Shown in pieces: positions 1 to 64,000 of a DNA stretch of 64,000 nt. The position numbers and the translations under genes are program-made. Source of the stretch: Mycoemilia scoparia (Eukaryota; Kickxellomycota; Kickxellomycetes; Kickxellales; Kickxellaceae); the NCBI GenBank assembly GCA_027575805.1, contig JANBPU010000084.1, positions 1-64,000 on the forward strand. Direction: 5' to 3'. The notes beneath the pieces are model-generated. The model was not told the origin of the DNA. It did not search any database and worked only from the letters and a program-made list of their open reading frames with translations. Each line of letters begins with the position of its first letter. The stretch's first letter is position 1.

Positions 1-205
1 TTCCAAATTTATCAAGCTGAATAGGTTTTTATTAGTATGGTTTTCAATCTCACTTCATCTCCCTCATCATGCTTATTCTCCATCTCCCTATCGATCATAA
101 TTTTTAAATGGTTCCTTTTGGTAGCCAGCAATTATATGGGCAATCACAGCCAAGTGAGTGATCACAGGTTATTAGCAAATGGCCACTCTTCAAAAATAAC
201 CACTC
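1..205. repeat. Left-edge copy of a segment repeated at 7971-8172
   Basis: This stretch is almost identical to 7971-8172, with only a few mismatches (for example a small difference at the position equivalent to base 135). It contains a degenerate copy of the 120-bp MITE described elsewhere (about 93-207). It may be the right end of a longer duplicated unit cut by the window edge. The short ORF in it (37-228) has no recognisable product. Confidence 0.75.
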
Positions 206-237
206 ATTTCCACAAATTCTATAACTGACAAGCTCTC

Positions 238-386
238 AATCAAAAGGAAACAGATTGGTATCATCATACTTTCCCTGCAAATTAGCCCATAGTCCATAAG
301 TTTTAGCTAGAATTTGTCAGACTATCGGCTATTATCCAGTGTATTATTGTTGTACACCTTTAAAGAAGATTCTGCCAATTATCGTA
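238..386 (-). repeat. Family B interspersed repeat, copy 1
   Basis: The reverse complement matches plus-strand copies at 10437-10592, 17022-17168 and 26230-26395. Shared blocks include CTGGATAATAGCC, CTAATTTGCAGGGAA and CTGTTTCCTTTTG. No ORF is conserved between copies. It looks like a non-autonomous interspersed element (MITE- or SINE-like). Confidence 0.7.
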
Positions 387-601
387 GGTTTTTTACAAAA
401 GTTCAAAACGCAAATGATTAAAACAGGATATTGGTTTATTTAGAACTGAAGTTCCAACTGATAAAGTTAAAAATCCAGTATTCAACAGTAATGACAAAAC
501 ACACACACACGCACAGGCACACAAAAGACTACTAAAATAGCTTTTAAAAACATATGGGTTATCAAAAATAATAAATGTAAACTAGTAATAGTGATCATGA
601 T

Positions 602-2722
602 TTAGAACAAGGCACGAGTAATAATGTTCTCATGGATTCCATTAATCTCTTCATATATACGACTAATGTCTTCATGATTCAACAAGGTTATATCGGCCAT
701 AAAGTAAGCAATATTGTCCTTGGAGTCAGAGATTTGCTTCGAAACATTGTAATCGGCCAATATATTGTTAATTTGCTATATTGAGAATAAGATAGATTAA
801 ATAAAGATACATGTTGATTCGACACGTATTTCATAGTAGTGATAATATCATTTGCCTGCAAATTCAATGGAAATTAAGGAAAGATGGATAAATAAATAGG
901 AATTCGTGGTGTTGGTGGTAGCGATAGTGACAATGATGGTGATGAGCGAAATAAAAGTAGGAGAACTCGCTTTTGTAGAGGATTAATCACATACATTTAT
1001 ATAAAATGTATATACACGCCCACATCACATTCCATCAAAGGATAGCAAAAAAGAAATAAGCCAAGGAAATAGTAACAATGAATATAACACATGGTAGTGT
1101 GTGTGTGTCGAGAGGATGTATAAATGTAATTGTATGGTATTGGTGTGTGGTGGCGATAATGAAAATGCTTTGGAGTTAAGCATATGCGTGGAAATAGAAA
1201 TGGGCTGGATGTAGTAGTGGAATTATCGCATGTTGAATTTGCATAGGGGTGATGTTGAGGTATTAGATCATTCAGATGCTAACCTTGAGAACGCCAGGAA
1301 CATTTTGATGAACATTGACAATGCGGAGAGAGTTCTTGTCGGTCTTGGGAATGGCACGAAGATCGCATTGTGGGAAGTTGACAGCCTTGAGTGAAGTACC
1401 GTTGTTGATGAAGCGGCAAATAGATGTAGCAACTTCAGCACCAATCATACGCTGGGCCTCTTCGGTCGAACCACCAATGTGAGGAGTCAAGATAGTATTG
1501 GGGCAGTCCTGGAGCTCAGATACAAAGCCTGGACCATTGCCCAATGGCTCGGAGGGGTATACATCAACAGCAGCGCCTCCCAAGTGATGTGAGCGAAGTG
1601 CGTGAGCCAGAGCAGGGATGTCGACTACCTTTCCACGACTGGCATTAATAAGGAATGCGCCCTTCTTCATTTTTGCCAATTCCTTGGCGCCGATCATGTT
1701 TTTGGTATCATCAGTTTCAGGGACATGCAGGGTGATGAAGTCAGCGGTCTGGAGCACTTCATCAAGGGTAGCGCAAGCCTTGCTCATACCAAGCGGCATA
1801 AGTGGCATGATATCGTACCAGATGACATTCATACCCAAAGACTCGGCAATAACACTGAGCTGGGTGCCAATGTGACCATATCCAATAATACCTAGAGTCT
1901 TGCCTCTGATCTCATAGCAATTCTTGGAAACTTTGTTCCACACGCCGTTGTGCATTTCGCGGACACGGTCGCCGAGCTGACGAGATAGCATAATGATCTC
2001 GGCAATCATCATTTCGGCAACACTGCGGCTGTTGCTGAATGGGGAGTTGAAAACACAGATGCCTCGAGAGGCAGCAAAAGCCAAGTCAACCTGATTGGTT
2101 CCGATGCAGAAACAGCCAATAGCCACCAGTTTGGTAGCATGGGTTAGAACCTCCTCAGTCAACTTGGTCTTGCTACGAATGCCAATTACGTGGACGTCCT
2201 TGACCTTTTCTATTAGCTCATCCTTGCTCAACGCCTTATCGCTGGTTTCAACCTACAGTTTGGATGCATAGCCACATATCAGCATGATTGAGTTGTTAGA
2301 TGCAATGCATGGATGAGGATGATTGAATTAATCCAATGCTACTAGCAGGAAGCCGCTGTGAGGGCAGCTACCAAAAGAGATTGTATGCTTTAGAACAAGC
2401 AAGCCTCAGTGCTTATCACATAGAGTTTACGCACAAAGGACTGTTTGTCCAAAAGGCACTGTTGATACTGTGCATATAGGTGCATCACAGAACAGGCTCT
2501 TACCTGGTATCCAGCATCGCGAAGGATATTGATTGCTTTCTGGTTGATATTTTCAAGTAGTAGGATCTTTATGTCTTCGCTGTTGAATGGCTTGAGGAGG
2601 CGAGTATTTTGGTCTCTGGGGTTGAAGCTAGGACGGCGGGAAAGAGGCACACCGTTAACTACAGGAAGAGGCCCGTTTGGGGTAGAGTTTCCAGTGTTTG
2701 AGCGAGGCGTAACAACAGACAT
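602..2722 (-). CDS. SER3: D-3-phosphoglycerate dehydrogenase (serine biosynthesis), 3 exons
   Basis: Oxidises 3-phosphoglycerate with NAD, the first step of serine synthesis in the cytosol. I reconstruct exons 2722-2504, 2252-1284 and 775-602, giving 453 aa (yeast Ser3 is about 469). Visible are the substrate-binding RSKTKL stretch (residues 99-104), the Rossmann motif GYGHIG, the ASRGKVVD strand, and the catalytic-histidine segment TPHIGGSTEEA. The open frame of exon 2 runs into a stop at 1272, but the donor AAG|GTTAGC lies just before it. The third exon supplies the C-terminal ACT domain (key piece IAYFMADIT, ending TRALF), so the protein is full length and presumably serine-regulated. The 251- and 508-nt introns are long for this window; the second holds TG-rich tracts. 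The N-terminal ~45 residues are a Ser/Pro-rich extension, as in fungal homologues. Confidence 0.93.
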
Positions 2723-5700
2723 GGCTTAGAAACAAAGAACGATTTATATGTATATATATGCGTTTTGAAATTGATTTATCACTTGGTCTTTTAGGTGATA
2801 ATTATAATAATAGATAATTAATGTGATATGTGGAGTAGTGTACGGTGTGTGGGTATATAATGTATAGGGCTACCCAGAAAGAAAAGGAGCAGACGTAGCT
2901 GTTATAAATAATAGAAATAAAGTAGTTGACAAGAAGCAAATGAAAAGAGAGAGAGAGAGAAGGCAAAAGATATGTTACAATTTATAATAAAGCAGCGGTG
3001 CGGTGGTGGTAGTGCTGTGTTGTTTGGCAAGTAATATGAACTGATGGCAAAGATAGTGATGATAACGGTGATATGAAAGAAAGATCTGTGAAATAGGAGT
3101 TATTTATAAGTGAAAAGACAGAGAAGCATGCGCAACGCCGGATTGGGCGCCTTATAAACACGGTGAGCCATACACCAAGACGAAAATTTGTCTGCTCCCC
3201 ATGCACTTCCCATGAGAGAGCGCAATGAAATCGAAGGTGCCTTGAAATCGGACCAAATCAGCCAGCCAGAAACTGTGCTTCTCCCACTCACTGTCAGAAA
3301 ATCTATTTTGTGTTGCTCCCTAGATCTGAAACATTCCACGCACAGAGTAGAATACTTTGTGGACATGCCAAAAGGGCCTCCGATGTGTGATGCGTGGCCA
3401 ATGTTGGCATTGTTACCCAAGCTTGGAGAACACAAGCCTTGGTGCGGCAGCGCTGCTCTAAGAAAAGACCTGTCATCTGGGTATGATGGCCAAAACAATA
3501 TCCTTCTAGTGCTCTATTGCAGCAAATTTGGCTTTTTCTGCGTGTGGATCTCTGATCGCAATATCAGGCCAGTTAGAAATCGGCCTAAATAAAATAGACG
3601 GCTCTCCCTGCTGCACTTGCCGTTAATAGTAGACTACTGTAGCACTACCATAAGCCTTTGAGCCTACTACGCTCACAGACCACAGGTGTTGGTACATTTT
3701 GATTATAAAGCCGTCGGGTTTAAGAGTATGGTGAGAGCGAGAGAGCCATGCTTTAGAGACACTCGATCTCACTGGTCCCCACTACTCCGCCATCAGTGTT
3801 ATCATGTGTGGGGACAAGATCAGGGCATAAACAAGCGGCCTTCGTATATCCGCGTTTGTGTAATAGGGATACCAAATGGCTTTCTCTCCTAACAGACGCA
3901 TTGGGCCATATGTCCGACTTTAGATCGGACATTAACGACCTGGCCCTCTCCTTGCGCATCTGCTTTTAGCAATATCTACAATATCAGCCAAGTGCAGACA
4001 CATCATCTGAGCACTCGTCATTCTCTCGCCTTCTTTTCTTTTCTTTTCTTTTCTTTTCTATCCACCACTGGTGCAATACAAGCACATCTTTTATGGCTAG
4101 GTTTTTATAGCGTAGTGCGAAGTGACTGTCCCTACCACTGCTCATGTATGTTGGCCCTGCTGCCGCAGTAACATGGCTGTCTATGTACCCTACATATAGC
4201 CATTTTGCCATGCAACAATGTGCTATCAATACATTTATCTATCTTGGGTTCAAAATGTACCGGATCAATGAAGCCTTTTGTGAGAGAATGTGTGCTCTTA
4301 CTAGGCCAGCGGCCCACGCTGTTAGTTGCAAACAATGGGTTTTGTCTGCTTTTGTCATCATCACCGACATAGCATACAACCACAGCCACCAATGCTATTA
4401 TTGCCTAGCCACCACCAGGCTAGACTAGGCTAAATGACAACAATCTGTGGGCTAATATGGCCACCATACGCATACGCACATAGATACACGCCTATTCCCA
4501 TTGGTCCCTCCATCGCCATGCTAACCCCTTGTCCCATCCATGACAGCCAATAGTATGCAGCCATGGTTTATGTTGGTCACAATGGGTGTGGTAGTTGGTA
4601 GTGGTATGGTAGTTGTGTGAGCACTAATTACCAAGCCCGCCTGTTATGATCCCCTGCCATCACCACTATGACAATAACAGTGGCCATGGCCAATCACTTT
4701 AATGCGTATCCACTCCCACATACCCAATTGCTTTCTGTTTCTTTCTTCTTTTTTGTAGAAGCCAGTAGTGAGTGAATAGGCTGAGGAGCAGCCTGTGGAT
4801 TATAATAGCAAAAAAGGTGCAGATTTCCAACCCACCCAGAATACATGTAAAATAAAGTCGGCACTGAGCGTAAAATTGGCTATTATACGGAGAGATACTT
4901 TTGCGCTCACAGAGCTACTCTTCAATGTGGATTTAGCATACATTGTGGTGCCTTTCTCTCTGGTTCTCAACATCCCAGCATTTGCTATAAAGCATCCTTA
5001 TCAGCAGCCTTTGCTAGAATTAGCAACATTGGCCTTGGCCATCCTTTCTCTACCAAATTCTGCTTTTGCTGTTATATATGCAAATCCTAGTTGCAACATT
5101 GCCAACGAAAAGGCAAATATGAATTCTGGTATGCACTTTTGAACATCACTGCCTCCCTGCATAGATTGTGCTTCCGCAAGCACACAGCCAGAACAATTTA
5201 TGTATGTAGAAGCAGAGACATTTATAACGTCTATCCCTATAACACAAAATTAATTGTGAACCTGCCACAAAAAAGCGGTGATGGAATGGCAAGCTGCCAT
5301 TTGTGCATCTTGCGCTTGATTCTCTCTTTTTCTCTTTTGCAATGTTCCAGAGATTGTCGTGATAAGCCACCAACTACACACATACACTCCTCTCCTGCTC
5401 CCCCAGTTCAAGATACTAAACCCAAACAACACTTTTGGCTCTAAGGATGCCCACTATACATAGAATAGCATCTCACAGTAATGGCGATGAGTATCCAATT
5501 ATCATAATATAAAACCAAAACAGGTATTTTCCAGAAATAGTGTCATGCTTGTTGGTATGAAATTGCCCGAACTTATCTGTGTGGGTTCTCTCTGCAAAAT
5601 GACATAGTTGCTGTGTTAGAGATTCTAAACGGCCTTGACCTTCTTTTTGGTGTAGGGTCTCTCGCTCACATATATACGCATACATTAGCCATCATCAAGC

Positions 5701-6470
5701 CTTGTTTGTCTCCAAGCAAAATTTCAGCGTACGTGGTCCTCCCTCTAAATCGATAAAGCGTCGTTCGATATATTGACCATAACATTTATCGGTAATACTT
5801 GTTTAACTTAGAGCCAATTGCATCAATTAGAATCGCACCATAATTTGATCAGCTAAAACCTGTTCACGTATTTACATTATTTGTTTGTACTTTCAATCTG
5901 CTAGTTGGATTCCCAGAAAACACTTGGTCAGCATTCCTGTTTTAGCTGCAGATGCATACACGTATTTCTATTATAATAACCCAACTAAAAATGCCAAATT
6001 AGATATAGATAAGCCAGATATGACGTGAAATAGTATATACAACCACTGTTTAATTATTACACATATACATGCCCTTATTTGTCTAGTCAAGTGTAATTAA
6101 ACAATGATACCAAATATTTTATAAATGTTAAAATATTTAAATATCTGGATTCTAAAAGCTATGATATCTAGCCAAATTATATTTGTGGTCAAATATAAAA
6201 TGATTGTGCATGAAACAGAGAGAAGAGAGTATGCGTGTATGTATCCCTATGATTTGTACTATTTATATATCGCATTTCATATGAAGCTATAAAGGATCCA
6301 ATTTTTTCTAAATCCTTGTAAAATCTGACCTAATATGCAATTAAAAAAGTAAATTCCACAAATTCCACAAATTGGACAGATCCCACGGGGCTTCAGTCAA
6401 AAATGGACTCCCGGGAGTTGATTAGCAAATGCTCTGCGATTTAGCCAAAACCCAAGAGCTAATAAATGCC
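2723..6470. other. Gene-poor spacer upstream of the SER3 homologue
   Basis: About 3.7 kb without a supportable gene. The proximal part (2723-3110) is the 5' leader/promoter of the SER3 homologue and holds an AG-repeat (about 2948-2961). A CTTTT pentanucleotide microsatellite lies near 4033-4060. Two opposed ORFs at 3100-3592 (132 and 134 aa) lack codon bias, splice logic or recognisable motifs. From about 5700 the sequence becomes strongly AT-rich. Confidence 0.5.
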
Positions 6471-7002
6471 ATTTTATACATGATCGCAAGTGGAATACAA
6501 TGGTGTATGTGATGTATTTATTTTTTATTGATTATAAAACAGTTTAAAACAATTTAGAGAGCACTCTATTAAATTTGTCTTCTTGACCTAACAACAGAGA
6601 CCATAGAGTTTGATACAACATAGATTTAATTGGGTAGCTATGTTTTTTCGCAACTGAAAGTTGCTGATGATCAATTGGTTTCTGCAGCAGTTATTTAACA
6701 ATACCCATTAAGGTGTTTTCAAAACAAACGATAGTATCGACTAGAGGCAAAGCTAAAGCTATGCTTGAGAGTACTGCCAGTTGATATGTATATCTGTGCC
6801 AAAAGATATTCAATTGGTGCCCAATTATGCAAACAAGATGTTGGGTTTGTGTAGTGGATGGGACTATCAGGAGATATGCTTGATAATGATCGCTGACAAT
6901 GGATACTATCATTTTTGGAAGGAAACAGTGTGGAAAGGCATTTGAAGAGTGGTTCGAATCGAGAGCAATTGATGTGTATATCATCTCCAAGGGAGACTAA
7001 GG

Positions 7003-7161
7003 CTATTTACTTTTTAGAATATTAAAAGCAGCCGTTCCAAGTTCACGGCACTTTCTTACTGTCTTGATGGCAAGGGTTATGCCCTTGTCAACTATGGTGG
7101 GTTTCTTCTCACCATAGTTGCTGGCTTGGGATTGGGTCATTGAGCGGTGTTTGTCTGACAT
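7003..7161 (-). CDS. Unrecognised 52-aa small protein, copy A
   Basis: Not recognised. The ORF starts MSDKHRSMTQ, contains a basic, probably amphipathic helix (DKGITLAIKTVRKCRELG) and stops at codon 53. The same-length ORF exists in duplication unit B with a handful of conservative changes (D/E, T/S, V/A, I/V) and the stop at the same position, which suggests coding constraint. A TATAAAAGG box lies 105 bp upstream of the ATG and is preserved in both copies. No signal peptide or membrane segment is visible. It could instead be the first exon of a longer gene, because a GTAAAT donor-like site overlaps the stop, but copy B lacks that site. Downstream minus-strand sequence (6691-6990) is open but not convincingly part of it. 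Confidence 0.4.
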   Translation of the reverse strand: MSDKHRSMTQSQASNYGEKKPTIVDKGITLAIKTVRKCRELGTAAFNILKSK

Positions 7162-7265
7162 TTTGTGATATATAGGCTAGAATGTGCTGGCGAATTACGA
7201 ATAAAATATTTTAAAGTGAAAAATATTTGTGGTGTTGTAAATTTGGAGAGAGCTGCCATGGTACT

Positions 7266-7274
7266 CCTTTTATA
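7266..7274 (-). promoter_or_regulatory. TATA box of small gene copy A
   Basis: TATAAAAGG on the minus strand, 105 bp upstream of the ATG at 7161. It is conserved at the same spacing in unit B and is preceded in both copies by an AG-repeat. Confidence 0.5.
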
Positions 7275-7970
7275 GACATTTACTAGAGTAGTGGTTCCAA
7301 TAGTTCCTCTCTCTCTCTCTCTCTCTCACATATCCGCAACACTACACATATTTTTTATCAATGAGATAAAGTTTGGCTGCCTACATCACAAGCAACAAAT
7401 CCCTCCAGCAAAATCCTAATAGGAAAGCTCACATGATTGTCCCTCTTGCCATTCTTGTGTGGGGTTTCACAGCAAGTAAGAGTTTCTGTGATGATCAAAA
7501 TATTCAAGTTGTAGTATTGCACTGCTTTATTTTCCTACCCAGCACAGCATCTGATCATCTTCCTACTACTCAGAGCCTTTGAGGAGGACATTTTGATGAT
7601 CTTGATTGTCACGTTAAAGCAGATATAATGCACAGCAGTCATATGCACACATCTCAAACAATCTTCGGGATGAAGGATTTATCCTGAGAACTTGGAATTG
7701 CGCACTATTATTGATATCAGCGCTGTGGTTCTCTTAATATAATGCCATAAATATTTGGGTACTTTGGTGCCCCCATTGGCTACATTGATATTAAGTTGTA
7801 ATATAATAGACTGCTGTATAGGAGTCACACTTTTATGAGATCAATTCGGAGTTTTAGAATTTTGATTCCAAGCTTGATCACAGTACATTTTTATTAGTTG
7901 GATTTGACCTATTCTTTAATGGAAATGCAACCACAGAGCTTCGGCAATAGGTGAAATAATCAGAGAAATT

Positions 7971-8172
7971 TCCAAATTTATCAAGCTGAATAGGTTTTTA
8001 TTAGTATGGTTTTCAATCTCACTTCATCTCCCTCATCATGCTTATTCTCCATCTCCCTATCGATCATAATTTTTAAATGGTTCCTTTTGGTAGCCAGCAA
8101 TTATAGGGGGCAATCACAGCCAAGTGAGCGATCACAGGTTATTAGCAAATGGCCACTCTTCAAAAATAACCA
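7971..8172. repeat. Copy of the window-start segment, with degenerate MITE
   Basis: Near-identical to bases 1-205. It includes a degenerate 120-bp-family MITE (about 8062-8177) whose right half (GCAAATGGCCACTCTTCAAAAATAA-type end) is recognisable. It sits between duplication units A and B. Confidence 0.75.
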
Positions 8173-8727
8173 TCCATTTTACACATGATCACAGGTGGAA
8201 TACATCAGTGTATAATATATATTTTTTTATAGATTATAAAACAGTTTAAAACAATTTAAAGAGCACTATATTAAATTTATCTTCTTGGCCTAACAACAGA
8301 AACCATAGAGTTTGATACAACATAGATTTAATTGGAAAACTATGTTTTTTCTGCAACTGAAAATTGCCAATGATCAATTGGTTGAGTTCAATGCAGATAA
8401 TTGGTTTCTGCAGTGGCTATTGAACAATACCTATTAAGGTATTTTCAGAACAAACGATAGTATCGACTAGGGGCAAAGCTAAAGCAATACTTGTGAGCAT
8501 TGCTAGCTGATATGGATACCCATGTCGAAAGATATTCAATTGGTGCCCAATGATGCAAACAAGATGTTGGGTTTATACAGTGGATGGGACTATCAGGATA
8601 TATGCTCGGCAATAGTCACTGACACTGGATACTATCGTTTTTGGAAGGAAACAGTGTGGAAAGGTATTGGAAGAGTGGCTCGAATCGAGAGCAATAGATG
8701 TGTATGTCATCTCCAGGGGAGACTATT

Positions 8728-8886
8728 TTATATAGTTTTTAGCACATTAACAGCAGCTGTGCCAAGTTCACGGCACTTTCTTGCTGTCTTGATGGCAAGG
8801 GATATGCCCTTGTCAACTATGGTGGGTTTCTTCTCACCATAGTTGCTGGCTTGGGATTGGGTCATTGAGCGGTGTTTTTCAGTCAT
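8728..8886 (-). CDS. Unrecognised 52-aa small protein, copy B
   Basis: Paralogue of the ORF at 7003-7161. It has the same length, starts MTEKHRSMTQ and shares the long invariant middle (SNYGEKKPTIVDKG). Several differences between copies are silent. The terminator is TAA here against TAG in copy A, so the C-terminus is kept although the DNA diverged. The TATA box and leader are conserved too. Function unknown. The ORF is short, so a non-coding origin is still possible. Confidence 0.4.
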   Translation of the reverse strand: MTEKHRSMTQSQASNYGEKKPTIVDKGISLAIKTARKCRELGTAAVNVLKTI

Positions 8887-8990
8887 TTTGTGATATATAG
8901 GCTAGAATGTGCTGGCGAATTATGAATAAAATATTTTAAAGTGAAAAATATTTGTGGTTTTGTATGTTTGGAGGAAGCTGCCATGGCACT

Positions 8991-8999
8991 CCTTTTATA
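8991..8999 (-). promoter_or_regulatory. TATA box of small gene copy B
   Basis: TATAAAAGG on the minus strand, 105 bp upstream of the ATG at 8886, at the same spacing as in unit A. Confidence 0.5.
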
Positions 9000-10436
9000 G
9001 ACATTTACTAGAGTAGTGGTTCCAATAGTTCCTCTCTCTCTCTCATATCCGCAACACTACACATATTTTTAATCTATGAGATAAGATTCGGCTGCCTACA
9101 TCACAAGCAACAAATCCCTCCAGCAAAATCCTAATAGGAAAGCTCACATGATTGCCCCTCTTGCCATTCTTGTGTGGGGATTCGCAGCAAGTAAGAGTTT
9201 CTGTGATGATCAAAATATTCAAGTTGTAGTATTGTGCTGCTCTATTTTCCTACCCAGCACAGCATCTGATCATTTTCCTACTACTCAGAGCCTTTGAGAA
9301 GGACATTTAGATGATCTTGATTGTCACGTTAAAGCAGATATAATGTGCAGCAGTCATATGCACACATCTCAAACAATTTTCGGGATGAAGGATTTATCCC
9401 GAGAACTCAGAATTGTGCACTATTATTGATATCAGTGCTGTGGTTCTCTTAATATAATGCCATAAATATTTGTGTACGTTGGTGCCCCCATTGGCTACAT
9501 TGATATTAAGTTGTAATATAATAGGCCGCTGTATAGGAATCCCATTTTTATGAGATCAATTCCGGGGTTAGAATTTAGATTCCAAGCTTGATCACAGTAG
9601 ATTTTTACTGAGTAGTTTTGTTTTGTACCCTGTTAAAATCTGAAGCACCAATAACGTAATTTTAATTCCAATGCGTATTTTTGTTTTTGTGATAAGGAAT
9701 AATAATCTCCACGATAAAAGGATGTTTCTATTTTATTAGGTTGGTTGATATCGTATATAGCTCTCAGTTACATTCACAAATCTACTGTGGCTGTTATTAA
9801 ACATGAAAATGAACTTCAAAAGTTCAATTCAGATGCAACATTATAATAATCTCCGATATTTTCTCTCATACTATTAAACATTTGTTTCAAAAATTTAAAA
9901 TAATTTAGAGTCAGAGAGCAGAGACATAAATAATAAAAAATAAACATAGAAATATAAGCATACAAAAGCAAATTTACAAAAAAAAAGTCTTTGCTATACA
10001 AAATGGACTTTGTACCACACACGAATGTGCTTTTCGTCCTAATCGGCATCTGGGTATTTAGGATCTGTGCGCTCTTCCTTTGTTCTCCAGATTTCCTCTT
10101 TAAGCTCAAAATCACAATGACAATATTGACTATACACCAGATAGTTTTATATTACAGGTGATTTGTTTATCGAAAGAAATATGAGGAAATGACTAATAGC
10201 AAGAGATGCGGTGTGGATGTTTTTTGAAAGAATAGATATAGTGGTAGACCGTAGGTATTAGTAGTGTTTACTTTGATGCTTGGGTTAGAAATCATTATTG
10301 TTTGTGGTAGATGAGAAGATGATTGTAAGCTATCAACCTAATTAATGCTGGGGTACTAAACACATTAATTCCACCTATACATTTTAACTTTATCCTTTGC
10401 CAAGATAATACCCGTATATGTGTGTAGCTATCTGGA

Positions 10437-10592
10437 TGTGTCGCCTCTAAAAGGGCACTAGTACATTCCCTTGGTTAAAAGCCAATTATCTGTCAAACTC
10501 TAACTAAAATGTATAAACTGTGGGCTAATTTGCAGGGAATGTGAGAGAGGGTATCTGACTATTGCCTTTTGGTGGAGAACTAGCCACCCGGT
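10437..10592 (+). repeat. Family B interspersed repeat, copy 2
   Basis: Shares with the copies at 238-386, 17022-17168 and 26230-26395 the blocks CTAAAATGTATA, GGGCTAATTTGCAGGGAATG and CCTTTTGGTGGAGAACTAGCC. No coding content. Confidence 0.7.
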
Positions 10593-10896
10593 ATAGGTAT
10601 AACAATGAATTAACTTATTGTGTCTTATACTTATAGAATAAGGCTTGGATAGATATCTAACCCACGAAGACCCCAGGTTATAAACCAAGTTTGAAATATA
10701 CATTCCTTTGACCAATGTTAAATAAAGCAATAGGCTTAGAAAGATAACTTGAAGTTTAATACATAGTAGTATATTAAAAGTTACCGACATTAGAACGATG
10801 TACCAAGCCTAAAAAAGCGTTTATTTTGTCATTATAGCGAATTCTAAAAACAAAATACTTCTAAAGCCAAACCATGAATTGCTTAGTTTAGAAAAG

Positions 10897-12311
10897 TTAG
10901 TCAGAATCATCAAAAACAATCTTATTGCTCTTTTTCGCACTACTATTTTGTAGTTCAGCAAGTTTACGTCTTTGAGCAACTTTGGCAGCCCAAGATGGAT
11001 GCATATTGGTGGGAGTATCAGCCGAAGAATCTTTGTGGTGCTTTGGCATAATAGTGTTATTGTTATAATTTGAGCCTCTTCGACTGTATGAGTTTTCAGA
11101 GTTGTCTTTATTATCACCAACATCATCGTCAAATGTAATTTTGGTTCCTTGAGGTTTGGCATTGGCCATCTTTTGCTTCTGCTGTTGTTTAAGTTCCCAG
11201 GATGGATGGATATTCTTTGAAGATGATGTTGTCTCTGTCAATTTGTTCTTGAATGGGCCAGCAGCAACAGTAGTAGCCTGTGATGATTCCATGGTTTTTG
11301 TTCTTTGGTTGATCTGTCTATCACCACCACCACCACCCAGTGGTTTCTTTTCCTTCTTCTCTTTTCTTCTCAATTTAATATGATTTGCATCTTTACCAAA
11401 CTTCTTTTCCCACATCCTATAATTTATAGTTAAACATACATAGTAGACTTGTTAAATAACAGCATTCCTACTCGCAAATTTTGCTTGCATATATAGAGTG
11501 AAAACTATCTAGTAAACAGGTATTGTTATACGTACTTTTGTCTTTGTCTCTGGCCAGGTCGATTCTTCTTTTCACCAATTCCATAAATCTCATCAAACTT
11601 TGGATCAACCCAATCATCACTATCAAGTTTGCTCCTCTTCCGCTTTTTGCTAGATTTGGAGGATTTTTTGGGCTCATCGTAGTCCGAGATTGAAATGTCA
11701 GAGTCATCATTGTCGCTAGCAAAATCGGCAAGGCTTCCAACAAACATTGATTCATCCGTAGAAGCGACTGTTGGTAACCCTTTTTTCTTTTTCTTGGACT
11801 TTTCATTTGAATCATCATCATCATCATCACTGATGCCACTGTCTATATTTTCTTTTTCTTTAGATTCTGATTTTTCTGCTGACTTTTTGCTCTTTCCTTC
11901 AAGCAATACGACGAGCTCTTCTGACATTTCTTTGATTAGGGTCTTTATAGGGCCATGATCTAGTATTCGTGCAACGGCATCGTTTATATCATCGCCAATT
12001 CTTGGTATATCTTTAAGGGGAATATAATTTTCAATGGTTGTATTCGATTTTATAAGCATGTTAACTGCTTCATCGGCACACCGGTCAAGATCAGCTTTAT
12101 TTTTCAATATCTCGACTTGAACAATATCGTTCTTTAGAGCTGCCTCTATGTCTTTCTTGACAGATTCGTCAGCAGCTCCTAATTTAGCTGTGTTGGATTT
12201 GATTCTCTTGTTGACTTTTTGGACTTGGAATACTCGAGATATTTTGCACAGTTTCCTCAACTGCTTTCTAATATGATGCTGCATTTGCATAAAACATATC
12301 GATAATAGCAT
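10897..12311 (-). CDS. BUD22: Bud22/SRFBP1-family ribosome biogenesis protein
   Basis: Nucleolar factor for small-subunit rRNA processing. Exons are 12311-11536 and 11416-10897 (intron 119 nt, AA|GTACGT to TATAG|G). Features in order: a basic coiled N-terminus (HHIRKQLRKLCK), a conserved helical region, long acidic and Lys-rich disordered stretches, then the family signature NRPGQRQRQ joined across the intron to KMWEKKFGKDANHI. The C-terminus has two copies of the HPSW...ITFDD/IVFDD motif (IHPSWELK and MHPSWAAK), whereas the human relative ends in one. The start is uncertain: ATGs at 12311, 12290 and 12284 are in frame, and all overlap the 3' end of the small gene upstream in another frame. 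Confidence 0.82.
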
Positions 12312-12733
12312 CGGTTGTTAGCTATAATAATAAAGGCATTGGTGATACAAATTATAATATGTGGTATTTTTTATAGGATACTTACCAATTTCTGCTGAGC
12401 CTTTTTTATCCGCAATTCTCTCAACTGCTGTTCAAGCTTTTCTGGGTCTTGTGTTTCGCTGAAAACTCCAGCAGCATCAAGATCGCCTCGTTTTAAAGCC
12501 GACTTTTTGTGCCGGTTTTCCTTTTCTATCATTCTTTTTGCTCTGGCTAGTGATGGACCCTTGCCAGTCTACCAAAGCATATATCCAAGATAATAGCTAT
12601 TTAGTAATTGCATTAACAATTACTTTTGCTCTATATTAGCCTTTTACCATTTGTATAGGTGTTCACTTGCCTTTGCCTCAAGAACACCAATGCTCCAACG
12701 CAATTGCTTTCCCGAAACCACATTATCCTTCAT
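12268..12733 (-). CDS. Small conserved-looking 99-aa protein, 3 exons
   Basis: Not recognised. Exons 12733-12671, 12568-12386 and 12321-12268 join in phase to 99 aa. It begins MKDNVVSGKQLRW, has a charged, helix-rich middle (SLARAKRMIEKENRHKK) and ends near TTDAIIDMFYANAASY. Charge, heptad-like spacing and clean splice phases argue for a real gene, probably nuclear or nucleolar. Intron 1 (102 nt) uses a GC donor, AAG|GCAAGT. The last 17-44 nt overlap the BUD22 start region on the same strand in another frame, so either the two are separate overlapping genes, or one transcript carries both. Confidence 0.55.
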
Positions 12734-13034
12734 TTTAAAATGTTGTCATAAGCCGGTTGTAAAATTCAACAAGAAACGAAATTAAAAAGAAAATGCAAGA
12801 AAAAAAATATAGTTGGATGAAAAATTATGGAGATCAAAAGACAAAAATCAGGGTTAGAGAAAATAAAAATAATAAAACCATAATGCCAAATAGCCCATTA
12901 TCGTTGTAATAATCTTGAATTTTTCACTTTCCAAACAGATCAACCTTGTCTTTTACTAAACCTTTGAATTGAAACACATATATACACACTCGCTCGCTCG
13001 TTCAGAATAACTATATATACTGTAAGATAAAACA

Positions 13035-15239
13035 ATGAACCGAGCACCACAGACAATATCTATAAAACAAGACCCCAAGCACAGGAACCCAAACTTTGAA
13101 GGCTACAAGCTTCGTCTTGTGCCCCAAGAAGAAAGACTTCATGTGTCACAGCTACCACATCCCAGTATTGCCAGCAGCGAAAAGAAAAAGATTCCAACTA
13201 ATGCGTATATGTCTTACCAAGAGCTGCATCACCGTGTACAGTTTAACCATTTGTTCTCGGGCCCAAGGCCTGGAACTTTATTGTTTGTAGCCAATAACAA
13301 CAGCAACAATACAGAGAGTCGGCAGATGGTTATGATGGCAATTCTCCAGCCAGATAGCGATATAAAGTATGAGTCTGTGTTTGATATCCCTGCATCGCCA
13401 TCACTACTAAATAGGGAAACTACACTCTACGGTTACCCATTCATCAAATATCTTGGTAATTCGCTTGTTTTGGTATTTGATGGTATTGAAACAGTTTATT
13501 TGTGTCAAGAGCAGCGCGATCAGGGTAATGGGCAGTGGGGTGTAAGACGCAGACTAAGTTTAGCACACTTGGGCGAGAGCAATAGCGTAGTCCCAACCAC
13601 TGCCACAGACAACAAGGACTCTAGCCAAGAGGATAGCAGCAGCAGCAGCAGCATAATGTATATGATTTTGGCTGCCGATATTTGCGAATACCAACTTCGC
13701 CTGATAGTCACCCATCGGGCAGAGGAAATTACCACTACAAAGCCTTTAGGGTCTCTCAGAAGCCCATCCAAAGACCGTAATAAATTCATTACACGTGTCA
13801 TCGCAGCTCCAATAATTTCTCTAAACCTAAACCTAGGCCAAGCTACTGGAAGTAGTCACGAAGGAAATCGTATTGAACACTTCCAATGCTTACAAACACT
13901 TCAGTCGTCGACTATCCCAGTATATACAGAATTTATGCCCGGAAATCAAGGTCGCAACTATATTTTAGGTTGCGAGTCTAAACTTCAGCCTGTGTATAAC
14001 AATGTTAATGAGCAACAACAGGAACAACAACAACAACAACTAGCTTCTGGAGTCTCTACCTCGCCATCATCATCCCCCTCCTCATTTCCTGTCAATGTTC
14101 TGGCTACTGAACCAAAATCTCATCCATACTATTGGCAGCAAACCGATGAGGATGTAACAGTCTGCATTCCAATTCCACATCCCGATCTGGTCACAACTTC
14201 CCAAATCCAATGCACTATGACAAAATTCGCATTAACCCTAAAATTGGCTCCCGGCAGCCAAGAGAAGATCATTTCGTTCGACCATACAGCATTTTATGAT
14301 CATATTGACCCCGCCAACTCGCTATGGACCCTCGAAGACAACAAAAGCCTATTGACTTTGCATTTACAGAAATCAAGGAGAAAGTTTAGATGGCTGCAAG
14401 TGTTTGATAATAACAGCGATGTTAATAGTAAATATGGAGATGTTGAAGAGACTATGGATCCGAGTGAATTTGCGCTCATAAGAGAGCAACTTGCTAAATT
14501 GACAATGCCAATTTGCGGTAATAACAGCCAATCACCGTTGCAAGGATTATCCAGCAGTCGAGATATTGGGAGTGGTAGATTGTATCAACAAGGATTGGGC
14601 TCTGAATACGATGAAGAGTTGGATTCTGACAATTCGGTGGCTGTGACATTTTCGGTTTGGAGTTTGGCCGAAAAGAAGATGGTTGCTTCGAGCGTTCCTT
14701 TGAGTAATGATTGGATATGTTCTGGATTTAGTAGTAGTAGTAGTAGCAACAGCTCACCATCACCAACCCCTAATTCCAAAAATAATAATGATGACGGGGC
14801 TGCTGGTGACAAGCTTGGATCGTCATGGCTAGATTTATCAACCGTTGTTTGCTTAAAAAATGACGTCGATGGACTGGTTTATCAGTTTTCAACAAACACT
14901 GGAGAAGAAGAAGAAGATAACAACCACAACAGCCCAGCAGTGCTGCTGAAGGCAAGGCATGTCTGTACATTCGGCGCATTCAGCTTTGTCAAGGCCAGTA
15001 AACGCGACACTAGGTTTTGCTTCATCGACCCATATCTTCAGTTTTCCTTGATTGCTGAATCAAGTAGGCGTGTTTATTTGTACCATCGCTGTTCTCCCGA
15101 CTCTCCAAGAAACAGCATTGCGGACCAAAATGTCGTGGATTTGCCAGCCGATGGCTCAGATACGGTTGGCATTCAGCTTATTGGACATTCCAGGCTGGCC
15201 ATTTTGCAAGAAAACAAGCTCTGTGTCTATGATATTTAA
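13035..15239 (+). CDS. NUDCD1-like (CML66) CS-domain protein, 734 aa
   Basis: Single exon. The central part (about residues 365-455) is a CS/p23-like domain of NudC type: it opens with YYWQQTDEDVTV, continues through IQCTMTKFALTLKL, and closes with SLWTLEDNKSLLTLHLQK. The flanking N- and C-terminal regions are beta-rich (for example the start segment GYKLRLVPQEERLH) and correspond to the beta-propeller halves that surround the CS domain in animal NUDCD1 (about 583 aa). NudC-family proteins act as Hsp90-linked co-chaperones and dynein-pathway factors. The extra length here comes from Gln-, Ser- and Glu-rich low-complexity inserts (near 14010, 14060 and 14740). The ATG at 13035 follows an AAACA context and is the first in frame. 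Confidence 0.8.
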   Translation: MNRAPQTISIKQDPKHRNPNFEGYKLRLVPQEERLHVSQLPHPSIASSEKKKIPTNAYMSYQELHHRVQFNHLFSGPRPGTLLFVANNNSNNTESRQMVMMAILQPDSDIKYESVFDIPASPSLLNRETTLYGYPFIKYLGNSLVLVFDGIETVYLCQEQRDQGNGQWGVRRRLSLAHLGESNSVVPTTATDNKDSSQEDSSSSSSIMYMILAADICEYQLRLIVTHRAEEITTTKPLGSLRSPSKDRNKFITRVIAAPIISLNLNLGQATGSSHEGNRIEHFQCLQTLQSSTIPVYTEFMPGNQGRNYILGCESKLQPVYNNVNEQQQEQQQQQLASGVSTSPSSSPSSFPVNVLATEPKSHPYYWQQTDEDVTVCIPIPHPDLVTTSQIQCTMTKFALTLKLAPGSQEKIISFDHTAFYDHIDPANSLWTLEDNKSLLTLHLQKSRRKFRWLQVFDNNSDVNSKYGDVEETMDPSEFALIREQLAKLTMPICGNNSQSPLQGLSSSRDIGSGRLYQQGLGSEYDEELDSDNSVAVTFSVWSLAEKKMVASSVPLSNDWICSGFSSSSSSNSSPSPTPNSKNNNDDGAAGDKLGSSWLDLSTVVCLKNDVDGLVYQFSTNTGEEEEDNNHNSPAVLLKARHVCTFGAFSFVKASKRDTRFCFIDPYLQFSLIAESSRRVYLYHRCSPDSPRNSIADQNVVDLPADGSDTVGIQLIGHSRLAILQENKLCVYDI

Positions 15240-15610
15240 AGGGCAACCCCATGGCCTTTGTGGTGGGGGGGGGTTACCAGAGCGGAATGAAAAATAAGAA
15301 GCGCAGCTTGGGGACGATGTTCTTATAGTATGGAGTAGTTGTTTACTTTCAATAAAACCAGGCTTGATGATAATGCGCACATATATAGCTTTGAGTTGCT
15401 GGCTGCTAACTTGTAATTGTGAAGTTGCATGAATATATAATTGAGCCATTTAATTAAAAACACTCAACCAAAAGGAGGGGAGAGGGCAGGCAACAAGAAA
15501 AATCTGGAGTAAAAAGAGACAGAGAGAGAGAGACATAAACACATATATAGTTATTTAATAGAGTGTGAATATGAGCAATTGTGTGGGTGTATACAAGACA
15601 GTCCGATATT

Positions 15611-16078
15611 TTACTTGGAGGCTTCCTTGTAATCAACAACAGCCTCTTCGCCCATGGAGGTAAGGACGGTGACAATGAGTTCCTTGTCGGCGTCGAATGC
15701 TTCCTGGATCTTGGCGCCCAAGTCGCCCTCCTGGAGCTTAACGTCGTCCTTCATGTTACCTTCCTGGTCCATGAGGTTAAGGAAACCGTCATCGATATCA
15801 ATCAAGGTGTATTCAGCACGCTTAAGGTTGGGCACATCCATGTTGTGGGTGGAAGGAGAGATATCTTCGTACTTCTTGCCAGTGAAGATGTCAATGGCGA
15901 CAAGATGGACCTTGGCGTGGCCGTGCTTTCCGGTCTTGGAGGTGGACATGTCAACAATCTTGCAGGGACGGCCCTTGATGACGACGTGTCCGTTCTTGCG
16001 GAGAGCAGAGCACTGCATGGGGAAGGTGAGAGAGGCACCGGCATCAGCGGATTCGAAAACTTCGGTGTGGTCGGCCAT
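15611..16078 (-). CDS. HYP2: Translation factor eIF5A, 155 aa
   Basis: Promotes elongation through difficult peptide bonds and termination; it is the only protein carrying hypusine. The hypusination loop [11 protein letters not shown] is intact, with the modified lysine at residue 51. The SH3-like N-domain (CKIVDMSTS) and the OB-fold C-domain (starting near [15 protein letters not shown]) are complete. I place the start at 16078 ([10 protein letters not shown]), which matches the family length; an upstream in-frame ATG is not needed. There is no intron in the coding part. Strong bias towards C-ending codons (AAG, GTC, ATC) fits very high expression. Two long antisense ORFs (15581-16178) are shadows of this bias. 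Confidence 0.97.
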
Positions 16079-18490
16079 TTTGTTATTTCGTGGAACTACT
16101 GGTACTTTGTGTTTGTGCTGCAATTACAACCAAGAGTGGTATGCGATGAGGGTATATGTATATAGAGAGAGAAGCTGAGGCTATGGACACAGTAAAGACA
16201 TAAAGGAGGATCGATATTGTTAGTCTCTTTTTTGGAAGGCAATTGTGCAGGGGAAAACATTTTTGCAGATATTGGCTAGATTCAAGGCAAATTATATAGC
16301 ACAGCCATGTACAACATCTGCCGAATTAGTAGCTGAATCAGATGTCACGGCGGTGCTAAGGCAAGCACCAGCACCAGCGGCTGGGCACTAGGCGGCGGAT
16401 AGCACACATAGAAATGCGTCTAATATGTTTCCTAGGCCTTCGCACGGCTGTCGCGCTACACAAAACTACAGCCAATATGAAATAGTATGACGATAAATAC
16501 CTTTTCTGACTACTTTCTAGAGTTAAGAGTAAAAATATAGAAAAGAAGGAAGAAAGATTGCAGGCGGTTGATTCCAACCACAGTTTTGATGCAAAAAAAT
16601 GTGTGTACCCATATCACAACCACAGTGAACAAGGACCGCCAAAGATTTTTTCAACAAAAATAATCAAAGCCCTCCTCCTGCACACGCCCACATTATTCAG
16701 TCTTCCTCTCTACTGTGCTTGAGCCTGGCTTTACTCCCTGTGTGTCTGTTGGCCCCCTCGCAGTGAGAGTGAGACAGGGCGAAAGCAACAGACATTTGTA
16801 CTGGCTGAATTAGCGTGAATGACTGGCTGCTGTTGGGCCGATGGGCAAGGCGCACAACCCAAAACTTATTTGGCAGCATCTTGTCCAATGTGCTGTGAAT
16901 GGTGGTCGTTGTTGTGTGGCGGATAAGTTGGAGAAGAAAAGCCGCCTGTGCTGATGGCAATTGATACCCCACTCATTCATTTTAATCGCTTAGCCTGACT
17001 AGCTGGCAGAGTAGTAATCCCCTCCACAAGGGTGCTAGGATGTTCCCCTGGGTACTAGCCAATCATCCCTGAGGCCCCAGCTAAAATGTATGGGCTATGC
17101 GCTGATTTGCAGGGAATATGTGAGCGCACCCGTCTGTTCCCTTTTGGTAGAGGATTTGCCTGTTGGTTAGCTAACTAACTAACTAACTCTCTCTCTCCTT
17201 CTTTCTTCTAGCAGCCTTATGCTCATGTTGCTATATAGCAAAGAAGGACCATAGACTTGCTGTTGTCAAAAGCAAAACGGCTCTTGAGTGCTTTTGAATG
17301 AAGTCCTTTTGGGCAAGTGGGAGAGGGAGAGATCAGTCATCATATTCAAGGACTGCTCACTGACCCATTATCATATCATATGCAATTGTTGATACATATC
17401 CGATCTGTATCCACCACGCATTGTATTAGAAGATGCTTAGGCAAGGTGGATCCTCCTTCAATTCGAACAGCTGCTGCTCTCTTTGCCCATATAAAGTCTG
17501 GCACATTTTCTCTTCCACCGCCTGGCTGACTGCTTGGTCAATGTCCTGTTGTGTTGTTTCTGTAAAACCTCCTCCCTTTCACTCCATGCTCACGCCCCTT
17601 TTTTCAGAACATCCTAACCCCAGCCAGCTTTATAAATTTCACCACAAAAGGCCATCTTTTCTGACTTTCTATGTTTTGACTTTTCCTTTTTTGCATGCCA
17701 TTACTTTCTCTCTATTATAAACCGCTGCTATAGTCTAATGCTACTGTGAGTGGAGTAGGTGGAGAGAAAAAATTTTGTGTCTCTGGTTCTCAACATTTAC
17801 AAGCTTGCCTGTATTTTTATTGGTCCAGTTTCTTGTCATCTTATGTACTTTTATCAATACTTATCATCATCGATATTTTGCTGTTCAGTTGGTATTGTGT
17901 TGTTATCAGGCGTATTTTTTACAAGTTCTTTGGGTGATTGACCGACCGCTGCTCTCATTTCATAAGTAGGGAAAAATGCATAGAAATTTATTTATGACCT
18001 ATGCTATGGTGATGAAATCAATCCGGTTCAGTTTGGTTTGGTTCGGTTCATTTGTTTGGGTGTCACACATAGATCCAAAACAAAACTCAGTAGGTCAGCT
18101 AGCTAGCTAGCTAGCTAGTTTTTCTTGAAAGACCAGATTTGATTTGCATATTTAATTAAGAAACCCATAGTATATAATTTCAAATATCCATGCATGCGCA
18201 ATATTTCATTATTATAGCTCTAGCTTGCTTTGCTTGAGAAGGAAGGTTCTTTGATATTACAAAGTGACAAACTGCACAGAGCATTTTGTAAAGCCATGAT
18301 GATGAGTACGTATAGTTAATATCAAAGGTTGAGCTTGACTTTTTTCGTTTTCAATTTTATTAGTCTTTATATTTTCAAGATATTCCACCATTAATTTGAG
18401 TGAACGACTGCCTGTATATATATATCTCTCTCTCTCTATTTCTTTATATTACTACTTTTGGCGCTATAGCATTATCATTGCTTTTGAAAC
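16079..18490. other. Divergent promoter region between eIF5A and LSM4
   Basis: About 2.4 kb with no gene I can support. It holds a family B repeat (17022-17168), an AACT tetranucleotide run right after it (about 17166-17188), an AGCT run (18094-18118) and a TATATA/CT-rich tract (18415-18440) shortly before the LSM4 start. Confidence 0.5.
17022..17168 (+). repeat. Family B interspersed repeat, copy 3
   Basis: Matches the copies at 238-386, 10437-10592 and 26230-26395: CCTGGGTACTAGCCAATCAT, AGCTAAAATGTATGGGCTAT, TTGCAGGGAATATGTGAG and CCCTTTTGGTAGAGGA. It is GC-richer than the others, in line with its surroundings. Confidence 0.7.
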
Positions 18491-19379
18491 ATGGTAAGAT
18501 AAATATCCACACATAAAACATAATTAAAGTCAATTTGAAATTCATGTAACAAAACAACAAAATTCACACGTTTTCAATCAAATTTAGCTGCCGCTTACGC
18601 TCTTAAATGGTGCAGTTGAGCAACCAATTGTAAGCTTATATTAAATTATCATAGCTTAGTATTAAAGTAAAAGGTGCTGTTATTATATACTTATAATGAC
18701 TTTATGCTAATCCGAATATATGTCTATATTTATTTTATGTAAACATGTAGTTGGTTGAGTTGAAGAATGGTGAAACATACAATGGACATTTGGAGAAATG
18801 CGACAATTTCATGAATCTGTCTTTACGTGAAGTTATCCAAACATCTGCAGTAAGTTTTATCGATATTTATAATATTTATTAAAGCTATGGATTGGTATTG
18901 ATTATGCTACTATTGTTACTTGGTGATGCTTTAGACCGGAGATAGGTTCTTCCGACTATCAGAAACATTTATAAGAGGCAATACGATCAAATACTTGCAA
19001 ATTCCAGATCCTGTAAGTAATATCATCATCGGTTTCTACAATTCTATATGTGGTATAAAATGAATTTGATTTATTTATCTTTAAATTTATTACTGCTATT
19101 ATTTAGGTTATTGAAAATATCAGACAAGAGATTGAAAAGAAACGAGAGCAAGCCGGTAACAGGTCAGGTGGAAGAGGTGGCGGTGGCCGCGGAGGTGGCC
19201 GTGGTGGTCGTGGTGGACGTGGTGGACGTGATCATCGTGGAGGCAATAGAGGCAGCGGTGGAGGAGGAGGGTACCATCATCGTGGTGGTTACAACAACAG
19301 TAATAATAATCAGAATCAGAATCGAGGAAATACTGGGCGTGGCGGATATAATAACTACAACAACAGCAGCAATGCCTAA
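18491..19379 (+). CDS. LSM4: U6 snRNA-associated Sm-like protein LSm4, 5 exons
   Basis: Subunit of the LSm2-8 (U6 snRNP) and LSm1-7 (mRNA decapping) rings. Exons: 18491-18493, 18588-18629, 18751-18849, 18935-19012, 19107-19379; 164 aa. The first exon is only the ATG codon, ATG|GTAAGA, and the second begins [14 protein letters not shown] as in all LSm4 proteins. Sm1 ([23 protein letters not shown]) and Sm2 ([15 protein letters not shown]) motifs are intact. The C-terminus is an RGG-rich, then Asn/Gln-rich tail, typical of LSm4 and linked to P-body formation. All joins keep phase. Confidence 0.95.
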
Positions 19380-19800
19380 AAACTCTCGCCAAAAAGGCCA
19401 AAAGTTTGCTTATTCTGAGATTATCAAAAACCACCTTGTAAACACTTTGATTGTGGACTATGTCATGTCTCCACCAACTCTTCCTATCTTTCCCGATTGA
19501 ATGAACAGCATTACCTTGCCGATTGGCTTGCACATCAAACAACACAAGTTTAAATGATATACATATATGCTTAGTTATATCATTTATAACATAATGATAT
19601 TATTGTTACTACTAACTATACGGATACATACATATTACATTCTTTTGAAAAACCAAAGGTTCGAATAAATCACAAATATTAACAAGTATATATTGATATT
19701 ATAAAGCATGCATGTATTTTTATGTAGAGTAATGGATCAAGAACAAATTTTCATCTATAGTTTTTTTGGGGGGTTGGTAAAGTATATTCTATAGTCTAAT

Positions 19801-22091
19801 TTAGAATGAATTGGATACAGAGGATGTCGATTTGAATGTCATCGTTATTAGGTAGTAAATAAACCGATCCAGTTCGTTTTGGTTATTGAAAAATATCTTG
19901 GTTTGAGCCGAATCCCCCCATGTTCTCACTGGCTGGACCTATAAATAATAAAAAGAGAACCAGGATTTGGCAAATGTTTTATAATACATGAGATAGAGAT
20001 AGGACTTAATAGGAATCAATGGAAACCTACCTCAACATCTTGGTAATGGCATTGATCAATCAAGTCCCATGTCTCTGCTATATTTACTGAGTATCCGGTA
20101 GCCAACGACCGAGTTGTCGAGTTTACCAATTTGCCTTGGCTAATAGTGAATGGCTTATCATCGATATATATTTCCTGATCAAAAGGTATTTTCAGTTGGT
20201 TCTCAATCTGATCCCGTTCAAAACTAGATAAATAGTCGCCAAGCTTGGATCGCATGTCAGCATCCAAGGCAATACTCTTCTTGGTCTCTAGCTTAAACTG
20301 CATATCGGTGGCTGCCTCTGGCAGCATCACAATTGTTTTGTGGACGCTTTTCAAATACTCTATCTCCAAATGGTCCATGTCGAATCGTCCCTCAATTAGT
20401 GGAATTTTAATAACCACGCTCCCTGATAGGTTTGTGTGGGGCGTATTTTTGGCCGCAACAGTCAGTTCGAGTGCCTGTTTCTTTATTTCCGAAGCATTGT
20501 GCCCCTGTAGCCAGTCAACTGGTGTTCTGTTCGGGAAAAACCAGACGTTTCTAGACTCAGATTTGGGATACATGATGTCTAATGCCTTTTCGAGCGGGCT
20601 TTCGTGCATTTCGATGCTTGATAGCGGGGGCTGTGTTGTCAGGGGTGGCAATAGCGCATTGCCAAAGCTACAACTGATAATGCTTTTAGCATCTTGGTTC
20701 TTCCTGATATGCTTTCCATAAAGGGCAATAATTTCCCTGATGCTCGTCAGATCGCCGCCGTGTATATCTTTGGGCTTGTTGAATGTTTGGACTGTATGAT
20801 CTGTTAAAAAGGAAAGTGGGCTGAAAACTTCATTTGCCTATATTGATGTCAAGACAGCTCTGTTAGTAAACATGTAATTTGGGATATTTGGCGTCCAGAT
20901 AAACAAATGGAGGACAAGACTTGCCTTTTGAGCAGTGACACGATTTATCCAAAGCTCGGAGTTGAATGGTGACATTCTCACTGGATCACTGTGCGGCGTT
21001 ATTTGCAAAGGAGTTTCGTACAATGCATTTTTGGTTGCTGCTACCACAACGTTATCATTTGATTCTACGAGCAATGGGATGATGGATCTTTTGGCCTTTT
21101 GTAATAGCGACGGATTTTTGCCTGTTAATACGAGCCTTCCATTTTCCAAATTTAGTTTGGCCTTATAGTACTTTGAGACCGAACCCTTTAGGATATCAAT
21201 GGTCCGCGAAGTCACTTTGGTAGGCAAACCAGAGTCCGGGATATTGATATTCACAGATTTGCTCGATTCAATCATTTCCAATATCTTGGCTTTTGCTTTT
21301 TCAACATTCTGTTGAGCACCAGCAATGTGAATCTTTTGCGAAGTGGGGTCCATTGTTATAACCACATTCATTGCCTTTTCTAGACCTTCGTAGTAGCTTC
21401 TGTTCTTGGTTAAGACCACCTGAAACTGGGAATACTCCAAATCCAAAGCTTCTCTTTGGACTCCTGAGGTTTGTCCAACAGATCTGCGCTTTCCTATATT
21501 CTCGAGAATCAACAAACCCCACCCAACTTCCATTACTCGATCTATCAGTACTCTTTTAGTTCCACCACACTTTAGTCCTATCAATTTTAAATAGTCCTTT
21601 ATCTGACGTGAAGTAAATTTGTTGTCTATATCCAGCGCAATTCTTTCGTACTGGCTTTGTGTAAGAATATCTTCTCTAGCAACTCCACCAACTACACTCG
21701 TGCCGTTATTTTCTTTTTTCTCTCCTGTTGTTGTTGTCGGCGATGGTTTATTGGGCCGAAGGTCTTCTATTGACTCAGGATTTAGTTCTAACTCACTGAA
21801 TTCCAATTCTTTTTTAATTTTGTACAATTCCTCGGCCTGTCTTTTGCTTTCTTGAGTGTCTTCGAGACTTTCGGGCTCTGGCACCGTCGACTTTTGCCTA
21901 TTTAACATTAGTTGTGATAATGGTCGGTTTTTTCGTGTCCGAATCCAATTAATTGAATTGGTATGCTGGCCATTTGAAAATGCTGATAGTTGTGAAAGTG
22001 GTTTCCAAAGCAGTTGGAATGGTTTTTTTGATACTGGTCTTGCAGCCAGTGCAGCCAGGAATACCATTATTGGGGTTAAATATTTCCGCAA
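19801..22091 (-). CDS. SLS1: SLS1-family mitochondrial inner-membrane regulator, 3 exons
   Basis: Sls1 couples mitochondrial transcription and translation at the inner membrane. Exons 22091-20925, 20837-20031 and 19938-19801 give 703 aa (yeast 643). The N-terminus is basic and Ser/Leu-rich (import signal). Next come a SAP-like segment (FTSRQIKDYLKLIGLKCGG) and KH-like repeats (one around VVITMDPTSQKIHIAGAQQN, another around YYKAKLNLENGRLVLTGKN). The C-terminal part contains RTPVDWLQG and ends after a WGDSAQTKIF segment. Intron 1 (87 nt) starts with GC: CAAAAG|GCAAGT; the exon after it continues the reading frame (ANEVFSPLSFL). Intron 2 is canonical. Confidence 0.78.
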
Positions 22092-22588
22092 AACGAGTTT
22101 AGATTATTGCTACTATTATTTGTTAAATATAAGTAAGAGAATGTAGACATAAAAGAGAGAATGTTAGAAGCGATTTTTGTTCCTGTAAAAAACTATTTGT
22201 ATTGCTTGATCCACCACTACAATAATCTTTTTCATGTTTATGAGAACGATCTCAAGCACTTTTTATTTTTTGGATTTCATAATACAAGACAGAGGACTGG
22301 ATCGCAGTTGATTTGACTTGATTAAGAGCATTGCATTATAGGGAGTAAACGTGAGCTAATTAAAGAATAATAGTTTTGGAAGTTCTCTATAAAATGTAAA
22401 TAGCTTGAACTGTCCAAATACCCCTACAAGGATAGTTCGTTAGCCAAAAGCATATGTATGGAGTTCAACCAAATAATCGCAAACAATAGTTCTTTGGAGA
22501 TTTTTAATTCACCCATTTTATAGAGAAGACTTTAAAATTTAGGATAATTAAGCTTTTTAGTACTCCTAGGGAGTTAGCTGTTTACTAG

Positions 22589-22710
22589 ATATGGATCATA
22601 ATTTTTGAAGGGTGACTTTTGGTGGCCAACGATTAAAGGGGCAATCCCAGCCAAATGAGTGATCACAGTCTATTCGCAAATGGTCACCCTTCAAAAATAA
22701 CTACCCATAT
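22589..22710 (+). mobile_element. 120-bp MITE, forward copy
   Basis: Starts ATATGGATCATAATTTTTGA and ends CTTCAAAAATAACTACCCAT plus AT; these ends are inverted repeats of about 28 bp. The centre carries GGTGGCCAACGATTAAAGGG and GCCAAATGAGTGATCACAG. No ORF. Together with the neighbouring inverted copy it could form a long hairpin. Confidence 0.85.
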
Positions 22711-22714
22711 GTGG

Positions 22715-22828
22715 AATAATTTATGAAGACTGACAATTTGCTAATAAATGGTAATTGCACATTTGGCTGAGGTTGCCCCTTTAACTATTGGCTACCAAAA
22801 GTTGCTCTTCAAAAGCCATAATCTATAT
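22715..22828 (-). mobile_element. 120-bp MITE, degenerate inverted copy
   Basis: Reverse-orientation relative of the element just upstream: ATTTGGCTGAGGTTGCCCCT, TTGGCTACCAAAAGTTGCTC and a terminal CATAATCTATAT. More diverged than its neighbour. Confidence 0.7.
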
Positions 22829-23647
22829 TATAAAAATAAGTAGTTATTACAAATAGATAAGGAAAAAGACCCTATGTGGTAATAAGCTACCTACTCTGGA
22901 AAGTATTAGTAATTGGTTAACCTTTCCATATTTGTCTAATCTGAATGTAAAAGCCATCCTCACTGGAATTCTACTACTAATATTATTATAGTTAAATATT
23001 AACTATATATATATACCCATAAGCTTTATTAAAAGTAAAGATTGATATTAAAAATAAGGCAACTTTCTCTATAAATTCAAATAGATATTATTTTTCTTAC
23101 CAACCTTTATCTATATCAAATATAAAAGACTTCTTAAATAATATGGGTCTTGGAAAACATTTTGCTGGTATTGAAAAGGCACTGCATAGTATCAAAACAA
23201 ACACTATAACCAAAATCAAGCAAGATATTACTGTGCTAAATAACAACAATGAAAATGACAAGAATGGGCCAAAGCAGGGAAAAATGGTTGAAGATAAATT
23301 TGACTTCATAGCTACTACAATTACCAGTTCTATTCATCAGAAGAAGGAATTTAAAGGCAAGGTTAATAAATTTGTTATTGGGGGTCATTTGGCCACCCAA
23401 CACACAAGGAACCAAGTGAATGCCTCCCTATATAAGTATTTTAATGAGGAGAATTTGTACTCTATGATATTACTAAATATTGAGCTCAAAGCTAATATAA
23501 GAAAACCAGACATTATAGAATATGGCCAAGTAGCAAACTATGTGACAGACATTTGGCAATATCAGATACAAAATGTTGCACATTCTAACCACAATTTAGA
23601 ATTAGATTAACACACAGCAGATTTCGAGAAATTATTAAGCAACCTAA

Positions 23648-23722
23648 GCTCTATAGCTTGGTTGTATGTGTGCTCCTTTTTACCTTAAAGGTACCGGGTT
23701 CGATGCTGGTACTTTTCCTTTT
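23648..23722 (+). other. tRNA-like remnant (B box and anticodon-like arm)
   Basis: TAGCTTGGTTGTATG resembles a D-arm/A box. It is followed by a 5-bp stem (CCTTT/AAAGG) with a 7-nt loop and by a B-box-like GGGTTCGATGC. The acceptor stem does not pair and the anticodon would be the unusual ACC, so this is not a working tRNA. It could be a tRNA pseudogene or the head of a SINE. Confidence 0.3.
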
Positions 23723-24805
23723 ATTTCTTCCAAACTTCGGCAGTTATATTCTTGTTTTAACTTGTTACTTCTTCCAGAACGATTCTGATAAGATCTTTAA
23801 CTTTGCCGAAACTATTTTATAACCTATGGATCTTATCTGTATTTGTCAGACCCTTCTTTAAGCAGAGAACCTCTCATATCAAGCAGTAAGATCCTTACAT
23901 ACATATATTTTTCTATACATTTTTCAAACTATATAAAGAGTAGCTTTTTCCCTCCTTTTCTGATACTTCAGTATCTTTTTTCTATATTCTTTTATTTTTG
24001 AAATAAATACAATCTAACAATAGTTTATAGCTTAAATTTACTCACACAAAACTTTATTTTAAGTGAACTTATCAAGAAAAATGTATTATACTTCTATAGC
24101 TTTACCAGGGATACAGTAGTCTACCAATTGTATATTAGGAAGGTAATTCCAGATAATTTTGATGATGTTGATAATATTGAATATTCAGTAAAACTTCTGG
24201 CCTTTCTAATGATGCTCAATGAAGTCAGCCTTAGACTTGCCTTTGATAGTGGTGCATATAAACCTGGAGATATTTATATTCATAATAAATATCCAGTACC
24301 CAGCAATACCAAGCCTGTACATGCAAATAAAAAACATAGGAACTTTGAGCACTATAATAAGATTAGCATTATAAAATACTTGAGCAGTCCAAACAGGCCA
24401 TTTGGAAGAGCACCATGGATATATAAAGCTGAATCTAGCTTGGTAACTGGAATTGGCTACCTGAAGGTTAACAGCCAGCCAGCAGACAGACAATCTGAGA
24501 TCAAAGTATTGAGGTGACTGAAAGAATACAGCATTCCAAATGCTCCAATTGTCAAGGCATATCAGAGACAACTATTTGAGGGTAATTTTTTGATCAAGTA
24601 CATGCTTTTTGAAGACTATGGTGAAATGATTGAGGACTATTTTATAAAAATGAGTCATTGTATTACAGGAGAGCTAGTTAGAAGAATTATCAGGGATATT
24701 GCAACTTATATTTTATCAGCAGCAGATAAGGGCATTCTACATCATGATATCTCTATAGGAAATGTCCTGATAAGTAATAATAAAAAATGTCTTTATAAAC
24801 TAAGG

Positions 24806-24927
24806 ATATGGATCATAATTTTCGAAGGGTGACTTTTGGTGGCCAACGATTATAGGGGAAAACACAGCCAAATGAGTGATCACGGCCTGTTAGCAAATGG
24901 CTACCCTTCAAAAATAACTACCCATAT
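24806..24927 (+). mobile_element. 120-bp MITE inserted in the FunK1 pseudogene
   Basis: Full-length copy with both ends (ATATGGATCATAATTTTCGA and ATAACTACCCATAT). It interrupts the kinase frame shortly after the HHDIS motif. About 98% like the copies at 22589 and 43659 by eye, so probably a fairly recent insertion. Confidence 0.88.
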
Positions 24928-26229
24928 TATATTAATAAATTAATTAGTAAGAAAAGTTGTATTTTTATTGGTTTAGTAAAATATGGGAAATAAATAAAAA
25001 TAGTAATTAATATTGTTTATTGGTTGTGTTTAAACTATTATAGAATATTAATATAATAAGGAGTATTCAAAAATTATTAAAGATAATTCAAAGGGAGACC
25101 AAGTCTTGAATCCTGATCCAATAATAGGAATATTACCATTCATGAGTATCCAAGTACTTTTGTAATATACAAATCAAAGCTATATTGATGATCTTGAATT
25201 AATATTTTATGTTATAGTATATAGTATTGCAGTTGCATTTAATGGGTCAGATAGAATGGATAATATACCATTTTGGAATACCAAGGTTATGTCTGCTTTG
25301 GCTATCAGTCACATATCATCCCTAAAGGCATCATATGATGATTTAAAATATACAGTATTTCCAAAGCCCAAGCATATTCTCAATGAGATATATGCAGTCC
25401 TTGAACAGCTTCACAAGATCATGTTTACCAAATTTGATCTCAGTGATCTGAGAAACCTAAAAATCAAAAGGGATTCAAGGATTGATATATTTGAAAATAT
25501 ACTTGGACAGCTTCAGAGTGTATTTGGAGTACTGGAAAATGTTATAAATGATCTAAGTACACCAATGAAGGTTAATAGTAAGTGCTAGATAATGCTAAAT
25601 GCTCAGTAGTATTATATTGTGCTTTTCTTAAAACTTCTATAATCAACATTATTTTTGCACCCCTGATAGTTGTCAAAAACAGGGTTCAAGGATACCTACT
25701 ACATGGTGATGATGATGATGGCTATGGCAAAATGGACAAAGGTAAGAAATAAACAGCTTTGTTGGAAAGTATATATAATATAATTTAAGTATGGACTTCA
25801 ATTGATGGGATAATTTTTGATTTTGTTTAGATTTGAGTGACAGTATTTCCAGAGGAAGCCTGTCTAGGATGAGTCAAAGGATAAGCAAAAAGCAAAAGCT
25901 CAAGAGTAGTATAATGGGCCTAGAATTGTTGCCAGAGTCCCTTGATGAATTAAACTTGGATGACAATCCTCTAATTTACCTAAACAAATACTAGCGAAAG
26001 AGTCAAAGCCCATTATGGCCCTATATACTGCCAATCCTGGCTATATACACATAGTACTTGTTCTGATTTTTATTATATCTAATATCTCATTTTAATTAGT
26101 TTTAGTTGTGTAGTGTTGTTTTTACTATTCTTTGCAGTAGCTTTCTAGCGAGCAGTTCCATAGGATCAAAGCCAAAAATAAAGAATACAAATATAGATTT
26201 GTTTGGAAATCTATTGTTGCTACATGTCA

Positions 26230-26395
26230 ATAAGGCAATTGGCAGAATCTCCTTTGAAAGTGTACCAGAAGAATACCCTGGATAATAGCCAATAGTCTGT
26301 CATTAGACTCTAGCCAAAGTGTATGCCTTATGGGCCAATTCGCAGGGAATGTATGAGAGTACTAATCTGTTTCCTTTTGATAGAGAACTTGCCAT
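26230..26395 (+). repeat. Family B interspersed repeat, copy 4
   Basis: Best match to the inverted copy at 238-386. Shared blocks include GGCAGAATCTCCTTTGAAAG, CCCTGGATAATAGCCAATAG, GGGCCAATTCGCAGGGAATG and CTGTTTCCTTTTGATAGAGA. Confidence 0.72.
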
Positions 26396-26591
26396 TTACT
26401 TTATCATGCTTAATTTCGTAATCAAAGAGGTACAAGGCATGGAAATTTGTGAATCATTACTACAGCTGTCAATTAAGCAACAATTTCATCAAACTCAAAC
26501 GTTAAAACAACAAAACACCAGCTACATTAGATGCTAAACAGCCTTATTTTTTTTCTCTCCCTACTTTCAAGTTAATTCATTTACAAAATAT

Positions 26592-28229
26592 ATGTCTCAA
26601 CCACCACCACCACCACTCCAGGAAGATATCGCCAAACTGTCACTGGAAGATAAACAACTCAAGGCCGTCGAGGCTGAGGCTGAACAGCGCATTACCCCCT
26701 GGGAAGTCGAAGGAGCAAAAGTTGATGGCAAATTACAGGCCATTGACTATGACAAACTTATCCAGCAATTCGGAACGCGCAAAATTGATGATGAGCTGCT
26801 AGAAAGATTTGAAAAGGTTACTAAGCATAAGCCGCACTTTTTCCTTCGTCGTGGTATCTTTTTCTCCCACAGGTAAATTGACAACCACAAATTTATAAAA
26901 TTTGATTTTGAACTCTATCTGTGGCTATCTGTGGTATTGACAATGGCTTTATTTATAAAGAGAATTGGGTCGCATCTTGGATCGTTATGAACAAGGAAAA
27001 CCATTCTACATATACACTGGCCGTGGACCTAGCCGAGGACATATGCATGTTGGCCATATGCTTCCATTTATTTTCTGCAAGTAAGTTGAGTTAGCTCGAA
27101 ATATCTATTATTGACTTTAGAACTTTGACACTCAGTATGTGTGAGTGTGGATATATGAGTTATCTCAAATACTCGATGAATTTGTGATCGATTCTGACAC
27201 ACTTGAATGTGCGCATATATTTACTATTTTTAGGTGGCTTCAGGACGTATTTGATGTTCCTTTTGTCGTCCAGCTTACAGATGATGAAAAGTTTTTGTTC
27301 AAAAACGATCTTACTCTTGAACAAACCTACGAGTATGCCAAAAACACGGCCCGTGAGATCGCGGCCTGTGGATTCAAGCCAGAAAAAACCTTCATTTTCT
27401 CCAACCAAGATTATATGGGCGCTGCATTCTACAGAAATGTGTTGAAGATCTCCAAATGCATTACCACCAGTATGGCCAAGGCATCTTTTGGATTCAAAGA
27501 TAGTGATTCTATTGGCAAGCTGCACTTTGTGTCCGTCGAAGCTGCGCCATCCTTCTCTAGCACTTTCCCCAACATCTTTGGCGGAAAGAAGGATATCCCT
27601 TGTTTGATCCCCTGTGGTATTGACCAAGTAAGTTTTGATAAAGAGCTACCTTTCCCTGGCGTAGTTAATATACGGGACGGAATTCTAAAGTATTAATATG
27701 CTCGTTCTATTTTTCTGTACTAATCTGTAATTTATAGGATCCTTACTTCAGGCTGACTCGTGATGTAGCCCAGCGCCTAAAGTACCCAAAACCCTGTCTT
27801 ATCCATGCTGTCTTCCTACCGGCCCTTCAAGGGCCAGGATCTAAAATGAGCTCCTCCATCGATTCATCTGCCATCTTCATGGGAGACACTGCAGCCCAGA
27901 TCAAAAACAAAATCAACCGTCACGCTTTCTCTGGCGGTGGTGCTACCCTTGAAGACCATCGCAAATATGGCGGCAATCCTGATGTTGATGTTCCATACCA
28001 ATACTTGACTTTCTTCCTTGAAGACGATGAGGAACTCAAGCAGCTTTATGACAGCTACAAGAAGGGCGAGCTCTCCACTGGCGAAATGAAGAAGCGCTGC
28101 ATCCAGGAATTGCAAGAGTTTGTTGGCAGTTTCCAAGAACGCGAAAGGAAGATCACTGACCAGGATGTTGAGAATTTCATGAACCCCGATTATCCTCGCA
28201 AATTTGAAATTTTGGAGGACAAAAAATAG
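26592..28229 (+). CDS. WRS1: Cytoplasmic tryptophanyl-tRNA synthetase, 4 exons
   Basis: Class Ic synthetase charging tRNA-Trp. Exons 26592-26872, 26961-27080, 27234-27627 and 27738-28229 give 428 aa (yeast 432). The HIGH-type motif is GHMHVGH, inside the exon 2 segment [15 protein letters not shown]; the KMSKS motif is KMSSS near residue 300. The eukaryote-type stretch [13 protein letters not shown] and the [15 protein letters not shown] signature, the latter joined across intron 3, are present. A Pro-rich N-terminus precedes the catalytic core. It converges with the gene ending at 28378, leaving 148 bp between stops. Confidence 0.96.
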
Positions 28230-28377
28230 ACGCCTGAAGCACATAGGGTATTGTTATACTTGATTTTCATAGTACTTGATACACACACACGTTTATATAT
28301 GTGTGTATCGGGCTGGCTTTATTTAATAAACAGGTCATAGACAATTGTGTATTGATAAGGGGGAAATCTTGTGATTT

Positions 28378-29441
28378 TTATGAGACCAAGTTAAAGTAAA
28401 TCGAGGGCTTGAATCCAAAGTTTACAAAAAAGTCGTCCGGATCGATTCTTCTTACCAGGGAAGCTTCAGGTCCAAATTTAATATCCTCGATCTTGGTTGT
28501 TCCCAGATGGCACAAGGCTAGGTCCTTTTCTTCATACAAAACATTTTGCAGATTGGCTAGGATATCTTGAGAGCCACATTTGACTATGACCTCCAGCATA
28601 TCGTATACTCTGCCATCAGACAATAACCATCTCTTGTTTGGGGTAAACGATGGGATCAAGTGGTCTACAATGGCTTGGGCAACGTCTTGGCCATGCACTA
28701 AATGAAGTGTCCTGTTGCTGATTCTCCTCCTTATCGAATCCGCGGTCTTGAACCTTTGGGCCCAGTTTTTTGGCTCTCTATGTTAGCAAGGATCATTAAT
28801 GTTGTGTTGCATTTGGGGATTTGTTCAATCGCTTTGCTGCATGTATGAGTATTAGAAGGAAGGGAACAACACCTACCTTTGACCGCCCCACAAGCCTGCC
28901 AGGCTATACGTCATCATTGTTACATATATTTAAGCTATAATATAAGCGTGTCAACAAGCAAAGGAGATATGCAATTTATGATCAATAGCAAGGCTTACTT
29001 TAGAACACAGCCATTGTGCTTGGTCATCAACATTTCTTCGGATTGCAGGCGCTGGAGATCAGCCTTCTTGTCAGGAATGGTTTTGTGGTTGCTTGGAATC
29101 TGTGTGAATCCTCTTGTAGAGCCCAAATATATCCACTGGATTTCCTGCTGCTGCTGCTGCTGCTGCTCCTGAGGATCCTGAACGCTGCAATGTTTAGTGT
29201 ACTCGGAGACAAAATGATCAAGAAGAACAGGGTCTTTAACAGGAAACGTTATCAGGATCGATGTGGCAATAGGGAGCTCGTCAACACAAAGCTCCTTCTG
29301 ATCGTTTTCGGGTAGAGCCCATTTTACTGTATTATCTCTACCATCCCTGGTGGTTGACTCGAATGAGGTTCCCTTTTGAGAGCAGTATTCGGAAACGTAC
29401 TTCCCAATAAATCCTTGTCCTAAGATCAAAAGTTCTATCAT
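28378..29441 (-). CDS. NAD(P)-binding epimerase-like (YeeZ-type) protein, 3 exons
   Basis: Extended SDR/Rossmann protein of 289 aa; substrate unknown. Exons 29441-28999, 28903-28877 (only 27 nt) and 28777-28378 join in phase. Near the start is the dinucleotide motif GQGFIG (residues 8-13). The micro-exon encodes the loop LAGLWGGQ, equivalent to LAG(L/I)YGPGR in this family, and the third exon has the LVHGQDVAQAIV substrate-side helix. A Gln run (about 29150) lies in the middle. I chose ATG 29441 because the Rossmann strand MIELLILG begins there; an in-frame upstream extension has no support. A saccharopine- or nucleotide-sugar-type activity cannot be told from sequence. Confidence 0.7.
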
Positions 29442-29778
29442 TTTATCTGTATTATGCTGTTTATTTCTACACAGCCCTCTTAGTCTAAAGTTCATGATGA
29501 GCGATTGGATCAAATCCAGAATATTATGGCAACACTGAATTATTTGCAACACTTGAAGAGACCATGAAAATGTTTTGTGTGACATTTTAGAAATAAAAAA
29601 GAAACTAAAAGAGACGACTTTATAATTACTCTATTCTCATAAAAGAGGTGCCTAATTGGTGGGATATAGCCGCTAAATTGGTTTATGAAAAAGGATATTA
29701 TATATAAAAGCTGATTTTCAAGATGTAGAAGCTAGATGGTCTAAGCCAAAGATCAAATAGACCACAAAGTGCTTGCTT

Positions 29779-32700
29779 TTATGTGAGCTTGGCATAGCTT
29801 GGGGGAGCATATATGCGACTGAGGATCTTGATTATATACAATGGGATACTGCTTATTCCGGTAAGAACAGCCACCTTCCAGATGAATGTCCATGAAAGAA
29901 TGAACGACAGGTCAAAGTAGGTTGGAAGCATCCACATAGAAATGAAATATATGAAAAGGGAGCCAAGCTCAGACCAAACCATCGCCTTGTGCCATGTACG
30001 AATTTCTAGCGCAACCATCAGCAGCTCATTGAGGACCAAGGCAGTAAACGAAATCGACACGATATGGACAAACTCCGTTGCAAACAGCCAGACAGCAAGC
30101 ATCATCAGCGCACCACCTTGGTAAACACTGATCAGCAACCAAGTAAAGAATGTCTTGTAGGAAAGGGATCTTCCTTTTGTGAGCTCTCGATACAGCTCTG
30201 GATAAAGCATCGCAATTTCTTCTGTGATGTCATGATCAAGTACAAGAGAGAATACTGGAGCCATGGTGTAAACAGTCGTGTACCCAACAAGCAACATTCC
30301 CTGGAACAAAGCAATTGGGGCAAAGTAGAACAAGGCCGAGAAAACAGCCTGCATAATGGAAATGATAAGTCCACGATGAATAACAAACTGGCTGAGCTTG
30401 GCTGATCGCTTGTAGCTGTTACGACCATGCCACAGGAGCAAGCGGGATACATGATGGAACTGCGTGATCGAAAAGTCTGCTGCCAATGAAGCCTGCTTTC
30501 CTTCTTTGCCAACCAAGCCCACACCAACATTGGCCGCCTGGATCATACTAACATCGTTTCCACCATCGCCCATCGCAACCGTCCGCTTTTTGGTATATTC
30601 CCGTATGAGCTGCGTGATCTCTGCCTTTTGCGTAGGAGAGCAACGGCAACAGACAACAGCAGACAGCTTTGTTGCAACTTCAATGAACTCCTGCCTGAAG
30701 TGGTCGAGACAGAGCTGCAGAGACCCACCATCAATAACCAAGCAGCAGTCCAGCTGGCGACGAAGCAGCTCAATCTCATTGTTGACCTCATGGGCTCCTT
30801 GCACTACAAGGTTTCATCATTGCGGTTGGTTAGTATAAATGCAGGATGTTCCTAAATAACAGGATAGATTTAGAATAGCGTTTCCTGAATATGACTTACA
30901 CTTTGCAACAGTGTGGATATGCTGGTCCCGTGATACCAGCTTCGATGATACTGCTACGCATGTGGCTGTTTCGACCTTATCGCCAGTTAACATCCAAATC
31001 TTGAGTCCTGCATTGCGAAGTAGCTCCAGGGTGGTGCGGACACCTTCCTGCAACCGATCCTCAACGCCAGTTACGCCAAGTAGCTCCAAGTCGTGCTCAA
31101 GATGGCGCTCTACCACAAGGTTCATGTTGTGGTCACGATCAACAACCAGTCTTCTGGCTTTCTCATAGTCATCCTTGAACCGGTTGAATGAGTCACTCGA
31201 CAAACGCTTGCGCCCAACAACAAGAGTTCGAAGTCCTTCTCGGGCCATGTTATCACACTCCTCATCAAGCCAGTCATTATACTGCACAATGTTTGCCATA
31301 ACTGTGTCTGCCCCCTTTTGGATAAATGTGATTTCGCCACTCTCCTTGTTGCTGACAATAATGCCCATTCGTTTGGATTCACTAGTAAATGGGAAGATAT
31401 AAAGTATCTCATAGTCACGAATCTGTGGCATTTCACCCTCCCTAGATACACCAGCATCCAAACGAAGCTGGATAAAGCCAAGGTCTCTCTTGAACAGGGT
31501 TATTCCGACCTTCTCAGTCCACTTAACAATAGCAATCTCGTCTGGCGAAGAGGCTTGGTATGATACCTCATCCTGGATTCCACCTTGTGTATCTTCCGTT
31601 GGTGTGACATTATGACACAAAGCTAATGATTCAACCAGATCGTAAATACTAGCTGTTTCCCCATGTCTGCTCTTTCCATACCGAATGAATGGATTGGTAG
31701 ATGACTGGCTAGAGCCAGCATTCTCTTGGAAAGACCTTATCAGCTGGAAGTGCTGCCTCAGCCTATTTGTAACTTCGTCCATGGTATCATCGGTGTACGA
31801 CAAGGTGCCAGTATGGATCTTTTTCAACTCCATCTCGTTGCACGTAAGAGTGCCGGTTTTATCTGAAAGGAGATACTCAATTCTTCCTAGCTCTTCGGGG
31901 ATCATACTGTTGCGGACAATAGTCTCTGGAATCTCCTTGTCCCTTTCAATTTGGGCCGAATAGAATGTTTTGCCCATATCCAAGTTGACACGCAAGCTGA
32001 TCGGAATGATAGAGGAAAACAGAATCAAAAAGCGGAACAGGTTAATGTACCATTTGCCTTTGAACCCATCCAATGCAACCATGACAAATGACAGGATCAG
32101 GGTAACCAAGAACAGGATCTTGGAAAGTCGATTGACTTCACTGTCAAGTATTCCGACCTTAGTCTTTGGATGGCTGGTGTTCATGATGGCCCTTGTGTCA
32201 GGACCTGTGTACACGACAATTCCTACAGCTGTTCCGGATGCTAGGGTGGTATTTGACCATAAAGTATTTTCAACGCCAAGCGGAATGTCAATATCAGGGT
32301 GCTGGAGGGTTGAGTCAATACGGAGACTGCCAATGAATGAATAAATATCTTTGTGTGGCGGATCCGCATAGAGGCTTCCCCTTATTTGGCAGACATCGTC
32401 ATCAGATGGAAGCTTCTGAGTAAATGGGACTGCAATTCGAAGTTTCCAGTCAGTTTCACCATCAAGCTGATCAGTCCTGATAAAGCAAGCACCACTCGAT
32501 TCTGTTGTTCGCAGTAAAATCATATCAGCCGGTACCTATAATTAATAATATTTGATCATTTGTAGCAGGTGTTGTTTACTGTCGAAATATGTATATAAAG
32601 TTGGCTTACTCTCTGATCTTTTTGAATAACAACCAAATCTCCAACTCTAATCTTTGAGCTAGGAACTTGCTTTGGGCCTTCTTGGGTCAAGATTTCATAT

Positions 32701-33497
32701 TTTTGCGAGTTGGCCTCATTGTCTCTCTTTCTTCGTAGATAATCATCATGCCACTCCTTTCCCATGGTAACCAAGAGCACAAACACAAGTGGGCCAACAT
32801 AAGTAAAGAGGTAACCTGTTAGACAAAACAAAGGCAAATCACATTGACTCAGAATGTATTTATAAATATATGTGTGGTTAGAATTCGCAAAGCTGTTGCA
32901 GCATATATGCACTTGCCTGTTTTGAGCGGTGGTATGAATTGGGATAAAGCAACAAGCAGGAAGTACAAGTTGAAGAAGTATTTGAACTGTTCAAAGAGCA
33001 CAACCGGGAGAAAGGATATAAAGCTGTATTTATTGTTCCTGACTACATTCGTGGCATACTTTTTGCGATGAACACCATTGGGATCATTTAAAGGAAACTG
33101 GCGTGGTTTGGGTGGTGCTTTTCTGAAAAAGCCTCTTGGCTGTGTCTGGTGTTGACTATTGTTATTTCCAGACTATATTTTAGAACAACAACCAGAGTGT
33201 TACATACACGCACTGTGATAACATTAAAGCTTTTATTGGTTATGCTCAGCGTATGTGTCAAATGCCTCGCCTTACTTGGTTAAAATTTGTGCCTGGTGGG
33301 TCAACCATTAATGGAACCTCATCGCTGGTATCTGACAGCCTTTGTTTGTTGTTCTTTTTGATACGGGTCATTTGGATAGCCTCATGGCCCATATCGTCTC
33401 TGTCGATAAATGCTCCTCCCTCATCATGATCATCATCATCACCAGGAATGTGTTGATGTTGTATTGACATGAAACGATGTTTGGTGTTTCGATTCAT
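29779..33497 (-). CDS. NEO1: P4-type ATPase (phospholipid flippase), Neo1/ATP9 class, 5 exons
   Basis: Flips aminophospholipids to the cytosolic leaflet of Golgi/endosome membranes. Exons 33497-33276, 33172-32917, 32815-32610, 32535-30900 and 30803-29779 give 1114 aa (yeast Neo1 1151). Neo1-class marks: LNDPNGVH at the N-terminus, [12 protein letters not shown] before the phosphorylation site, catalytic [11 protein letters not shown] (Asp near residue 451), KGADTVM, and hinge [10 protein letters not shown] (near residue 852). About ten membrane segments can be seen, in TM1-2 (exons 2-3), TM3-4 and the C-terminal six. Neo1-class enzymes do not need a Cdc50 subunit. Intron 2 uses a GC donor (ACAG|GCAAGT), which restores KTG|YLFTY. 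The last intron must use acceptor TTGTAG|TG at 30804, because earlier AGs run into a stop. Confidence 0.93.
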
Positions 33498-34110
33498 GCA
33501 AGGTTAAGATTATGCCAAGTGTTTGCTCTGGTACACCTCAAACAAGCACCAGAGTTCTGCTAGAATTAAAATATTAGTAGTATGCAATAAAATGTAAATG
33601 AGTGAAAGATAGAAGCTCACTACTACTATTTTTAGTTGAGATATTATGATTGTTTTAATTCTGGTAGTTATGGGTTTCAGATCTCTATTAGTGGCAGTCG
33701 TTCTTGGCATTCCAAAGCCTGCTGATATTAGCGTATGTGACAAGTTTCACTGACAATACCATTGAGAACTTTCTGTATTGAATCCTAGTCTTTTGGGCCC
33801 TCTGTTTTGGCTATTAGGATATGCAACAGCTGTCTGGACGATACTAATGCATGTAAAATAGAGGCCACTATATTACGTCCAAGTCTCTTCCAAGATATTC
33901 CATAATCATCTGAATGCATCCACATTGATGCCCACTAATTCTTTATAAAAAGGCTCTAAAATATTATTATATGTGCATTCAATTGTTTGTGGCTGACACT
34001 GTTAAAGAGCTCAAGATTTAATTATTAATAGATACCCTTGTTATGCCTAAGCTTAAATGCTTTAACACACTTTTGCAGCATTTATTTTGAATTCTTTAAT
34101 AATCGACAAA

Positions 34111-34230
34111 TGTGTTATTATTTTTGAAGGGTGACCATTTACTAACAGATGGTGATCACCAATTTGGCTGTGATTTCCCCTATAATCGCAGGCCACCAAA
34201 AGTCATCCTTCAAAAATTATGATCCAAATA
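34111..34230 (-). mobile_element. 120-bp MITE, reverse copy upstream of KRI1
   Basis: TTATTTTTGAAGGGTGACCA at the left and CATCCTTCAAAAATTATGAT at the right, with the central TTTGGCTGTGATTTCCCC. The outermost bases are eroded. It lies about 210 bp upstream of the KRI1 start codon, within its likely promoter. Confidence 0.82.
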
Positions 34231-34443
34231 CTTGGTATTTTTAAGGTAAACTATTAATACAAAATATTCGACAGACATCATCTGAACTTGAATTCCTTTG
34301 GAAATCTAATCAGATCAGATCTCCACAATGATCTTTTTATTTTTTGGTAAAACGCAACCAAAAAAACCCAAGTTTTTGTATGCCTTGACTTTCAGCATCA
34401 GAAAACTCTTTCTCAATTTCTAATAATAATAATAATTAAAACA

Positions 34444-37090
34444 ATGGACAACGACGACGAGAATATTACATTTTCTATCAACAAAAACTATGCCCATAAA
34501 TATGAACAAAAGAAGCGGAATGAGGAATTATCCAACCGTAAGTTACAAATGCATTTGACATCGTATACCAAAAGCCATTCGCTATTTATGCTGAATGTTA
34601 TTGCACTTGGGTTTGAACTTGATAATAAACATTATATATTTATTGCTGTTGTTACATTTGTTTAGTTAAGGATAAATATGGCGACGTTGAGGGTATCAGC
34701 GATGAAAAATTGATGCGGGCAGCAGCAAAGCAGAAGCGCAAGGGTGAAAAAGGAAAGACGGTTTTGGATTATATTTCTGACTCTGATGTGAGCGATGACG
34801 AGAGCTCCTCTGAGGAAGAGGACGAAATTGGCGAATTGGCAACCCCTGAAGTTGACCTTCAAATTATCAAGACAATCGCTGCTATTAGAAATAAGTCCAA
34901 GGAGATTTATGACGGCAATACACGATTCTTTACAGGTAAGAAGCAGTTCTGACAATTTTACAAGTATTTATTATTTCCAATCACTTATAAAGTAACAAAA
35001 ATTCAATCACTCGTTCTTCAGATGACGATCAGCAAAACAATTTGCCCAAATCCGAAAAGAAGGCAGCTCCACTTACAATTAAAGATTACCAGAGAGCCGT
35101 ACTTCTTGAAGATGGTGGTATGGTTGATGAGGAACGAGAGCTGAAGATAGCTAAACAAATGACCCACGTCGAAGAACAGCAACATCTAAAGAACGAGCTC
35201 AAGGTAAAAATCCGGCTCAGCTTTTAAATCTATATTTCCAGATGGTCATAAGGATGACACATAAATAAAATTATTTATAATGTAGCGTGCTGCCGAAGAT
35301 ATTGAGACCGACGAAGACGAATCTCTCTTTGTCAAAAGGCCAAAATCTGCTGAAGAAGTTGAGAAAGAAGATCGTGAATATAAGAAATATATACTCGAAA
35401 ATCTTGGTGTAAGTCAGAATGCTTTAGAAAACTGATCTGCTATATATACAAGATGCTAATTCATTGCTTTAATTTTTAGGATAATGGCTCCAAAGGTGCA
35501 CTTAATACGCCTAAATCTACCGATTCTGAGCAAGGATTCTTGATGGAGTAAGCCATAAATCTATCTTTAAAATATATGACATGTCTAGCTTATCATTTCT
35601 TTATATCAACATATATACATTACATGGCTTGTACGATAGTTATATAATGAATCGAGGTTGGATCAATAAAGATGCTGGGCGTATTGCTACATACGATGAG
35701 ATTGTTGAAGAAGACAATGAAGAAGTTGAGCTTGCGGAGCAATTTGAAACTGACTATAACTTTAGATATGAGAATGAGTAAGCAATGCTTATTTGCTATT
35801 ATATTTGCTGCATTTAAAACAACAACTCAGTTTAATTCTTTTTCTTTATGATAGTGACAAGGCTCAGATCAAGACATACTCTCGTGGAATCGAGGACTCT
35901 ATTAGAAGGTATGTATATATCAATCATAATGCATTGTACATTCCTTTGAAAAGTCAGCTTACCTCTTACTTGTCCTAATTGCTATAGGGGTGATGATCGT
36001 CGTAAGCTTGCTCGTCAGAGGCTCGGTGAAAGAAAGAAGCTTGAAAAGGAACGTAAGATAGAAGAACTCAAGCGACTAAAGAATCTAAAGATGCAGCAAA
36101 TTTATGACAAACTCAAGAAAATTCAGGAGATTACTGGCAACGCAAGTAAGTACTGTTGATAAATGATTTCATCTATACAAACATATAACTTCCCAACCCA
36201 ATATTTATAAAACTTTGTATGTGAAAAACTTTAGATGTTGGTGTTGACACCATCGACCTTGACGGAGATTTCGATCCAGAGAAATACGAAGAACAAATGG
36301 CCAATGTCTTTGACGACGAATACTACAATGAGGTAATGGCTATTTAAACTATTCTGATCACTTTGCCATGATTTGCTGTAGAGATTCTGACCCTTGTGTT
36401 TAATTTAGGCCGACAACAAGAAGCCAACCTGGGATGACGATGTTGATATCAGTGATTTGATCCCTGAAAACCAGGATGGCGAAGCCGAAGAAAATGAAAG
36501 CAAAAAGAGCAAGAAAAAGAAGAAGAAGGCCGCAGAGAAGCAAAACGATGAAGATTTTATAATGGATGCCGATTATCTTCCCGGCGGCGATGGCTTCGAC
36601 GATATGTCGGAAAAAGATAAAGCCAAGGCTGCTGAAGACCATTCCAAGAACGTTGCCGAAATGCTTGAGGACTATTACCAGCTCAACTATGAAGATGTTA
36701 TTGGAGACACTCCCACTCGCTTTAAGTATCACAAGTCAGAGCCTGTGTCCTTTGGTCTTACACCTGAAGAAATCCTTTTAGCTGACGATATGGATATCAA
36801 CGAGTTTGTGTCTCTCAAGAAGCTCGCACCGTAAGTAACTGCTCCCAACTATCTATAAACTAAATGTTCCTAAATAAAGACTAACTCATCATATATAACC
36901 TCATATTTTTTATAGGTTTCGACCAGAGTTCAAGAAAGAAAAGGACTTACAAAAGATCAAAAAGAAAAAGGTCAAGGAATTCAGAAAGAGGCTCGAAGCT
37001 CGCAGACAGGAATGGGAGGCTCTCAACCAACAGGCCCAGGTCTCTTTGCCCAAATCTTCAAAGTCTCCCAAAAAATCCAAAAATAAGTAA
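34444..37090 (+). CDS. KRI1: Kri1-family ribosome biogenesis protein, 11 exons
   Basis: Nucleolar protein needed with Krr1 for 40S assembly. Exons: 34444-34537, 34666-34935, 35022-35203, 35286-35408, 35480-35547, 35640-35777, 35855-35908, 35988-36145, 36235-36332, 36409-36830 and 36916-37090; every junction keeps phase and gives 593 aa (yeast 591). Marks are the acidic N-terminal third (SSEEEDEIGE), the KRPKSAEEVEKEDREYK region, the basic coiled segment RQRLGERKKLEKERK, the C-terminal PVSFGLTPEEILLADD, and the FRPEFKKEKDL ending. A Lys-rich nuclear signal (KKSKKKKKKA) lies in exon 10. Introns are 47-128 nt, mostly GTAAGN donors and TAG acceptors, so the gene is a good template for the local splice rules. 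Confidence 0.95.
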
Positions 37091-37687
37091 TTTTATTATT
37101 GCTTTTAATCGTCAAATCTTTTGTTTAGATAATACTATTTTACTTTTACTTAAAACTTTGGATATGGTGATATTTCATTAGTGGTCAAGGGTGGAATAGA
37201 TAGAAATAGCTCATCAGACTTTGACCTAATCATGGCTATTCATATGCAACTCCTGGGGATCCATTTTTGTCTGAACCCTTTTGAAATTTGACCATAATAT
37301 CGCCACACAATTAAATGACCCTACATAACAATTGAATCATTTGATGCATCCAAATTCCACTTGCATAGCTGACTCATGCATTGCTGGTCCCAGGGCTTTG
37401 CTACAAACTAATAGAAACTAAGAATAATCCTGCTTCCCTTTTGTAGAAGATTCTACAAGTCAAAAGATCGTCGTCCATTCCTTGATTTAATCATGAGAGC
37501 AGGAATCATGACTCTAATTTGCCCTGTAAAATCCCCGCTGATCTAACAGTTTCGGGTTAAAACTCATAAAAACTAGCGCTTATACCCGAATAGCCCTTTA
37601 AAAGTCACCAGCTTCAATTATTGATTATAACTGCATTTCTTTTCTCCTTATCTACTACTACTATTATACTTATTTTGCACAATAACA

Positions 37688-38233
37688 ATGGCATCCAACA
37701 TCACTCTCCCATCTCTTGCACAGCTCAACCAGTCCACCATAGAGGAGTTCAACAAGGTTGTCTCTCTCCTTTTTGAGCCCACACCTCTCTTGACAAAGCG
37801 CATGCATGATGCCCGTCCATACACCTCCTACGATGCCATGTTGGACAAGGCCAAGACCTTTATTGATGAGATGTCCAGTGAAGAGAAGCTCGAAGTAGTC
37901 AACAGCCACCCCAGAATCGGCGAAAGCGCTGCTAAGCTTTCCGCCCTTTCCCGCCAAGAACAAAGCGGTCCCAGCGGTGCTACCCCTGCCGCCCAGAAGG
38001 AGGAAGATGAGGCCCTTGCACAATGGAAGATCTGGAACGCCAAGTACGAAGAGAAGCACGGTTTCCGTTTTGTTGTATTTGTAAATGGCCGTAGCAAGTC
38101 CTCCCTCCTTCCTGTTATCCAGGAAAGAGTAAACTCTTCTACTGAAAAGGAATTGGACATTGGTCTTAGCGAGATGGTCCTCATTGCCAAGGATCGTGCC
38201 CGCAAGCTCCTCCAGCAAAACTCCCGTCTCTAA
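37688..38233 (+). CDS. OHCU decarboxylase (uric acid breakdown)
   Basis: Converts 2-oxo-4-hydroxy-4-carboxy-5-ureidoimidazoline to (S)-allantoin, third step after urate oxidase. One exon, 181 aa, the normal size of the stand-alone enzyme. Key elements: RPYTSYDAML, HPRIGES with the catalytic His (about residue 77), the RQEQSG segment, and the hallmark KHGFRFVVFVNGRS. It ends with no obvious peroxisomal SKL-type signal (last residues NSRL), so cytosolic location is likely. Good expression-type codon use. No other purine-catabolism gene lies nearby. Confidence 0.92.
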   Translation: MASNITLPSLAQLNQSTIEEFNKVVSLLFEPTPLLTKRMHDARPYTSYDAMLDKAKTFIDEMSSEEKLEVVNSHPRIGESAAKLSALSRQEQSGPSGATPAAQKEEDEALAQWKIWNAKYEEKHGFRFVVFVNGRSKSSLLPVIQERVNSSTEKELDIGLSEMVLIAKDRARKLLQQNSRL

Positions 38234-38554
38234 GTTTTTGAATGTGGTGTCCCTTTTTTGCCATATATTTAAGCCCTGTGCAATTTTGTACACTATTAGA
38301 TTATAAAATAGATATGATCCTACAAAAATACTTTGTCTTGAAAAATGGAGTAATAGAGGCTTTGATCTAAAATAACTGTTTTTGGGATTTGGGTATTAAA
38401 ATCCGAGATCCCATAAAACACTGAAGCACAGGTCTAATCGAATATTAGTGATCTCTCTAGCTTGAATTAATAGAGAAAAAGTTTTATGTAAAGGCTATCT
38501 CAACTACTTGTTGTTTATTTATTTTACATAAATCAAATCCACTTGAGCTTCAAA

Positions 38555-39184
38555 ATGCAACATAGCAGACGAGCTTTATTGTCAATATCGCGGTTAAAGA
38601 CCCCCACCTTGCTATCTTTTCTAAAAGACACAAGCCTGAATTTGTCGAATAGTATTCAACCCAATAGAAAGCATAACTACAGTACTAAAGATTCTGGAAA
38701 ATCGGATGGAAATGTTTTGGAAGCGTTTGAAAAAACATTAACAGAGCTTATAGAAAAACGTCCTCAGGTATTCAAATCTGTTATCCCAGCGCCGTTATTT
38801 TGGACCAATGCATCAAACAACAGTGCCAGATCACCATCTGTTCCAAAAGACCGTCTGCTTCGAGATGACGAATTTGATGATCTTGATGGAAGTATTGGTG
38901 AAGGAGTTGGTAAAGATCAACTGTTCAGAAAGGGCGATGACTATTTTAACCCAGATATACTCGTATTTCCTCCAGATTATATGAACCACAAGTCGGTTAA
39001 CGACTATGAATCAGATGCAGGGATCCCAGAATATTCTAGCATCGGTCTAAACACTAATGGTGGTGCAGAGTTAAGCTTAAGCCAAAAGTTAAGAAAGGGT
39101 TTACAAGAACTTGAAGAAAAAAATCAACTAGAAATGCTAAACACGCCGTTATCGATCAATTTCGCCAAAAGCTACAGCAACAGC

Positions 39185-39217
<33 letters not shown>

Positions 39218-39742
39218 GAGACTGAAACTTCAAATTCTACCGAAATACGAATCTGGGACAAAATACAATTATTGCTGGGAAGCTTATCCAAATGCCACGA
39301 CTCATCAGACTTGTACAGATTTGTCGATCAAAAGATATTTTCCAAAGACATTGTTGACAATATAAACTCAAAAGACGCCAGAGCTGCTCTGCATGAGGAA
39401 GTGCTGACAGCATCGATCAAACTTGCCAGGGAACTCGGACACATCGGACTCACTTATCACATATACAGAAGATTGCGCTACGATTTAGAGCTTCCCCAGC
39501 AGTTGATGGCCCTTACTTCGGATGTGTATCTTGAGCTCATAAAATCAGCGTGGCAACTAGGAAAGGACATTCTTATGGTCGAAACCTTCCTCTTTGATAT
39601 GATTAGCAGCGGCGTTTTGGCCAAACAGTCTATCCGATCCGTCTTGAACCAAATTATTTGTGACTTGAGAGTCTACCACCGAATTTATGACTGGGCACAA
39701 GCCATCGAGCTATTAGAAAAGAAGCTCGACTTTGAAGAATAA
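38555..39742 (+). CDS. Mtf2-like mitochondrial RNA-metabolism protein
   Basis: Single exon, 395 aa from ATG 38555. The first ~45 residues are basic, rich in Ser/Leu and without acids until TKD, a typical matrix-import signal. A disordered middle includes an Asn run coded by AAT repeats (39187-39214). The last ~160 residues (from IRIWDKIQLLLGSLS, through LARELGHIGLTYHIYRRLR, to WQLGKDILMVETFLFDM) look like the C-terminal domain of fungal Mtf2/Nam1-type proteins, helical and PPR-like, which assist mitochondrial mRNA processing and translation. The family call rests on the pattern of this C-terminal domain and is moderate. Confidence 0.55.
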
Positions 39743-39938
39743 ATCCCCAAAAAAATATTATGATCCTCCGTCTTTAGTACGTTTTTATATTAATAACAGC
39801 ATACAATCTTGTTTTTTATTCAACATTAGAAACCTAGCATTATCTTATGCATCCAAAATAAATGCTCGCGAGTTTTTAAATACATGATGATGTATAATAA
39901 TAGAAAAAGACAATGAAAAAAGTAACAAATTACAATAG

Positions 39939-40703
39939 CTATATAAATAATTGGTCAATAAAGTAAAATACGCCATTAGATGCGTCTTCGCCATAGTTGA
40001 CAATCTTTCCAGGTGGCAAGTTGTGGTTTGGACTGCGCTTGACATACCGCTGGCCATCAATACTTCTGGAAACCTTCTTGATTACCGTATTGGGATCCAG
40101 GGTTTGGGCCTCCCGAATCCTAGAGAGCTCAGATTTCTCAACTCTTGTAGGGATGATGTGGCGCTCAAGTGCTAGCTCCATATCCTTCCCGGTGGGTATA
40201 ACAATGTCATGGAAAGCCCTATTCAGAGGAACAAACACCGTAATGCTGCTCTTGGGATCACTAAGAATGTCTGTAAGCTTCCTTGACGAGCGGAATGCAT
40301 CCATAGCCGTAGTTATTTCCTTATACGAAGACAGCTTGTCAAATACTGTCGGCTCGCCAGTGGCACCCCAATCCTTTATGTAGTCAGGGATCCTTGTACC
40401 GTCAGGCAGTGTCATTCCACCACCGTTCTTGGCATTCCCATTATCTGTGGGCTGTTGACCAGGCGGCTTGGAGGTCTTGGAATTGTCTTGGCCCATCCCA
40501 AAGTATGGTAAAGGTAGGTTAAATTGGTACTGGCGGTCAAAGTTGTCCTGAAACAACAAATTTAGTACTGGGTTGGAAGCTGCGGGGGGACTCAAGGAAA
40601 TGAGAATAAAAACGCAAACTAGAATAAGCTGGTGTGCACATAACATTCTGGATTTCAACCACCTGAGTTGTGGCGAGTGGAGCTGTTGCTGAAAATAAGC
40701 CAT
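39939..40703 (-). CDS. Secreted or vacuolar fasciclin (FAS1) domain protein
   Basis: 254 aa from ATG 40703; an in-frame ATG at 40646 (MLCAHQ) would give a more usual signal peptide. The hydrophobic stretch HQLILVCVFILISL followed by SPPAASNP is a clear signal peptide with a cleavage site. A Gly/Asn/Pro-rich linker precedes one FAS1 domain (about residues 115-254). Its H1 box is ITVFVPLNRAF, its H2-like end is GVFYFIDQLFI at the C-terminus, and a GKIVNYGED loop lies between. FAS1 proteins mediate adhesion or sit in the vacuole or wall; single-domain forms like yeast YDR262W are vacuolar. There is no GPI signal at the C-terminus. It lies tail-to-tail with the Mtf2-like gene. Confidence 0.75.
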   Translation of the reverse strand: MAYFQQQLHSPQLRWLKSRMLCAHQLILVCVFILISLSPPAASNPVLNLLFQDNFDRQYQFNLPLPYFGMGQDNSKTSKPPGQQPTDNGNAKNGGGMTLPDGTRIPDYIKDWGATGEPTVFDKLSSYKEITTAMDAFRSSRKLTDILSDPKSSITVFVPLNRAFHDIVIPTGKDMELALERHIIPTRVEKSELSRIREAQTLDPNTVIKKVSRSIDGQRYVKRSPNHNLPPGKIVNYGEDASNGVFYFIDQLFI

Positions 40704-41067
40704 AAGAATGGCTTGCTGCTTTAAACGTGACACCTGTGTGCGTAAGGTAATAATAATGTAAACGAAGTAGCAGGTAGAGTAGAGAAGAGGAGAGGAGAGG
40801 AACAATGCTGGTCAAACAATGAATTTATCGTCTGGGCTTTCAAAGGCTCGTGCTAAGGGCTGAGAGAGGAGAAACAAAGCTTTTAAACCACTAGCACCAC
40901 CCCTTTGGGTGTATAATTCTTCTTGCACCATAATCTTAACCAATCGTCTTTCTTTGAATATCTCACCCAATTTACTGAAAGGGAACCAAGAAGCTCACGC
41001 AAGATTCCCCTTCACTCGCACAACAGTCTAGCTCAAATACGCATCCACAAGGATTCTGCTACCATAA

Positions 41068-43636
41068 ATGCTTTCTAGGCTATTCGGCGCACCAACGGTC
41101 TCAGCCAGAAGGCTAGGACGATGCTTTCTCTCTACTGATGCCAAAACACCGCTAGCCATTTACATTCACTGGCCATATTGCGAATTGTAGGTAGCTTCTA
41201 ACGTTACACGCACACTTATACCCTGTTCTTTCTAACTAAAGATGCACACATGGCCAATCACATGCAAATGGGCTAAAAATTATGCTTTGATGATGGCCTG
41301 TGTGCGTGTGTGTACACTACTGATTCTCCATTTGGAAAATACCTGTTTGCATAGTAAATGTGCATTTTGCAACTTCAATAAATATTTAAATCCTGCGACT
41401 CCTGACCATGATGGTATGACAGAGTGCCTGATCAAGGAATTGGAGTCGTCCCTCGAGTATTTTGGTGATAAGCGATTTGTGAACAGTGTGTACTTTGGAG
41501 GCAAGCACTCTTAACTTCTCTGATAAATGTTTATACATAGTAACTTGGCATTTGAACTCTAAATAATGACTAGATTTTGGATGTAGGCGGAACACCAAGT
41601 GAGTCTTTGGCCAAGATAGTCGCCTTTAATTCGAGAATAACAACATATGCTTTAGCATACACCAACAACTTTACTGAGCCTGGTGCTCTGTCTTTCTGAC
41701 TTGCTTTGTTTTAAACTAATTCCAGGCCTCACAAAGGTAACCCTTGAAATATAATTTTGGCACTGCTCATCTAATCACCACTCTTTCTTCTTTTCTAATC
41801 AAACATGTATATCAATTTTAGCCTGGATGTATAGAGCAAATACTATCACGCATTTATAAACGATGTAACGTTTCTCCAGATGTCGAAGTCACACTAGAAG
41901 TATGATTCTTTTCCACTAAACGTCCAAAGACAATAAAAACTTTGTCGTTACAAATTAACAAATTGATATTCCATTGCTTCTAATAGTCAAACCCTACAGT
42001 ACGTATAAACTTAGAGAGATTCAAAACAACATAAATGCTGCAATATATCAAAACATTGGCTATCATGATGACCATAGGCGGCGGAGATAGACAAAATGCG
42101 TGGCTTTTGGACAGCTGGCATAAATAGATACTCTATCGGCCTCCAGGTATTTTTAGCCATCACACACCAATCACTTTGTAACAGTTAACAAGCTATGGAT
42201 AATCAACATCTTGAATGAATAATATATTAATAGACTCTGAATGATAACATTCTCAAAAGAATGGGCCGGTTACATAGAGCTAGTCAAGGAATAAGCGCTA
42301 TAAACACTGCTCAAAAGCTGTTCGATAAAGGGGTTACTTTTGACCTTATGTTTGGATTTGAAAATCAGTCGACAAGTGATTGGAAAAATGAACTTGAGGC
42401 AAGTCACAACCAAAAGTTTAAACCTCACCTCCCCCTCCCCCACCCCCTCCCAATTGATCTAAAGCACTTTGAATTATATTAACAATAATAGTTTTCATTA
42501 TAGGAGGTCTTGAAAGCCACTGATAGCAGCCACATGTCTATTTATCAGTTAACAATCGAATATGGAACTCCGTAGGCACATTAAAATATTATTTAAGATC
42601 AAAATAAATCCATCATCGCCATTGCTACATATCAAACCACTAATATTTCAAACTGTCCATAGACTTTATAAAGATCATGAAAAGCAAAAGTATCGCACTC
42701 CTGAACCCGACATACTTGCAGAAATGTATGAAACCACCGTTGAGACAATGAACAGCCATGGATACCACCACTATGAGGTATCCAGCTACGCCAAAAATCA
42801 AAGCTCAGAAAGCTCCCACAACAAAAACTACTGGTTTGGAAGTGACTATATTGGAATCGGACCTGGCGCTCATGGAAGATTCACTGACCCCAGTACAGAA
42901 AAACGAAACTCTACAATAAGAGTAAGAGTATAAAGCCGTACAAACTTGCTGTTCCCTCTCTATCTATATTTTGAGCACAAGTGTTATTATAACTGAATAC
43001 TTTATTTATATCAAATTTATAGATTCGTGAACCAAATCGTTGGATGGAAAGCTGCAAAGAAATTGGGCATGGGTAGGTTACTAGTATTTATTAGCTTAAA
43101 ATATAGAACCTTTGAATAATATTCTAATATATATATATACTTAGGACTGCTAAATGCACTGAAATTTCACTAGAAGAAACTAAACAGGTATGAATTATAT
43201 TACAAGCTTGATTAGTATTAATTAATTGGTTATTGATCACTAGCTTTGAATTGTTATAATAACTGTACTTTGATTAGGAGACTGTGATGCTTGGTCTAAG
43301 AACCAAATATGGCATATCAAATTCAAGGTTCACGAAATTTTCAAACGGTCAGTCTCTACTAGATGTAAGTCCATAAACACATATACAAACATTGAATATT
43401 CTCTCATCAATGTTTAGCCTCTAAAGACATTCATTATTGTAACCTAAGAGCTAATTTGATTTTTATTTTCGTTTGTTTTTGAAAAGTATCTCGACTTGGA
43501 TCTTATAAAACTGCACGAAAATTCCGGGTTATTAAAGATCTCGCAGACCAATGACGAAGATAAAGATATCACGATTTTGCCTACAGAAAATGGCTTAAAG
43601 GTCATTGATAGTATTTTGGCCGATATAATTCCATAG
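41068..43636 (+). CDS. RSAD1: HemN/RSAD1-like radical SAM protein, 14 exons
   Basis: Relative of coproporphyrinogen dehydrogenase HemN; eukaryotic RSAD1/HemW forms are mitochondrial heme-trafficking proteins. Exons: 41068-41186, 41355-41500, 41587-41598, 41726-41736, 41822-41899, 41987-42002, 42091-42146, 42234-42398, 42504-42571, 42663-42921, 43023-43072, 43145-43187, 43278-43364, 43487-43636. They total 1260 nt, 419 aa (human RSAD1 442). The FeS-cluster motif CEFKCAFC (CxxxCxxC) is built by joining exons 1 and 2. GGGTPSLTK comes from exons 2, 3 (12 nt) and 4 (11 nt). Next are NPTVHKMRGF, INRYSIGLQ, the LTIEYGTPLY box, and GIGPGAHGRF. The N-terminus looks like an import signal. Introns 2 and 8 have GC donors. 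Loss of any micro-exon would shift the frame. Confidence 0.88.
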
Positions 43637-43658
43637 AGCTTTCTATTATAAAACAAGT

Positions 43659-43780
43659 ATATGGATCATAATTTTCGAAGGGTGACTTTTGGTGGCCACC
43701 GATTAAAGGGGAAATCCCAGCCAAATGAGTGATCACAGTCTATAAGCAAATGGTCACCCTTCAAAAATAGCTACCCATAT
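43659..43780 (+). mobile_element. 120-bp MITE, forward copy 3' of the HemN-like gene
   Basis: Full-length copy with intact ends (ATATGGATCATAATTTTCGA, CTACCCATAT). It lies 22 bp after the stop of the HemN-like gene, so inside its 3' UTR. Confidence 0.88.
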
Positions 43781-44120
43781 GTTGATTTAAACAAGATTTA
43801 CTTGGATTATACCATCAAATGTATTATTTATAAAGAGAGAGAGAGAGAAATGAAACATGATAGTGGTGGCAGTTTTGAACAATAGTAGAAGTATTTGTAG
43901 ATGTGAATCTACACATATTCGCCCTTTAGTTAAACACCAGCAAAATAAAGATTTTATTAAACTAATCAAATAAAGGGTTGACTCTAAATAGATACATTGT
44001 TTTTAAATGTACATATACAAGCTTTTTGGTTACATAGTCATGGACTTTTTTGTATTTATATGAAAATAGTAGTGGCCACTCTCCAATACGTTTTTAGATT
44101 TTTGAAAGCTCTATTATAAA

Positions 44121-44239
44121 ATATGGATAATAAAGTTTGATAAGTGAATGTTTATTAGTAAAATTGGACATTCATTTGACTGTGACTGCTCCTATAATCA
44201 TTCGTCACCAAAATTTACCATTCAAAGATTATTGCCCAT
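44121..44239 (-). mobile_element. Diverged MITE, first of a tandem pair
   Basis: Starts ATATGGATAATAAAG, contains GACTGTGACTGCTCCTATAA and TCGTCACCAAAATTTACCAT, and ends TTCAAAGATTATTGCCCAT. Same family but much diverged. Confidence 0.65.
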
Positions 44240-44344
44240 CTATTCGTCACCATTTGCTAATAGACTCTGATCACACATTTGGCTGGGATTTCCCCTATAT
44301 TCTTTAACCACCAAAAGTCACCCTTCATAAATTATGATCCATAT
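44240..44344 (-). mobile_element. 120-bp MITE, second of a tandem pair
   Basis: CACCATTTGCTAATAGACTC, TTTGGCTGGGATTTCCCCTA, and the right end CCACCAAAAGTCACCCTTCA...GATCCATAT. The left end is cut by the neighbouring copy, suggesting insertion of one element into another. Confidence 0.78.
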
Positions 44345-44988
44345 TTATTCTATTCACTTTTCTTATTAATGATATTAAATACCTATTCATAAATAAATGT
44401 TGCCGAGTATGAAGTTTATGGCTATGAGATCCATCAATCATCAAGTCAAACAAAACAGCTTTAGATTTATATGAAGCAGAAGTGAGCAAATAATACTTGC
44501 CTTCTGTGCTTACTTGAGATTTCCCAAAAAAGATATGCATGATTGACAAGTAAAGTGTGCAGGCATGAATGTAAAATGCATGGATCCACTTTTGAATTTA
44601 AAGCAAACTTCGAGGTGCAAAAGGAGCCTATTGTTTATCAGGATTAATCTTGATAAACGAGATTTCAAAAATGGCCAAGTTGTTCTAGATTTCTTTATAA
44701 CTAATCTGTACTATACTTTGTTCTTGGAAAAACTACAGATAATGATATAAACTGGCATAACCCCCATAATATAATGCAGTCACTTTCTATTAGCTATTAC
44801 TGTGTGTGTTTTTGGTACCTGGCTCCTTTTGTTCCTATTTTCATATATAATCATATAATCACACATATATTCTCCGACTACTGTGCAGGACCACAGATAG
44901 GCTTCCTGGTATTACCGCATTTTGTGGCTTTAAAAGAGAGAGAGTGAGGAACGACGTCATTGTTTTGTTATACAAAAACACACAAAAT

Positions 44989-45688
44989 ATGACTACGCTG
45001 AATACTTATGAGGAGTATCTACCACATGGTTCGTTTTATTACCTGCAGGGGCTGGTCCTCTGGATATCGCATATTGTATTGTGGATTGGAAATGTTCTAA
45101 CAGCCTTGTCCAGCACAAACCCATATGACAGCATGCCGACGAAGAAGATAAATGACCGCAACAATAGTAAGAACATAACTGCAAAGCACCATTCGCATGG
45201 CAACAGACTAGCCACTATGATCCCAAGCAGTTCTCTCAAGGAAAGGGTTGAGTGGATAGATGGGATTCTTGAGTCATACGGTCAAAATGTTTCCAGTGAA
45301 GGAGAGTGCAAAAGCAACAGGATGATTAGGATTCCCCAGAGCAAAGCCAGCACACTGCCTACCATGGGAATAGACGAGCTCCGAGAAAAGATAGCCACTA
45401 AGGGCCAGTATCTTGTCATTTGTGATGGCTTTGTGCTTTGTCTCAATGCCTTTCTTGACGAGCACCCTGGAGGTCCAATGGCCATTCTCCAGATGGTGGG
45501 GAAAGATGCGACCGGTGAGATCAGAGCTATGCACCCTGATTGGGTCATGGACAGAGCAATTTGGCCCTATATTGTTGCCAGGGTTGATACTGCAGATAAT
45601 AATGGACCATGGAAAGTAGGGCAGCAAAAGTCTTTTGTTGAAGACCTTGTATTGCCATACTGCAGGCCTGGAATTCCTGAACCCAAAT

Positions 45689-45730
<42 letters not shown>

Positions 45731-46878
45731 GTGGCAAGTCCGAAAAAGATGAAGGTGTGGCTTTGTTTGATAAAAATATAGGATGTCATCCAGATTATGT
45801 GGCAATTCACCGTGATTATTTCAGGCTTCACCACATGCTTCGATTCAATGGATATTTTGACCGAGACTGCACTCAATATATCAATGAAGCTATTCGCTAT
45901 ACTGTGCTGTTCGGTCTTATGCTTGTCCCAGTTTTGGCAGGATCTGGCTATCTATTCCCATCTATACTTGGTGGCAGTCAGATTTGGACTGGGTGGTATT
46001 TAGTATCGGCTTTGTCAGCAGGGATGCTGTGGCAACAGCTGGCCTTCTTTGCACATGACCTTGGACACAATGGATTTATGACCCAGCGCAAGTATGACGC
46101 AGTGATTGGAATCCTTGTGGCTGACCTGATGGGCGGTCTGAGTATAGGCTGGTGGAAGCAAAACCATAATGTCCACCATATTGTCACCAACCACCCCGAA
46201 AACGACCCCGATATACAGCACCTGCCTTTCTTTGCCATTTCAACACATTTCTTCAAGAATCTGTACTCAACCTACTATAAGCGCACTCTTGATTTTGACC
46301 GATTCTCAAGGCTCTTTGTTCGCTGGCAGCATCGTCTATACTACCTCATCCTTAGCTTTGGAAGATACAACCTCTATGCCTTGAGCTGGAATTACTTGTT
46401 AACTAGCAAGTTTGCCCCATACCGGTGGTTGGAAATTTCTTGCATGGCTGTGTTTACCTTGTGGTTTAGTATGTTCCTCAGACTCATCCCAACATGGCCG
46501 CTGGTGTTCTTATATGTTGTTATCTCGCATGCTACTACAGTGATCCTTCATGTCCAGATTACTTTGAGCCATTTTGGCATGTCAGTAGAATCGCCAGATC
46601 CAATCACAGAGTGCTTCATGGCTAACCAGATTAGAACTACCATGGATATCAAGTGTCCTGCCTGGCTTGACTGGTTCCATGGTGGTCTTCAATATCAGGT
46701 TGAGCATCATCTGTTTCCTAGGCTTCCAAGGCATCAACTTAAAAAGGTCCAGCCATTTGTTAAAGCTCTGTGTGATAAGCATGGTATGAAGTTTACCGAG
46801 TTCAACTTCTTTGATGGCAATGTTTATACATTGGGCCAGATGGCCAAAGTTGCTGAACAAGTAGAAAACAAAGACTGA
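44989..46878 (+). CDS. Cytochrome b5-fused front-end desaturase (delta-8 sphingolipid type)
   Basis: ER membrane enzyme that puts a double bond into sphingoid bases or acyl chains, taking electrons through its own cytochrome b5 domain. 629 aa from ATG 44989. The heme-binding motif is DEHPGGPM (near residue 158), preceded by a hydrophobic leader (residues about 15-40). Histidine boxes: HDLGH (near 354), HNVHH (near 393) and QVEHH (near 569); the Gln in the third box marks front-end desaturases. Four or more membrane segments surround them. A GAT microsatellite (45691-45728) codes for about 13 Asp residues in the linker between the b5 and desaturase domains, so linker length may vary between strains. 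Substrate (delta-8 sphingolipid or delta-6/5 fatty acid) cannot be fixed by eye; the SLD family fits best. Confidence 0.85.
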
Positions 46879-47096
46879 TTAGCATCTCATAGATATATAT
46901 ATATTGTAATAGGATTTTTTAACAATTTAGACCAACCATTCATTTGTCTAAATTATATACATATATATATTTGAATAAACAAATTTTCTATAAAATTAAA
47001 AGTAATATAATAACCTACTACTTTAGGTTCTTCCATAAATTACAAATTTCTTCCTTTGATTTTAATACTTCAAATTATTTTATGTTTTTGAAGTTT

Positions 47097-47183
47097 ATAT
47101 GGATCATAATTTTTGAAGGGTGAATTTTGGTGACCAGTGATTATCCCTATAGATATTCACCCTTCAAAGATTATTGCCCATAT
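47097..47183 (+). mobile_element. Internally deleted 87-bp MITE
   Basis: Both ends are present (ATATGGATCATAATTTTTGA and TTCAAAGATTATTGCCCATAT) but the centre is missing after GTGATTATCCCTATAG. It is a shortened derivative of the 120-bp element, about 220 bp downstream of the desaturase stop. Confidence 0.8.
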
Positions 47184-47927
47184 CGATGATGACTACCGCT
47201 ATTAAGATCTAATTGGCTATCTACCTCCAGTCGCTATATTATATTCATATCAGCCCACTTGCTTTGGGAGCGAGCCAATCAGTGCCATTACTGTTGAGAC
47301 CTTCGTTTCTATAGCAATAGAATTGTAAACAGAATAGTATTATAAGCATACTCAAACAAATGTACCACACATATGCTCTCTCAATCTCTCCTTTTAGCAT
47401 GTGTTTGAACTCTTGACCCCCTTTTTATTAATAAGGAGATCTTAAAGCCACATGCACAATCTCTATCGCAATGGCTCTTTACACTAAAGTCACAGGCTAA
47501 ACACACAGCAGCCTCTTCGTCTTGAGTATTATTCAAGGTTGGAAACAAAGAATATATTGCAATATCACATAAATAGCTTTGTGAAGCTAATGTGTATAGT
47601 AGTGCACCTGCTTCTAGCTAGTGTTTAACAGTGTATTGCCATTTTTATCATGTTTGACTAAGTTTGCACGCAAAACTACATAAAGATGAGATATGTAAAA
47701 TGTTAAAATATTGTGATAGATATTATAAAGGTATGAGATGAGATTAAAAGCAATATATGGTCATGGTATAAAAATTTATATATGTATATAATAAAAGATA
47801 GATGATTAGATGAATAATTGTAATAGCGTTAATAATAATTTTGATGGTATATATATATTGTAAGCAGGAGGGTTAGAGAGACTGGCGGCAGCATCAGCGA
47901 AAACACAATGTTGGGTGTTGTTGGTGG
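47184..47927. other. Spacer between desaturase and orphan gene
   Basis: AT-rich, no gene seen. The distal part (about 47700-47927) is probably the 3' UTR of the minus-strand gene that ends at 47928. Confidence 0.4.
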
Positions 47928-49109
47928 TTAATGAAGTTTTTTTGCTATTCTCCGTAATGGTAAGTTAATAGCCGATTTTATCCAGGAATGTCCTGAAAAT
48001 GTATTATTATCTTTGTCCAAACTGTTTTTACCACTGCTGTTGCTACTACTACTACTACTACTACTACTACTAGTATTATCTATTGAAATGGTCTTGGATT
48101 TTCTCGGCCTACCACCATTAGTAATAGTATCAACCCGTGTGTTGTATCTTCCAAGACTATTGCTTCTCCTACCTTTCCCACCAACTTTGGGATATCCACC
48201 ATCACTATTGTCTTTCTTAACCGCGCCGCATCCAACAAGCGGCTTTGAAACAAGTGAGGTAGTTGAAAGGCACTTGTGTGATACTTTGGTAATATCGCCT
48301 TCTGAGAAAGGTTTTTTGTATTTGTGATAGCGAAGTATTTTGAGTCCATCTTCTAATCCAGACAGTCTACGGATATCCCGCTGCTCTTTAATTGCTATCA
48401 TTTGCCTTTGGTACTCGAGCTGATTTTTGCTAGCTGGGTTACATAGCTCCGCATAGACAGGAATTTCATCAACAGACACTGCCGCTGCCGCTGCTGCTGG
48501 TTTTCTTGAAAATCCACTGGATAAGCTGTTTAGACATGATATTACTCTTTCTCTGGTCAGATTTTGGGATTGCGTTCGTGGTTTTGGTGTGGTTTGGCTT
48601 CGATGCTTCTGCTTTTGGGACTTTGAGTTCTTCGGGGTATCAAGCCTTGGTTGCTGCTGCAGCTCGTCGTTGTCACCCGCAAAAGAAGCATTTTCTAACT
48701 GCTGTGGGCCCATCATTGATGATAAGGGCGAATCAAGCGGAACAGCGTTGCTTATTCCTAATCCCCACAATACATCAGATTGTGGCTGTGGTTGGAAAGG
48801 GTGGTAGCCTTCAGTAACTACTTGGTGATGGCTGTATGGCATCTCGGTGGTGGTGCCTTGTTCCGGGTGGATCTGGGGCGATCCAGTAGCAGTAGAAGCA
48901 GTTTCTACTTCACTCTCGGCTGAGACTGTTTTGTGGATGCTTGTATGGTCTTTAGTGGCCTTTTGATGGCCCTGGATGCTTTGCAATGCTGGAACGCCAG
49001 CTTTTACTGTTGAACGGTGCAGGTATGATGAGGTAGCGGTGGCTGTAGGAGATGCGGAGGTTGAACCAATGGGCGTTGGAATGCAGGTAGTATGTACTGA
49101 AACTCTCAT
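47928..49109 (-). CDS. Ser/Thr-rich basic orphan protein
   Basis: Not recognised. 393 aa from ATG 49109 (codons before it in the same frame lack an ATG). It is low-complexity, rich in Ser, Thr, Pro and Gln, with an Ala run (near 48490) and a Ser run (48042-48075). The only ordered-looking part is around residues 200-280: SVDEIPVYAELCNPASKN, then EYQRQMIAIKEQRDIRRL and GLKILRYHKYKKPF. The C-terminus is basic with amphipathic end INLPLRRIAKKLH. No signal peptide or membrane helix. It may be a regulatory or cytoskeleton-linked protein, but nothing shows which. Confidence 0.6.
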   Translation of the reverse strand: MRVSVHTTCIPTPIGSTSASPTATATSSYLHRSTVKAGVPALQSIQGHQKATKDHTSIHKTVSAESEVETASTATGSPQIHPEQGTTTEMPYSHHQVVTEGYHPFQPQPQSDVLWGLGISNAVPLDSPLSSMMGPQQLENASFAGDNDELQQQPRLDTPKNSKSQKQKHRSQTTPKPRTQSQNLTRERVISCLNSLSSGFSRKPAAAAAAVSVDEIPVYAELCNPASKNQLEYQRQMIAIKEQRDIRRLSGLEDGLKILRYHKYKKPFSEGDITKVSHKCLSTTSLVSKPLVGCGAVKKDNSDGGYPKVGGKGRRSNSLGRYNTRVDTITNGGRPRKSKTISIDNTSSSSSSSSSSNSSGKNSLDKDNNTFSGHSWIKSAINLPLRRIAKKLH

Positions 49110-52081
49110 TTTGGCTGTTAGTAGCGTCGTCACGGCTTAGAAGGTATTCCACATAGATTGATAGGCAGTGGGCAGATGGGGTGATTTGGGGATACAAGTG
49201 TATGTATTTAGAGAGCAATGTACTAGTGGACAAGACCAGCTTTCCCTAGAAGCAGTAAAATTTGCAGCACAAATGTAGATAATAGAATACGTTAAAAGTA
49301 ATGCAAGACGTGTGCAAGAAGGTAAGGGAAAAGGGCGGTAAGAGGGAAGCGAGTTTATAAGGGATGTGGACATAGCCTAGGCTGGAGGGTGGAGGACGAG
49401 GACAATGTTTCAAACATACTTTTCATAATAAGGCTTTGCAAATACGTGTGCGTGAGCCTTCCTTACTCACTCGCCTGAACGACCAACATGTTTGTGGCAA
49501 CCCCCCTCGAACCTGGTCTTGCCTGTGTTTGCTCAGTGACTAACCTGAGAGAGCCCACCACATACCCTTCCTTTTTAGTATATGTCCCCACCCCTATTCT
49601 TACAACCTCAACCGCGCCCATTCACGAAAACCAGCAGCCATCTGTCTACCTGTGTTTACATTATTACCAACATTGTGTTTTATGTTTTCGGGGCCTCTCT
49701 CTCCCAGTAAAACCACAAACCTTTCCACATTCCAAGAAATGCACAAACGGTTGTTGTGTGTAGTATGAGCCTGTCAGTTGAGCAAACGGCTGCTCTCTAT
49801 TTCTTAGACAAACAAAAAAGGACTGATCAGGACTTTAAAAACCACAACTCCCTATTTTTGGCAGACACATTCGAGAATTAGCCCATTGTGTTGCTTCTGC
49901 TTAACACTCATTCTCTATGGCTCTGCTTCTATCTCCTTCTCCTCCAGACTTACAAAATGCGGCTTGCACCCCTCTCGCCCTTTCTCAGCATTTAAATCAA
50001 CCTCTTGCACACTAACCCTGGGTGTTTCTCATTGTTGTTGTTATATGATGCACAGGTCTCAATGAATCCATAAAAGATTTACCAGATTCAATACAATAAG
50101 CACGTATATTTGGCTATAGTGCTCTGTGTGTGTGTGTGTGTTGATAATAAAAGATGGCTGGCGTTGATAGCCACATAATAGCCGCCACTGCTGTCAAAGA
50201 TCATCTTTAGCCGTCAAAACACCACCACCGTACACACTGCTCTGACTCAAGCAATGTCTGCCACCACACCCTTCCTCGCTCTTGCTTCAAGGCCCAGGCC
50301 TCTCAATAGAGACAATGCCTCAGCGCCTTTTTGATCAACCGAATAACCAAGTATTAAATAATATGGCACAGGTAACTTATATAATGAGTGCTTCTTGATT
50401 CTATAGTATTTAATTTTTCATAATCAGCCAGATGACCAGAAAATGGTTTAGCCTCTCTTACTATTCGGCTCCATACGTCTTGGAGCACCGCTGCAACATA
50501 TGTCCAGCCATGAGTACTATAATATTGGGCAGAAACCTTGCGCCCAAAACACATTCAATCTGAATCATAGAATCCTGTATATTGTTATTTCCATTTAATC
50601 AGGCTGCTTCAAAACTTTGAATTTCTAGATGCATGTATCGGATTAATGATTTTCTCTTTTATGAGTTTGTATATCAAATCCAAATCCCTGTCACATCTTG
50701 GAATCTCCGTGAATATATTCATAGATCTCGTGGCATTCGTTGTAAAATTCATGAAATATACCAGACTGAGAGTGGGTGAATCAGTGAGAGGGCTGGTAAG
50801 CCATGATCTCATTTGTATGTATATACTCTACAAATAACCCAAAACATCCATTTGCATAGACGTTGCTTTATATCATACAGCATTGTTGCAAAGGTCTTTC
50901 AAGCATTAAAGATCAGGTGGGTATGTTTATATGGATGTGTATAATCCTTGAGAGTTCCTTGTCCTATTATGACAACAACAACAACAACAGCAGCAGCAGC
51001 AGCGGCATGGGATTTACACCAACCAAAACAAAGATAAATAAGAATGAGCCACATTTTAATATGAAAATAAGATACAATCCGGTGTAGTGCGGCTATACAA
51101 TGACTTAAATGATGAACAAGGTGTTTTTTATAGCCTTTAAGTCCATTCAAGCCCAAGAAAGTGAGAGCAGGAGGAAGAGGTGGTGTTTTGAGTATAAAAT
51201 AGTGTTTGAACAATTATGTATTGGTTCTATATTTGGTATTTAACTAGACCTTGTTTTTTCTGAATTTATATAGATTTTTTTGGAACCAAAACATCATAGG
51301 CTGTTGATGATAAGCTATCTCGTATACATTTTAGCTTATATTGTCGATACTCTTTCTCTGCTTAAGGTTATTATATTCCATGATAAAATAAAGCTACACT
51401 GGTGATCGATTAATGTTACGGAGAAAAAGAGAGATGTATAGTGTTTCAGATTAAACTTTTCTGGATCATCTTGATTTATTATTATATAACAAGTATTAAA
51501 AAAGAAAAGTTTATTAAAATATCAATATTATAATGGATAGCACTAACAACAACAACAACAACAACTTTAGGAGGCACTGTAATATAAAACCAGTAATAAT
51601 GTGTCCAAGCAAAAATATACTTGAAACATTTATATTTGTATCACAGCTTCGAATATAGCGCGTGCCAAGGCACCAGGATATTAATAACAACGCTACGAAG
51701 AATAAAAGGCTTGCAATTCAGATGTTATTTGGGAAAGGTGACTATATTATTGATGCGAATTAATGTTGTGATAATTTTTATGTTTATGAACGTGCACATG
51801 TGCTCATTACACACGGGTGAGTGTGGCTGGTGTGGAAGGAAGAATGTTTTGCAAATGTTGGGCTGGGTTTTGTTTTATACGACTTTGTTTGTGGGGGGTT
51901 ATTGAGAAGACTGAGAATTATGAATTAATATGGTGGGATATTTATGATGATGATGATGGTGATGATGGTGATAATAGTAGGATTAGAGAAAGACAATTGG
52001 CGTCCTATGTTTTGTGGCCTTTGGTTTATAATGATAATAATCAATAATCAGCCGCAAATAAGAGCCATAACATTGGTATTA
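49110..52081. other. Long spacer upstream of the orphan gene
   Basis: About 3 kb without a supportable intact gene. It has a TG run (50126-50140), CAA/CAG repeats (50971-51003), AAC repeats (51547-51566) and a GATGGTGAT run (51943-51975). Two minus-strand stretches (50354-50554 and about 50600-50812) read like protein fragments but are broken; they are noted among the findings. Confidence 0.45.
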
Positions 52082-54151
52082 TTAATGTGTCCTGGTGCGT
52101 CTTATTGGCAACGAAACAAGCAATGCAAGTCCAATAAAAGGCACCATAGCCACAAAGAACCAGTACAGCGAGTTTTTAAACTCGTCGACTATCTGATGGC
52201 GTAGCGGGTTTGGAAAGTCTTGTTTCCAAATGGCAGATGAATCCTCTTGACACTCAGCAATGCCCTTGGCATATTCTGGATATTGTGCTGCCAAAGCACC
52301 CAACTTGGACCTGAGCTCATTGTTGAAAATCACATCAGATACTGCCAGCCCGACAATACCACCAATGTTGCGAAATAGTGGTACCAGGTTACTTACAACC
52401 GCAAGAAGACTATCATCGACCGCACCTTGTACGACGAGGTTGAATGCCGGGTATGTTATTCCAATGCCTATTCCGGACACAAGCATAAATACAACTTGTT
52501 TGGCAAAGCTGGATTGGGTGTACAGGATCATGATTCCAGACCCGACCACGGCGAGCCCATTGCCAACCCAAATAAACCAGCGGTAGTGGCCGACCTTGCC
52601 CATCACAACACCGATGACCATGGCAAGAACGCTAATCGAGACCAGCAAGGGCAGCATGCGAACACTGGACCTGGTAATACTGTCATTATTAACGGTGATA
52701 TAGTAGACTGGGATATAGTAGATCAGACTATAAAATACAATTCCAAGGAAGAACAAACTGAGTAACGAAGACAGAACGCTGACATTAGCCAACAGGCTAG
52801 GATGCAAGATGGGCTCCAAAGGAACTTTGGCTTCATAAACAAAGAAACTAGCCACCAGCAAAATGCCGATCACGATAAGACATATAACGGCGGCTGAATT
52901 CCATGGATAGTCCTTTCCGCCAAGCTCGATACCAAGCAAGAACATGACTAGTCCGCCAACCAAGATAGCAGACCCTACGAAATCAACCCTCTTTAGCTTT
53001 TGCTTAAACGTGCCTTTTGGCTTTGGAATCCGAATGCACAGCAACGAAGTTAGAGCAGTAATGCCACCGATCGGCAAGTTTATATAGAAACACCACCTCC
53101 AAGTAACGTGGTCAGCAAACACGCCGCCAATAAGCGGGCCAACAACACAAGCCACCGCCCACATTGCGGCAAACAGGCCAAAATATTTTCCCCGTTCCTG
53201 CAGTGGCGTCAGGTCACTGATGATAACAAGAGTTATGCCAATGAGCCCCGCCGACCCGACTCCAGAAAGTGCTCGGGCAGCGATAAGCCATGTCATAGAC
53301 TGTGCGGTTGCTGACAAAGCAGAGCCCACAAGGAATAGAAGCAAGGCAAACATCAGCATCTCAAGACGCCCAAAAATGTCACTGAGTTTTCCGTATAGTG
53401 TTTGGAATGCAGACGATGTTATCATGTACGAATTGGCAATCCAGGCCGATGTTGAGAGACTGCCAAATTGGTTAGCGATTTGGGGTCGAGTCACTGCAAC
53501 AATTGTCAGGTCCATTGCTCCCAGGAATACGGAGAGACAGAGTCCAATCAGTATAATAATAAACCTGACCCTAGTTATTGGCTGTACTGGTGCTGCTGAT
53601 GGTTGTGACGGGTCCTTGAGGTTTTCAGTGCTCCTCCCATCACTGGAGCCGCCAGCATTTGTTGTATTGTTATTGGTTCCGTGTTCGTTCGATTCCAGGC
53701 GTTTAGCATCATCGCCATCACTAAAGCTTTCACGACTATCGTAGCTAAATACTTGACTTGTTTCAAATGCTCGCTGCTGGAGGTGTTTCTTTTCGTTGTC
53801 TCCTGATGCTGTTGGCGGGGGGGATGCTGCTGCTGATGGTGGGGCACCAGTAGCCACAACGCTGTTGACAGCAGTCTCCAGATTTTGATCGTTGAGACTT
53901 GGCGGAAAGGTAGAAGGAGCGGTCTTGAGGTCAATGCTGGGCTTACTATCTGGATGATTGCCGATTACCCTAGGGGTTTCTCCGCCGGATTCGCTGGGTT
54001 GGCCCTGGCCCCTACTGTTTGCACCTGAGTTAAGACGGCCATCTGTGCCCTCGCTACTGCCATCAGCAAGACTGGGTGCATTATGCCCTTCAGACTTCGA
54101 GCTGGGTATAGCTTTTCGGAGCCATTTTGTAAGGCTATTATTGGGAGACAT
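52082..54151 (-). CDS. MFS drug:H+ antiporter, DHA2 (14-TM) family
   Basis: Exporter in the plasma or vacuolar membrane, likely for toxic compounds or basic amino acids. One exon, 689 aa. A ~190-residue Ser/Asn-rich cytosolic tail precedes TM1 (ILIGLCLSVFLGAMDLTIV). TM1 carries the DHA2 LDxTIVxxA-like mark (MDLTIVAVTRPQIA). Motif A is GKLSDIFGRLEML and antiporter motif C is GPLIGGVFADHVTWRW, followed by INLPIGG. Fourteen hydrophobic segments are visible up to WFFVAMVPFIGLALL; the C-terminus is short. Closest to fungal Azr1/Vba/Sge1-type transporters. GC content is higher than in the flanking spacers, as for other well-used genes here. Confidence 0.9.
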   Translation of the reverse strand: MSPNNSLTKWLRKAIPSSKSEGHNAPSLADGSSEGTDGRLNSGANSRGQGQPSESGGETPRVIGNHPDSKPSIDLKTAPSTFPPSLNDQNLETAVNSVVATGAPPSAAASPPPTASGDNEKKHLQQRAFETSQVFSYDSRESFSDGDDAKRLESNEHGTNNNTTNAGGSSDGRSTENLKDPSQPSAAPVQPITRVRFIIILIGLCLSVFLGAMDLTIVAVTRPQIANQFGSLSTSAWIANSYMITSSAFQTLYGKLSDIFGRLEMLMFALLLFLVGSALSATAQSMTWLIAARALSGVGSAGLIGITLVIISDLTPLQERGKYFGLFAAMWAVACVVGPLIGGVFADHVTWRWCFYINLPIGGITALTSLLCIRIPKPKGTFKQKLKRVDFVGSAILVGGLVMFLLGIELGGKDYPWNSAAVICLIVIGILLVASFFVYEAKVPLEPILHPSLLANVSVLSSLLSLFFLGIVFYSLIYYIPVYYITVNNDSITRSSVRMLPLLVSISVLAMVIGVVMGKVGHYRWFIWVGNGLAVVGSGIMILYTQSSFAKQVVFMLVSGIGIGITYPAFNLVVQGAVDDSLLAVVSNLVPLFRNIGGIVGLAVSDVIFNNELRSKLGALAAQYPEYAKGIAECQEDSSAIWKQDFPNPLRHQIVDEFKNSLYWFFVAMVPFIGLALLVSLPIRRTRTH

Positions 54152-57100
54152 CCAAAAGCTGAGGAACCAACCAGTGGAGGCAGTGATGCTAAAATGGCTG
54201 CGATATTAACAGTGTTGCGGTATGAAAAGAGGAAATCACTAGTCTTGGCAGTATCCTATTATTGCAGCTGGCTAATAAATGGAACTGAGCCGAAGTTTAA
54301 GAATAGACGATATGGTCATATAGGTATATATATATATGTATATATGTATAAGCACACAAACAAAAAGCGATAGTGAAAGACAAAGAAAGACCTTGAAGCA
54401 AGAGATGTCAAGATTCCTAGAAAACTCTGATCAGAGTAAATATGTATATATTTCAATTTCAGCTTCTACAACTACGAGTATATTTATGAGAAATGAGAGA
54501 AAGAGGGGATATTAGTGATCTGCAAGTAAATGGATGAAGACAGATTACAAAGAAACTACAAAACAAAGTCAGTGAGAGTGTTTATATAATAATTCCTTGG
54601 AGAGAGAGAGAGAGAGATCGGACAATACACGATAACATAAACTGCTAAAGGCAGCAAGTGCTGGGATTAGATAAGGGCTACAGAGCGTGTATATAGAGCC
54701 AAAACAATTGGCAAAGGATTATGCAATTGGGATTTTCACTTCTTGGGAGAATGTCAATGTGGTGCACTTCCAAAATGGGGTGCCTGTTGGTACACAACCA
54801 AATCGGCATGGATAGCAAATGGCAATAACAGCAGCAGCGGCGGCGGTGGCGGCGCGGTGGTGCTTGTGTTGGCGAAGGGAGGCTGTTGTGACAACGGCAA
54901 CACAAAAAGAACACATTTGTAACATGACAAAAGCACCACATACATTCATGATTGCGCGTCGGCAGAGCCGAACAGTGCTAAAGATGTGTGTGAATGAGAG
55001 TAGGAAAAGCTGAGGCCACAAAAATGGTGATCTGCAAAGTCTGGGACTACAACAGTAGCAGCTTTGCTCAGCGAAACTATTACAATGTGCAGCCCAGACG
55101 AGCAAGCCATGAAGAAAACGTGTATTTTATTCACTTGGAATGAAGAATAGCTGAAAATAATCTATGCACATGCATGGGTGTGAGAATGCATCGGCTAGTA
55201 GAATAAGCCAAATGCCATGGTGGCAGTGTTAGTTATTACATACATACAGCTGCCTTCTTTCCTTATTTCTTTGTGTGAGCAAACCAAGCTATTTTGTGTA
55301 AATGGCGGTGATGCTCCAGCAGGTGTATAGTGCTTTATGTAAGGCAGTCAATAAACTGCAAAATAAATGGCCTTCAAATGGGCATTCTGATCCCAGATCA
55401 GCAGCCTTGCCTAATGGTTGTCAACTTGCAGGCTCTCCATCAAAAGCAAACCAGCCTGCACCTCGTGCCTCCTGGGGGGATTTGGCCCATAGGCCACACC
55501 TTTTGGGGCTGTTTTGGCAGGATTATTCTGGCGCGCTTTTGGAGGAGACTATGCCAACCACAGCATATCAGCGTTTGTGGGGGCTTGGTCAATACAAAAT
55601 TCTGGGCAATAATACACCCTCCTTGCATGTTAAGCCATTATTTATACCCCCACTTTTTCGCCGACAGCAGCAATAAAAAAGAAAGGTAGTTGGCCATATG
55701 GGTCGCTATTTTGGAGGGCTAAATTAATATTATCAATGGTTATATAGGCTGACCAATATGCAAGTTGAAACTATTGGCCTACTAGTAAAAATTATTGCCA
55801 ATATGAACGAGCGAACGAGATGCTGCGATGTCCCATTTATCCTTGGTAGTAGCTTTGATCCTCTTGTAATAAAACAATAGGGAAAGGTCTCTATGTCATA
55901 CTCTTTCTTTTCAGTCATCTGATCTGGGGGGCTTTTTCTTGGAAGAAAGGGTCTTGAATTCAGCAACATGTAAAGCTGTGCAGACAATGCTGTATGTAAC
56001 ATGATCCTGTTGCAAGTCGTCTTGGCTGTTAATCTTCAAAAGACGCAACAGATCTATCAGCAGCACCTTTATATTTGCATTAACCAATGCAGCACATACA
56101 AATACATATGCCGTCACAGCTAAACTGGACATAATATAACTCACATGTACACAAAAGCAATGATTAGCGCCGCCATGCACACATTTGTATTATAGCGCTT
56201 CCATTTGTGTATGCGAATAAAGATATGGTACCAAAAATAAACCACATCTTTAGCTTTATTAAAAGCAGCTAAGCAAATAAGGGAGCAGCTACGAACATAC
56301 ACAATGCCTTCAAACTTATGGCCGGATATCGAGCCATTCTCACGCATAGGTACACGCACGCACGCACGCACGCACCTAGGATTCGACCTGATGCAAAGGC
56401 TTTATTTCCCAACAGCTACAAACATCCAAGAATATCTTTTATTAAGGAAGAAGACCAAGTTGGGGCAACTTGAATGCAGAACTGCAATACAAACACCTAA
56501 CATCGCCAATGTATCAAGGGAAGCGTGCACGCCTTTTTTGTTGCATGTGTTTTGTTGTTACTTGCATCTTTTCTTTAGTCTTGCCTATAAATCAAAATAA
56601 CAGATTGGGAGAGATTACCAGAAAGAAGATGGCAGGCCAGTTCCAATGGGATCTCTTGGGCAAAGCCACACTCAGAGACACATGTAGGCCCAGTAAAAAA
56701 TGGTGCCGCCACTGATATTATCTAAGCATTAATCTTCTTTTTGTGCTTGAGGATTAGTTGTTTACTTTGCACAATTACAAAAGAAACAACAGTGGCACTG
56801 TTATTGTTATTGCTGTTGGGGTCAAAAATTGGCTAAACCATTGGTGGAGGTTTGTAATTGTGGACTCGTTATTGTTTATTGTAAAACAACTTTTTATTAA
56901 AAGTAGCAAACTGCATTAAAAAAGAAACACGCCTAGTTGTGTGCACAACGAAGGCCGAAAATATGCTTTGCATGTGTGGTATAGCCTCTTGGATCAATTC
57001 TCAGTGCTTTCTCCATTATTCGTGTCTGTTTTGTTAACTCAATTATGCTTGCGCGCTCTCCCTCTTCAATTAAATACAAATGCAATGCCACTGCTGCAGT

Positions 57101-57252
57101 CATGCCTACGAACTAACCAGTTAGATAGAACCTATTTGCCTAACATCATCACATTGTCATGTTTCCATTTCTTGATAAAACAATGACCTCAAGCTTATTT
57201 TTAGAAATTTAGGGGGGAGATTGTTATAAATGCAAATGTATGTTTATGTATT
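54152..57252. other. Spacer between MFS and SOSS-B genes
   Basis: About 3 kb without a gene I can support. It holds an AG run (54600-54617), a GGC/GCA-rich tract (54826-54852), an ACGC run (56350-56376) and one short MITE-like element (55696-55804). Several ORFs of 60-130 codons lack motifs and splice logic. Confidence 0.45.
55696..55804 (+). mobile_element. MITE family C, copy 1
   Basis: ATATGGGTCGCTATTTTGGA at the left and AATTATTGCCAATATGA at the right. The centre AAATTAATATTATCAATG, then CAAGTTGAAACTATTGGCCT, is shared with 57253-57377. The ends resemble the 120-bp MITE but the core is different. Confidence 0.75.
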
Positions 57253-57377
57253 TGGATATATACTATGAAGGGCCAAATTAATATTATCAATGAAAATATA
57301 GCCTGGCCAGTATGCAAGTTGAAACTACTGGCCTACTAGTAAAACCTGGTAGCCCTTCAAAAATAATAATCCATATG
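57253..57377 (+). mobile_element. MITE family C, copy 2, overlapping the SOSS-B 3' end
   Basis: TGGATATATACTATGAAGGG to AATAATAATCCATATG. The core matches copy 1 (ATGCAAGTTGAAACTACTGG and CCTACTAGTAAAA). Its right terminal repeat supplies the last codons and stop of the SOSS-B gene on the minus strand. Confidence 0.78.
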
Positions 57378-58167
57378 TGTTTGTACGTGACATTGTGGTC
57401 ACCTAGTTTTTTGCTCTCTAACATTAACCGCATTTACAGCTTTGGGATCATCACTTGGAACCCACTGGAATTCGCTTACGTTCGGTGCCTCGACAAATAA
57501 CATTACATCCCTGGATTGATACAAAAATAGACACATGCACACAAGCACATTTATGTAATATTAGAATAGACGATTCACCCCTTTCTCTCAAATTTTACCG
57601 TGCTTATATATAGATCAATAACCAACTTACTCTCCTAATCTTTTGACTTTTCCAAACCTCGTTGGCATTAACTGAAGCGACCCCTTGAAAAGCTTGGCCT
57701 CACTATGACAATCGAAAGCAATCGTCAGCACCCATCACCACAAAATTTAGTTAGGTCCAAATAATAAATGATTTACTCAACAATATGATATAATCAGGTG
57801 GTGATACTTGCGCATTTTCGATTCGTATTATATCGCCATTTCTAACCCATTTTCCATCTTCTCCCCAAATACTCATTATAATACTGGCAGTCTGATCCGC
57901 GACCTTGAAAGTATGAATAGTTATGCCATCTCGAGTTTGCGTGGACATTGCTATTTATCATCATCATCATCATTAAAAATGAAAAATTCAATTGTTTACA
58001 CTAATAAAAAAACAAGATACAAAGGCTTCAGCATTTATGTTTAATAGTTCTTGATCTTGCTTGCCTGTTTGGAGAACTATAACCTGACAGTCAAATCCTC
58101 TCATCATTGGTCTCATATCTTTGATGCTGATAAGGTGTTGACCAGGATTCAATGGTATTTTTATCAT
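57357..58167 (-). CDS. SOSS-B/NABP-type single-strand DNA-binding protein, 4 exons
   Basis: One-OB-fold protein of the hSSB1 (SOSS complex B subunit) family, acting in DNA repair. Exons 58167-58065, 57950-57812, 57702-57631 and 57510-57357 give 155 aa. Family marks, in order: IKDMRPMMRGFD, VIVLQTAMSTQTRDG, HTFKVADQTASI, the WGEDGKWVRNGDIIRI strand, AKLFKGSLQLMPTRFGKV, and EAPNVSEF at the end of the OB-fold. Introns 1 and 2 both use GC donors (ACAG|GCAAGC and AATGC|GCAAGT); using GT instead gives stops or breaks the family alignment. The final residues HIWIIIF and the TGA are encoded by the end of a MITE. The protein is absent from yeast and shorter than human SOSS-B1 (211 aa), lacking its tail. 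Confidence 0.8.
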
Positions 58168-59358
58168 TTTCTTGGTTTTGATCGCTGTTTCTTATAGATA
58201 TTATATTTAGAGTCGTAATAAATAAGGATATATATATAGGAAAATTGACAAAGGACTGATAGACCACTATGAATCCTTTATGTTCCTGGGTATTAAAGTT
58301 ATGGTTTATATGTTTAATAGTATTAGGAAAACAATCATTGGATTATGGGTAAGTGGTTGCTGTTCATTATGATTGGTATGTGGCATTCAGCTTCCTCCCT
58401 AGGAGCAATAAATAACTTAATCAATCTGGGTCTGCTCAATGATTGATTCTATCAGTGGTGTCCCAAGGCCTACAAAGACCGTATTGTCCAGTGCTGCTAA
58501 GAATTCCCTTTACAGGAAGACTAAGCACTATTATGAGAACTACTAGCTCTACCAAAATAAGGCTCAGATTTCTAAATAGTCTGATTCAAGATTATCCCCT
58601 GATAAAAGGAAAAGACTAATGAAGCAACAGAGAGATTGTCCGACCCAGCCACATAGACCAGATGGAATTCTAAAGAGGCTAGCTTAAACACTTTGATAAG
58701 AAGGACTAACCAAATATTGATTCCCTCCTGGGTAGGTCACATATTACCATAGAGAATCGCTTTCCTTTTCTGATTGTAATAGCTGCTTGTTTTTTTAGAA
58801 TATGGGTAGTTATTTTTGAAGGGTGACCACTTGCTAATAGATTGTGATCACTTATTTGGTTGTGATTGTCCCTATAATCGTTGGCCACCAAAAGTCGCCC
58901 TTCAAAAATTATGATCCATATGGTCCAACTATACTATTTTATTTAATTTGGTAAACAGAGATTTTAGCATATGAAGCATATAGCTACCTCTCTAGGTGTA
59001 ATAGAATGCTTTATCGTCATCAGGTCTATCCAAAGATTGACAGCACGGGTTTCAATAAGTTAAAGCAAAATAGAACAAATATAAATTCATATGATGTCCT
59101 ACTCTCATATAGTAAGTTTCAAATAAAGTCTTTGTCATGTATTTTGGATTATAAAGGTAGAACAATTGAAAAGTCATTATATCATAGAAAAGAAATTTTA
59201 TAAGGTAATAAGCTAGAAGTAAATTCTGGGAGTTATAACTCTATGTAAGAAATCATCTTTGTTCTTGCTCCTGTTTCTATTGCTTCTCGAGCTGTGAATC
59301 TGGTAAATCTTTTTGGGTACCCGTTTCGTTACTGGCATTATCTTTATTTTAGTATTCA
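58168..59358. other. Spacer with decayed coding-like tract
   Basis: Between SOSS-B and the Syp1-like gene. Around 58440-58730 the plus strand reads for long stretches like protein (for example SPDKRKRLMKQQRDCPTQP) but is cut by several stops, so it is probably an old gene or transposon fragment. A MITE follows at 58800. The rest is AT-rich. Confidence 0.4.
58800..58921 (-). mobile_element. 120-bp MITE, reverse copy
   Basis: Full-length with both ends (ATATGGGTAGTTATTTTTGA and TTATGATCCATAT), central GTCCCTATAATCGTTGGCCA. It lies next to a decayed coding tract, as other copies do. Confidence 0.88.
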
Positions 59359-62300
59359 TCATCTTTCGTTACACTTTAGTGATTCCTTTGATTCTGATTC
59401 CATATCGTCAGTTTGGCTCAGCGGCTGAGGTGATGTTGCGGGATTAACATTTTCTTTTGGAGATTTGGGTATCTCGGTTACATCAGTTTCGTCATCACCT
59501 TTAGGCTTGGGGTTTACAGGTCCAGCTTTTGGATTTGATTCTACGGTGTCTTCAGACTTTAGGGGTTCATCTTTACTTTCAACATTGTTTGCTTTCGGGA
59601 CTTTCTGATCAGATTCAGATTCATTAGGCACTGGTTTAGCATCTTTTAGAAAGACCGATTCTTTTTCTGATTCCACAACAGCCTTAGTAGGTGCTGATTG
59701 GTTCTGGAGATCTACTTTAGACTGAGTAGAAAATACACCTGTAAAGTGATAGTCTGGGGAAATGGTCGGTGCAAAATTATAACGCCCAGTTGAATGGAAG
59801 TGCTCAAATCTAGAAATGAGCCTTTCGGCCCTCAAATGACGCGATGTTGGCTCGATTGGCTTGATTACAGTGGGCTTTTCTATGTCATTGGTAACATCAA
59901 TAATTGACACATCAAATCCACCAGCAGCAAAATTCTCGACTTCAAACTTGATTGCTAAAATGCCATGTTTTCTTGGACCATTACTAACATTGAATCGTGA
60001 AATGACAGATTTTGGTTCTACAGGGTTATTGGGATCGCCAACTACGCTCCTGTCTGTATAATCCATGTCTCCTAGCGCCCAAAGCATTCGGTTTTTTTCG
60101 CCAGCCCAATAGCCTTCGGGTCGAGATGCAACCCCAGTCACTCTATCAGTGGCATCCAGTGCAACCATTATGCCAATATTGCTTACTTTACCACTGCTAC
60201 AGAACATGCTCTGGTAAAATGGGCTGTAAGAAATAAACATTATAGTTTCTGCATTGTTGAGATTCCAATAAGATTCGAGCTCAAATGGTCTTAAGAGTTG
60301 TGCTGAGGCGGCATTATCAATGACCATGCGATACTTGAAGACAACAAAGCTAGCCGGGCTACCCTCTTTTACAAAAGAGAATAGTTTGGGATTAACAAAC
60401 TTGTAACATTTGAAGCCTTTATCTTTATCTGTGGTTGTGGCGGTAGAAGCTACATTTGCCTCATTTTCTAGCTTAATTAATGTATCATTGATGGCATACT
60501 CGACCTTCCCGCATAGTTTTGGTAGATGACTGAAGCGTAACAGTAGTTTGGACGTCTTTTCTTCTTTGATAGGTGATTTGCATGTCACACAGACCTCCCC
60601 AGTGATAACTATGCTGTTGAAGGTCCAGTAATCTTCACTGGTTGTCGATGTTCCACTAAGCGCTTCATTGATAGTTATGTGTAATGGAACTGTTTCTACA
60701 TCATTAGAATTATCTTTTTTCTGTTCTGCTGCAGCAGTCTCTTTTGACTGCTCCTTCCGTGCACTCGATGTCATGCGATCAGAAAAGGGGTTGGGGCTTA
60801 ATGGAGTACCAGTGGTGGTAGGGCTTGTATCTGGCTGATTCTCTGATGAGGCAGTGTCTTCGGGAATAGTCACGACTGGCTTAACAGGTGGTCTTGCGGG
60901 TCGTGGAGGGGGCGATTTAGACTCTGCTCTAGATCTTACTGATACACTCTGTGATCTACCAAGTCCTCTGGATGCTGAATGTGGCGAAAGGGAGTTCGAT
61001 TCAGAAGAAATGACTGATTCAATAGATTTTGATCCAGCAGTTACATCAAAATCGGCATTTCCAATGTACATTGTTCGGCGCTGACGTCGCTTATGTTGAG
61101 GATTTTGGCGAAGAATAGATGTCATGCGATTCAGCGCCATCTTTGCATCTTCAGGGTTATCCTGAATGGCTATGTCTTTGATGGTAAATTTCTTGAACTT
61201 TCCACTCATATCTTCGTCGTCCGAGTCGTTGTCCACACTATTATCTGCAAATGGAGATGTTGCTTTATTTATATTTGATTTGACTTCATTAGTCATATCT
61301 TGGACACCCTGGCTTATGACAGGCATTTTATTATCATTGGTAGTACCAGATTTTTCCGCATTGACAGCAGGCTGTGGAGATGTCTCAGCGATTGTTGGCA
61401 TACTATTTATTGTGGTATTATCAGTAGAGGTGGCTCTTGGGGCGCCACTAGGCTGGCCTATGCTAAATCCCTTTGATATTGGCAAGTGGCGAGTCTCAGA
61501 GTGTCTATGTGGTGCAACCGCCTTTTGTGTATTGTGAGACTGGGAAAAGTAGTCATTTCTTTCAGAATCAACTCCAGAATGTACTTCAGGAAGTTGTGCT
61601 GCGGCTTTACCTGGGTTGCTATATGCCATTTCTGGATGATAGTGGCTCTTGGTTTCTCTGGGGTTGAATGGATCAGTAGGGTGCAGGCTAGCCACTTGAG
61701 GAGAATGATGTGGACCAGTAGATGTTGCTCTAGAAATTATTGTGGGACTTTGAGAACGACTTATCGGGGTACCGCTAGAAAAAGAAAGGTTTGACCTGAT
61801 TTTTGGTGAAGAAAGGACACTCTTTGACATTGTATTTATCGAGCTTTGGCTTCCCATGTTTGACAACTCTCTGTCAGACTACACCATGAAGAAAACAAAG
61901 CAGGTAAATACCAGAAAAACTCTTAGCCTATCAGAGAACGCGTTTATGATAATCAAGGACAATAACCTACATTGTTTGCACTATTGTGGACAGACTCTGA
62001 CCTGCTCAGTTTCCCACTTGACTTTTTTCTACTTGGAAATATGCTGATTCGGCGACCTAAAGTGATTTAATATAATGCGCATATATAGCTCGGTTAATTG
62101 TCCAATGTAGAATATGACACTGACGCTATACATTTATGCTATTTATGAAGACCTACTCTTGAATAGTCTGTTGAGCTTGGAACGGCCAGAGCCAGATGCT
62201 CCATTTGTTTCGGTCCTTTCTTCCAGTCTAGGAATTTCTGTCGGTTGGTTGTTATCAGTCCATGCGACTGCGCCAGAAGTTTGCTTGATGACATCTTTGA

Positions 62301-63825
62301 ACTCCTGTACAATCTATATATTGGAAGGTGGATTAGTGAGAAAAACGTGCCCAATTGTCAAATATTTGCGTACAAATACAAGACATCGGACTCTCACCTT
62401 CAAGCGCCCTTGGATAAACTCGACATTCAAATTGCTAAGTGTTGACAATAGGTTTGCTATAAACTCTCGATGTGCGTTGACCGACTCTTGGAATTGCTAA
62501 TTTATCGGTTCGATCAATACAAATAAGAAACTGAGATTTCTATTTTCGGCTAACAATAATGCAAAGTTCTGATTACTACTAGCATTAACGCTTACCTCGA
62601 GAATTAGGGGAACCTCGAGCTGCCATCTATCGACCATGGCATCCATCTCATACTCGATTTCCTTGTGAAGTATCTCTATAGTTACCGATTCATCATGCTA
62701 CTTAGCATATATATCATATATCGAAGATGTGGATTAAGTGTGTTACACTGCTTTACCTGGAGAGTTGCTTTTCCTAAACATAGATTTGGGTTCCTTTTGC
62801 TCACCAAGCTGTATTCCAAGCAATGCCAAAAGACCAGATAAATAAGTACATGCGATAGCTATAACGATTAACATACAATTACAAATCCAGGATTTCTAGA
62901 TGTGAATACATACTCTAGCCAAGATATCGTTCTGCTCAAATATCTCCTTTGACATGGTTTGAAGTCTAGTGTTAACCTATAATGATAACAATCACCAAAT
63001 ACATTAGCAATGTGTCTTTCGAGTATATGTTAATAATTCCAAACCACTTTTTGCCATAGGCTTACTTGGTTGGCAATATTCCACGCGTTTCCAGCTAAAA
63101 AGTTTTTGATAGGATCTTTGACCATGCTTTTTAGTCTTGCGATGTGCTCTCTATAGTGCTCTAATGTTAGGCTAACCTCAGTATGAAGCCACCTATACAC
63201 TGGCAAGAGACGGTCCCCACTATATATATATACACGTGTAGAATATTCAAATTACATAAAGTTAGTAAATTGTTATACTTTTATTTACCGTAGATTTGCA
63301 AGGCTATATAATTAGTGTACCTAGTGCTTCGGGTAACTAGCTGAGACATCGCAGGCCGTTCCATGGCAGTTGCTAGTCCATCGGCTTCAGCAGTAAGAAT
63401 CGAGATTCTAATAATAATAATAAGAACCTTCAGCATAAATATTCCTCTCTCCTCATAAAAGGCAATACACGCTTTGAAGTCGCTGAAATGAAAAATATAT
63501 TTTCGAGTCGTTTAGGGTTATCTTACTTTTCATTGATATAGGCTTCGAGCTTTAAGCACTCAGAAATACATGAGTTGTACTGGAGAGCCACATCGGCACT
63601 TGTTGTATTCAAGCTTGGTGACTATTCATATAAAGATATTTTTGTAGTTAGTACTTCATGCATTTCATTCCAGTATATATATATGTGTGTGTATATATAT
63701 AGCGCTGCGTTTTCCGGTTCAACCTTTCTAAAAAAGCACTTTGAAACAGAAGTAGCAGCATCAGATGCCTGGAAATACATATATATGTGTATACTTACAA
63801 TATCGTCCAAATTTGTTCTAGGCAT
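59359..63825 (-). CDS. Syp1/FCHO-like endocytic adaptor (muniscin), 11 exons
   Basis: Early endocytosis protein that links membrane to cargo and Eps15-type partners. Exons: 63825-63799, 63768-63724, 63621-63527, 63407-63321, 63219-63066, 62976-62914, 62808-62757, 62675-62596, 62496-62398, 62313-62157 and 61868-59359; phases agree and give about 1122 aa. The N-terminal ~310 residues are helical and F-BAR-like (HYREHIARLKSMV, MVDRWQLEVPLILEQF). Then comes a Ser/Pro-rich linker with basic SGRSKLNRLFK and many SP sites. A C-terminal mu-homology domain follows: ITINEALSG, VITGEVCVTC, VFKYRMVIDN, and the diagnostic SRPEGYWAGEKNRMLWALGD. A further ~130 acidic residues end the protein. The muHD is clear; the F-BAR is inferred, and the start codon is tentative because the gene could extend past the window edge. 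Confidence 0.68.
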
Positions 63826-64000
63826 GTTCCAAATTTCATTGACCGACTGGCTGGCTGGTTATCTAACTAGCAAAGAGGAATTCCAAATTGTGGTTTCAAG
63901 TGTTTTTAGAGACAATACAATGATTATCACAACAGCGAATCAAAGTAGTAACGAGAAGAAAAAGTAAAAGAAAGGACCCAGAAGTGATATTATAATCAAC

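Follow-up and report, generated by a model that had tools for sequence, protein, structure and literature searches.

Candidate GC-AG introns, donor flanks and U1 snRNA of the fungus Mycoemilia scoparia

GC-AG introns are very probably both real and common in Mycoemilia scoparia, judging from its genome sequence. The reading preferred here, for and against which we see about equal weight, is that they are genuine U2-type GC-AG introns, approximately one in ten across the genome, which a spliceosome of the ordinary kind removes using a standard U1 snRNA. GC-AG abundance elsewhere has been tied to very high G+C; that explanation falls away for a fungus in which G+C is ∼40%, ∼10% of introns are GC and U1 is standard.

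Seven GC-AG introns in the window

The window is the whole 64,000 nt stretch of contig JANBPU010000084.1 that was analyzed. The first-pass annotation had assigned a GC donor and an AG end to seven of its introns; the sequence has both in 7/7, and five are confirmed by gapless homology at the junction. They begin with GCAAGT (5) or GCAAGC (2), end in AG and are 86–114 nt long. Retention of any one of them produces a stop in the frame of the upstream exon (frame check, 7/7). The U12 donor consensus is quoted as ATATCC in PMC3033335; 0/7 introns fit it, all seven being GCAAG[TC].

Protein alignments without a gap at the junction fixed 5/7 introns, in genes for a NEO1-type flippase, a HemN/HemW-like radical SAM protein and a SOSS-B1-like OB-fold protein. 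The flippase intron is at 32816..32916 (minus strand, CAG|GCAAGT, phase 1, 101 nt), and the spliced N-terminus is gapless through PPLKT[G]YLFTY against NEO1 (7rd6, 9bs1). The match table also pairs this flippase, at equal length, with 'phospholipid-transporting ATPase IIA' 9vdk. The SOSS-B1-like gene has homology-supported introns at 57951..58064 (minus strand, CAG|GCAAGC, phase 1, 114 nt) and 57703..57811 (minus strand, TGC|GCAAGT, phase 2, 109 nt), the latter gapless through DIIRIENAEAKLFKG, and a single gapless 91-residue match to SOSS-B1 (5d8f) spans both junctions. In the HemN/HemW-like gene, the intron at 41501..41586 (plus strand, GAG|GCAAGC, phase 1, 86 nt) lies inside the GGGTPS motif, and its removal gives VYFG[G]GTPS, ungapped against 9p2u. 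Removal of the intron at 42399..42503 (plus strand, GAG|GCAAGT, phase 0, 105 nt) gives DWKNELE|EVLKATD, also ungapped at the junction; a one-residue gap sits four residues downstream in the 9p2u alignment. The alignments to 9p2u and 5d8f agree with the earlier placement of introns inside conserved motifs (GGGTPS and the SOSS-B OB fold).

The HemW-like gene also has GT-AG introns, all on the plus strand. Splicing of 41187..41354 (GTAGGT) restores a CEFKCAFC motif. The 9p2u alignment supports 41599..41725 (GTGAGT), 41737..41821 (GTAACC), 41900..41986 (GTATGA), 41999..42077 (GTACGT) and 42147..42233 (CAG|GTATTT), with an 11-nt exon between the first two and a 12-nt exon between the third and fourth. 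The other two are 42572..42662 (GTAGGC) and 42922..43022 (GTAAGA), the last also called by the gene finder.

The remaining two GC introns were placed by reading frame. The intron at 12569..12670 (minus strand, AAG|GCAAGT, phase 0, 102 nt) has open frames on both sides and a stop if retained; a weak BUD22 match, below cut-off, lies downstream in the gene at 11529–12317. The intron at 20838..20924 (minus strand, AAG|GCAAGT, phase 0, 87 nt), with a TAG at its end if unspliced, was additionally called by the gene finder and lies in a SAP/KH-domain gene (gene model 19801–22067). Pfam gave no family match across either of these two junctions.

Share of GC-AG introns in the window and the genome

Of the 33 window introns called by the gene finder, 31 were GT and 2 GC, and five of the seven GC introns were missed. 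A 12% GC share of about 58 introns had been claimed for the window; this count does not reproduce it, and it is plausible because the gene finder misses those five. The earliest gene finders were poorly trained and were discarded in favor of a later version. Retrained on GT introns only, the gene finder still called 128 GT and 16 GC introns. The warning that gene finders limited to GT would break these genes is supported, and GT-only gene models will lose or distort many genes of M. scoparia.

Protein kinase genes were picked by exon matches and aligned with equal weight for all 16 donor dinucleotides. At 38 loci, 70 introns took GT, 10 took GC and 22 took ten other dinucleotides in sum (top TC, 6). 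Against a GT-only model, GC was the best alternative by >7 nats in 8/34 loci, the others in ≤1 each. L034 has the smallest of these gains (7.6) and lies in a weakly conserved part. Three kinase GC introns fall in the HRD motif (HR|DMKP, VH[R]DLKP and MH[R]DLKM). Summed gain at the GC loci was 176 for GC, 125 for AG and 53–109 for other dinucleotides. Six of the 34 loci favored six different dinucleotides other than GT and GC by >7 nats (L032, L052, L056, L064, L065 and L067), which were read as unaligned insertions. GC calls at L035 and L041 in the first run were gone in a leave-one-out run and were left out of the counts, as were three weak ones at L040 and L068. Two GC introns in the C179 kinase were also uncounted, the 16-way run having preferred other dinucleotides.

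With 8 GC vs 70 GT introns the exact interval for the GC share is 4.5–19% (P = 1.3e-6 if the true share is 1%), and with 8 vs 86 it is 3.7–16% (P = 5.2e-6). The genome-wide share is estimated from these sequences at about 10% (4–19%). Fungi have 98.7% GT-AG introns (PMC7072748), and GC-AG is roughly ten times more frequent here than in most fungi. This estimate is well above 1%, and the view of the first-pass annotation that GC-AG introns are unusually frequent in unrelated genes was borne out, on many contigs.

In the decoy test (298 kb, one extra dinucleotide per run), with a donor matrix whose training set had included some GC introns, GC with an AAG core was called 13 times and 14 others 0–5 times each. 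When 15 extra dinucleotides competed at low weight, GC was called 6 times, CC 4 and five others once each; GC leads less clearly in this setting. Observed over maximal-order Markov expectation, GTAAGT was 1.39, GCAAGT 1.26 and other NNAAGT hexamers 0.84–1.05, an excess that is supportive only. Branch-point context of the NNAAGT words did not separate decoys from GT and GC (GT 0.45, GC 0.39, CT 0.55).

The possibility that the GC introns were invented to rescue reading frames has a precedent in the first Heterorhabditis gene set, where 8.9% GC-AG fell to 0.8% after re-annotation (PMC5906903). Against such an artefact stand the five ungapped junctions and the equal-weight decoy tests, in which, of 15 non-GT dinucleotides, GC stands out, and we consider it very improbable.

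Donor flanks and word counts

The GT donors split into two classes that hardly overlap, with either the exon side good (AG|GT...) or the intron side good (|GTAAGT). The two halves occurred together in 0/86 kinase GT donors (p = 2.1e-4) and 0/93 gene-finder GT donors (p = 2.6e-5). Shuffled pairing of these 179 donors gave an expectation of 13.8 AG|GTAAGT and never reached 0 in 5000 trials. Ten more kinase GT donors brought the kinase count to 1/96 (7.2 expected, p = 0.0014) and the pooled count of this full U1 match to 1/189 (14.7 expected, Fisher p = 4e-8). An absolute exclusion of AG|GTAAGT was dropped, C1:176086 being a real kinase donor; at 5/10 further AGGTAAGT sites on contig C1 a donor beats read-through by >7 nats.

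Mean matches to CAG|..AAGT (of 7) were 3.9–4.2 for GT donors, 5.7 for the window GC introns, which entered the comparison because they were chosen as GC, and 5.4 for the eight counted kinase GC introns, falling to 4.6 once three weak calls are included. The full AG|..AAGT flank occurs in only 2/8 of the counted kinase donors with GC; donors without it include TAT|GCAAGT, AAT|GCGAGT and CGA|GCAAGT in kinases and TGC|GCAAGT in the window. Among kinases, full flanks comprise 2 GC vs 1 GT and elsewhere 6 GC vs 91 GT (p = 0.016). GC would thus be commoner where both donor halves are strong, because AG|GTAAGT is nearly empty while AG|GCAAGT recurs among GC donors.

Word counts were less sharp. In 345 kb, AGGTAAGT had the lowest odds ratio of 16 words (0.17, p = 0.012 uncorrected) and AGGCAAGT the highest (1.63, p = 0.16). 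The AGGTAAGT deficit was weak in the whole genome (odds ratio 0.84, p = 0.003) and not significant on the forward strand of contig C1 (odds ratio 0.56, p = 0.18). Genome-wide, AGGCAAGT occurs 795 times vs 549 for AGGTAAGT. Similar words without the full flank have a C-to-T ratio of 1.2–1.6; 795/549 is near this background, therefore a preference for C is not demonstrable by word counts alone.

The literature distinguishes two main classes of 5′ splice site, AG//GU and //GURAG (PMC11732430, PMC10581693). The fungus is alike in that exon-side and intron-side scores of GT donors are anti-correlated (rho = −0.40, n = 179) and +4A is preferred. Its combination of rare full-match GT with common AG|GCAAGT is not described in the available parts of those two papers. 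Exon/intron coupling is already known elsewhere; its strength here and the 10% share are new.

U1 snRNA and the competing explanations

One U1 snRNA match was found. Its 5′ end is standard (AUACUUACCUG) and reads the usual ACUUACC; therefore +2C is a mismatch, as elsewhere, and in this single U1 the base opposite +2 is not complementary to C. The first-pass annotation had suggested that U1 recognition tolerates or favors GC, and had proposed inspection of U1 and U1-C. The U1-C gene is present and has a normal zinc-finger match. The idea that U1 recognition was altered to favor GC is not supported, given the standard 5′ end and the stronger flanks of GC donors; tolerance by way of proteins is possible.

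In the preferred reading, with an ordinary spliceosome, a +2C donor would survive by pairing with U1 at nearly all other positions. After hand-over its exon AG would hold U5 loop 1, its bases at +4 to +6 would hold the U6 ACAGA box, and these contacts would compensate for the lost +2U contacts. We lean slightly toward such compensation by both donor halves as the reason GC donors survive. A GT donor perfect on both sides may also be disfavored, perhaps by too tight U1 binding or too early commitment, although we regard this avoidance as doubtful. At full-flank sites a +2 T-to-C change would then be near neutral or favored, and the GC share could rise with U1 unchanged. This offers a testable rule: strength in both donor halves allows GC, and perhaps favors it. 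A bolder and equally doubtful version makes GC-AG a regular third donor class, in which selection against doubly perfect GT empties AG|GTAAGT and AG|GCAAGT fills its place. Were it true, +2C would be a brake on over-strong donors, not a defect, and lineages elsewhere that are rich in GC-AG despite a standard U1 could owe this to the same principle. What limits 5′ splice site strength becomes a question approachable by counting in one lineage. Hyperstabilised yeast 5′ splice sites (PMC5779234) share the idea of tuned U1 pairing with excess handled specially; those sites are an engineered substrate, whereas the fungus offers a sequence pattern in natural donors.

The U2-type GC-AG introns of other eukaryotes (∼1%) have the same GC donor and AG acceptor, a stronger match to the U1 consensus elsewhere and a standard U1. 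GC could be near neutral at strong flanks here as there, the 10% reflecting drift or weak selection and the two GT classes a general coupling unrelated to +2C. Negative exon/intron coupling is indeed general (PMC10599564), human GC sites likewise retain −1G and +5G (PMC11732430), and the AGGCAAGT/AGGTAAGT ratio lies near that of similar words. Plain tolerance fits poorly with AG|GTAAGT at about fifteen times below expectation in the donor sets, with the human full match being the minimum-energy donor of a fitted model (PMC10599564), and with 37 AGGCAAGT vs 11 AGGTAAGT on contig C1. We think it possible, though not probable. Alternatively, U1-C, LUC7 or a U1 modification may read +2C or skip the +2 check, making GC almost equal to GT. 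The ∼10% share would suit a changed snRNP, and U1-C and LUC7 are both encoded in the genome and could be altered. Iwata and Gotoh are said to be the authors of a proposal of this kind on two G+C-rich algae. Modification or U1 proteins were invoked for these algae, which have a standard U1 (PMC3033335). The standard U1 5′ end speaks against it here, as do GC flanks stronger than those of GT donors and the decoy-level counts of GA and GG, which should appear if +2 were ignored; we judge it rather improbable.

Aureococcus (39.6% GC-AG) and Micromonas pusilla (22.2%) resemble the fungus in a high share combined with a standard U1 5′ end, termed an enigma (PMC3033335). Their genomes are 66–70% G+C, in contrast to the fungus at ∼40%. 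G+C was 39.3% in the window and 39.6–48.6% in 20 tiles, nowhere in these well above 60% as composition-driven abundance would require; therefore base composition does not explain the GC-AG abundance.

Some minor observations concern splicing factors. U1-C has one odd residue, to which no evidential weight was given. A search with RF00026 found no U6, and METTL16 may be represented by a single partial PF05971 match in one exon (E = 4.8e-6).

GC-AG introns in the window

Seven introns of the window begin with GCAAGT or GCAAGC and end in AG (7/7), as the first-pass annotation had read them; minus-strand introns are written from the high to the low coordinate. The GC donors had been read as needed for frame, and each intron, when retained in the frame of the upstream exon, runs into a stop. 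Family alignment across the junctions had also been claimed, and held for 5/7 introns when translations of the spliced genes were aligned to proteins of solved structure. Intron 32916-32816, in a NEO1-type flippase gene, is spanned by an ungapped alignment to NEO1. In the gene for a HemW-like radical SAM protein, 41501-41586 falls inside the conserved GGGTPS motif with an ungapped junction, and 42399-42503 has an ungapped junction followed by a one-residue gap four residues downstream. Two introns of a SOSS-B1-like gene, 58064-57951 and 57811-57703, lie within a 91-residue alignment that has no gap. For 12670-12569 and 20924-20838 the Pfam search found no domain spanning either junction, and the basis of these two is frame.

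GC donors account for 2/10 introns examined in the HemW-like gene, and the eight GT donors are diverse (GTAGGT, GTGAGT, GTAACC, GTATGA, GTACGT, GTATTT, GTAGGC and GTAAGA). The same gene contains micro-exons of 11 nt (41726-41736) and 12 nt (41987-41998), which are required for GTPSLTK and ESNPT. Intron 42399-42503 contains a CCT/CCC-rich run, and in intron 57951-58064 a GAT run stands ahead of the acceptor.

Share of GC introns in the genome

GT-AG introns are reported to average 98.7% in fungi (PMC7072748). Because a GC-AG share of 8.9% in a nematode turned out to be an annotation artefact (PMC5906903), decoy tests were used. A gene finder trained on 298 kb (tiles totalling 200 kb, the window and small loci) was run with GT and a single further dinucleotide of the same weight. 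GC generated 15 introns, of which 13 had an AAG core, while the 14 other dinucleotides generated 1–11 introns, 0–5 with an AAG core. With all 15 non-GT dinucleotides competing at a weight of 0.01, the counts were 6 for GC, 4 for CC and 1 for each of five others; at 0.05, GC gave 13, CC 8, AT 6 and the rest ≤3.

Kinase genes were picked from PF00069 exon matches, blind to donors, and the 38 multi-exon loci were aligned to a leave-one-out kinase profile with 16 donor dinucleotides weighted equally. This alignment yielded 70 GT introns, 10 GC introns and 22 with all other dinucleotides together, among which TC was the most frequent (6). Four loci scored too low, leaving 34. GC was the best alternative to the GT-only model by >7 nats in 8/34 loci (L034, L040, L042, L043, L045, L047, L050 and L068), and six others favored six different non-GT dinucleotides. 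The contrast is weaker at a 5-nat limit (GC 12 loci, AG 10, AA/CA/TC 9) because a nearby wrong dinucleotide regains much of the same gain. In the kinase genes, 8 GC against 70 GT introns give 10% (4.5–19%; P=1.3e-6 if the true share is 1%), and 8 against 86 give 8.5% (3.7–16%; P=5.2e-6).

A literature search on GC-AG introns and GC donors in fungi, early-diverging fungi and Kickxell- taxa, with subscription papers mostly outside its coverage, returned no report for the lineage. Two algae are described with GC-AG shares of 39.6% and 22.2%, termed an enigma (PMC3033335). Their U1 is standard, as here, but their G+C content is 66–70% compared with 39.3% in the window.

Exon and intron sides of the donor

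Donor sequences show a trade-off between the exon and intron sides (a slash marks the exon-intron border). Among 86 kinase GT donors, 27 have AG/, 20 have GTAAGT and none has both (p=2.1e-4); among 93 gene-finder GT donors the counts are 28, 25 and 0 (p=2.6e-5). Shuffled pairing of the halves predicts 13.8 full matches in the 179. Six more kinase regions added 10 GT donors, one of them a full match, so that the enlarged kinase set has 1/96 (7.2 expected, p=0.0014) and the pooled set 1/189 (14.7 expected, p=4e-8). Exon and intron strength in GT donors have a rank correlation of -0.40. In GC donors both strong halves can occur together: AG/GCAAGT is found at window introns 12670, 20924, 32916 and 42399, and other contigs supply five more such introns. 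Of the 14 AGGCAAGT words in 298 kb, 7 are donors as judged by gene finder, frame or homology, the window ones being a biased sample preselected for GC. Using kinase donors only, GC:GT is 2:1 at full flanks versus 6:91 elsewhere (p=0.016), and the full flank is missing from 6 of the 8 kinase GC donors that were counted.

A word test for depletion of AGGTAAGT gave an odds ratio of 0.17 in a 345-kb sample (p=0.012, uncorrected for 16 tests), 0.84 in the whole genome (p=0.003) and, for the forward strand of contig C1, 0.56 (p=0.18). The full-match GT donor is not excluded outright: AG/GTAAGT exists as a kinase donor at C1:176086 (TGQK/VAIKK), and 5/10 further C1 sites score better as donors than as read-through by >7 nats; 7/14 AGGCAAGT sites exceed 7 nats by the same measure. 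There are 795 AGGCAAGT and 549 AGGTAAGT words in 21.16 Mb, and 37 and 11 in 705 kb of C1. If half of such words are donors everywhere, the GC share among full-flank donors comes to a little over one half genome-wide and to about three quarters on C1. Because comparable words without the full flank already have a C-to-T ratio of 1.2–1.6 (345 kb), these counts show C to be about as acceptable as T at full flanks and do not demonstrate a preference for C. AGGTAAGT is scarcer in the large contigs that were sampled (C1, 11 in 705 kb; 2 in 345 kb excluding U1) than in the genome as a whole, and some other sites are close to contig ends.

Splicing machinery and genome setting

One U1 snRNA was found in the genome, and its 5' end is standard; therefore the simple idea of a compensatory U1 fails. 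Two zf-U1 matches, one resembling U1-C by its zinc finger, one LUC7 locus and one partial METTL16-family match were identified. A search of the assembly with RF00026 at E≤0.01 recovered no U6 snRNA, although U1 was recovered; U6 may be intron-containing, divergent or absent from the assembly. Where human U1-C has CSGRKHK and the plant protein AGYKHK, the U1-C zinc finger of this genome (L010:140-330, at the start of contig C444) reads NSGWKHK. The first exon junction of this U1-C gene lies close to the end of the contig and is without a clear GT or GC donor.

With the introns, their share, the standard U1 and the donor trade-off established at the sequence level, a mechanism may be proposed. 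C at the second intron base (+2C) would cost one U1 pair and the catalytic-core contacts of +2U, and the loss could be offset by a hold on U5 loop 1 as well as on the U6 ACAGA box, an argument also made for human GC sites (PMC11732430). The rarity of full-match GT donors might reflect a ceiling on U1 pairing. Hyperstabilized sites are reported to be handled specially in yeast (PMC5779234). A 30-eukaryote survey describes negative coupling of exon and intron consensus in almost all species, with CAG/GTAAGT remaining the model's minimum-energy donor in human (PMC10599564). Beyond the human GC-site reasoning, the new element is the rarity of full-match GT donors together with a GC intron share of 10%.

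The assembly comprises 21.16 Mb in 466 contigs, the window lying on C450, and twenty other tiles have 39.6–48.6% G+C. Window genes include a 2-hydroxyacid dehydrogenase (1275-2252), a CS-domain protein (13026-15236), an MFS transporter (52085-54205), a muniscin-type mu-homology protein (59362-61878) and a cytochrome b5 desaturase (44851-46875). Judged from one protein, this desaturase, the organism is most likely a member of the Kickxellomycotina that has no near kin among the species matched. The best desaturase matches are from Coemansia, Linderina, Martensiomyces and other Kickxellales (~49–52% identity), followed by Smittium and Dimargaris interspersed with weaker Coemansia matches.
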